Below are positions 1-64,000 of a stretch of 64,000 nt of DNA, piece after piece. The stretch lies in contig OV121088.1 of the NCBI GenBank assembly GCA_921293015.1, positions 5,951,882 to 6,015,881 on the forward strand, given 5' to 3'. Source of the stretch: Phorcus lineatus. Lineage: Eukaryota > Mollusca > Gastropoda > Trochida > Trochidae. The notes below the pieces were generated by a model. The model was given only the letters and a program-made list of their open reading frames with translations, did no database searches and was not told the DNA's origin. Position numbers and translations under genes: made by a program. The number at the start of each line of letters is the position of its first letter. Positions within the stretch are counted from its first letter, which is position 1.

Positions 1-2342
1 CAAACGTATTAAGCCTTTCAAATTTTTAAAAAAAAGTTCTTATATGAAATCCAAATACACAAAGTTACCCACTTGCACTTATAGCACTTTGTTATAATAT
101 TCTCTTCTTAGAGAGGATTGCTCACATTCTAATCGAAATGGAAAAAAATGTGTGTCATATTGATAGCATATAACTTTACAAAATTGTTCAAATATCTTAT
201 CTCAACAATCAAATTCCTAAGGGTATTTTGGTCCCATATTCTTAATTCATAACAACATGAACTATCCATAAAAATTGATTCTATGAAAATGGTATCAATA
301 TTTGTCAAATACGATCTAAATTTTCCAATTTAACACAATTGATATTCAAGCAAGCAACATGCAATTGTTGAGAGAAAAAAAATAATTCTTATTTTAGTAA
401 ATATCTTAAAAATCAAGTTATTTACATTAAAATACCTTCAATTATCTGTTTCAAAAGAGATGTAAACAGATTCAATTTTTGCATCTTTTAGATTGTTAAA
501 CCAATTACAATTGTTTATAATGCCATTAATAAAATATGAAAACAAAAGTAATGGATGTTAGACTCGGGCATAGTTTGATTATATACAATGGGACTGTTGA
601 AAGCGCTCACTTTAAATCATATTTACACACAGATGAATGACCAAAAAAATCTACACTTGAATACTAATATCGTACAGAGCTATACATCAATTCTATACAA
701 AGCATGCATATAAAACAAAAATACACACTTAAGAATATTTCAAAATGGATATGGGCTTTCATGAAAAATAAAATAGAATTCATTTTCATTTCATTGATAT
801 TGAATAACATCCGACTTTTAAAAAAACTGTTCTTACAAAACATTACGTAATGGTCCAAAAACAATTTCTAATGATGTTTTTTTATTTCCATTGGCTTCCA
901 CCAACCAGAAAATCATTAAGAATTATTTCTGATCAAAGTCTCTATTCCTTATAAACTACAACTTTCTGTTAGTCTTATACTCATCATAACTGTTAATATT
1001 AATAACCATTTTTCTCTCCTTTTCTCACCTAATAATGGTAACTTTTTGCCATAGCGTAATCCAGAAAATGAGGTAAACAAATTAATTCCACTGCTTACAT
1101 CCATCTGCCAAAGGTTTTACTAAATATAAGAGTGTCAAGATACATTAACACATTGTCATGGTTCAAAAGAAGACAAGATACACTATACATTTAATAAAAT
1201 CTGAATTATAATTTCAGTGATGATCTATCTATATTTTAGTGAAATCAGTTTCTGTTAGAAAAAGTATTATTATCAGTGATTCATAAATAAGTTGACACTC
1301 TTTTGCGTTTAAATGTTGGTCAGTCAAATTACTCTCATTTTAAAAATGTTGACTTAAGATTGCTGAAATAGTACCTCTCAGCAAAAATGTAACTGTTTTG
1401 TGATACATATCATATTGTGAGGTACTGTGACATCCCTTATTGAATATGTTGACAACATCAATAGGTTCATAGATGATACAAGCGGCTAAACTGTAATTAA
1501 GTAAAGCAGATATGATAAACTTGTATATGTCTGAATTTCTAAACAATGGAAACTAAATCATATAATGACCGTTTATTATAAAAATTTAGATACGTAACTT
1601 TGAAATTAATCTGACAAGTGAAAAACTCTTCTTCACTTTTTGATACTTGCTTTTATACTCATCGTCAGCATCAGTTTTGTTATCAATTTACTTTGACTAT
1701 CATTTCAAGGACCAAATGAGATATAGAATTTAGATTTCAGTGTCCAAGGTTGAACATAACCCAAACATGCAATGGCACATAACGACAAATATGATAAAAA
1801 ATTACATGAGAGTGTTGAAACTATTAATGAAAATTCCACATTATGAAGACACTTCTGACTTAATTCAATGAATTTCAAAAATTTAAGAAAAGATTCTCAC
1901 CATAAAAATCTAATGTTCACTGTTTCCAAATATTTAACACTTTTGGACAGGACACATTGTATGTTAAAGATTTTTAAGAAGAGGCAGGAGGCCAAAATTA
2001 CAAATAAATTTGGAAACCTTCTAGTACGTTTGATCGAGAACAGTTTTAATATTTTAACCTCAAATGACTTGAATTCATATGGCAGAGGAAATGTTTTCTT
2101 TCCTGCAGGTCTATGACAGGTTTATTCCTGCGACTGGAAGCAGGCCATCCATGAACAACCAAGATAAACTCTTATTGAAATATCCTAAATCAACAAGATT
2201 GAGATTTGAGAGAAAAACCCTAAAATGTCAACATTTAAGACTAAATATGACAAAAATAGACTGCCATTAAATCGTCAGATAAATTTACACTGCACCAATC
2301 CTGTTGTGTGTTGAAATAAATTGTTCCTGACAATAGAAATAC
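1..2342. other. AT-rich non-coding stretch, no gene seen
   Basis: I see no exon with splice signals, no repeat structure and no protein resemblance here. The open frames (for example 664-864 minus, 1340-1546 minus and 1868-2116 plus) are short, AT-driven and low in complexity. The stretch lies beyond the 3' end of the minus-strand GOLGA7 gene, so part of it could be intergenic. Confidence 0.5.
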
Positions 2343-2447
2343 GGGCCTAGATATTTTAAGCTCTCTAAGTGCTAAGATAGTTATCAACAAATGCTAACCA
2401 ATGGTACAGACTATCTTAGAGCTAAAAGCTTAAAAAATCTTAGGCCC
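2343..2447. repeat. ~105-bp palindromic foldback element
   Basis: The left end begins GGGCCTAGATATTTTAAGC. The right end, read on the other strand, begins GGGCCTAAGATTTTTTAAGC, so the ends pair as imperfect inverted repeats. A second inner pair (CTAAGATAGT / ACTATCTTAG) extends the stem. It belongs to the same family as the element at 39,116-39,216. It has no coding capacity and is probably a short non-autonomous MITE-like element. Confidence 0.65.
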
Positions 2448-4062
2448 TAGGTTCGATTCCACAAACCGATCTTAGCCACACCAAATCTTGACAAGTGTAA
2501 AGAAATTGCTTATGAATGACCTTATGGGTGATATCCTTGAGAAGATCTACCCTTGGACTTGAACTTCCATAAAGTTTCCAGTTCTGATGTATCAAGAAAG
2601 GCCTATAAGACAACCTGGTAACTTTTTGACTGGTAAACTTTTGGAGAATTTAAAAAAAAATTATCCTTTAAACCACAGAATAACATGATCAGGCTTGCAA
2701 TTTTTCAAGCTTATTTAATACATTACAAGTTAATAAGTTAATTTTTTTCTGTGGTGATTCAACAGTCTCAAATATTCTCACAAAATCCAGCATTTACACT
2801 AATTTTTCAAAATGTTCAATTTCATAGAATTCTGCTAAGGGCATCAAGTTGTGTAAGTCTGCAATGGCACCCAGTGGCATAACATTGAATCAATGGAGGA
2901 TGAGAGTCGCGACAGATGACAGGAGACGACAGAAACATCTTGCATCACGTGACCAATCATCGGTGGTTGTTCTCAGCTAGAACACAGATCTCGAGCTGAG
3001 AGACTGTTAAGGAAATGTATTAACAAACTGTGATGTATCTGCACACTTCCAGTTAGTTTCTTTAAACAGTGATCCGCTATGACAGTTAAAGTCATAGTTT
3101 AAATTTTGTAAGGCAATCAAACTGGGCTAATTATTCTTCACAAAAAATCCAATCACTTACACCAATATTTCCTGTTGCGTCTGCAAAGATTTTCATTTTT
3201 TAGCCCTTTTTAAGGTTGAGGATGACGCTGCTTATTGGCGTATGCCGTTTCAGACCGAAGAGTTACCGAATCAAGTGCAATCCCATCGCGAGCACGTAAT
3301 ACCGCAAATCTAGTAATTGCAGCACCGATACTTATGACAGACGCATTCTTCATTGAGTTTACCACCTTTTTGTTATATCTGTATTTGAAAAAGGGTAAGC
3401 TATTGGCTATTTTCATTGGATATTTAGCTGGGAAATTCCATGTGTTCCACGTCATGGCCATAGCGAAATGACGTGGTAAGGACTAACCTTTGTCAAAGAC
3501 ATGGGGAAGGGTGTTTTGAACTTCATTACTGAGGGCTAGAATGCACACAGATTTCTGAAAATTGTTGCAATTGTCAGGGGAAAGATTTCTGTTAGTGATG
3601 AACTATTTGTCTAGCGTGCATTACAATTTGCCTTGCAAAAATGAGACTATGACTTTAGGGGACTAACCAAAACTCATAAGACTACACTCTCCCAAAAATC
3701 AAAACTGATTCATTCACAAAACATTCATTGGAAATAGACAAGGACCACACAGCTGACTGCTTCAGTTAAAAGTAAATCAATGTATGAAAATGAAACATTT
3801 TTTTCTAACTTTCTAAAATGACATTACAAGTACATTTTATCGGGGATAACTGACTATTGTGACATTGAGAAGTATTTTTTATGACCGGCTGAGAAGGACA
3901 TTACAGTTTATTTTGAGCAGAAGAATCCCACTGCCATAGTATAAGCATCATACTAACAATAAAGGGTGGGAAGTTTTTCCAAGGCCCCACCCTTCTCCCC
4001 CCACCTGAACAACACTGATACAGAGAAGCTGGGAAATATTAGCCAACATAACCATTAGACCA
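2448..4062. other. Mostly non-coding stretch 3' of GOLGA7
   Basis: This stretch may hold the GOLGA7 3' UTR, which would run leftwards from 4,063, but I cannot place a polyadenylation site with confidence. Around 2,900-2,980 the plus-strand frame (RVATDDRRRQKHLASRDQ) vaguely resembles the N-terminal region of Tc1-type transposases, but it is too short to call. A GC-richer patch at 3,210-3,471 is open on both strands (83 and 78 residues) and matches nothing I recognise. Confidence 0.4.
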
Positions 4063-7000
4063 TTATAATCCACACAAGGTCAAGGATACAACTCGAAGTC
4101 CCCTCTCGACTGGGTCGACCAGCATCAGCCCCCGCGGGACGTACACCGACTCGTTCTGGGTGTCAATATACCGCTTGATCTTCTTCAGACACTGAAAGTA
4201 TATAGAGGACATTTGACATTTCTGTCACAGAGTAAATATCATAAATGCAAATCAAAAGTGGATAACAAAGTACATTTCTTGAGCATTATATTTATGATAT
4301 ATACCATACAAGATATTCATGATAAACTTTTTTAAGATGGTATCCATCTCTTGAATTGGAAATGTCAATTAACTCCACCCCTGTTAGTCCCTATGTGATG
4401 TCATTTTATAATTGCCAGGTACCATTGGTCATTTTTCAGCATCCCTATTGAGAATTGTTCACGCTATACTAACTTGCAGCATTATAATAAGTAAATAAAG
4501 AATATTTAATGCATAAGTCATGCTGGGGAAAAAAGTGTTTTCTATTTGTCATCATACCATAATTTTGGTAAAACAACTCAATGACATGACTTTTATTCTA
4601 CAAACATTGTATAGGTGCAGACAGTGTCAGACTGCCAATTTACTCTTGAAAAAATATCCTGTAATATGTAGAATAATATAATGTTAACTCCTATTTGTAA
4701 CACTAAAAACTAGCCTTAATTGCTTCATGTCTAAATACAGAGATGACGTATAAACTGAAAAATATCATATCAGTGTTGAACTTTAATCCCCTATTACAGA
4801 CAATATGATAATCCTTGACGAATATATAACCCTTTTCTCACCTTCTCATAATACGTGTCAATACAGAGGTATGCGAGATAAGCGGTGAGACACGCGAAGC
4901 AGCTCTCACAGTATGTGCGTCCTCCTAGACTCTCAGCCTCCAGGTACATCGCGTTTAGCGTGTTGATTGTCTGCTCAAACGATGATCTGTCGATCTGATA
5001 GCAACATGAAGCAATTTGTTAAATAACACAGCAGCGTGGTTAATGATTGCTTCATTTTGGTTTTGAGTTCTGAGTTTACTAAATAATGAGCAATAAAGAA
5101 CAATCAAGGCATTTTAGGTTTTGAAATTGTCTAGAACGTCTCACAAGCAAATATGCTAATATTATTCATGTCTGAAAACACAGGGCTCCAGATAAGATAC
5201 GTATCTGCGTAAATTCTGGTAATTCAGATGTACGCATTAAGAATGAAATCAATGAGTGACAGATACCCACAACTTTCCCAGAATACGAGTCAGATATCAT
5301 TTTACAGGAGTGATCGTGACTTGTCAAAACAAATTTCATTTCTACATGTCTAATCTTTACATCTTGAATAGTAGACAACTTTATGCCAACCTGTATGAAA
5401 ACAAAGGTTACCGAGTTTATATTTTATCTGAGAGAAATCACTCATTTATTTACAGATTAAACATGTGGAAAATATAATCAATGACTAACATCGAAAAAGA
5501 TGCTAACTTGGAATAAGGATTTGAAAACGGTAATATCTTGAAATACTCCTAGTTTTTTTATTTGTTAATTTTACTCCTCGATTTTTATTTAGAGGATTTT
5601 AGATGTTACTGTTTATACCCCCAAGTCTGAATAATTATCTGGAGCCGTGAATACAGAGATGATGTATAAACTTAATAATATCATATCAGTGTTTTGAGGT
5701 TTTGTAATGGTCTAGAAGAAATAGTAAATATGTGTTATGTGATAAACTGTATAATATAGCTATCAACAGAAATCAGTTCAAGAAAATTTTTTCTTTAAAT
5801 GCATGGATTCGTTTTTTTATCTTCATTGATGGTGCTAACAATACTCTTGACATACTTTTCCCTCCAGTTCCAGCGGAAACTTGTTGGCAAACTTGACTCC
5901 TGTACCCTCCAGATAATCCCTTTGCACAAATACTTTTGTGCAAGTAGCTGAAGGAATCCTAGATAAGTTGTCCATTTTGTGCCCCTGAAATATTGTTAAA
6001 TAAATCATTGTAAAATAAATCATAAAGGCTATATTAGTAAGATCATCAAAAAAATGTCTCAAAGACCAATCAATCTCTTAAATAGACCATGTTGAAAAAA
6101 ACCCACACCTTTTATCCATCCTGCTACATAGTACATAAGCAAATTTGTATCTGCAAACTCCAACAACCTGATATGGACAAGGCAAATGTCGAGGACAGAT
6201 GGTTATTCATGGATACATATATGGCATAAAAAATTTCCACTCAATCAAATGTCATAAATTGAGGTGACAGAAGCAAAATATCTCAAGCCCCTTCAAGCTT
6301 TCATCCAGGTAGTTCTGGTATTCCTTGAGAAAGATCATTTCATTGGCTAGTTCCATATAAGGCAATTGTCTTGATAGTTATCAGGGTAATGTAGGAGATT
6401 AATAGATACAAATACGCTGATGATGCAGACGCACATCTGAATTTACATTAACACCTGGAATTGCTATTTACACTGACAGGAAAATATTCCTCTAAGGATT
6501 CAGATAAAGAAGAATAGTGACCAATCAATATACAAAATAACGCAATAGTCAAAAACTATCTCACAGTTAACATATAATTTATTTTAAACATATTTTTTAC
6601 ATGTTAGAAATAATTATAGGTGTGATGTACAGTACAGTACAGTAACAACAGGCCCAGTAGTCAGTCTGATAAAAGTAGATGGCTACAGTACACCACAGAC
6701 ATAACTGTAGAGAGACTTAATCCTAAGATATCCATAAACGATGTTTTGTGTTTGATAAGGATAAGATAATTATTACATTTGAAAAATGTTTCAGCAACAT
6801 TTTACTGAAATGGAAGTCCATTTCTTTACTATAATAGATAGTGTTGTAGCTTAAGTGACAACAAAATCACATGAATGTTGTTCTTATGGAAATATTTTAA
6901 TAGGTTTACACACATGAGCGTGATGCTTGAAAAACGCAATGTGCCTTCTCAGTTATTTGATTATGATTCATGAATTTGTAAACACGACAAAATTCTCCTT

Positions 7001-7180
7001 ATTAACCGATTGCTTTACAGATGTAAACCTCTATTTAATTTAGTTTGATATATTATGTATTATTCAACTGAAAGATCTGCAGAAAACAGATTAACATCAA
7101 ACATTTCTAAAAGTTTTATATAGATTAATATAAATTATATTCCCAACCTGAGTAGGTTTACTCACTTCGTCGGCAGCCAT
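4063..7180 (-). CDS. GOLGA7: Golgin subfamily A member 7 (GCP16) homologue, 4 exons
   Basis: GOLGA7 family proteins are small palmitoylated Golgi and plasma-membrane proteins that act as partners of the DHHC9 Ras palmitoyltransferase. Coding exons on the minus strand are 7180-7166, 5984-5856, 4994-4842 and 4191-4063, all in phase 0, giving about 141 residues (human is 137). Exon 2 has [13 protein letters not shown] and [12 protein letters not shown]. Exon 3 starts [14 protein letters not shown] and carries the paired cysteines of CFACLTAY, the palmitoylated pair in the human protein. Exon 4 has [18 protein letters not shown]. Every intron has GT/AG ends. After GLRV the reading frame continues SLTLCGL and stops at 4,063-4,065, unlike the acidic vertebrate tail; a further 3' exon was searched for by eye and not found. 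A second phase-0 donor at 7,148 would add six residues (VSKPTQ) to exon 1. It is divergent with SUCLG1. Confidence 0.9.
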
Positions 7181-7351
7181 CTTAGGTTCCTTCGGCGTCA
7201 CCATGTTAAATGCGTTTTGATTGGCTGAATTTCACGCAAAATCGTTCTTCGGGAATATGATTGGCTGAAAAACTGTTACGGCCATTGTAAAACGTTTCCT
7301 GATTGGTTATGAATAATTTGTTGACCTTCACCGGTGGCAGAAAGTTCCAAC
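7181..7351. promoter_or_regulatory. Compact bidirectional promoter GOLGA7 / SUCLG1
   Basis: Only 171 bp separate the two start codons, which face away from each other. The interval contains three inverted CCAAT boxes (ATTGG at 7,220-7,224, 7,260-7,264 and 7,302-7,306), two of them in the context GATTGGCTGA and spaced 40 and 42 bp apart. No TATA box is evident. Both start codons lie in an ATGGC(T/G) context (AAGATGGCTGCC for GOLGA7, ACATGGCGAC for SUCLG1) that resembles YY1 sites around initiation regions. Shared NF-Y-driven housekeeping expression is the natural inference. Confidence 0.75.
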
Positions 7352-8157
7352 ATGGCGACAACACACAAGGTTTTGGCAAGGTTGTCCGGTAATGGATTAA
7401 TTTGTTTCACTCTCATGCAAGCCAACGGCAAAACCGTTAACAAGTCAACATGTCATTTCACGGTGTTATGCAGTGACATTAATGCCGATGTGTCACTCTT
7501 AAAATGTGCCTCTTTTGGATTCTGAAAATTACCGTCGTCTCTCGAAATTGATATAAATTTTTTGGGATAGCTAGAACACACTTAAGACTGTAAGCCAAAG
7601 GTAATGACCGGTTGGCCTACTTTATTTTTGGCAAATGGCACAAGGGGGTCAAGACTTCTCCGGGTCAAACGAGGACGCCTTGATTCAAAAACAAAATTTG
7701 TGTAAAAAATGAACAAAAATGAAAAAGAATTAAAAGTTTACTCATCAAATGATCATAATGAAAAATTATTATTGCTCAATAGCCTATTCATTAAAATCAA
7801 AGGTATCCCCTCCAATTAAATATTGTCATTTTGAATTGTTATGATTTAATAAACTTGGGATGAAAAGAACTTTGTGATTCATAGATTTATCATAGGTTGA
7901 AGAGGATTCATTAAAAAAACTTGCACTAGATTCCAATAGAAGTCAAAGCAAACTTTTAATGTTATCTTTTTTATGCATGTTTTTACATCTTGTCATCTTA
8001 ATCATTATCCGTTGTATGTATGGCCTGAAGAGGCTCATTGAGCTGAAAGCGCTAGCCATTTAAATGGATTGTTTTTACTTCTAACTTAATATTTTTCTAC
8101 ATACATACATACATACATACATACATACATACATACATACATACATACATACATACA

Positions 8158-8209
<52 letters not shown>

Positions 8210-11200
8210 GCAGTAAAAGAAATAACGATCTTACAAACTCTTATGAGCCAAAAAAGACAGAAAACTAACTTTTTTGATATGCTTTAAGTGATTGTAGCTA
8301 GGGTTGAATTTTTTTAAAACTAAAACTTTTTTACAAACTAGAATAACTATATAGATACTTCATTTTCTCTTTCAGCCTTTGGCCGGCACAGCCAGGCTGT
8401 ACGTCACATATACACTGAAACCCGACCAAACCTGATGATTGGAACCCATACAAAGCTCATCTGTCAGGGCTTTACTGGAAAACAGGTCAGTTATTGCTCA
8501 TTAGTATCATAAAAGGATGCTTGTCATTCAAACTATCAATAGAACTTTAAAGAGCTATTGCCATGCTGAATTTTATTTCTTGCAATTGTTGTTTGCAGGG
8601 CACATTTCACAGCCAACAAGCTATTGAGTATGGATCTCATATGGTGGGGGGTGTGTCCCCAGCGAAAGCAGGACAAGAGCACCTCGGGCTTCCAGTCTTC
8701 TCTACTGTCAAGGAGGTTAGTGAGAAGAAATAACTCATTTACCCTGTTAGACTCAAGTGCTTTCTACACTAAGCTATAAAGATTCAAAGTATGTCACAAT
8801 ACACCACAATTTTGATGTTTGTTGATGCATTAACCTTAAAAAAAATCAGAGTTTGCATGAGAATATCTGATTGAAAATGATACACAGAATCTAGAATGAA
8901 TGTTGGCATCAGTTTCAAGATGTAAACTTAAATATAATATTGACTCTCTTTGGCAGGAAAAACAAGAATATCACTTGAAACCAACCCCCCTTTATATTAG
9001 CCAGTCTGAAGTCTATTCCAGCACTTACCTTTAAGTTTATCTCGATCTGGCGCTTGAACCCTTCTTTTGATACAATGTAACATTGTTGTCACTTCATATT
9101 TTTCTAGTTCAAGATTTTGCTCCAGTAAATATCCTTAGTGTTAGTCACTTTCTTCCCTCATTTATGCCAGCCAACACCATGTAAGCAAAGTTCTTTCCAA
9201 AAACTTAAAATTCAAGTTGCGAGCGCCATTAGTTTTTTCCCTAAAAATAGAATTTGAGAGATTTTAATTTTAGTTGATAAGACCGAAATTCTTATGTCAA
9301 TCAAACCATCTGCCCAGGCCCGAGACAAGACTGGAGCTGATGCGACTGTAGTGTTCGTGCCTCCTCGTTTTGCGGCGGCAGCCATTATGGAAGCCATTGA
9401 CGCTGAGATCCCTCTGTGTGTGTGTATCACGGAGGGAATTCCTCAACAGGACATGGTGCGCGTCAAACATAGGCTAGTGAGACAGAATAAAACAAGACTG
9501 ATAGGACCCAACTGTCCAGGCATCATCAAGGTGAGATTGTAGGATAGTTGATTATGTCAAAATCTTCTGGTGAATGAATGAACCTTTTCCCCCTCAGAAA
9601 CCACTAATAAGATACAAATACATTTAACAAATCGTTTTCAAGCCTTATTTTAAGCCAGATAAGCTTCCTTTGGGACTGGCAGTTTGTTATCCGTGCTTGG
9701 GATTTTGTATTCAGGCTATCTTTAGAAGCTTTTGCTACCATTCTGTGACATAGCAATGGTTTCATAACTAATATTGAGTTCTTAAATTTTTACAAAAAAT
9801 GATTTTTAATTGTGTTTCTTACCTTTTCAGCCTGGTGAAATAAAAATTGGTATCATGCCTGGGCATATACACAAGAAGGGCAAAATAGGTGAGACGACAT
9901 AAACGTTAGGTTTCTTTATTTAGCTGTTCATTTGAATTATCTTACAGAAATCTTTCAATTTAAGAAGTTTTCTTAAGCTAGATGTCCTTGTTTCTGTCTC
10001 GTCAGTGATGTAAACTTCCCTTCATATTATCTGATGTTTCCAAACTTTCATTATAAGGCTTTCGTTGACATCCTCCATCACCCAGGTATTTATGTCCCTA
10101 TACCTCTCACAAATCAAATTCTCTAATTTGCGTACAAAATTTCCTGACAAAAATTCCTAGGGATGAAACAGAATTGGAACTGGGTGAGAGAGGATAAAAA
10201 AGTTTGTGGTGGTTACTTGCTTTAAATTGGAGAGATATTGAATGTATTTTTGCTTCCAGGAATTGTATCTCGGTCGGGTACCCTGACCTATGAAGCTGTT
10301 CATCAGACTACAGAAGCAGGTCTGGGACAGACTCTCTGTGTTGGTATAGGTGGAGACCCCTTCAATGGCACAGACTTCATCGACTGTTTAGAAGTCTTCC
10401 TCAAGGATCAGAACACTGAAGGTTGGTATGCAGATTTAACGGGGGGCTAGTGATCACAGTCAAGATTTACCAATTCTTTCTCATTGCACCCATAGGTTGT
10501 CAGCTCCAGACGATGATCAAAGGTATCCGAGCATTGCATAGCCACAATAGATCTGTGGGCTTTCTCCCTGCAATAACAGTAGCCACCGTGTGATAAGTGA
10601 AAACCTCTTCAAAAAATTGTAAAAACTCAATAATCTCACTAACCTTATCTTTATCTTTCCTTTGGTCCATAATAACTGAGTTATTGGCCAAGTTAGGTGA
10701 ACAGTAACTCACTCTTTGCTTAGGGTGTGGTAGTCATGGAATCGCAAAACTAGCTCAACTCATGTAAGTCATGGGTTTAGATCACAGCCACGGGACCTTT
10801 ATCCTGTTCCTTTGTCTCAGTGGTAAGCAAAGTTGTTCATTGGTGATCAGATTGGGGAAATTTGAACAGGAGGGACTTGTAATAATGATGTTTTTGTCTG
10901 CATGCTCTTTTCTCACTTATTGCAATAAAGAAGTTAAAGATCCATTGAGCCGTTCAACACATCAGCTTTAAAAGTATCTTTCAAAGAAATGTTCAATTGT
11001 TATTTTGAAATAGTTCATGACCCTATTGCCAAAATATTCTTAAGGCGGCATGAAACAAAGACTTAATCACTCCCTGGAAATGGTTATATTTCAGGCATTG
11101 TGTTAATCGGCGAGATCGGTGGACAGGCAGAGGAAAACGCTGCTGCATACCTCAAGGAGCACAATCGGGTGGGTATATCAGTGAGAACCAACCCTCTCCA

Positions 11201-12898
11201 AGAGATCATTAAATCATAATCATCATCAACAATCTAGGCAGAAATTTGATTTAATGCTCATCTCTTGAGTTTGTTTATAATAAGGTTGAATCCCAAGATA
11301 TGTCGTATAAAATAGCCAATATGAAAGACAAGCTTTCTATTATAGCCAACATGAAAGACAAGATATCTATAATATAGCCAACATGTTCCATGGCTAGATA
11401 TTTCCATTTATCAACAAAGAATGTGACATGTTCAAAATTTTTGGAAATGATTTATTGATGTGTGTGTATTTATGGCTTTGGGTTGAGTGAAAAGGGATGA
11501 AACGTTTCCAAAGTAAGTTTTGTCAGTGTATTTTGTTTTAGGTTCAACAAACTATTTTTAAAAGTGTAATTCTGTATTATAATTATCATTTGTTTTTAAT
11601 AATTGTTACAATAAATTCTATTCAGTTTAAAGATTTACATTTGATAGATAGTATTTTCAAGAAAAATATGGCGTGTTGGGATTTTGCAGTTTTATTGTAA
11701 TATGTTTTGCGATGTAGATATTGCTTTATCATACAACAGTTTATACAACTATTCTTTTATTTACACATTTAAAAAACCAAACTTTTTAAAATTTGATTAT
11801 CTTTCAATTAAAAATGTTTCTTTAAGCCATTATCCTTTATGTCACCCCCACGCTGCTAATGGCTGAAATATTGCCCAAGCGGCGTAAAACAATAACTCCT
11901 CACTCATTTATGTCATCCCTTACATTACTTACCTGCTTTTCCAAATGCGCAAATGATATGGCAACTTCCTCTGGCTTAACTTGAGCCAACCCCACTGACT
12001 CCACAAGACTGATGCTCTGGATTTAAAGAATTCAATACGTAATCTTGTGAGAATCGAACATTTTTGCCAAGGAGGGTGCATTATGGTGTTTAGCAGCAAG
12101 ATATGAATTAGCCAATTATGGAGACTTGTCAACAGTTAATGCCTTGTTGGGAATGTGTGATAGACTGTCTTCTTTGTATGTACTCCATGTTACCAATTAG
12201 TTATGATTTGGCACTATTTAATTTTGCCTTAAGTGGTTTGTTAGGAGATGAATTCTATACAACTGTGTTACAAAACTCATTTTATTCAAGATATATAATG
12301 TCATTAATTTATAAAATCGGGTGAAATAATTAATATCAAAATATTTCACTTCACTTGTCCAGGGATCCAACATGAAGCCAGTAGTTTCGTTCATCGCTGG
12401 ACTGACAGCGCCCCCTGGAAGAAGAATGGGACATGCGGGTGCTATCATCGCAGGGGGGAAGGGAGGGGCAGAGGAGAAGATCGAGTCACTCCGGTCAGCA
12501 GGCGTCGATGTGACCATGTCCCCAGCACAGCTGGGTACTACTATGGTCAAGGTAAGATTGTATCCCACTTCTGGCTTTGGTTTAGTCATCTTCCCACAAT
12601 GGCCTATACTTTTGGTAAAACTCGCTAAGATAGGCCTTGCTGCCTTTCTGCGACCTTCCTGGAGTCCAGGCTGCTGCGATGTATCGCGGTAGTCCATTTA
12701 GAAATCATATCAGAATTGAAACTTTTGGCCAAAGAGGGTCTTTTACTCAAAACATCAGCAGTCAACACAGTGTTGTTGAACTTTTTAAAAAATATTACAA
12801 TGATTATTAATGTTCTTCAATTTATTTTGTTTACATTATTCAAAAACCTTGTGTTTATTTCTCCATTTTAGGCCCTGCAGAAGGCAGGCAAGTTATAA
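7352..12898 (+). CDS. SUCLG1: Succinyl-CoA ligase [ADP/GDP-forming] subunit alpha, mitochondrial, 9 exons
   Basis: This enzyme joins or splits succinyl-CoA, with phosphate transfer to ADP or GDP, in the mitochondrial TCA cycle as a heterodimer with a beta subunit. Coding exons are 7352-7388, 8376-8485, 8599-8715, 9318-9530, 9831-9888, 10260-10421, 11095-11168, 12363-12551 and 12872-12898. All junctions are GT/AG and all phases match, giving about 328 residues (human is 346). The N-terminus ([13 protein letters not shown]) is basic and lacks acidic residues, as expected of a presequence. Family motifs in order: [14 protein letters not shown] (CoA binding), [70 protein letters not shown] and [20 protein letters not shown], whose His (about residue 281) is the phosphorylated catalytic histidine. 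It ends ALQKAGKL. The start is the ATG at 7,352; the frame also opens upstream, but only from a GTG. A possible polyadenylation signal lies near 13,300. Confidence 0.97.
8099..8208. repeat. (ACAT)n then (AT)n microsatellite
   Basis: About 22 copies of ACAT pass into about 10 copies of AT, inside SUCLG1 intron 1. The preceding stretch (about 7,900-8,098) reads like the 3' end of a dispersed repeat (GGCCTGAAGAGGCTCATTG), but I cannot name the family. Confidence 0.95.
10494..10620 (+). repeat. SINE 3' fragment in SUCLG1 intron 6
   Basis: The string GGGCTTTCTCCCTGCAATAA, and the order of the blocks around it, match the body of the tRNA-headed SINE at 39,265-39,516. The tRNA-like head is missing, so this is a truncated, diverged copy. 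Confidence 0.6.
11844..11910 (+). repeat. SINE-like 3' tail in SUCLG1 intron 7
   Basis: The sequence GGCTGAAATATTGCCCAAGC followed by GGCGTAAAACAATAACTC and CTCACTCATT has the 3' tail form of a tRNA-SINE (a 'gcggcgttaaac..aactcac..' ending). No head is visible, so this is a fragment. Confidence 0.45.
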
Positions 12899-12965
12899 CA
12901 TCAACGTGAGTGAATGCCTTACACAGTGTGCCAGAAGTGAAGCCTGTACATGCTGCTTGTAGTCA

Positions 12966-13002
12966 TCAGTCAGTCAGTCTGTGTGTCTGTCTGTCTGTCT
13001 GC
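12966..13002 (+). repeat. Short CAGT / TGTC-type simple repeat
   Basis: CAGTCAGTCAGT runs into about five TGTC units just after the SUCLG1 stop, probably within its 3' UTR. Confidence 0.8.
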
Positions 13003-13990
13003 CCTTGGTTCTCGGTAGTCGGGCACCAATCTTGGCAGCATACCTAGCTGGAATAGGTCAAACATAATCTAACCGTCATCAAAATAACATTGCTGAAAGG
13101 TGACAATCTTCAGTTGGTCTACCTCTGAGCCCAAAGTTATATTTTCCACATATCTTATTACCTCCCTTTATTTGTGCTAACCCTGTGGTTAACCTATCTA
13201 TATTAGGCTATAAGAACACAAATGAAGTCTTTTAGTGTGGTTATGATCATATCTGTGAATTGAATTTATATTTGCTCAAGGGTCAAACATGCTTTGGAAA
13301 TAAAGGGAGGTGGTACGTTGTTTCTATTACTTTAGCACAGAGGTCAGTGTTGGTTTCGCTAAATAGCATTTTATGATGATTCTGCAATTTCGTTTTTTGA
13401 ACCCTGACACTTAGGATGTCAGTATATACTCATTATCATTTTCTCAGGAACATATACACCTCATAGATTTATATCTAAATATTTTGAACATAAGATTTTT
13501 ATTTATCTACCATAAGTAGTGTTAGGTTGCTTTGAGTTAGAATTTCAACAGTTGAGAAAATTTGTTTGAAAGAGAGATGAGGACTAAAATGAATTCTTTT
13601 ACATGCCTTGCTTTAGATAAATAATTCAAGAGTTAAAGTTCACTAGCCAATCGTAATCATAAGGATTTAAATTTTGAAATTACAATTTATTTGGATTTAT
13701 TGAAATCTACAAGCTGGTAGTTAATAGAAATTCTTCAACATGTCATATGTTATGCATTTCAATTTCAATTAAAGTACTGGAATGAAACAGATCTTGACGG
13801 TTTGACCATGGCATCATTGGCAATGTTCTTGCTAGGTATGTTGTCCCAGTTTGTTGGCCCAAAGATGTACATGAATTCTCCTAAGGTTATGATTGTTATG
13901 TTAATGTAATATGTTTTTGAAAATGATTCATTTTCACCTCGGAATCAATAATAATAAAATTGATTACCTGTACATTTCTTTTTCTTTTCA

Positions 13991-14110
13991 ATTTGTGAAT
14001 CACGGCAATGATAGTTTTATGGACTCTCCCAGCAATAATACTAGCAGCCGGGATATAAGAGAAATACTCTTGAAAGCAGCATTTACCCAAATAAAGTCAC
14101 CTCACTTCAT
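13991..14110 (+). repeat. SINE 3' fragment (copy A)
   Basis: It contains GCAATAATACTAGCAGCC, GATATAAGAGAAATACTC, TTGAAAGCAGCATTTACCC and the end CACCTCACTTCATT, matching the 3' half of the local tRNA-SINE. The corresponding copy is at 37,877-37,996. The overlapping open frames on both strands here are SINE sequence, not genes. Confidence 0.65.
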
Positions 14111-14874
14111 TTTATGAGAGCAATAATAATATTTTGTACAACTTTTGTTCCTGGACGTATGAGCTAATGTACATGCTTCAAGTTCTATTCACTAAACGTT
14201 CTTTTCTCCTGCAAAGTCACTTATTGTGGAACATTTGAATATTTAGCATTATGATGTTTCTCTTAGAATTTCTTTGGAATCAAAATTCATGATCGATCAA
14301 TTATGCCATACAAATAGTGATGTAACAATTCATCGATAGTATCGATGTTTGCACCGTCTATAAGAGATACAAGTCCATCGATACAAAACAATATATCATG
14401 ATATTTTATGTCATGAGTGTCCATGATACATCGATGTATCGCCAAAAGAGACAATATATCCCGGTACTGTTTACATGATTTGTTTCAAACAAATAACTAT
14501 AAAAGCTAAGGAGGTTTTTATTCTATATATGAGATAAGTCATTAGAACAGAAACAGAAAACATTAGATATTTATGATATTTTCTATGCAATTTCACAGTC
14601 TCGGGAATCGGGATACGTATTGTATCGCAACCACTGTATCATGATAATAATAATAGCTTTCTTATACAGCGCGTATATCCATGACAAAGCATGCTCAAAA
14701 CGCCATGAGTATTATTACCCTGGAGGGATAGTCATTTAACAGGTACCTTAGTAATAATTCCATCATATATTGTCTCGCCCATTAAAACTGGAATCGGGAT
14801 GTATCTTCTCGCCACTAAGGCCACGATACACAGGTCTACATACAAAGATAAGGTTTTGAACACTTCATTAAAAA

Positions 14875-15203
14875 CAGGGGCGTAGGAACAGGGGGGGCTT
14901 TTTTTCGAAATGTTTTGTTTTTTTCAAAATGACTATTTTCCATATTTCCCATATTTCCCAATAACTGGTCTAGTATTGTTACAAAACAGTTACTATGCAC
15001 TACTTTGAGGGTAGTTCCAAAACTACTCTGAGGGTAGAATTAAAACATCCAATCAAACAAGGAATTAAACTGACTTATGAGTATTATGCCCTAATTGATG
15101 ATAAGATGGGATAAGCAGCCAGCAAGTTTCCTTTTTTTTTTTTTTTTGGTTACAAAATTCCAATTCAAGCCCCCCCACTTTCAAATTCGCTCCTACGCCC
15201 CTG
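14875..15203. mobile_element. 329-bp hAT-like MITE, present only in copy A
   Basis: It begins CAGGGGCGTAGGAACAGGGG and ends, read in reverse, CAGGGGCGTAGGAGCGAAT. The terminal inverted repeats therefore share the first 12 bases and remain similar beyond. Copy B keeps the uninterrupted site near 38,430 (CATTAAAAAGAAATC), while A has AAAAA on both sides of the element. The CAGGGGCG terminus is typical of hAT-type MITEs. The visible target duplication is only the five A's, shorter than the 8 bp usual for hAT. There is no coding frame. Confidence 0.85.
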
Positions 15204-15331
15204 AAAAAGAAATCAATGAGAAAGAACAAAGCCAAGAAACAGTATCAATAACACAATGATGAAAATGCACTGCATTGAGGATAAAAATGTGTAAAGGACA
15301 GTTTATGTCCTCCAGAACAATGATCGTTGGC

Positions 15332-16090
15332 TCAGTAACGTGTATGACTGCCTTTGAATCTAATACATGCTTGTACACGTCGTGGAGCTGACCGGATGAG
15401 ACTGTTATTTATCCTTTTTGTGATGTTCTGCCTTTCTCCTCGTAAGACCTGTACAGCTAATCTTGGGACTGAAGGCGAATATTGAAACCATAAACTATTC
15501 CAAGAAAAGCCCAAGCATGTTCTATGGGATTAAAGTCAGGAGACATTTCTTGCTAGCCAAATTGCTTGATGATGTTGTCTGCTCAATTTCAGAGATCATT
15601 ATCATCAGTGAACAGGAAGTTAGGACTTGTTTGCTATACCATTGGAATGAATACAGCGTAATTGTCTCATCTCTGCACCTTATACCACTCACCAGTGGTA
15701 CTCATTCTAATTGCCCAAAGATAAATTCTGTGTCAAAAACTTAATGTCAATCCAGACAATCAAACTTTATCATGAATACTGGTCGTGTTCAGCAATGGTG
15801 TATCGTTCATTTCGGTTCCTCAACACACGTAACCTGCAATCTTTGAAGTCAAGGCAGAATCTTGACCCGCCCTTAAAGAGTATGTAATCCCCCTGATTGA
15901 CCTTCCAGTTACAGTGCTGATGTGCCTAGATAATCATCCGATGTTGATGGTGTGCCAACAATGTAAAGCAACGTAGTCGCCTTCAAGGGCCTAGAGCATG
16001 AAGTCTGTACCTCACTGTGTCGCGACCAACTCTCTGCAGGTCATGTAGTCAGATATTGATCCTCTAGTCGATACGTCGCATTTTTCTAGG
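15332..16090 (-). pseudogene. Decayed Tc1/mariner-type transposase (copy A)
   Basis: On the minus strand, pieces of a Tc1-like transposase can be read in several frames. These include LDFKDCRLRV and RNERYTIAEHDQ (central part), then SPDFNPIEHAWAFLG (the conserved block leading to the last catalytic acidic residue), then NNSLIRSAPRRVQACI and KGSHTRY at the C-terminus, ending at the stop at 15,332. Frames are broken by stops and small indels throughout, so it cannot encode an active enzyme. The order and the C-terminal 'GGHTRY'-like ending are characteristic of Tc1 transposases. I could not define its terminal repeats. A second copy lies at 38,537-39,640. Confidence 0.8.
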
Positions 16091-17507
16091 TCATCATTCT
16101 TGAGGTGACACTGAGTGAAGTTAATGATATTTTCTGTGGCTGAAATAATAGCCAAATTTCTATATGTGCTTAGTTAACTTCAAATCGCCCCTCTAAAATT
16201 GCATATCCAAGCTACAATGCCCAAATTATGATATTTTCTTGTTTTCAAAGATTTATGAAAAATGGCCATAAAAATTTCAGGAAGTCTTAAGTTCTTCGTC
16301 CAAATTACATAATTATTAGTTAGATGACCTACTAAACACTACTAATCAATCTTCGTGTCTGAGTTTCAAAAGTTACATTTGCGTCATTGACGCGCGCGAT
16401 TGTCCGGTTTTCGATCATTGATAAATTTGCGTTTCCTCATTGTACTTATAATCCTTCTTAAATCCTGCTCTTACGACTTCATTTATGGCTTTGATTGTCA
16501 AGTGCGCAGTTTTTATGGGAACAGATATATTTATGCCAAAACATTACATTTTAAAAATCTGTAAACGACATAGACATGAATGTTTTGTATTTCCATAAAG
16601 ATAATCAATGCAAAAGTATTTTAAATACTGTGAATATTTCTAACAAATATGTCTATACATGAAGGATTTTAATAATTCAGAATAGCTCTTCTCAAATTCA
16701 TATTTACTCAGCTGATCATAGAAACGAGAAAAACAATATTGAGTGAAACAACAAAACACGTTTTTAACTCCTTAAAGGGAGATTTGTGGCGGGGGTATTT
16801 TATGTAGCATGAAACGTCCGTTTCTACTCATATGTGATCAGTTCAGTGTAGCTCAGTCAGAATTCACTTCAAGCTGACAGTTTGATTGTTTGACGATGAA
16901 GAGCGCGCGAAAAATTCAGAAAAATGAATTCATTACCTTTTATCGGCATAACGACTGTTAAAAGCTTTATTTGTGCGTGATAAGGTATTGCTGATATTAT
17001 TAGTATCGTCTGTAATCACTTTTAGATTTGTTGATAATCTATCAATACAGGTAGTTTTTGTTAAAAGTAATATAAGTGTAGCTATGTTTTAAGTAATTCC
17101 AAAAACAAAAATGGCGGACCGAAAGGCGAGATACATGCTCTTTAAGTATTCAAGGATATCAATCTATAAATTAGTTTATGTCCTTTTAACTAAAGTAGGT
17201 GGTAACGATATATTCCTTAAAACGTTTCAATCATTTTATCAAAATGAAACAAATGACATTTCTTTGACAAGATTGGAATTGCGATAATAGGGAACTCTAT
17301 AATGTTTTCAATTTCTGTGGTTTTTAGCAGCACCGACTATTCAGACGTGACTCCGGGTAGTTTTAAGGTTTTGTCAGGTTTCCAACTCCGCCGACGCCGT
17401 ACATCGCATTTAACTTGAACTTTTCCCCACTAAGGTTTTCAGAAGTCATATACATGCCCTCTTAATTTTACCCGGGTTGACATGTTTTAACCTGCTCAAA
17501 TAGAAAG
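16091..17507. other. Non-coding part of the duplicated segment
   Basis: No gene is supported. A 58-codon frame starting at the ATG at 17,112 is disrupted in the matching place in copy B (near 40,579), so it is not conserved. A few CpG-richer patches (16,385-16,420 and 17,375-17,405) are shared between the copies. Confidence 0.45.
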
Positions 17508-17950
17508 TCATAGGTCAAGGTCGCGAGCTATGAAAGCCATTAAAAATCAATGTAAACATGATAACTTGGAAAGGTTTGGTGATACATGTCTCTTATTTTG
17601 TAGGTATTATCAATGGGGGAAGTACAAAAATATTTTTTTTGCTACAATTGATTCAAGGTCAAGGTCACAGCAATGTCCTGAGATCTGTATGATTTTGCAT
17701 TTTTTTTCTATTAATTACACTTTAATCATTACATGATTACCATAGTAAATGAATCGTGATCGTTGATTTTATGACCTTGAATGTAAAAAGACATGGTCAG
17801 GAGGTATGTGTTATATATGGCCATGTTCCCCCATTTGAGATTTTGAGACAAGAAACAGGTATTGAGAACTCATATTAACCAGTTAATGATTATATCCCTT
17901 TGAAATTATTTTTACATGTTCCCATTCAAGGTCAAAGGTAAAGGTCGCGA
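17508..17950 (+). repeat. Cluster of AGGTCA / TCAAGGTCA motifs (copy A)
   Basis: It holds several direct and inverted AGGTCA-type hexamers: ATAGGTCAAGGTCGCG near 17,511, TTCAAGGTCAAGGTCACAGC near 17,652, the inverted ATGACCTTGAAT near 17,771, and TCAAGGTCAAAGGTAAAGG near 17,926. The same cluster is in copy B at 40,966-41,400. It is most simply read as part of a dispersed repeat, but TCAAGGTCA also matches the monomer site bound by ERR/NR5A-type nuclear receptors. Confidence 0.5.
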
Positions 17951-18351
17951 TGGTCCCATTTCGGAAACTAGGATTAGACATATCTAAACTAGAATGATCG
18001 AATTAGATAGGATATTTCTCACTAAATTATTCAAAGTGTTCACTACAGAGAACATGCGAACTTGAACTGACGATCCTAAATCACCCTGTCTTTTGGATGA
18101 AATTCAATTTCACTCTCTGTTTTCATGCACTTTTAGTTCTTATACCATTACAAAACCTCTCTTCTAAATGTCCAAATGATTGTTCTTTGATTAAAATTTG
18201 TTTTGCCTATCATCGTATTCTCAAATTCCTACGATACCATGAAGTTCACCACTTTGTGAAAAATCAGGGAGGTACTGAACGTTTTTAGCTGTGTATATAA
18301 AAACCTGAAAATTCACTAGCTACTCAAAACAATTTTGAAATTTGTTTGCAG

Positions 18352-18765
18352 CTTTGAGACACCCGCAGACTCATACTTCTGGTTATCTTTCGGTAAAACA
18401 AATGAAAAGAAATAGCATTACCTATATAATTTTGCAAGGTTCTTCAGGATTGTCAATAAGGGTGTTGATTGGAGACAACAATTTTTAAATTTTTTTTTAA
18501 AGAGGTATGTATAACATATTTACAATCAAAAAAAGAATCGAAAAATTTCACGTAGCTAAGATACGTTTCAGCATATATCTGTTCTTGGAAGATGGAAATT
18601 ATGTTAAAAGGTATGATCTTGAACATAAGAAAAACATATTGATAAAACAAATGCCTGTACTTATTTAGTTGTTTGTTGCTTAACCTTGTATGTGATTGAA
18701 AAAGGTTTAAGTGTCTGATATTTAGACACAGAAAGCTTGACAGAGAAATAATAGGACCTGTTTAA
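18352..18765 (+). pseudogene. Relic of the propeller exon (copy A0)
   Basis: After TTTGCAG at 18,345-18,351, the sequence follows exon 3 of the local PAN/propeller genes: (A)LRHPQTH at the start, then a jump to GVDWRQQ-like sequence, IEKFHVAKI, YLFLEDGNYVKRYDLEHK and ILIKQMP. About the first three repeats of the propeller are missing, and several stops and frameshifts occur. No exon 1 or 2 was found upstream. The matching relic in copy B is at 41,958-42,360, so decay began before the segment was duplicated. Confidence 0.8.
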
Positions 18766-19652
18766 TGTCACAGATTTTCATGTCTTTTCAAATATTGTTC
18801 ATGAAAACTGATTTATCTTCATTCCAGTGGATTTAGGCATTTTACCACAATCTTTTTCCACAAAGTCTTTCAAATCTTGTTTTCAAATCTTGTCAGGATG
18901 ACTGAATTTGTGTTTATTTAGTAGATACAAGTATTTACCACAATCTTTCCTTTTATGTCAGCACTTTTGGAAGTGAAAATAATGTACGTGAAAATTTAAG
19001 TATTTTTTTGTTACCTATTTAGACATATAGTATTACATTGTTTGAAAAAGTTCAGAAAATTTGGCTGTCCATGAATGATGTTAACAAGTTGTTGCGATTA
19101 GGATATTTCTCACTAAAATTTTTAAAGTATTACAAACAAATTGTTACAAACCTACGAAGTCGATTATAGCTCATGTTTGGATCAATAAACCTTTGAAACT
19201 AATATAAATAGTTGGCTACAGATATTATAAATTGCTTTCATTTTGCGAGAAAACTCATCCTTATCCTTTCAGTCCTATTTTGAGTTCTTTTCACTCGTGA
19301 AAATATTTCTAAGGCAAGATTTAAGGAAATCGCCAAGGATATTAACAAGAACGAAATTTATTCCATAAAAAATTTATTCACTTGTTTCAGATATTTACCC
19401 AGTACCATTTGCAACAATTTGCATCATTTTATTGTGACAACATTAATTAATACCTATTAGTAAACTTTTCATTGAAGCAGATCTATCTTACTTTCTAAGT
19501 TGTCAAGTTATATAACAATATATAATGGAACGGGGTGAATCAACAAAGCCATTCTATTTCTCAAACTACCTTTATCTGATGAATCATGTGATAGTTAACT
19601 GTCTTGTTTTCTATAATTCAAACATACTGTTTTTCTTCTGGCACTAGTATAT

Positions 19653-19684
<32 letters not shown>

Positions 19685-20311
19685 TGTATGTATGTATGTA
19701 TGTATGTATGTATGTATGTATGTATGTATGTATGTGTGTATGTATGTATGTATGTACTAATACTTTAATATGCAAAGAAAATATCAAAATCAATTTAAAG
19801 CTAGCACTTAACTCGATATAATTTTGTTCAATTAAAGTTCAACAAAAGAAAGATATGACACTTTTGTACCATTGTTTAAGATATTTTAAAGATTAAAAAT
19901 CCACTTTTTTTTAAATCTCGGGGCAAATCATTAAAAGAATTGTGCTTTAATCAGTAAAAAGGTTTTAATAAAATATCATAAAATGAAAATGATTTTAAGT
20001 TTAACTGTTTATCATTAAAATGTGACATCTCTGTATACCAATTTAGTTTTGAATTGATTTGTTTTAAATCAACTAAAAGCATTTAAATGTATAAATATTG
20101 AAAATAAGACCTTATCATTGCATATTATTCAACAGAAGCTTACAAATGAAAGATCATATTTGGTCATTTATTCTGTAGAAAATAGATTATTTTATCTAGA
20201 GATACCAAAAGACGATTTGTACTTATCCATGGAACATTTCTTGTCATTGTAACTTTTGAATACACAGAGATTTAACCATTTCTTAATTTTGACACCTATA
20301 ATGTATTGAAG
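18766..20311. other. Intergenic between relic A0 and gene A1
   Basis: AT-rich, with no coding signal. It contains the (TATG)n run at 19,655-19,755. The last few hundred bases correspond closely to the region upstream of B1 in copy B and should contain the A1 promoter. I see no convincing TATA box that can be distinguished from AT-rich background. Confidence 0.45.
19655..19755 (+). repeat. (TATG)n microsatellite
   Basis: About 25 units of TATG with a single TGTG interruption. The same locus in copy B (42,921-43,002) is shorter. Confidence 0.97.
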
Positions 20312-23300
20312 ATGAAGTGGTTCAATGTCTTTAACGTCTATCAATCCCTTATTTGGATATCCGTCTATGGGAAAGTTTTGAATGAAGGATTAAGTTATAA
20401 TCCATTGGGGATCTCAATGTGTCGCTTAAAGTGTCTGGATGAGGAAGGGTGTTCGTCCTACAAGTTTTCCACGCCCAAGCTACAGTGCTGTCTGACCAGG
20501 AAATGCACAGATGGGGCCAGATTTACAGTGTTCAGTGTCACGAAGGTATCTCAATTACATTTTTAAATAATTTTGGGCCTATTCTCCCAACTCTTTGGTA
20601 GCTTTATATTTGCCCTGCTTGCATTATGGTTTTGAATTTGACTAGATTCATCAGCTCCTTTTAAGTAACAAAACTTGCAATTGTTGAATGAATATTGATA
20701 ACACAGTATTGAAAAGACGTAAATAGTAAGTAAATTCAATGGTAACTATTAATTATATTTACATAAATGTATTTACAACAAAAATGTTGTACTTGTTTAT
20801 AGATGGAGGAACAGCTAGATTTTTATCCCCATGATACTCAGACAAAATTTGCAGCAATTTCAAAGTATTCATTTTTTCACATTATTCTTAACTAAATCTT
20901 TACAAAAGCATCTTATTCAAGGTAATTCGTGCAACTAATACCCAATCATCTCAGGCCGTTGCGTTGCTCATATGTTAGGAAATGGTAAAATTAAAATTAT
21001 TTCATTTAAATACAACTACAAAATTGACCCATTCCGTAATATGATAGCTTTTTCTCTGCAGGAGGACAGGGATCTGACACAGCACAGACAATGTCCAAAG
21101 GAAACACAGAAGATAAAAACAAGGAGGAAGAAAAACATCTGTGTGCCATGTAGGTAACCAACCCGTATCTATTTGATTAGTTAACACATTTGAATTGTGT
21201 TTGTGGGGTCACTCCTACACCAGAAGCAAACTCATGCATTCATTCGCCCACAAGATTATTTAATAACAATTCCACTTGCTTATTTCTTTTTGTATTTACT
21301 GCGCATCTTTTTAAATTTTTACCGCATTTTTTAATTGGAACCCTTTCCCTGCATTAACATGTACTTGCGACATAAATAACCCTCTTCTGTGAAATCTTAA
21401 TATTGCTTGACAATGGTAAATGTGTTAAAAACTACTTGAAAATGTTAAAATGGTAAGAGAGAAATTTTTTTTATAATAAACATAAAATTCTCTTCAAATA
21501 ATAGATTCAATTGATGTTGAGTCCCTCTTTTTTTGGCCTCAAAAGCAAGCTTCCGGCTACTTCTGAATCTTGTTTTAAATATTTCAATATGACGTTAATA
21601 ATCACAGTTGTTTCTTAAAGGGCCTTTAATAGTTTTGAAGTGATCCTGAATCACAATAACAATCTTAACAGAACGTTGTAAGTCATGATTCAAAGTTTAA
21701 TGTGATGTTTAACTAAACACCTTCCTTTACTGTTAATTCGCCGTGGGCCTATATCCACATAACATATATTATGTGCAAATGAAAACCTCGTTCGTTTAAG
21801 GAAGAAGAATATCTAATATACCTTAAATTAAAGTTAATCAACACCCGATACCAACATTAACAACATAACCACAAACAGCATTATTATACTTCAAACATTA
21901 TAGTCATTATAGGATTATAGTCAAACATCATAATATTTTGAATAATATGTTTGAGGAGTGACATTGTCATAGTGGCTTTTTCAACATAGTAGGGGACGTG
22001 AAAAAAGACATTGCTAAAAATTACTTAAAAATTACTGTAGGGCTTCAATTCAGGGTTAAATATAATGCATCACAAAAATTACACCTGAAGGGTCTGTTGA
22101 AGAGCATCAGTTCATCAAACCAAGATACTTAACACTGCTAAAATGTGCATTGTGAACATTTAACGCAAAATTATAATGTATCCATACTTATAAACACTCT
22201 AAAGAGAATACGTTTCGTCATGAAATAGCTTTGTTCCCAAAATAAATCAACACTTGAAGACATCACACCAAAACCCGTAATTTCGTTGGTAAGCAATACT
22301 ACAAAGTTTGATTGTAGTTCTTTATTCTAGTAGTAAAATAATAATATTAACAGCTTTGTGTAAAACCATCCGTGAACGATCAAAACCACATATTGGATAA
22401 TTACTTTGAAGGAATAAAACTTCAATGCAGGCTATTTATCGTATTGGTTGAGCCACGAATTGATAAAGTCACGAATGATTTTACTATACAAACGATTGCA
22501 ACAGGATATTTGCATATGTTTTGCATAATTTCATGCAAATCAAATAAGGAACATTTTATAATTTCGAATATCATGATAATTCATCATTTGGTAGGAACCT
22601 CCTCTGAATATTTGCAATTCAAGTGCAAGCAGCGCGACAGATATATATGCATATAGACATTGTTACATGGTGGTAATGTTTGTTTTTAATTCAGAATTTT
22701 CCTCTATTTAATTAATTGGAATTATTTATTCAAAATCAATAGTATCTTCAATTCATGATCGTAAACTTAATTATTCAGCTGAATGTAAATAACAACCACT
22801 CAACCCTGCAATAAATCTGATTTTATGAAAGAGTTAATCAAACCCTGTGTATCCATCTCGAGAACAAGCAGTAGATCAATAAAGATTACCTATAATTTTG
22901 TTAACTGATTAAATCAAGCATAAGCCATTTTGAAAAGTATATATAAATCATCAGCTTCTCAACACAAGTACATGTCTTTTTGCAGTTGTTATGAGGCGTC
23001 CGCAGAATCCATACGGCAGAATCCTTATTTCAAATGGTGCAAGAGGATTAGCACAAGTTGACCTAAACAGTCTGAAAATTGAACAATACCACGTCAAGAT
23101 TGATGGATCGATCGTCAATATGGTTTTCTCCTTCAATTTACTTTATGTGATTAACAATGAAGGGCAATCATTTGTTGTGCAACTAGCGCATAACTGGACC
23201 CGCCCTCGGCTAAGGGCCAAATATGTTACTGCAGTGGATGTTGATCGAAAGACAAGAAGGATTTATCTTACATTAAAGGAAATGAAAGGAAATAGCATAT

Positions 23301-23740
23301 GCTTATACGACTATGGAACATGTGGCAAAATAACAAATGTTCACCATGGGATTGTAAATATCGGTGTGGACTGGAAACGCCAAAACATATTTGTAAGAGA
23401 TATGAATAAGATATATGGAGTCAAGAAAAGAGGTGAAAAATTTCATGTAACTAAATTAAATTTCGGCAATGGAAAATGTCTTGAAGTAGACCCTGATGCT
23501 AGATATCTGTTCTTTGAAGATGGTAGAAATCTTAAGAGGTTTGACATTGAACATAAGAAAGCCATGTTGATCAAACAAGTCCCTTTACATGTTGAGGTTC
23601 TTCTTCATGATTCTAAGACCTTGTACGTGATTCAGAGAGGTTTCATTGTCTCATATTTAGACAAAGACAACTATGCAGAGAAGAGGAAAGTAAAGGTCGA
23701 TGCTAATGAAATAATTCCTAAGGCCTGTCTAATGCGATAA
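20312..23740 (+). CDS. Secreted PAN/apple-like + six-repeat beta-propeller protein, gene A1
   Basis: I do not recognise this as a named gene. Exons are 20312-20545 (78 codons), 21062-21149 (88 nt) and 22986-23740 (755 nt), with GT/AG introns and matching phases, giving about 358 residues. Residues 1-20 are a hydrophobic signal peptide. Residues 30-70 have a PAN-like cysteine pattern (MCRLKCLDEEGCSSYKF, then QCCLTRKC). Exon 2 is a basic linker with KTRR (residues 97-100) flanked by single cysteines. Exon 3 divides into six repeats of about 40 residues, each with a hydrophobic strand and a turn (GRILISNG, LLYVINNEG, RRIYLTLK, QNIFVRDMNKIYGV, RYLFFEDGRNLKRFDI, TLYVIQRG), resembling degenerate LDLR class B/YWTD blades; the length fits one complete six-bladed propeller. 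The start is the ATG at 20,312, the equivalent of the start in A2 and B2. It is likely secreted; the function is unknown. Confidence 0.85.
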
Positions 23741-26241
23741 TTTTACATGGTTTTAGATATTGTTCATATATCCATTGAGACAAACTTCGTTTTATTCAGT
23801 AAGTAAAGGTAGATTACCACTTTTCAAATATGGTAATCTTTTTAAATCAGAGTTTTTGAAAGATTTGTCTGTTTTGTTGTCAGGCCATGCATGATTTGCA
23901 GAGGTTTTGCTTTTTGGTCACTCTGTTTCAGAAAAGTATACAGCATACTAACGATTTTTTAAAGTATATCATGTTTTACACGTTTTGACCAATAAAATGA
24001 AATGTTATAAAATGGGGACATATGCCATTATATTTCGCAATATTATATCTTATTGTTGTCATTTCGAAACGAAGTCAAGAGAGAAAAAAGGAAGGTAATA
24101 ATATAGACTTTGAATTCTATATTTTATAATTCTAAGTTTCGACAAATTGTTGGTCAAGAAACACAGGGTTAGTGGATACAGGGTATCGCAATCATGTTGT
24201 CTGTCTTGGTTGAAAATTATCTCAATACTACCTTTGAAACTGAATGCGACTTATAGGTATAGGTAAATGAGGTTGAATTTCGCTGTAAAAGGTCATCTTG
24301 GCCACATCAACGAATTACCGCCACACTGCATGAAGAGTGGAATCAGAATCTAAGAGATTTCATAGACCTATCAAATCCTTGTTGAATTGATAATAAGAAG
24401 TATTGTATGAAAGGGTATTCATATAATAACTTTAACGTCACCGGGCGGGCTTTCAGATAGAAAAGCGCGAGTTGCAATCGTGTTTGTTAACTCTTATCGT
24501 ATACATGTGAATGATCACCTTCTTACCCCTGAATATATCATGATATATCAATCGCGGTTAAGCAATACATTCTAAGAAAAATTACTTTAGCGTTTCCTTT
24601 TTGTTTGGAAGTGGATATAACCTGTAAACCTTTATCAACCAACTTTTTTTTTAAAATAGAAAAGTTTGATTAAATTTGGCTACTTGTCTGGTCAAGTTTT
24701 TCTTGATATCGAACAATCAGTACTTCAAATTGACACAAATGACTAAGTTTATATAATTTTATTTCAACAACATACTGTAGTGAATAGTATAGTAAATTGA
24801 CTTTGGTTTTGATTGTTAATTTGAGCAAAGTTTTCTTTTGCTTGTTCTATTATTGACCCCAAATAAGACTCGACGGTTTTCCAGAAAAAATGCAATTGGA
24901 ACCTATACATCAAAATATAGAAAGTCGTAAATGCTTGATATAATCTAGTGTCTTTAAGAATGTATATTACATTAATAATAGATACAAAATAGTAATAACA
25001 AAACTTACTGAGTTATGTGCAAACCATAGAGAAAACAAGTTAACTTATGATGAGACGTTAACTTACGATCTAAAATTCCCAATGAAATGATCCTGCATAT
25101 TGACTACACAAACAGATAACATGACAGCTTAGAAGCACAGTTGTATAGGGAACACAATGATACAAACCATGTCTACAATTGACAGAAAGAAAGCTGTGCA
25201 CCTATGTCTAAGGAAAATGAAGCATAATAGTATGATAGATATGAAGGAGGAATGTGGAACTTTACATTCGGAAAAACTATTGAATGGTGTCCCTGCTCAA
25301 AATTTGCTTTGAATTTTTTTAATAATAGAATTTCAAAAGTCTTCCTAAAACATTTTGCCATATATATATTTTATATTTGTATATATTTTAATTTCCTCAT
25401 CACGTGTGAAGAACACTCAAACGTATCACAATTGGAATAAAGAAGAAATTACAATTCTTTAACATTATTTCGAAACATCCTTCCAAAACGTTTGTGGAAA
25501 AAAGATTAACCTCATAAAATACACTCTTCAAAAAACGCGAATACATATACACTTTTACATGTATAAAAGAAATGTGAGTTAGGCAATCGGGGCCGATTAG
25601 GAAAAGGCCACTTTAATCACCCAAAGCTTAATCCCTCTTAAATAGTGCATTGTGCGTTAATCAAGTTAACCATTTGGCAACTGATGATTGATTAAAGTCT
25701 ATCGTACATTCTAACAGCTTTAACAGTGTGTACCTATATTTGTTATATTGTAAAAGCTTCACATTGTGGAAAATTATATACATATTTCAAGCCACGTAAA
25801 TAGTAGAAATGTACTGAAAACAGTCACATGTATTTTTTTCATAACTGTTTTAAAAGAGATTTGAGTTTCACTTTAACCATTAGTACACACATAGCAGGAA
25901 TACTTTTAGACATTGTTTAACTGCTAATCGTAATAAAAGTTTACCAATTTAGTTTTGATTGATTCGTGTAAAAATCACTGTTTAATTGTTTTAGACATCC
26001 GAGCTATAGAGACTAAAAGTTTATAAATGTATAAATTTGAAATATGAACTTATCGTTTCTCATAATTTAGAAAAAGCTTTTTAGAAATTATCTAAATCAA
26101 ACTCTTAAAAGGTTATTTGTTGATAGCAAATGCATTAACTTTATCTCAGATATAATCAAGAAACAACAAAATTGTTAGTACTTATCAAATGGTCATTGTT
26201 AAAGCAATAGATTTTGAATTTTAATATATTACACTGTATCG
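23741..26241. other. Intergenic between genes A1 and A2
   Basis: AT-rich and non-coding. About 22,755-24,811, which includes A1 exon 3 and its 3' flank, is absent from copy B; the rest (24,811-26,241) matches B. The short frames at 25,173-25,440 lie in non-coding sequence and are not conserved as proteins. Confidence 0.5.
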
Positions 26242-34505
<8,264 letters not shown>

Positions 34506-35269
34506 TGTTTCAAGGTTGAGAATTTATTCTTCGTGACAGGATTCGCGTTTTATTCCGTCAAGAAAAGTATTTAATCGCTTACGCTTGCTTTTATGAGTAT
34601 GTTGGGAAAAACTCACATATGTAAAAATATTGCTTTTTAAAAAAAGATCTAAAATTTATTATGCCAGTTTTACTAAGGGGATCACCAAAATGTTTTTCCA
34701 CAAGTAAAGCACAAAATCAATAAAATCATGAAAATATCAAATGACTATATAATTCCATTGCTGTTTATCATACTCTCATTACACTTTCACTATCATTTTA
34801 TAAATTTTGAAATGAATATATGATAGTTCTGCCAAATGTGTAATAAAAGATTTATTAACATAAACGATTTTTTTTGGATAGAAATGTATTAAGTTTTTAA
34901 TAGCATATCAATATTCCTCAAAGGAGAATGTTATAAAAAGGAATCGCTTATCAATGACAAGTAACTGTATATATTTCAACGTGTTTTGAGGTTGCGAAAA
35001 TTGATATTGATGTGAGTTGAAGGATGTTTATCAATGATATTCATGACACTACTGAGGCTTCATGACTCTAAGAATTGAAACATTATTCCGTTTTTTTTGG
35101 AAAATGTCGTTGTCCCACGTTTCATCGTCTTTTTATATCTGATCTTCTCTAATGAGGGTATCACATATACTTGAATTCAAATTTTTATTTCTCTCTATAA
35201 TAGTATAGCAGAGACATGTCAAGATGACCATATTAGACTACTTCTGTTCTGGCATTTTCAGCCTGTCGT
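34506..35269. other. 3' flank of gene A2
   Basis: Non-coding. It is nearly identical to the 3' flank of B2 (53,820 onwards), except for a short indel near 34,570 and a gap at about 34,703, where copy B has some 460 extra bases. A homologous but more diverged sequence follows copy C (about 60,730-61,600). Confidence 0.6.
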
Positions 35270-35552
35270 GGGGGAAGGATAGCGCAGTGGTTAGCGCATT
35301 CGGCTTCGGATCAAGAGGTCCGTGGTTCAAATCCCGCCAGGGGATCAGCAACTTTGTCTGCAGTAGAGAACTGATCTACACGCAGTCAGGTTTGGTAGCA
35401 ATGCTACACTGAATTTCAGCGCAGTGCCACCCATGGTTCGCTAGTTTCAGCAGGTTTCACATAGCCATGATATTGGGGGCTTTCTCCCTGCAATGATACT
35501 AGCAGGCGCGATATAAGTGAAAAACTCTTGAAAGCTGCGTTGAACCCCGCCG
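35270..35552 (+). mobile_element. tRNA-headed SINE, long form (copy A)
   Basis: The head carries an A box (TAGCGCAGTGGTTAGCGC) and a B box (GGTTCAAATCC, with one change from GGTTCGAATCC). The body includes GTCTGCAGTAGAGAACTGAT, TACACTGAATTTCAGCGCAG, ACCCATGGTTCGCTAG and GGGCTTTCTCCCTGCAATGA, then TATAAGTGAAAAACTC. It is about 50 bp longer than the 39,265 copy, because it keeps the block CTGATCTACACGCAGTCAGG. Its copy-B partner is at 55,026-55,306, so it was inserted before the duplication. Confidence 0.85.
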
Positions 35553-36117
35553 TATTTAAATTATATCAATGTAACATATCAAACGATGTATAATCTGTTA
35601 AATCCAAATAATGCTGATGTCATCAAATTTGTTGCAATTTTTAAAAAACAAGTTATGTCCATTTTAATATCGAGTTAAACTTTTATCTTCGCACTGCCGA
35701 GAGATGCGTACTCATCAATATAGATGGCTTACTAACAAATTGTAGAAACTCAACGCTTGGGCAGGTAAACGTATCACAGCCTGTAACCTCTTATGAAAAG
35801 AGGTTTAATATTGATATTGTCGCTTGTTCATTGACTGAAAGATTTGGTTTGCAAATCATTTATAATTGACGTTATTTTACATCAAATCCACGTGACTTTG
35901 CACCAGAAGTAAGGTTCCATGATTCCCCTTTTTACACATTTTTCAAAATGAGTGAATACTTGATTTAAGAGACGTTTTTTAAGCATCCAATATATTTGAT
36001 TTAAGACTCTGAATTAAAAATTTACTGTTAATATGTTGATTCATCATATTTTTCATAGTTTTAGTTACTTATTTATGACAAGATGATAGCCAAAATTAAA
36101 ATAACTTTGACCTCCAT

Positions 36118-36195
36118 CCAGTTCTACCCATGGTTCGGTAGTTCCCATTGTTGCCTGCACGCAAATCCACCATGCATAGCCATAATACAGGTCCT
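36118..36195 (+). repeat. SINE internal fragment (copy A)
   Basis: CTACCCATGGTTCGGTAGTT and CATGCATAGCCATAATACAG match the middle of the tRNA-SINE without head or tail. The partner is at 55,946-56,023. Confidence 0.5.
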
Positions 36196-36600
36196 AACAA
36201 ACAATCAGAAAGTATCATTAGGAAATCGAAATCGAAATCGAAATTACATCAAAATAAACAATGAAATACAAATATTGCCTTATTGACAATAATAAGGAAA
36301 AGTTATTTTTGCTTTTGTTAAATTATTCATAATGAATGATATATTCAGATATGGCCTTTCTTCGTATTTGATTTACAATTAGGAGATAAATATACTGTGT
36401 TTGGAAATCAGAGGCATATAATGGAATTATAATAGCTCTAAATTTAATTTAAAGTCGAACACAAATCTAGCAGACCATAAGCAAACACAGTATATGACAG
36501 ACCAGTTTGTCGTTTTGACTTAGTTCCCTTGATATTAAAGGCTTCTCAAAGAGAAGGAAAGGAAAGTTCCCTTTAAATCTCCTGTTGGCTATTACACTTA

Positions 36601-37012
36601 ACAACTTCATTCAACTACAAGGTACATCTGTATGCCTGTAACAGATTTTTGGGTGTTAAACAATACACTCCGAGTGTCATGATTTATGGAGAATGTGGCA
36701 GGTTTCCTTTATATATCTATTCCTATTGCAAAGTAATTCGGTACTGGATAAAACTATTATACATGCCGTCATACCGCCTACCAAAGCAATGCTATAATAT
36801 GATGCTTTTATTTGATCGAAATGGACATAAAAACTGGGTGTCAGATGTAAAGAAACTATTGTTTTCAACTAGTTTTGGAAATATTTGGCACAACCAGGAA
36901 ACTGGAATATATCCCGAATTCGTAAAATCATTTACTCAAAGACTAAAAAATATGTATTTTCAAAATTGGCAAGAAAAAATATTAACTTCAAGCAAATGCA
37001 ACACCTACGTCA
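36601..37012 (+). mobile_element. LINE fragment cut by the duplication breakpoint (copy A)
   Basis: The plus-strand frame reads HLYACNRFLGV, TPSVMIYGECGRFPLYI, IRYWIKLLYMP, RLPKQCYNMML and WVSDVKKLLF, then FGNIWHNQETGIYPEFV, typical of the region after the reverse transcriptase in CR1/jockey-like LINEs. The LINE stops abruptly at 37,012, where the second copy of the segment begins. In copy B the same LINE continues to its natural 3' end at 57,289. Confidence 0.85.
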
Positions 37013-37876
37013 TGAGCCCAAAGTTATATTTTCTTCATATATTATTACCTCCCTTTATTTGTGCTAACCCAGTGGATAAAGTATCTTGGATCACAAATGA
37101 AATCTTTTAGTGTTGTTATGATCATATCTGTGGATTGAATTTATATTTGCTCAAGGGTCAAACATGCCTTGGAAATAAAGGGAGGTGGTACGTTGTTTCT
37201 ATTACTTTAGCACAGAGGTCAGTGTTGGTTTTGCTAAATAGCATTTTATGATGATTCTGCAATTTCGTTTTTTGAACCCTGACACTTAGGATGTCAGTAT
37301 ATACTCATTACCATTATCTCAGGAGCATATACACTTCATAGATTTATATCTAAATATTTTGTATTCACAATATGAAATTTTTATTTATCTACCATAAGTA
37401 GTGTTAGGTTGCTTTGAGTTAGAATTTCAACAGGTGAGCAAAGTTGTTTGAAAGAAAGAAAAGGAATTAAATGAATTCTTTTACATGCCTTGCTTTAGAT
37501 AAATATTTCAAGAGTTTAAGCTTCATTAGCCAATCGTAATCATAAGAATTTTTAATTTTGAAATTACAATTCATTTGGACTTATTGAAATCTACAACTAA
37601 TGGTAGTTAATAGAAATTTGGAGACATGTCAAATGTTATGCATTTCAATTTTATTTAAAGTACTTGAATGAAACAGATCTTGACGGTTTGACCATGGCAT
37701 CATTGGCAATGTTCTTGCTAGGTATGTTGTCCCGGTTCGTGGGCCCAAAGATGTACATGAATTCTCCTAAGGTTATGATTGTTATGTTAATGTAATATGT
37801 TTTTGAAAATGATTCATTTTCACCTCGGAATCAATAATAATAAAATTGATTACCTGTACATTTCTTTTTCTTTTCA

Positions 37877-37996
37877 ATTTGTGAATCACGGCAATGATAG
37901 TTTCATGGACTCTCCCAGCATTAATACTAGCAGCCGGGATATAAGAGATATACTCTTGAAAGCAGCATTTACCCAAATAAAGTCACCTCACTTCAT
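37877..37996 (+). repeat. SINE 3' fragment (copy B)
   Basis: Partner of 13,991-14,110, with only a few base differences. Confidence 0.65.
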
Positions 37997-39115
37997 TTTA
38001 TGAGAGCAATGATAATATTTTGTACAACTTTGATACTTGTTACATAATTTTTCTCAAACAAATAACTATAAAAGCTAATAGGTTTTTATTCTATATATGA
38101 GATAACAGTCATTAGAACAGAAACAGAAAACATTAGATATTTATGATATTTTCTATGCAATTTCACATCAGGAAACGTATAGTATCACAACCACTGTAAT
38201 GTGATGATAAAAATAATAATAATAGCTTTCTTATAACGCACATATATCCATGACAAAGCATGCTCAAAGCGCCATGAGTATTATTACCCTGCAGGGATAA
38301 TCATCTAACTGGTACCTTAGTAATAATTCCATCATATAGTATATATATTATATATATTATATATATTAAAACTGGAATCAGGATGTATCATCTTGCCACT
38401 GAGGCCAGGACACACAGGTCTACATACGAACTTCATTAAAAAGAAATCAATGAGCAAGAACAAAGCGAAGAAACAGTATCAATGACACAATGATGAAAAT
38501 GCACTGCATTGAGGATAAAAATGTGTGATTGTTGGCTCAATAACGTGTATGACTGCCTTTGAATGTAATACATGCTTGTACACGTCGTGGAGCTGACCAG
38601 ATGAGGCTATTATTTATCCTTTTTGTGATGTTCTGCCTTTCTCCTCGTAAGACCTGTATAGTTAATCTTAGGACTGAAGCCGAATATTGAAACCATAAAC
38701 TCTTCCAAGAAAAGCCCAAGCATGTTCTATGGGATTAAAGTCAGGAGACATTTCTTGCTAGTCTAAGTGCTTGATGATGTTGTCTGCTCAATTTCAGAGA
38801 TCATTATCATCAGTGAACAAGAACTTAGGACCTGTTTGCTATACCATTGGAATGGTTACAGCTTAATTTTCTTATTTCTGCACCTTACACCACTCACCAG
38901 TGGTATACTCCGTCTGATTACCCAAAGATAATTTCTGTGTAAAAAATTAATGTCATTTCAGACAATCAAACTTTATCATGAATACTGGTCGTGTTTAGCA
39001 CTGGGCGTATCGTTCATTTCGGTTTCTCAGCACCCGTAACCTGCAATCTTTAAAGTCAAGGCAAAGAGTATGTAATCCCCCTGATTGACGTTCCAGTTAC
39101 AGTGCTGGGCCTAGA

Positions 39116-39216
39116 TTTTCGAAGCGTTCTTAGTGCTAAGATAGTCGTAGGCCAATGTTAATTGATGGGACTTAAGACTATTTTAGTGCTAAGAGAGCTT
39201 CGAAAATCCAGGCCCA
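39116..39216. mobile_element. 101-bp near-perfect palindromic element, copy B only
   Basis: It begins TGGGCCTAGATTTTCGAAGC and ends GCTTCGAAAATCCAGGCCCA, which is the reverse complement with one mismatch. The inner arms pair as well (TTAGTGCTAAGATAGTC / GACTATTTTAGTGCTAA), so the whole element can fold into one hairpin. Copy A has the uninterrupted sequence near 15,919 (AGTGCTGATGTGCC), which proves insertion. It is related to the 2,343-2,447 element. Confidence 0.85.
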
Positions 39217-39264
39217 GATGTGCTTAGATTCATTCCATGTTGATGGTTTGCTCGCAATGTAAAG

Positions 39265-39516
39265 GGAATAGCGCAGTGGTTAGCGCGTTCGGCTTCGGAG
39301 CAAGAGGTCCGTGGTTCGAATCCCGCCAGTGCAATGCTACACTGAATTTCAACGCAGTACCACCCATGGTTCGCTAGTTCCAGCCGATGCTCGCAGGTTT
39401 CACGGCAATGCATAATCACAATGGTGTTGCGGGCTTTCTCCCTGCAATAATACTAGCAGCCGCTATATAAGTGAAATAATCTTGAAAGCGGCGTTAAACA
39501 TCAACTCACCTCACTT
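39265..39516 (+). mobile_element. tRNA-headed SINE, short form, with 12-bp target duplication
   Basis: The element is flanked by CGCAATGTAAAG at 39,253-39,264 and at 39,517-39,528. The empty site is seen in copy A (CAACAATGTAAAGCAACG near 15,959). It has an A box (TAGCGCAGTGGTTAGCGC) and a perfect B box (GGTTCGAATCC), a body with CTACACTGAATTTCAACGCA and GGGCTTTCTCCCTGCAATAA, and the end AACTCACCTCACTT. The head is a degenerate tRNA, not a tRNA gene. It lacks the roughly 50-bp CTGATCTACACGCAG block found in the 35,270 copy. Confidence 0.95.
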
Positions 39517-40965
39517 CGCAATGTAAAGCAACATACAAGGGCCTAGTGAATGAAGTCCTTGTTACCTGCAACTCTCTGCAGGTCATGTAGTCAGATATCG
39601 ATCCTGTTGTTGATACTTCGCATTTTGACAAAAGGTCATCACTCTTGAGGTGACACTGTGATGATCAATAAAGTGACAGTTAGTGATATATTGAGTGGCT
39701 GAAAGAAAAGCCAAATGTCTATATGTGCTAAGTTAACTTCAAATCGCCCCTCTAAAATTACATATCCACGCTACAATGCACAAAATATGATAGTTTCTTG
39801 TTTTCACAGATATAAGAAAAATGGCCATAAAATTTTTAGGAAGTCTAAGTTCTGCGTTCAATTTACATATTTATTAGTAAGATGACCTACTTAACACTAC
39901 TTATAAATATCAATCTCCGTGTCTTCTATAGATCAGATTCAAAAATTACATTTGCGTCACTGACGCGCGCGTTTGTCCGTTTTTCGATCACAAAACACGA
40001 CTTAAACCTGTTAATTGTCACTATAGTGAACTTTATAGCACTTAGATTCTGATTTTCAGAACAAGTAAACTCTTCTCGATAAAATAAAATTATTCATGAA
40101 GTTTGACATATTTGACTCCAACAACATACTCTGTTCCCTTACACATAATAAGCAGCCATTTTGTGTCATCATTTGATTTTTACTTAGCTGATGACAGAAA
40201 CGAGAAAACAAATTTTTTTAACGCCTTATAGGGGACATATGGCAGGGGTATTTTATGTAGCGTGAAACTTCAGCAAGCTTTCCCTTTCTACATATATTTG
40301 ATCAATTCAGTATATGTCACAATTTACTTCAAGATGACATTTTGATTGTTTAAGATTTTAAAATTTGACGATGTAGAGCGCGAAAAAAATTCAGAAATGA
40401 ATTAATTACCTTTTATCGGCATAACGACTGTTAAAAGCTTTATTTATGCGTGATAAGGTATTGCTGACATTAATAGTTTCGTCATTAATCACTTTTAGAT
40501 TTGTTGATATTCTATCTAAACAGGTAGTTTTTGTTAAAAGAAATATAAGTGAAGCTATGTTTTAAGTATAAAAAAAAAAATGGCGGACCGAGAGGCGAGA
40601 TACATGCTCTTAAAGTACCCAAGGATATCGCTCTATAAATCATTTATGTCCTTTTAACCAAAGTAGGTGGTAACGATATATTCCTGAAAACGTTTAAATC
40701 AATAATGAAACAAATGATATTTTTTTACAAGATTGGAATTGCGATAATAGGGAACTCTATAATGTTTTCAGTTTCTGTGGTTTTCAGCAGCGACGACTAT
40801 TCAAAATTGACTCAGGTCTTGTCCGGTTTCCAAAGCCGCCAACGCCGTACACTGCATTTTACTTGAACTTTATCCCACTAAGGTTTTCAGAAGTCATATA
40901 CATGCCCTCTTAATTTAACCCAGGTTGACACGATTTAACCTGCTCAAATAGAAAGTCATAGGTCA

Positions 40966-41400
40966 AGGTCGCGAGCTATGAAATCAATTAGAAATCAATG
41001 TAAACATGATAACTTAAAAAGTTTTGGTGATGAGTCTCTAATTTGTTCGGTATTATCTATGGGGAAGTACAAAAACAATTTTTTTGATACAAATCTTTCA
41101 AGGTCAAGGTCACAGCAATGTCCTGAACTCTGCATGATTTTGCATAAATGCTTTTTTTCTATTGATAACACTTTTAATCATTACATGATTACCATAGTAA
41201 ATTAAACGTGATCGTTGATTTTATGACCTTGAATGTAAAAAGACAAGGTCAGGAGGTATGTGTTATGGCAATGTTCCCCCATTTGAGATTTTGAGACAAG
41301 AAACAGTTATTGAGAACTCATACTAACCAGTTCATGATTATATCCCTTTGACATTATTTTTACATGTTCCCATTCAAGGTCAAAGGTAAAGGTCGCGATG
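40966..41400 (+). repeat. Cluster of AGGTCA / TCAAGGTCA motifs (copy B)
   Basis: Counterpart of 17,508-17,950. The motifs near 40,970 (AGGTCAAGGTCGCG), 41,099 (CAAGGTCAAGGTCACAGC), 41,223 (GACCTTGAATG) and 41,375 (TCAAGGTCAAAGG) are all kept, although the bases between them differ. Confidence 0.5.
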
Positions 41401-41957
41401 GTCCCATTTCGGAAACTAGGATTTGACTTATCTAAACTAGAATGATCGAATTAAGCCTAAACCAATATGAACGTAAATATACAAAGCAGAAAATGTTAAG
41501 CAAATTTCAATACTCATGGTGGCAAATCAAAGAGTGGCATATAAGTGGTTATAAATAAAGTGTTACATATTTGAAATGTCTCTCACGAACGCAACCTCGT
41601 ACATATAAATCCCGCCACCCAAGTGTTGCAAACACCACGTTTCACAACAGATAAACATGCGAACTTGAACTGACGATACTAAATTAGCCTGTCTTTTGGA
41701 TGAATATCAATTTCAATTTCACTCTCTGTTTATATGCACTTTTAGTTCTCATACCATTACAAAACCTCCTTTCTAAATGACCAAATGATTGTTCTTTGAT
41801 TAAAATTTGTTTTGCCAATCATCTTATCCTCAAATTCCTACGATACCATGAAAATCACCCCCTTGTGAAAAATCAGGAAGTCATGAACCTTTTAGCTGTG
41901 TTTCTAAAAACCTGAAATTCACCAGCTACTCAAAACAATTTTGAAATTTGTTTGCAG

Positions 41958-42360
41958 CTTTGAGACATCCGCATACTCATACTTCTGGTCACCTTTCGGT
42001 AAACCAAATGAATAGAAATAGCCTATATAATTTTGCAAGGTTTTTCAGGATTTCCAATAAGGGTGTTGATTTGAGACAACAATTTTAAAAGATTTTTGTA
42101 AGAGGTATGTATTACATATACAATATAAAAATAGAATAGAAAAATTTCACGTAGCTAAGAAAAGTTTCAGCAGATATCTATTCTTGGAATATGGCAATTA
42201 TGTTTAAAGGTATGATCTTGAACATAACAAAACCATGTTGATCAAACAAATGCCTGTACTTATTTAGTTGCTTGTTGCTTAACCTTGTATGTGGTTGAAA
42301 AAGGTGTAAGTGTCTGATATTTAGGCAAAGAGAGCAAAACAGAGAAATAATCCCTAAGCC
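41958..42360 (+). pseudogene. Relic of the propeller exon (copy B0)
   Basis: Counterpart of the A0 relic. It starts after TTTGCAG with ALRHPHTH-like sequence, has the same loss of the first repeats, and carries additional small indels. Readable pieces include RIEKFHVAK, a frame of the FLEYG/MFKGMILNIT type, and LIKQMPVLI followed by a stop. Confidence 0.75.
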
Positions 42361-42920
42361 TTTTCAAACGTTGTTCATGAAAACTGATTTGTCTTTATTC
42401 CAGTGGATCCAGGTATTTTACCACCATCTATTCCCACAAAGTCTTTAAAATCTTGTTTTCAAATCTTGTTCAGGGTGACTGAATTTGTGTTTATTTAGTA
42501 GATACAGGTATTTACCACAATCTTTCACTTTTGGAAGTGAAAATAATCTACGTGAAAATTTAAGTGTTTTTTGTTTCCTATTTAGACATATAGAATTACA
42601 TTGTTTGAACAAGTTCCGGGAATTTGACTGTCAATGAATGATGTTAAGAGGTTGTTGCGATTAGGATATTTCTCACTATTTTCTCACAAGTATTACAAAC
42701 AAATTGTTACAAACCTACGATTAACGATTAAATCGATTATAGCTCATGTCAGTCCTATTTTGAGTTCTTTTCACTCGTAAAAATATTTGCAAGGCAAGAT
42801 TTAAGGTAATCGCAAAGGATAATAACAAGAAGGAAATTTATTCCATAAAACATTTATTCGCTGGTTTCAGATATTTAACCAGCATAAGTTTATTGTGACA
42901 ACATTGGATATTGTATTTAG

Positions 42921-43002
42921 TATGTATGAAGTATGTAAGTATGTATGTATGTATGTATGTATGTATGTATGTATGTATGTATGTATGTATGTATGTATGT
43001 AT
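42921..43002 (+). repeat. (TATG)n microsatellite
   Basis: About 16 pure TATG units after a degenerate start. It explains the MYVCMYVC peptide frame here, which is not a gene. Confidence 0.97.
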
Positions 43003-43572
43003 ATTGGAACTGTCCTATTCCAAGTTTGATGATATGAGGGATATAAATAATTTAATATGCAAAAGAAATATCAAAATCATAGCCAGCACTTTATTCGATA
43101 TAATTGTGTTCATTAATGTTCAACAAAAGAACGATATGACATTTTTGTACCATTGTTTAAGATATTTTGAAGATTAAAATCCACTTTTTTATAAATCTCG
43201 GGCCATATCATTAAAAGAATTGTGCTTTAATCAGTTAAAAAGTTTGAATAAAGTATCATAGAATGAAATGTTTATCATTAAAATGTGACATCTCTGTATA
43301 CCACTTTAGTTTTGAATTGATTTGTTTTAACTCAACTGAAGTAAAAGCTTTTAAATGAATAAATATTGAAATCAGGAGCTAATCATTGCATATCATTAAA
43401 CAGAAGCAGAAGAAAGATAATATTTAGTCATTTATTCTGTAGAAAATAGAAATTTTTATCTAAAGATACCAAAGTACGAATTACTTATCCATGAACATTT
43501 CTTGTCATTGTAACTTTTGAATACACAGAGATTTTACCATTTCTTAATTTTGACACCTATAATGTATTGAAG

Positions 43573-44384
43573 ATGAAGTTTTTGAAAATGTTTTTAACAT
43601 GCATCAATCCCTTATTTGGATATCCGTCTATGGGATAGATTTGAATGAAGGAGTAAGTTTTAATCCATTGGGGATCTTGATGTGTCGCTCAAAGTGTCTG
43701 GATGAGGAAGGGTGTAGGTCCTACAAGTTTTCCATAACAAAGCTTCAGTGCTGTCTGACCAGGAAATGCACATATGGGGCCAGATTTACAGTGTTCAGTG
43801 TCACGAAGGTATTTCAATTGCATTTTAAAATAATTTTGGGCCTATTCTCCCAACTCTTTGGTTGCTTTATATATGCCCTGTTTGCATTATGGTTTTGAAT
43901 TCGACTAGATTCCTTTAAAGTAACAATACTTGCAATTGTTAAATGAATATTGATAACACAATATGAAAAGACGTAAATAGTAAGTAAATTAAATGGTAAC
44001 CATTAATTATATTTACATTAATGTATTTACAACAAAATGTTGTACTTGTTTATAGATGGAGGAACACCTAGATTTTTATCCCCATGATACTCAGACAAAA
44101 TTTGCAGCAATTTCAAAGTATTCATTTTTTTCACATTATTCTTAACTAAATCTAAGGGAATTCGTGCAACTAATACCCAATCATCTCAGGTCGTTGCGTT
44201 GTTCATATGTTAGGAAATGGTAAAATTGAAATCATTTCATTTAAATAGAACTACAAAATTGACCCATTCCATGATATGATAGTTTTTTCTCTGCAGGAGG
44301 ACAGGGGTCTGACACATCACATACAATGTCCAAAGGAAACACAGAAGATAAAAACAAGGAGGAAGAAAAACATCTGTGTGTCAT
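43573..44384 (+). pseudogene. PAN/propeller family gene B1, propeller exon deleted
   Basis: Counterpart of gene A1. Exon 1 runs 43573-43808. The usual ATG (43,573) is followed by a net +2 change near 43,595, so the signal peptide is out of frame with the PAN block; the in-frame ATG at 43,599 leaves MHQSLIWISVYG as a shortened signal-like start. The PAN block itself is open (MCRSKCLDEEGCRSYKF, QCCLTRKC). Exon 2 (44297-44384, 88 nt) is intact, with QCPKETQKIKTRRKKN and a GT donor. Exon 3 is absent: the segment matching 22,755-24,811 of copy A is missing at about 45,773. As it stands, the gene has no propeller. Splicing from exon 2 onto B2 exon 3 at 53,065 would be in phase, but that is speculation. 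Confidence 0.75.
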
Positions 44385-47300
44385 GTAGGTAACAAATCCG
44401 TATCTGTTTGGTTAGTTAACACAGTTAAATTGTGTTTGACATTCTTTAGCCAACACGATTATTTGATAACAATTCCTCCTGCTTATTTTTTTTTTATTTA
44501 CTGCGCATTTGTTTATGATTTTTAACGCCTCTATTAATGTGAACCCTTTACCTGCATTACCATGTACTTGTGACACAAATAACCCTTATCTGTGAAGTCT
44601 TAATATTGCATGACAATGGTAAATATGTTAAAAACTATCTGAAAAATGTTGAAATGGTAAGAGAGAAGTTTTATTTTATAAAAAAACATAAGATTCTCTT
44701 CATATAATATATTCAATTGATGTTGAGTCCCTTTTTATTTTTGCCTCAAATGCAAGCTTCTGGCTACTTCTGAATCTTGTTTTAAATATTTCAGTATGAT
44801 GTTAATGATTACAGTTGTTTCTTAAAAGGACCTTTAATAGTTTTGAAATGATCCTTAATCACAATAACAATCTAAACAAAATGTTGAAAGTCATTATTTA
44901 AAGTTTAATGGGATTTTTAATTAAACACCTTCCTTAAGGCATTGTTAATTCGCCCTGGGCCTGTATCCACATAACATATTATGTGCAAATGAAAACCTCG
45001 TTGGTTTAAGGAAGTAGAAGATCTTAAATGAAAGTTAATCAACACCCCATATCAACATTAACAACATAACCACAAACAGCATTTTTATACTTTTGAAGAT
45101 TATGGTCAAACATCATAACATTTTGAATGATATGTTTGGGGAGTGACATTGTCATAGTGACTTTTTCAACATATTAGGGGACGTGAAAAAAAGACTAAAA
45201 ATTACATAAAAAATACTGTAGGGTTTCAATTAAAGATAAAATATGCATCACAAAGATTACACTTGAAGGGTCTGTTGAAGAGCATCAGTTCATCAAACCA
45301 AGATACTAAACACTGCACAAATGTGGATTGTGAACATTTAATGCAAAATTATAATGTATTCATACTTATAAACACTCTTAAGAGAATCAATAAAATAATA
45401 TAATAATATTAATAGCATTGTGTATAAACATTCGTGACGAAGAATGATAAAAACCACAAATTGGATAATTACTTTGAAGGAATAAAACTTAAATGCAGGC
45501 TATTTATCGTATTTGTTGAACCCCGAATTGATAAAGTCACGAATGACCTTACTATACAAACGATTGCGACAGGATAATTGAATATTTTTTGCATAATTTC
45601 ATGCAAATCAAAAAAGGAACATTTTAATTTCGAATATCATGATAATTCATCATTTGGTATTCATATAGTCATTGTAACATGGTGGTAATTTTTGTTATAG
45701 ATTAAGAATTTTCCTCCATTTAATTGATTGGAATTATTCATTTATAATCAAAAGTATATTCAATAGATGATTGTTAATTTGAGCAAAGTTCTCTTTTACT
45801 TTTTCTATAACTGACCCCAACTAAGACTCAACAGTTTTCCAGAGAAAATGCAATTGGAACCTTTACATCAAAATATAGAAAGTCGTAACAGTGCTTGATA
45901 TAATCTAGTGTATTTAAGAAAGTATACACCCCTCTATATTATTTTAATAATAGATATAAAAAATAGTAGTAACAAAACTTACTGAGTCATGTTCAAACCA
46001 AAGAAAAAAGAAGTTAACTTATGATGAGACGTTAACATACGATCTAAATTTCCCCATGAAATGATCCTGCATATTGAATACACAAACGGATAACATGACA
46101 TCTTAGAAGCACAGTTGTATTAGGAACACAATTATACAAACTATGTCTCCAATTGAGAGAAAGAAAAAGCTGTGTATCTATGTCTAAGGAAACTGAAGCA
46201 TAAGAGTATGATAGATATGAAGGAGGAATATGGAAACAGCTTCATAACTTTACATTCGGAAAAAACTATTGAATGGTGTCCCTGCTTAAAATTTGCTTTG
46301 AATTGTTTTTAATAATAAGATTTCAGAAGTCTTCCTCAAACAGTTTACCATTTCATCGGAAGTTCTTAGTCTCCCATTTTGTTGAGTCTTATAAATAGTC
46401 TGAAAAGGCTTATTTAGATCTGAAATTCGATCGATATGAAAAAGGTTATGTACAGACTTTTCCAGTTTTCCATAACCAGGGGATAATATCTTTTGGTCGA
46501 CTATGTTGGAGAAGTTAAACCAATGGGATGCTAGATAGCCCTGAGGTTGCGCCATAACAGTACTGATATAAATCGTTTACTAGGTTGCTTTTCAGCCAAT
46601 TTTACTTATAACATGGCATTATCCTTAAACTGTAAATTTGTAAAATTAGATAACAAAAAGCCTGAGCTTGACAATAAGCTGTTTTGAATAAACATAAATT
46701 TCATCAATGCAAGATATATTTATGTATATTGTTATGTGTATGCACCCAAACCATATCACTGGTCTGAGTATGCACCGTAACTTGGTTCACTCACTGCCAA
46801 GGCCCAAATTAGTCTACCGTAGAACTATGGTTTGATCACTCTATGCACATGAATAGCACTTTCCTAAATTTTTTCATTGCTGAAGGCCCAGTCATGTTCC
46901 ACATACGTCCTTGGTAAGGTAGAAAGATATAAAATGTACATAGTAAGTCATTTTTCTACACAACCTGTTTAACCTTAACAACGTTATGATAACAACAACA
47001 AACAGGTCGGGAGAAGAAGGATCTACTTTCAAAACCTGCTACAGCCTTAGCTTCAAAACATGTTCTCTGAAAGTAAATTACTTTGCAAAATCAGTTATTT
47101 ACCATGCTTAAGTTACACCTATAGAAAAATTAAACAAATTTTGGCCTCATAGAAACAGAATTCTAAACAAAGCAGAACAAGCATTAATCATCTTTCAACA
47201 ACTCCATTAAAAACAATGCTACTAAACATCTGACAACTGAAGGAGGATAAATTCAACTTCACAGTCAGTTATCAGCCAGGCCGGTTAAACGATATTCAAA

Positions 47301-48763
47301 CACAAGCTAAAGATGCAGCCTTTGCATACACGAAAAAATGCATAATAATCTGTAAAATCTAGGTGGCATCCCTGTATTTGGAACAAATTCGAAATCAAAA
47401 CCTACAATCGGATGAGTTTTCTATTGTAGAGTTTATCTGAAGACTTATCATAATCCGATGATCATCACCGTTCCAACACAAGTTTATGTTTTAAACATAT
47501 TTTATTCATTACAAAGGGAATGCCGCTCCAATACAAATTATATTTTGAAACCATCAAACATTAAACACAAAGTTATGACAAACCAATACGATGTACAGTT
47601 GCAACACAATAAGGTTAAGATATTCAATATTGCAAAGGCAATTTCTTCACGCTAATTTAGAGAGAACAAAAATCCAACTCATTTCTTATCAAATCTAAAA
47701 GAATTGGTGATAAAAAGGTAAATAGATTGTGGAAGAGCCAATTTGTCAATATCAGATAACTCTTTATATTTCCATATAAAATTGTTTTTTAAACTGTATA
47801 CATTGTTGTAGAATAAGGCTCCATTTCTTATCCAAATGACTTTCCAAGCCTAGAGGTTATTTTCTCAGTAAATATTTTCTGGTATATATTTTAATTAATA
47901 TATATTTAATTTCCTCATCACGTGTGAAGAACACTCAACAGTATCACAATTGGAATAAAGAAGGAATTACAATTCTTTAACATTATTTCGAAACATCCTT
48001 CCAAAACTTTTGTGGAAAAGAGATTAACCTCATTAAAAACACTCTTCAAAACGCGAATACATATACTCTTAGAAATTACATGTATAAAAGAAATGTGAGT
48101 TTGGCAATCGGGACCGACTAGGAAAAGGCCACCCAAATCTTAATTCCTCTTAAATAGTGCATTGTGCGTTAATCAAGTTAACCATTTGGCAACTGATGAT
48201 TTATTAAAGTATATTGTACATTATAACAGCGTTAACACTGTGTACCTATATTTGGTATATTGGGAAAGCTACACATTGTTGAAAATTATATACAAATTTC
48301 AAGCCACGTAAATAGTAGAAATGTACTAAAAACAGTCAAATGTATTTTTTTCATAAATGTTTAGAGATTCACTTTAACCATCAGTACAAACGTGTGGTTG
48401 CCAAGCTCCATTAGCCGGAATGCTTTTAGACATTGTTTAACTGCTAATCTTAATAAAAGTTTACCAATTTAGTTTTGGATTGATTCGTATAAAAGTCACT
48501 GATAAATTGTTTAAGACGTCCGAGCTATAGAGACTAAAAGCTTATAAAGGTATAAATTTGAAATATGGCCATAACGTTTCTGATAATTTAGAAAAACCTT
48601 TTTAGAAATCATCTAAATGAAAGCTCTTATAAGGTCATTTGTAGATAGCAAAGGCATTAACTTCATCTCAGATATAAACAAGACACAACAAAATTGTTAG
48701 TCCTTTTCAAATGGTCATTGTTAAAGCAATAGCTTTTGAATTTTAATATATTACACTGTATCG
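44385..48763. other. Remains of B1 intron 2 and intergenic to B2
   Basis: AT-rich and collinear with copy A except for the deletion at about 45,773 and the insertion at 46,351-47,895. The frames at 47,458-47,655 and 47,918-48,136 show no family resemblance. No gene is supported. Confidence 0.5.
46351..47895. mobile_element. ~1.5-kb insertion found only in copy B, unidentified
   Basis: Copy A runs from CTTCCTAAAACATTTTGCC straight to TATATTTTAATTTCCTCATC (25,342-25,400). Copy B has about 1.5 kb between these points. The minus-strand frame 46,555-46,286 starts inside it, and near 47,250-47,320 a plus-strand frame (NFTVSYQPGRLND) recalls the RNase H end of Ty3/Gypsy polyproteins. I found no LTRs or clear target duplication. 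It is probably a decayed retroelement piece, but the class is uncertain. Confidence 0.45.
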
Positions 48764-51700
48764 ATGATGATGTGGTTCCTTTTTTTAAATGTCTGTCAAC
48801 CCCTTTTTTGGATGGTCTTCTGTGGGAAAGTTTTGAAACCAGGATTTAGTTTTAATCCATATGGGATCTTGATGTGTCGCTCCAAGTGTCTGGATGAGGA
48901 AGGTTGTTGGTCCTACAAGTACTCCACGACCAAGCTACAGTGTTGTCTGACTAGGAAGTGCTCGTATCAGAACGGATTTACGGAGTTCAGTGTCAGTAAG
49001 GTATGTAAGTTAAACATTCTAATCATGTGGGGATTATTATAACATCTTTGTCTGTATATTCCAATAGCTCAATGTTTTATGATTAAAATGAGTGAATTAG
49101 TTGGGGTTTGAAGTGTTTTGAACAATATTTCAGTAATTATACACGTATGATTAAAATGAACAATACATACATACTCATAAAATAGGAAACACATGGGAAT
49201 GTTTTATCTGAAAATGCACAGAATAATTTCAAACAGATTATTTGAAAACAATTCTCATCTGAATCTTGATATAAACGTTTTTTTAAAGTAAAGTCCTTTC
49301 AAAGAAAAGCATTAAGGGTTGTTAATTTGATATGATACTTCACATGTTTGGGAATGCTTTAGTCAAAGTCATTTCGTTGCCGTGCAACCTTTTAAATAGT
49401 TAACTCATTTTAATAATACAACTTATCTTGTCAGGTTGACAGAGCTCGGACACAGCACAACCGATGTCCACATGAAACTAAGAAGATAAGAACAAAGAGA
49501 ATGGAAAATCTCTGTGTTTCACGTGAGTAATAATTTTATATCTATTTGATTAGTTGTTAGTTTTCAATTTGGCAGTGGATTTTTTAAAGGGTAGCTCGGG
49601 TCAAAACAAACAGGTAAGCATCTCATACATCCACACAGTTATTAACAGAAGTTCTAATAGGAAATGCTAACTAGTTTATTTGTTTCATTCACAAGGCATT
49701 AGTTTATTATCAACCAGCCCCTATTAATTTGAAATTATTTGAAATGCATACACATGTATTTAATGCATGAATTCACCTCGACTGTAAAGTTTTAACAGGG
49801 CAGTGATAGATATATTTCCAAATTTCTGAAAGATGATGACATGGCAAACAAACATTTTAACATAAAATGCTCAAAAACTAAGAAAACGAGTTGATATTGA
49901 AAAAAATGTACCTCCGTACGATTACGGCTCATAGGTATGCTGTAAGCTGTCCTTGTATATTGGTCATACACTAATAAGATAAGTGACACAATAATTAATT
50001 AAATGCCACAGATGAATACAATCTATTTATTCAGGAGTCGTGGTATTTCAAAACTTTTGGATTCCGTTTGCAAAGATCTAGAAATATGATTTTACAACAG
50101 AGATGGGAAAACCTGTTTAATTTTGCTACAATCATAAAAATAATGTAAGGTAATCAGCATTATTTCAGGAATTTATAGCAAATACCGAACAAAGGAAAGG
50201 CAGCGATCATCACTGTATTAAGTAAAGGTAAAATACTGGTATGCATCAGATTTAAGATTATTTTCTTGGCCAACTGACTGAGAATTCGATCAGAGTACCA
50301 GGGCCGATATTCACAAAACTTCTAAGAATTTTCTTAGGCCTTAAGAATTCTTAAATCCACTTAGAATTCTTAGTTTCCGTGACAACGTTCTTAACTTTTA
50401 AGAAATTTCTTTGTACTTTCTACTTGGATTTTTTCTTAACTTAAAGTGACCTCATGAGGACACTTAACACCTTAAAAAAATTCTTAAAACAAATAAAATG
50501 GCCGCCAGCAGATACTATGCCTTCCTCACTGAAAACTTTTCAATGTTTTTGTAGGCTTACAAATGAGTAAGCCTCAATGAGATGGTTAATTTTGTCTGTT
50601 ATACACTTGTGACAGAATATCAATCATAATTTATTGTTTGAAATATACCTTGAAATCAATTTGACAGTGACAAATGATTTCAAATAATTCGCAAATGAAT
50701 CCAGCCTCAATAACTTACTATTCAGACTTGTCATTTGTTTTGGACCAAATGACAATATGATCACATGGCATTGCTAACATTTCTTCTGCTAAGCCTATTG
50801 ACACTTTCTTGAGATGCTTCCCTGGTCCTTGATTTAAAATGAAATTTAAAAAAAGCTACATAATGTATGAAAAGTTTGACAGGTACGTGATTGTACACAC
50901 TGATACGTTTATTCAAAACAACCGGGCTCATTACAATCACTTTTCTCCATTTCGGGATTAGTAAGGAACATGAGTTGACAGATTAGAGTTATTCCCCATC
51001 TGGTGCTGTTGAAAATCTGAATCAATATTAAAATGATATTGATTTATTTATTTTGGTTAACTTATATTGATCAGGTGTATATATATTTGTGTATAACTTC
51101 ATATTTGTTGTGATGTATTTGAGAAATTAAATTCAATTGTTTATTATGAAATCTATGCACAAATACGAATATTTTACATGTTAATGAATTGATGGAGAAA
51201 AACTTATTTCATACTAATTGAATTTATTTGAAATCGACACCTTATTATTCTCATATGCAATCTTTTCACAATTTCACAATTGTTAACTTTTCCGCATCAA
51301 AAGATATTTCAGAATACATCCTGAAAACAATGCTCAAGCTAATGTTTTTCCTAATTCTAAATGTATATTTATCATTCTATTAGGAAACTTAAAAGCAATC
51401 AAGAAAGGATCCAGGAAGTGATGTTTATTAGCCATATGTAACTTGTATTGTTGAGATATTTCAAAATTCTACATTGTAAAATAAAAATTATTTAAAAAGA
51501 TTTCAATGTACATAAAGGATTTCAAAGTTTTGTATTATTTTGCAATCAATATTTGCATATATTTGCAAATATAACTATATCTATCTATAATGTATATAAA
51601 CTAACCCACTAGAATGTTGAAGAATAAAAGCTTTAATCTCGTCCAAACAATGGGCAAGCAATGATGACTTTAACATATTGTCACTTGAAGGGTTACATAT

Positions 51701-53819
51701 AGATTATATATTTTTGAAAATCTTAGATTTTTTACAAATATGCATTTTACATATGAAAAAACTATATATTCTTTTCTTACTGACAATAATACAAACCAAT
51801 TAACCATTGATACATTTATTCCTCTTTAGTTGAATGGTTAAATAAAAATATAGGCGTTCCAATAAATTTTGAAATATTATTATTCATAAGTTATTTTTAA
51901 TTTTATCACTGAAAAAGAACCTTGATTTGAAAAATGATGCAAGAGGATATATGATTAAATTTAATGGCTTGTTCGTCTTTCTTTGCGTTTTCTTACCTTT
52001 TTAGCAAGGAGAGCAAACATCCGTTGCTATAAATAGATTAGGGGATTTCCATTATGTCATGAAATAAACTCTTATAACAGTGTTTTTTCAGGTACTACTC
52101 TTCCCAGAATGCAAGTTGTTTTCTTCTTAGTTAATTCTAAGAATTTTAACAATTATTCTGCTAAGAATGTTTCTTAAGAGGATATTTAAGACATTTCTTA
52201 AAGTTGAGAATTCTTAAAGAATCTCAAGTATAAAAGTATCAAAAATCCTAAGAACTTTTGTGAATACCGGCCTTGCACACTGGCTTCTGTGGGAATTTGA
52301 GATATGTGATTCAAAACGGCTTTGAATAGGCAATAATTTGGAGTGGCAACCATCAAAGTAGTCAACATATTTCAAGCACTGTACATCGCCTAAGGGAATT
52401 TGTGTCTTCTCGTAACACTAAAAGTGGTCTATCTCGTTATACATATGGTTTATAATATCATACAATAAATCATAAAGGGGGGATTTTCCTCTCAAGTACA
52501 TGGACCAGTAATTTTATGACATTATATATCAACACGTTTGTAATTAGGGTAAAGGAGGCACGCACAGTGACTCTTTCAAAGTATATTTTCAAGTTTTTAT
52601 CGACCTTTTTATTTAAGGAAAAAGAATTGTCGATAAGTAAAAAAGCTATTTCAGACCTGTGGCACTCGGGGATAACAGAATGGGGGGCTATGTCAGCCAT
52701 GCTCCTTTTTTCTTGTGTGATTGTGTGTGGATGAAGAATCAATCTGGTCATTGTCACATACCGATAAATGTGTGTTTCTGGAGTGATCTAAGTCAGAGAT
52801 GTATTTCTATCAATTGATGGAAATTATTTCATAAGTTTTATGGCCAGTGATTCTTTGTGTTCAATACGATCAACAAACTGTATTAATTTAATATAAATGG
52901 CCGCTATGCAAAACCTGTCAAAAACATGAATGATTTTACAAGATCGGAGGATGTCCCATTTCGGAAACAAGTAGATGATCATTGGAGACTTCATGATTTT
53001 TCTTATGATTCAGTTCTTATATCAGTGAATATGAAAACTTCAATTCTGATTTGTTTCTTTGCAGATGGTTCAAGACACCCAAAGACTCAATACAGCAGAA
53101 TAATGATCGCAAAGCGTCCAGGATTTAAAGAAGTGGACTTAAACAGCCTGACCATTGAACAATACAAGGTCAACACTAACGGATTGGTCAAAGCTATGGT
53201 TCACTCCTCAATATCAAAGGTTATATATGCTATTAACTATAAAGGGGAACTGTTTGTCGTGCAACTACAGCAAAATACGACAACCCCCCTCTTAAGGTCA
53301 ATTTTTATTACTGGAATGGATATTGATACAAAAAGAAATATACTTTATCTTTCTTTTAAGGAGGAAAATAAATATTTCATATGCCAATACAATGATGCAA
53401 TTTGTCATAAACTAACAGATTTCCAATACGAGATTGTTAATATCGGTGTTGATTGGAGACGACAAAACATTTTTGTGAGAGGTGTTCATAAGATATACAG
53501 AGTCAATAAAAATATTGAAAAGTTTATAGTAGCGAAACTTCGTTTCGGCAATTGTAAATGTCTTGAAGTGGATCCTGATGCCAGATATTTGTTCTTTGAA
53601 GATGGTAAAAATCTTATGAGATTTGACATTGAACATATGAAATCTTCTTTGATCAAAATTATGTTTAAAAAGATTTTTGTTCTTCTTCATGATTCCAAGA
53701 CTTTGTACATCATTATGAGGGAAACTATTGTGTTGTGTTTAGACAAAGATAGTTACGAAGTAAAAAGGAGACTAAAAGTTGGTGTAAGGTTATTCCCGAA
53801 GGCTTGTCTTATGGGGTAG
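48764..53819 (+). CDS. Secreted PAN/apple-like + six-repeat beta-propeller protein, gene B2
   Basis: Partner of A2. Exons are 48764-49000 (79 codons), 49435-49522 (88 nt) and 53065-53819 (755 nt), the same lengths and phases, giving about 359 residues. The signal peptide (MMMWFLFLNVCQPLFWMVF) is followed by the PAN-like block (MCRSKCLDEEGCWSYKY, QCCLTRKC), a linker with the furin motif RTKR (residues 98-101), and the six-repeat propeller (NIGVDWRRQNIFVRG, CLEVDPDARYLFFEDGKN, LLHDSKTLYIIMRE). The frame also opens upstream to 52,926, but that part is intron sequence: the acceptor TTTCTTTGCAG is at 53,054-53,064 and the same intron in A2 is not open. Intron 2 is 3.5 kb, without the LINEs of A2. 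Compared with A2, exon 3 has no indel but many amino-acid changes. Confidence 0.85.
50302..52272. mobile_element. ~1.97-kb TIR-bounded element in B2 intron 2
   Basis: The left end is GGCCGATATTCACAAAACTT and the right end, in reverse, is GGCCGGTATTCACAAAAGTT, continuing TCT(A/T)AG-type for about 30 bp. Subterminal AATTCTTAAG motifs occur on both sides. No transposase frame is visible. It was present before the segmental duplication, since copy A has it at 27,778-31,190. A 165-bp stretch at about 51,965-52,128 is missing from copy A. Confidence 0.65.
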
Positions 53820-55025
53820 TGTTTCAAGGTTGAGAATTTATTCTTCGTGACAGGATTCGCGTTTTATTCCGTCAAGAAAAAGTACGCTTGCTTTTATGAG
53901 TATGTTGGGAAAAACTCACATATGTAAAAATATTGCTTTTTAAAAAAAGATCTAAAATTTATTATGCCAGTTTTACTAAGGGGATCACCAAAATGTTTTT
54001 CCACTTAGAATAAAGCCAGCAGTAGTTTTATCCAGTGTGAATGTAATACTGTTGTCCTGTCATTTAATGAATGAAGATACTATCAAACTAAAATGACAAC
54101 ATAAAGGTTTATTTTTAGTTGTTATGACAAGGAATTTTGATAGCATTGTTCATTGATTCGATGAGAACGCATTTGTTTAAAATCTTCTTCCAACATACTG
54201 CTCATAATGTGAAGTTTTCTTTCTTTTCCTGCTTTCGTTTTACTCCTTAATCAAGAATTTTGCTATGTTTTATGAAAACAAAATTGAAATTATCAATTTT
54301 AGAATTTTTAGTTAAAATCAAACGATTATTCATGATAGAAATGAAACACAGTAGTGTAGTTAATTGATACTAGACAATACTGATGGTTAAACTCCATAAA
54401 ACCTATAACGAGATTCGACAAAATTTATTGCATTGTGATATTTTGATTGTGTATTACAAAGTTAAGCACAACATCAATAAAATCATGAAAATATCAAATG
54501 ACTATATAATTCCATTGCTGTTTATCATACTCTCATTACACTTTCACTATCATTTTATAAATTTTGAAATGAATATATGATAGTTCTGCCAAATGTGTAA
54601 TAAAAGATTTATTAACATAAACGATTTTTTTGGATAGAAATGTATTAAGTTTTTAATAGCATATCAATATTCCTCAAAGGAGAATGTTATAAAAAGGAAT
54701 CGCTTATCAATGACAGGTAACTGTATATATTTCAACGTGTTTTGAGGTTGCGAAAATTGATATTGATGTGAGTTGAAGGATGTTTATCAATGATATTCAT
54801 GACACTACTGAGGCTTCATGACTCTAAGAATTGAAACATTATTCCGGTTTTTTTGGAAAATGTCGTTGTCCCACGTTTCATCGTCTTTTGATATCTGATC
54901 TTCTCTAATGAGGGTATCACATATACTTGACTTCAAATTTGTATTTCTCTCTATAATAGTATAGCAGAGACATGTCAAGATGACCATATTAGACTACTTC
55001 TGTTCTGGCATTTTCAGCCTGTCGT

Positions 55026-55306
55026 GGGGGCAGGATAGCGCAGTGGTTAGCGCATTCGGCTTCGGATCAAGAGGTCCCTGGTTCGAATCCCGCCAGGGGA
55101 TCAGCAACTTTGTCTGCAGTAGAGAACTGATCTACACGCAGTCAGGTTTGGTAGCAATGCTACACTGAATTTCAGCGCAGTGCCACCCATGGTTCGCTAG
55201 TTTCAGCAGGTTTAATAGCCATGATATTGGGGGCTTTCTCCTTGCAATGATACTAGCAGGCGCGATATAAGTGAAAAACTCTTGAAAGCTGCGTCGAACC
55301 CCGCCG
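55026..55306 (+). mobile_element. tRNA-headed SINE, long form (copy B)
   Basis: Partner of 35,270-35,552. A box TAGCGCAGTGGTTAGCGC, intact B box GGTTCGAATCC, and the same long body, including CTGATCTACACGCAGTCAGG. Confidence 0.85.
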
Positions 55307-55435
55307 TATTTAAATTACATCAATGTAACATATCAAACGATGTATAATCTGTTAAATTCAAATAATGCTGATGTCATCAAATTTGTTGCAATTTTTAAAA
55401 ATTTTAAAATATCGAGTTAAACTTTTATCTTCGCA

Positions 55436-55523
55436 CGTGATCAAAGTCTGTCATGATGTAACTGCAATTGTACTTTGGGCCACTGGGGCTTCAATATTGA
55501 ATAAACCTGTCTGTCTGTCTGTC
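55436..55523 (+). mobile_element. Short LINE-tail insertion ending in (TGTC)n, copy B only
   Basis: Copy A reads TTCGCACTGCCGAGAG where copy B has 88 extra bases ending AATAAACCTGTCTGTCTGTC. An AATAAA followed by a tetranucleotide tail is the usual 3' end of a severely truncated LINE insertion. Confidence 0.6.
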
Positions 55524-55945
55524 TGCCGAGAGATGCGTACTCATCAATATAGATGGCTTACTAACAAATTGTAGAAACTCAACGCGTGGGCAGGTAAACG
55601 TATCACAGCTTGTAACCTCTTATGAAAAGAGGTTTAATATTGATATTGTCGCTTGTTCATTGACTGAAAGATTTGGTTTGCAAATCATTTATAATTGACG
55701 TTATTTTACATCAATCCACGTGACTTTGCACCAGAAGTAAGGTTCCATGATTCCCCTTTTTACACATTTTTCAAAATGAGTGAATACTTGATTTAAGAGA
55801 CGTTTTTTAACCATCAAATTTATTTGATTTAAGACTCTGAATTAAAAATTTACTGCTAGTATGTTGATTCATCATATTTTTCATAGTTTTAGTTACTTAT
55901 TTATGACAAGATGATAGCCAAAATTAAAATAACTTTGACCTCCAT

Positions 55946-56023
55946 CCAGTTCTACCCATGGTTCGGTAGTTCCCATTGTTGCCTGCACGCAAATCCACCA
56001 TGCATAGCCATAATACAGGTCCT
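55946..56023 (+). repeat. SINE internal fragment (copy B)
   Basis: Partner of 36,118-36,195, essentially identical. Confidence 0.5.
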
Positions 56024-56423
56024 AACAAACAATCAGAAAGTATCATTAGGAAATCGAAATCGAAATTACATCAAAATAAACAATGAAATACAAATATTGC
56101 CTTATTGACAATAATAAGGAAAAGTTATTTTTGCTTTTGTTAAATTATTCATAATGAATGATATATTCAGATATGGCATTTCTTCGTATTTGATTTACAA
56201 TTAGGAGATAAATATACTGTGTTTGGAAATCAGAGGCATATAATGGAATTATAATAGCTCTAAATTTAATTTAAAGTCGAACACAAATCTAGCAGACCAT
56301 AAGCAAACACAGTATATGACAAACGAGTTTGTCGTTTGGACTTAGTTCCCTTGATATTAAAGGCTTCTCAAAGAGAAGGAAAGGAAAGTTCCCTTTAAAT
56401 CTCCTGTTGGCTATTACACTTAA

Positions 56424-57289
56424 CAACTTCATTCAACTTAGAAAAGGTACATCTGTATGCCTGTAACAGATTTTTGGGTGTTAAACAATACACTCCGAGT
56501 GTCATGATTTATGGAGAATGTGGCTGGTTTCCTTTATATATCTATTCCTATTGCAAAGTAATTCGGTATTGGATAAAACTATTATACATGCCATCATACA
56601 GCCTACCAAAGCAATGCTATAATATGATGCTTTTATTTGATCGAAATGGACATAAAAACTGGGTGTCAGATGTAAAGAAACTATTGTTTTCAACTGGTTT
56701 TGGAAATATTTGGCACAACCAGGAAACTGGAATATATCCCGAATTCGTAAAATCATTTACTCAAAGACTAAAAAATATGTTTTTTCAAAATTGGCAAGAA
56801 AAATATTAACTTCAAGCAAATACAACACCTACGTCATGTTTACAGCATTATCAGTACCGAACACTACCTATCTTGTTTGAATTTTAAAAAGTATAGAATC
56901 AGCCTCGCACGTTTTAGATGTTCTTCGCATGAACTGTTTATTGAGAAAGGCAGATATCTAAATATAAGGAGAGAACATAGACTCTGCCAATATTGCCAGT
57001 CAAATGAAATTGAAAATGAATACCATTTTTTACTTTTATGTCCTATTTCCAGTAACATTCGAAACAAATACATCAAAGAAAAATACTATGTACACCCAAA
57101 TATGTTTAAATTCTCCAAACTTTTAAACAGTTTAGATAATAAAGAAATTGAAAACCTGTCCATGTATATATTTAACGCATCTGTATCGAGAAACCGAATT
57201 GTTTTATAAATGTGAAATATGTATCAACAAATGTAAATGTAATGTGGCCTGAGGCCTTCTGAGTGCTGAATAAAAGATTGATTGATTGA
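56424..57289 (+). mobile_element. CR1/jockey-like LINE 3' fragment, complete 3' end
   Basis: It reads LEKVHLYACNRFLGV, TPSVMIYGECGWFPLYI, LPKQCYNMMLLFDRNG and FGNIWHNQETG, then, after a frameshift in an A-run near 56,805, EHYLSCLNFKKYRISLARF, CSSHELFIEKGRYLNI, a zinc knuckle (CQYCQSNEIENEYHFLLLC) and a stop at 57,209. The 3' UTR ends AATAAAAG followed by ATTGATTGATTG. The reverse transcriptase is missing (5' truncation). The right edge of the segmental duplication (56,838) lies inside it. Its 3' end abuts the exon 2 relic of copy C. Confidence 0.88.
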
Positions 57290-57300
57290 ACAACTTCAAC

Positions 57301-58835
57301 TAACGTTTCTCTCCACGAGAGACACGGATGACAATAACAAATAACATGACAAAGCTCTGTGTTTTATGTAAGTGACTAGTCTGTTTTCAATTGATTTGTT
57401 AGTCTAGATTACAATCTGGCAATGAATTATTCCTGCAGACAGATCCAATAAAAGATGAACACAAACTGCACTAACACATAAAGACACAGAATGAATTACA
57501 AATTTATTACCTGTTTTTTGTTTATTTTCATAATTCACTACAAACCATTAAGAAATGCATACATAAAAGTGACATGATTCCAAAGTTTCTTAAAAGTGCA
57601 AAAAATAATGAAACAATAGTTTATCAAACAAATAACACAATTCATGAAGATCTATGCACGTTTTTTGTCATAATGAGCTGGGAATTTATTTCTATTGTCA
57701 TTGTAAGAAAGTCGTAAATTTGTGTTTGAAATTTAAAGACATATCAATTCCTATCACCCAACAAGGCAGTTATCTTGGGTAAATATTTTTGACATATTAA
57801 TGACATTCATGTCATATTAACGGTATTTCAATCGCTCTTATGGAGCTCTTATTTGGAACTCGCATCATAGAAAAATACGTAATGGACAATCTTAAAATTT
57901 CATCCATTAAATCAAAGGAATGTTTTATATCAACTACATTCACAGGTTCTATAAATTCAGTAGTACAACTGTATTCAAATCTCGATATTAAGATTCATGC
58001 CATGGTCGGTCTTATATAAGCTTTATAATTCTTTTGATTGATTGATTTGAGTGGCAGCTATTAAATTAACAATAACTTTAAGTTTAGAATTTCAGAAATA
58101 ACTTGTGTCTTTGCAGCTGCTTTGAAACAACCAAGGAATACACACAGAAGAATGATGATCTCAAAGAATAGAAGAGGATTAGACTTAAAAAATCTTACCA
58201 TAGAACAATATACGGTCAACATACAGGGATCAATTAAGGCTATGTTATACTCATCAAAATCAAAGGTCATTTACATGATAAATTTTAGAGGAGAACTGTT
58301 TGCTTTGAAACTGGAGCAGCACAAGAAAACACCCCTGCTTAGGTCCAAATTTGTCACTGGAATGGACATTGATTAAAAAACAAGTAAACTTTATCTTTCT
58401 CTAAAAGATAGGACTAATAATGTGATATGCCTGTTTAACAATGCAGCGTGTCATAAGATATCTAAATTGTGCTGTAAAGTTATTGTTTTAGCTGTCGACT
58501 GGAGACAACAAAACATTTTTGCTAGGGGGTTAGATATGATATATGGAACATCTAAAAGTAGTGAAAAGTTTCGTATAACGAAGTCTAGCATTACCTATCG
58601 AAAGTGTCTTGAAGTAGACCCCCATGGAATGTATCTATTTTTTGAAATTGGGAAAAAGGTTATGAGATATGATATTAAACACAAGGACACTAAGTTGATC
58701 AAAACATTTTCTCGCCCTGTTGATGTTCTTCGTCATGACTCTCAGAATTTGTATGTAATTGAAAGAGGTTTTCTGTTGTTATGTTATGACAAAGATAGCT
58801 ACAAACCGAAGCTGAATTTTACAGTAAGACCTTGA
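57301..58835 (+). pseudogene. PAN/propeller family copy C, stop codon in the propeller exon
   Basis: The exon 2 remnant lies at about 57,301-57,367 and keeps a good donor (TTTTAT|GTAAGT) in phase 1, but it lost its 5' part and acceptor next to the LINE. Exon 3 starts at 58,117 after TTTGCAG and runs to 58,835, in phase. It reads LKQPRNTHRRMMISKN, TIEQYTVNIQGSIKAMLYSS and VTGMDID, then a TAA at 58,374-58,376, and continues in the same frame through AVDWRQQNIFARGLDMIYG, CLEVDPHGMYLFFEIGKK and LRHDSQNLYVIERG to the end. The single stop is the only break in the exon. No exon 1 was found. It is clearly more diverged than A2 and B2 are from each other, so it is an older copy and probably recently silenced. 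Confidence 0.85.
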
Positions 58836-60569
58836 GTAAGAAGAGAAGTACCAAATGTCAAGGCCTTTCTGATTTGATAGTCTTTTTAGACATTTATGTG
58901 ATTAGCTTTTCTTTATGAAAGAATTCATAATAGTAATCATATGTATTTTAACATAAAATCTTTCTTGTTTAACGTTCCTCTTGTGAACAATTCCGACCAA
59001 TTCAATTTATGATAACTCTGTTAACTTTCTTTAAGGGCAAGTAGCACGTTGTTTTAAGGAAAATATATTGATGTCACAGAAACAAAAAACAATGTGACAA
59101 AATGCAAGACAATGATTTGAAAAAGAAATCATGTTTAGTTATGTAATGGGAATACATCGCCAAAAACGCAAATGATTAAAAGTTGTTAACAATGAATGGA
59201 CGCCAGTTTGTTTCGGTGGAATCTTTAAAAGATTTCAAATAACTTGTTACTGCACCTTTAAAGAATGTTTGTGATAGAAACCCCCTTATGGTTTGTATTA
59301 TTGTATAACGATAGATTTATAGTAAAGATATGTCCCAACAACTGCAATGTTGTATATACTACTTATTGTGTATCTTTTAAAGGATTCAAAGACTAGATCC
59401 CCTTTTCTGTGAAACGTCAGGCCTAAACTTATTGAGAAGGGTATATGAAATGAAATGAAAGCAGTCAAACCGTGATTTAAAAGCGAAATAAAACCAGTTT
59501 ATCTTCAGGCCTCCTTGATATAAATGTGTGAAAATTGTATTGCTAAGAAGATGTAACGCTTGATAGTTGTAAATTTTCTGTAGATTTAAATTATTAAAAA
59601 TTAATATTTAAGTAATTTTTTTGTTTGAAATTGATTTATTTTTTGTTTGAAATGTCATAAATTTAAATGGCATACAATGATTTTTGTTTTGATTCAGAGT
59701 TGTATCTGAAGCATAAGTTTATGAAAGTTAGAGTAAAAAAGAATTGCAGGAGTTAAGGAGTTGCAATTCAGATAAAAGAATTATAGTTTTAAAATCATTC
59801 TGATGACAGATCATGATATTTTGCCTCCTTACAAGACGCAGAGTAAGTTAAGAAATTAAGTCATTTATATTCTTACATTTTGGGGATGAAATCATAATTT
59901 GTAGTTTAATATCCTTTCTCTTTAAAATTCATATAAAAGTTGTTTTAAATGGACAATTTTCATTACCAGTGTTAGCAGTAATCGAAATGAAAAAAAATCA
60001 AGCAGACAACTGTTATATCTAAAAACATATATATAAAATTCAGTCCTTAAAAGAATTTTTCAAAGATGGTGTAACACTGTCTAAAACTAATAGGTCTGAT
60101 TCTCCCTAAATAGTTCTACTATGAATGCACCTTAATACATATGAATTTTAATTAATATGTTTGTTTTGCAACTTGCATAAAAAATGGCATAGTATTGATA
60201 TCCCGATTTTTTAAAATTTCTTTTCATTTTAATTTCAGTATGGTTTGTTTTGTTTGCAAAATTACTGCAAACTTAAGAAACATTTTCAAAATAAGTAATT
60301 CAACCGTATTCAAATATCTTGTATACGAGAAATTACATATACACTTGGTTACACTTCTTTATCTATAATCATTGAATATAGTGCTGGTTTGCTTTTAAGT
60401 AATATTAAAAAACGATCGCAGAGGCAATTTTATAGAAATTCTGACACCATCCTAGTATGAAGAGTTCAAATGACAAAAATGGTAACATTTAAGGATAGTT
60501 TTACATTTTTTAAAATTCTATCGATCTATAAGAGATTTTTTTTTTATAAAATCGCGTAGCGTTGCAATT
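58836..60569. other. AT-rich non-coding region after copy C
   Basis: I see no gene, RNA or structured repeat here. Confidence 0.5.
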
Positions 60570-60701
60570 TTATACAATATTGTCAGTGAACGTGAAAGGG
60601 CCTTTCCTCCTCACAGCCTCGTAGCTGACGTGGACATCAACGTACATCAGCCCGCAGCAGGTCTCATCAATGAAAGTATAATACTGACGTACTATCACGT
60701 C
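60570..60701 (-). CDS. Candidate terminal exon of an unidentified minus-strand gene
   Basis: A GC-rich island in an AT-rich region is open on the minus strand for 43 codons to a TAA. It reads DVIVRQYYTFIDETCCGLMY, then VDVHVSYEAVRRKGPF and TFTDNIV. It follows a possible acceptor (TTTAATTTTGAG). Third positions are mostly G or C, as in the confirmed GOLGA7 exons, which is unlike the surrounding non-coding DNA. I do not recognise the protein, and no upstream exon in a matching phase was found between here and the window end. It could also be a relic exon of a lost gene. Confidence 0.4.
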   Translation of the reverse strand, partial: DVIVRQYYTFIDETCCGLMYVDVHVSYEAVRRKGPFTFTDNIV

Positions 60702-62305
60702 CTCAAAATTAAATAACAAAGTCAAGGCATATCATAAGTTGTTCTGACAAGGAACTTTGATATCATTGTTCACTAAAATAGATATTCATTACTTGAATCA
60801 TATTCGTTGTGAAGTTATTTCCATCAATGATTTGATAAGAACGAATTCATCTGGAACCTACTCAAAACATAAAACTCATAATGAGATTGCTTGGTTCTAT
60901 TCCTACTTTCCTTTTACCCCTAAATTAAAGATAATGCTGTGTTTTATGAAATCAAACTTGAAGTTATTAATGGCAATATCAAAAAGCAAATAGTTTTCGT
61001 GATGCAAAATAATATAACACTGTAGTTAATTGATACTATACATAATTGATAGTCAAATTCGATAAGACGAGTAACAAGACTCCACAAACTTTTTGCACAG
61101 TGAGGTTTTGATTATGTATTTCATGGTAAAGCAAGACAAATCAAATGGCCTTTTTTTTCATTGTTGCTTATTTTGATCTCATAACCCTATCACTATGAGA
61201 CATAAATTTTGAAAAAAGGTATATTTGATTAGACATCTTTTATGAGGGTACACAATATCAATGGTCTCAATTTATGTATATTGTTAAAACAAACTCTAGG
61301 TCTAGGCTTATTCAAATGTTATATCATATACTACTATATTTATTATTATCATTATTATCTATCAATTTACACTTAACTTGACATACATAACTTGCAGCCA
61401 AAAAGATGTTGTTTAGCCATCTTCGTTATAAACGAAAGTTTGCCCAGATAAATATTTTTTACAGCAAATAATCATTCTTATCAATGATAAGTAACATGAA
61501 TTTGTTTCAATAGACAACGGTTTTTGAGGTTTCGAGGATTGATGTAGAAGTTAATGGATGGAAGTAAACTCACAATACGATATGATTCATAACCTGCGTT
61601 TTTGTAATGGCTTGTCTCATTATCAACAGTATGAAACCTTGGCTTAACTTATGTTGATGTAGATTAATGACAGATTGAAAATGATCACTGTCTCATTAAG
61701 AGATAAACGTACATTGTATTTTCAATATATGTATATATATATTGATTGATTGTTGATTCGTTGCGGTCTTACAATAAAACTGATTTCTGTAAGATTCTAT
61801 TTGTTTATTAAAGAATATTTATTTTGAACAATGGATCATAATATGTGCGATCAATATTTCTTTTATTTTGCTGAATGAAATTCACAATTTCATTTTACTT
61901 AATGAAATGGATTAAACACCATTAGAACATATTTAACGAAACGTTTTAATGATTGATGAAGAATGTTTGATAAAAGTAAAACCTTGAAGGGACAATGTGT
62001 CATGGTCGCAGTACCATAATTGAATTGTTGATATATATATAATTTGGACCATGTTTTTTTCTTACTATTCATAAATTATGTCACATATGTAATCTCACCA
62101 ACATTTAAGTTACCAACATTTCCATCACAAGTACCCAATTTGCAATCTTCACCAGAAATTAGCTGTGCTTTTCTTATTTTCAATCCTTTCATTTCATTTT
62201 GAATGTATAAGTGAGGACTTCGATTTATGTATCTGTAACACAAATAAAGCCCTTTAGAAAATGGTATGTGTGTTTCCATTAATATTCACTCTAATTGTAA
62301 TACAG
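60702..62305. other. Non-coding; partly homologous to the 3' flank of B2
   Basis: Pieces around 60,733-60,800 and 61,460-61,600 match, with clear divergence, the sequence after B2 (54,117-54,190 and 54,700-54,810). So copy C and the ancestor of A2/B2 arose by an older duplication that included their 3' flanks. The minus-strand frame 62,279-62,076 (with GEDCKLGTCDGNVGNLNVG) could hold an exon, but no firm boundary is visible. Confidence 0.5.
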
Positions 62306-62421
62306 AAGTCAACAATCAAATGATACCGTCTTTTGTTAAAGGTCAAATGCAAAACAGAGAAGCATTTGCACTACAGAAACACATTCAAAATTGTTACAAA
62401 CAGCTTTCACTACTTGAATCT
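62306..62421 (+). CDS. Candidate internal exon, unidentified
   Basis: A 116-nt interval is bounded by a plausible acceptor (CTAATTGTAATACAG) and a strong donor (TCT|GTAAGT). It reads VNNQMIPSFVKGQMQNREAF, then ALQKHIQNCYKQLSLLES, in phase 1 in and phase 0 out. The composition looks like ordinary protein, unlike the AT-driven frames nearby. No neighbouring exon was found in the remaining 1.6 kb, and I cannot name a family, so chance remains possible. Confidence 0.3.
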
Positions 62422-62643
62422 GTAAGTAAATGGTTTTACTTAAAGGATGTATCCTTTTTGTGACATAGATTAGTTTCACAAAATATTTGATGCCCTGTAT
62501 TCGTATGATTTTCATATGTGATTTTCTTAGTTTAAATACCTTAATCAACTTGTACAGTCATCAACTAATCTTTTATATATGACGTTTTTTAGTATTAAGT
62601 AATATCAAACATGATATTTATAAATATTCTTAAGGCGAAATGA

Positions 62644-62930
62644 TGTGAGGTGAGGGTATATGGGGTTTAACGCCGCTTTCAAAGTATTTCACTTATATCG
62701 CGCATTGCACAGAGAGAGCCCACAGTGCTCTTGTGGGAATGGATTGCAGTGAAACCTGCGAGCATCGGCTGGAACTAACGTGAAATTCAGTGTAGCATTG
62801 TAACCATACCTGTCTGTGTGTAGAACAGTTCTCTACTGTAGACAAAGATGTGGAGCCTCTAGCGGCATTCAAACCACGTACCTCCTGTTCTAAAGCTGAA
62901 CGCGCGCCAAATTACACCATCCTGTCCCCA
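62644..62930 (-). mobile_element. tRNA-headed SINE on the minus strand, 12-bp target duplication
   Basis: It is flanked by AAGGCGAAATGA (62,632-62,643) and AAGGCAAAATGA (62,931-62,942), one mismatch apart. Read on the minus strand it starts GGGGACAGGATGGTGTAATT, a degraded A-box region, has a B-box-like GTGGTTTGAATGCC, then CTACACTGAATTTCACG, CCGATGCTCGCAGG and GCGGCGTTAAACCCC, and ends TCACCTCACA. It is the same family as 39,265-39,516 but diverged and with the longer body. Confidence 0.85.
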
Positions 62931-62942
62931 AAGGCAAAATGA

Positions 62943-63699
62943 AACACACCATTTAAATATACACTTAAAATGTAACATATCAAAGTTCTTCCAAAATGAA
63001 AATGTGTCCTTAATGGATGAGTTTTTATATGAGACTGAAATAGATTCTTTTGTAAGATTTGAACGAAAATTTTCTTTTGTTTTCTGAGGAATAAATTAAG
63101 AACAAACATGAACTGAACTGATCCCATCCGGATGATCATTTTCAGCAACAATCCGTAGCTATCAGTCAGTGTGCAATTTGTTAGGTGTATCTCCCTTTAA
63201 GGTTACCGATGATTTAAACATATTTTATTCATGAAGAAACGGATTGGGAACAAGTTCTCCAACTTAGGATACCCTCTCCTTGGTATTCACACTATTATAC
63301 ATTTCCATCATAAAATGATGACAGATACTGAACAAGAAAAAGTTGTAGGAAGAAGAATAACAAAGAAGAAAGGATAAATGAAACACTAGTTTGTTACACA
63401 AATCGTTTGGTAGCATGAATATACAATTGAACAAACTCAAATATATTAACAGTTTGACAAAATGACAGGTCTGCACTTCCCTCTAACAAAAGCTGAAGAG
63501 TAACTGAAATACATGATGTATGAAGTATGCGCTTTACTGACGACATAAGGTTTTCTCTCTCATTTTTGTACAGAGAACATTCAAAGAAAAATGATAAGAG
63601 TTCTCAACATAGTATCCACAAATACAATTGGTATCAGGCTTCATTCCAAATTTGTATAAATCACAATTCAATAAACTCACAGCATAACGCAATTTTGTA
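62943..63699. other. Non-coding stretch between SINE and LINE end
   Basis: The short frames on both strands (62,912-63,151, 63,264-63,476 and 63,527-63,745) are AT-rich and resemble nothing I know. No gene is supported. Confidence 0.45.
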
Positions 63700-64000
63700 T
63701 GCAAAATATTTATTTATATTATTTATAATATATATTTATTGGTAACACATGTTTTAAAAATTGAAATTCTTTCTGACTTACGGACATTCTCTGGTAAATT
63801 ATTCCATGAACGTATTGCTGATGGATAGAAAGATTCCTCTGAATGTTTAAGCCTTGAATATTGAGTGGAACTATCTTTTGCGTTACGTAAATTGTAATTA
63901 CTTTTTGAACCGACATTTGGAGGAAGAAGTTCTGCAACGTATTGTGGTGACATTTTATTTTGAATTTTATACATTAAATTTTTTTTTTCTACAACATTCT
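63700..64000 (-). mobile_element. 3' end of a non-LTR retrotransposon, running off the window
   Basis: The minus-strand frame from the window edge to 63,723 reads NLMYKIQNKMSPQYVAELLP, then PPNVGSKSNYNLRNA and SFYPSAIRSWNNLPENVRKS. This is the conserved tail after the reverse transcriptase in many animal LINEs (pattern LLPP...YNLRN...F.PS.IR.WN.LP). The frame is open to position 64,000. The element's upstream part lies beyond the window. Confidence 0.8.

Follow-up and report, generated by a model that had tools for sequence, protein, structure and literature searches.

The question raised by the 64,000-nucleotide stretch of the Phorcus lineatus genome analyzed here (hereafter the window) is whether its related genes represent a family of a new kind and what their products might do. 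A first-pass annotation, made from the letters alone, had proposed a family in which a PAN-like module is joined to a six-unit propeller encoded by a single exon. On balance, it is probable that these genes belong to a lineage-expanded family of secreted proteins composed of a PAN-like module, a linker and a diverged YWTD propeller, with a role in recognition that is perhaps immune. No description of a PAN-like module combined with a single-exon propeller was found in the literature searched, most subscription journals being outside its scope; the word "undescribed" may stand for the combination but not for its parts, which are of known kinds.

Three intact three-exon genes, named A1, B1 and B2, were found in the window, in agreement with the three open copies of shared plan reported before. 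All lie on the forward strand and comprise a first exon of 234 or 237 nt (A1, 20312..20545; B1, 26242..26478; B2, 48764..49000), a second exon of 88 nt (21062..21149, 26940..27027 and 49435..49522, respectively) and a third exon of 755 nt encoding the propeller (22986..23740, 33751..34505 and 53065..53819), that of B1 being the copy used for the structure model. Their introns start with GT, end with AG and have phases 0 and 1, and both strand-turn-strand stretches quoted in the first-pass annotation were located in exon 3 of A1. The layout of the genes is due to the duplication in tandem of some 24 kb, spanning 13119..56838, in which the unit at 13119-37014 is repeated at 37005-56838 (13.1-37.0 kb again at 37.0-56.8 kb). 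Broken copies accompany the intact genes, likewise on the forward strand: A2, an A-type copy, has an orphan exon 1 (43599..43808), in which no in-frame ATG precedes one located within the leader, and an exon 2 of 88 nt (44297..44384), while a matching exon 3 is absent from its copy of the duplication; copy C is an exon 3 (58117..58835) with an in-frame TAA at 58374-58376, for which neither exon 1 nor exon 2 was found in the window; and a decayed exon-3 remnant at 18384..18748 has its duplicate at 42087..42346.

The first exon encodes a hydrophobic N-terminus, judged by eye to be a leader, followed by a PAN-like cysteine module. When exons 1 and 2 of 12 members from the whole genome were compared with Pfam, models of the PAN clan were the sole matches, all below the cut-off: the best among the members were PAN_4 at E 0.0041 and PAN_1 at E 0.0093, and A1 exon 1 gave 0.022 and 0.16, respectively. 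However, L042, a homologous first exon from another part of the genome, scored above the PAN_1 cut-off, and together with the exclusivity of the PAN-clan matches this supports the earlier reading of exon 1. Cysteines at B1 positions 38, 42, 48, 60 and 66 are present in 12/12 members and that at position 61 in 11/12; their spacing, CxxxCxxxxxC...CC, resembles the core of PAN/apple domains, and by eye and from recall the six may be assigned to the PAN core pairs joining helix and hairpin. Unlike established PAN/apple domains, the 12 genes match over the middle of the Pfam profile only. The structure model of exon 1 was uninformative on fold (pLDDT 49.6). Exon 2 encodes a basic linker of 26-29 residues with 6-10 Lys+Arg against 2-5 Asp+Glu and two conserved cysteines.

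Across the 958-Mb genome, those of the window included, no fewer than 12 intact members lie on three contigs and share the same intron phases, genome-wide counts being lower bounds. Exon 2, described earlier as always 88 nt long, has this length in 3/3 window genes and in 10 of the 12 modelled intact genes, but measures 79 nt in two; similarly, the 755 nt given for exon 3 hold for all three window genes, while the genome range is 755-779 nt. Splice sites and cysteines are conserved across the 12 genes, and the median exon-3 identity among members inside this genome is 45%. The dN/dS values range from 0.41 to 0.72 and are below 1 in 66/66 pairs; since the interval reaches 1 or more in three of the four closest gene pairs, recent constraint is not established for these three; neither is positive selection.

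With respect to function, we propose that the hydrophobic leader would direct export from the cell, that a face of the propeller would bind a ligand, as in YWTD propellers, and that the PAN-like module, or a coiled coil in a sister architecture, would link or anchor the heads. Closure of the ring may depend on the cysteines conserved near both propeller ends (B1 residues 106 and 356). A recognition role would fit repeated duplication combined with fast divergence. The function is perhaps secreted ligand recognition, with immune recognition as a first guess by comparison with bivalves, in which C1q-domain and lectin families have multiplied. Two other roles were weighed against this. The members might instead be fast-evolving secreted gamete or egg-coat proteins whose duplication and divergence serve species recognition, which we regard as rather unlikely: the arrays of related propellers across the genome seem larger than would be expected of gamete proteins. 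In its favor, dN/dS is rather high in the close pairs B1-B2, G3-G4 and H1-H2 (0.64-0.72), and a published oviduct protein of a snail is predicted to contain two six-blade propellers (PMC8614816). An unlikely role is that of an extracellular-matrix, mucus, byssus or shell-matrix family, whose propeller would bind matrix partners as in nidogen and whose copy number would track demand. The basic exon 2 would suit such a role, as would the fact that the wider propeller group introduced below matches nidogen as well as LRPs, but matrix genes are usually conserved, in contrast to the 45% identity observed within one genome.

Structure prediction agreed with the first-pass annotation that exon 3 encodes a propeller: the AlphaFold2 model of B1 exon 3 is a beta-propeller of 21 strands, though of modest confidence, with a mean pLDDT of 59.8 and the first 40 residues under 50, and two-step profile links connect exon 3 to YWTD propellers. 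The proposed division of about 250 residues into six units of about 40, made by eye, is consistent with how the strands of the model are arranged but gained no support from sequence self-comparison: at offsets 30-60, 24/100 column shuffles reached the observed score, and when the 12-row exon-3 profile was aligned to itself with hhalign, its hits did not surpass those of the best shuffle. At offsets 70-100, 1/100 column shuffles reached the observed score. The B1 reading frame stops 13 residues past the last strand of the model, and therefore no EGF-like module stands behind the propeller.

As to the class of propeller, the exon-3 profile matched other single-exon propellers of this genome with an hhalign E of 3.7e-12. 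Twelve loci of this wider group were analyzed, corresponding to 13/14 distant exon-3 match rows (those from E 0.009 on), and the group profile, A6, was built from 10/12 of them; L029 was excluded for its shortness and L034 for a stop codon within its propeller. Against the PDB, the wider group matched LRP2 at 3.9e-50, summed over the many propellers of LRP2, and LDLR at 6.5e-5, along with LRP6 and nidogen; the WD-40 repeat protein 2ymu (1.1e-13) stood above LRP6, with no single stretch significant. Controls for this chain from exon 3 over the wider group to the LRPs were clean, and by this two-step profile link exon 3 appears to descend from the YWTD (LDLR class B) family. The one-step link to the PDB was unstable: LRP2 was matched at E 9e-5 with 3 profile rows, the best single stretch reaching only E 3.2, and the match was lost with 5 and with 12 rows. 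The tetrad itself is absent, as claimed before: neither YWTD nor [YF]W[TS][DE] occurs in any of the 12 proteins or in any of 12 wider ORFs, and the residues at the equivalent positions of B1 read, by eye, YAVN, YLSF, FVRD, FFED and YIIE. In the suggested Pfam searches, PAN_1 matched below its cut-off, Ldl_recept_b was not matched by any of the 12 members at E 10, and neither NHL repeats nor RING or B-box were detected in the 12 propellers; no Pfam family scored above its cut-off on either part of the three window genes, and in the wider relatives Ldl_recept_b matched 1/10 (E 0.12).

It is quite unlikely that the propeller is of the WD40 type or another type rather than YWTD. Such a class is suggested by RACK1, the first Foldseek hit of the exon-3 model, by the NUP159/NUP214 propeller model of Pfam, which matches 4/12 members (best E 7.5e-6), by several WD-type models matching single members at E <0.1, and by UTP18, which led the PDB sequence matches when the exon-3 profile had 12 rows (E 0.015). 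Foldseek mixed WD40 with YWTD folds and did not by itself separate the two. By contrast, the top rows of VIA-align are the YWTD propellers of Sevenless/ROS1 and LRP6, with Z differences under 1 counted as ties, six units are what one would expect from a length of about 250 residues and from the number of strands in the model, and the profile chain leads to the LRPs. Taken together, sequence profiles and the predicted fold point to exon 3 as a diverged YWTD relative. It shares with LRP2, LRP4, LRP6, LDLR, nidogen and Sevenless/ROS1 the six units of about 40 residues (by eye and in the model), the profile link and the best fold matches, yet it differs from them in lacking the YWTD tetrad (12/12), the EGF module and a match to Ldl_recept_b, and in that the entire propeller lies on one exon of a small, secreted-looking protein.

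The same genome contains dozens of ORFs in tandem arrays that combine a coiled coil with a propeller. Single-exon relatives of 430-550 aa carry a coiled-coil-like stretch ahead of the propeller, and 7/8 long ones start with an ATG and a leader that is hydrophobic by eye. Intronless TRIM-NHL genes have multiplied in bivalves, and the coiled-coil-like stretch of these single-exon relatives would suit a capture of exon 3 from such a gene; nevertheless, this origin is highly improbable and was rejected on account of the leaders, the LRP matches of the wider group, and a scan of 10 ORFs in which none of RING, B-box and NHL reached E 1. In 1/10 trimmed propellers there is a weak NHL match (E 0.11). 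That the genes are merely decaying fragments without function, as the broken copies C, A2 and J1 and the remnants might suggest, is hardly tenable at all given 12 intact genes with conserved splice sites and cysteines, and a pure pseudogene cluster was rejected because dN/dS is below 1 in all 66 pairs.

LDLR-type propellers are known from large receptors and from matrix proteins, of which they form part, whereas here the whole propeller, on one exon, serves as head in small proteins that look secreted and are tandemly multiplied; one gene set places it after a PAN-like exon, another after a coiled coil. The scanned propellers are not named by Pfam above cut-off, and therefore genes of this kind would often be annotated as uncharacterised. 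If a recognition role is true, the lectin-like repertoires found in these animals would gain a new head fold, the head fold of C1q-domain and C-type lectin proteins being different from a propeller. Those families are likewise expanded in bivalves and consist of secreted or recognition proteins (PMC6835236, PMC10140915), and the bivalve-enriched orthogroup OG272, annotated as LDLR class B repeat and thus comparable by annotation, not by sequence, comprises 255 genes, with 15.1 per bivalve species as compared to 1.7 per other mollusc (PMC8382680).

It is possible, though doubtful, that secreted single-exon YWTD-like propellers behind exchangeable N-terminal modules (PAN-like exon or coiled coil) make up a very large and as yet undescribed repertoire in this genome. 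They would then act as a diversified system of recognition, similar in its extent and its logic to the C1q-domain or fibrinogen-related proteins of molluscs, and the window would be one branch of it. The plan of the 12 genes does extend to other loci: a propeller-like match within 10 kb downstream was found for 5/55 distant PAN-like first exons, as compared to 0.055 expected from random trials in which contigs of unstated size were set to 45 Mb; 50/55 had no paired match. All 91 rows of the coiled-coil group and 14 distant exon-3 rows were set against all 55 distant first-exon rows in this count, which was made after the pairs had been noticed by eye. Of four first-exon loci inspected outside the 12 genes, L043 and L041 are followed by a propeller-like ORF, that of L041 being partial and recognized by eye. 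ORFs of the L043 type matched the wider group with an hhalign E of 6e-4 (Prob 28) and exon 3 with E 0.1, weak matches that suggest they are propellers, while the downstream ORFs of L043 and L041 had no Pfam match at E 1. At L042 no propeller-like ORF was present and reverse-transcriptase-like ORFs follow the first exon (by eye), and at L040, which is closely related to the C17 gene, the DNA examined at the locus contained no recognizable exon 3. Two further PAN-propeller pairs were observed at C9 and C13.

Three intact genes, all on the + strand, emerged when the window was read exon by exon: A1, B1 and B2 (358, 359 and 359 codons). In each, a first exon of 234 or 237 nt with hydrophobic leader (by eye) and PAN-like cysteine module, an 88-nt second exon coding for a basic linker and a 755-nt third exon coding for a propeller are joined across GT/AG introns of phases 0 and 1. 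The first-pass annotation had described these three open copies with the same lengths of exons 2 and 3, and its view of them as an unnamed family is supported: the family is real and combines two known kinds of module, a combination for which a literature search returned no account. Since relatives of each module are known, the family is not categorically new. The closest published lead is a bivalve-enriched LDLR-class-B orthogroup (PMC8382680), to which these genes might or might not belong.

The source genome (957.8 Mb in 74 contigs; window at C13:5951882-6015881) was searched with the protein of B1 exon 3, which matched 16 loci with E-values no higher than 0.001. Nine additional intact genes could be modelled: five on contig C13 past the right-hand end of the window, one on C17 and three on C41. 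A further copy, at 34.05 Mb of C13, is broken. The three-exon plan and intron phases are common to all 12 intact genes, with an exon 2 of 88 nt in ten and 79 nt in two, an exon 3 of 755-779 nt, and pairwise identities of 40-87% (exon 1), 35-100% (exon 2) and 34-88% (exon 3). More first exons were seen near the C17 gene, at C17:11058468 (locus L040) and C17:10803670; L040 also has exon 2, and neither exon 3 nor any propeller-like ORF was found in the DNA stretch read there.

Pfam searches of exons 1-2 of the 12 members at E 10 matched PAN-clan models only, namely PAN_1 in nine members (best E 0.0093), PAN_4 in one (E 0.0041) and PAN_2 in one (E 0.67), all below cut-off by E-value. A homologue of B1 exon 1 at C32:43956812 (E 4.5e-4) scores 22.5 bits against PAN_1, above that model's cut-off of 21.4 bits; no propeller was seen in the stretch read downstream of it. 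The predicted structure of exon 1 was uninformative. Cysteines 38, 42, 48, 60 and 66 of exon 1 (B1 numbering), 90 and 106 of exon 2 and 215, 222 and 356 of exon 3 are present in all 12 members, and cysteine 61 in 11.

With the first exon as query, 74 places were matched at E 1 or better, of which 19 are strong (E 6e-9 or better) and represent the present family and its fragments, the other 55 being distant. At one distant place, L043 on C25, a leader and PAN exon (PAN_1 E 0.0015, below cut-off) is followed about 1.2 kb downstream by a 331-aa ORF whose last 250 aa are propeller-like; its kinship is weaker evidence, since hhalign gave only E 6e-4 (Prob 28) to the wider group of single-exon propeller ORFs and E 0.1 to exon 3. 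By eye, L041 on C9 likewise shows a PAN-like exon with a partial propeller-like ORF. The L043 propeller as query gave 91 genome matches at E 10, many of them individually weak (E 0.01-10). For five of the 55 distant first exons (L043 itself, one on C29, one on C13 and two adjacent ones on C9), a match of this kind lies at most 10 kb downstream in the same orientation, and the remaining 50 lack one; random placement gave a mean of 0.055 pairs and a maximum of 2 in 2000 trials, and control pairings gave one upstream on the same strand and none on the opposite strand.

Open frames of at least 400 aa surround 59 of the 91 matches. These single-exon ORFs, mostly of 450-560 aa, form arrays mainly at C25 28.1-31.5 Mb and C15 3.0-3.2 and 6.7-6.9 Mb, and shorter matching frames occur at C25 17.7-18.3 Mb. 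Eight of the long ORFs were read in detail (L024, L026, L027, L028, L030, L031, L033 and L034, the last with a stop inside the propeller). Judged by eye, seven start with an ATG followed by a hydrophobic leader, and the ORFs contain a coiled-coil-like segment, sometimes a linker rich in Ser/Thr, and then a YWTD-like propeller. As both these ORFs and the PAN-exon genes carry such a propeller, one kind of head is found with two kinds of N-terminal partner. The PAN-propeller family is probably part of a larger expansion. A weak DUF5050 match was obtained in two of ten wider ORFs scanned.

By a simple counting method, dN/dS was 0.41-0.72 (median 0.53) in all 66 pairs of the 12 intact genes. The four closest pairs gave 0.44 (0.34-0.63), 0.64 (0.44-1.00), 0.72 (0.47-1.21) and 0.70 (0.41-1.26); three of them, taken alone, are therefore compatible with neutrality, and none shows positive selection. 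Supported pairs agree between the exon 1-2 and exon 3 trees, whose deeper forks lack resolution, and the modules have thus been co-inherited at least that far. dS falls from 0.202 in exon 1 to 0.068 in exon 3 between B1 and B2, and from 0.288 in exons 1-2 to 0.107 in exon 3 in another pair (G3-G4), which perhaps reflects gene conversion of exon 3; no such drop is seen in H1-H2 (0.108 for either part) or in G1-G2 (0.377, 0.480).

As to function, we infer that the protein would be secreted, with the propeller as a ligand-binding head and the PAN-like module or coiled coil as a linking element, and that tandem duplication may have broadened the repertoire. A matrix role and a reproductive role are rival proposals; immune recognition would be our first choice over both.

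Around the intact window genes lie A2 (an orphan exon 1-2 pair), the stop-bearing exon-3 copy C and two decayed exon-3 pieces. Self-comparison explains these remnants by a tandem duplication, since the roughly 24-kb unit 13119-37014 recurs head to tail at 37005-56838 without the stretch carrying A's exon 3. The long second intron of B1 (27028-33750) holds LINE-like ORFs on the - strand (29113-33566; RVT_1 E 4e-25, zf-RVT E 3e-9). The duplication starts directly past a succinyl-CoA ligase alpha-subunit-like gene on the + strand (exons 9258-9539, 10226-10447 and 12330-12515; CoA_binding E 2e-10, Ligase_CoA E 7e-14). Its end (34702-37014 vs 54459-56838) is 96.8-97.7% identical, against 77-94% in the remaining aligned pieces, which would fit a more recent origin, homogenisation or a separate insertion of this segment. 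Inverted repeats whose 181-nt arms are 75% complementary lie at 55025-55205, 35269-35449 and 62750-62930.
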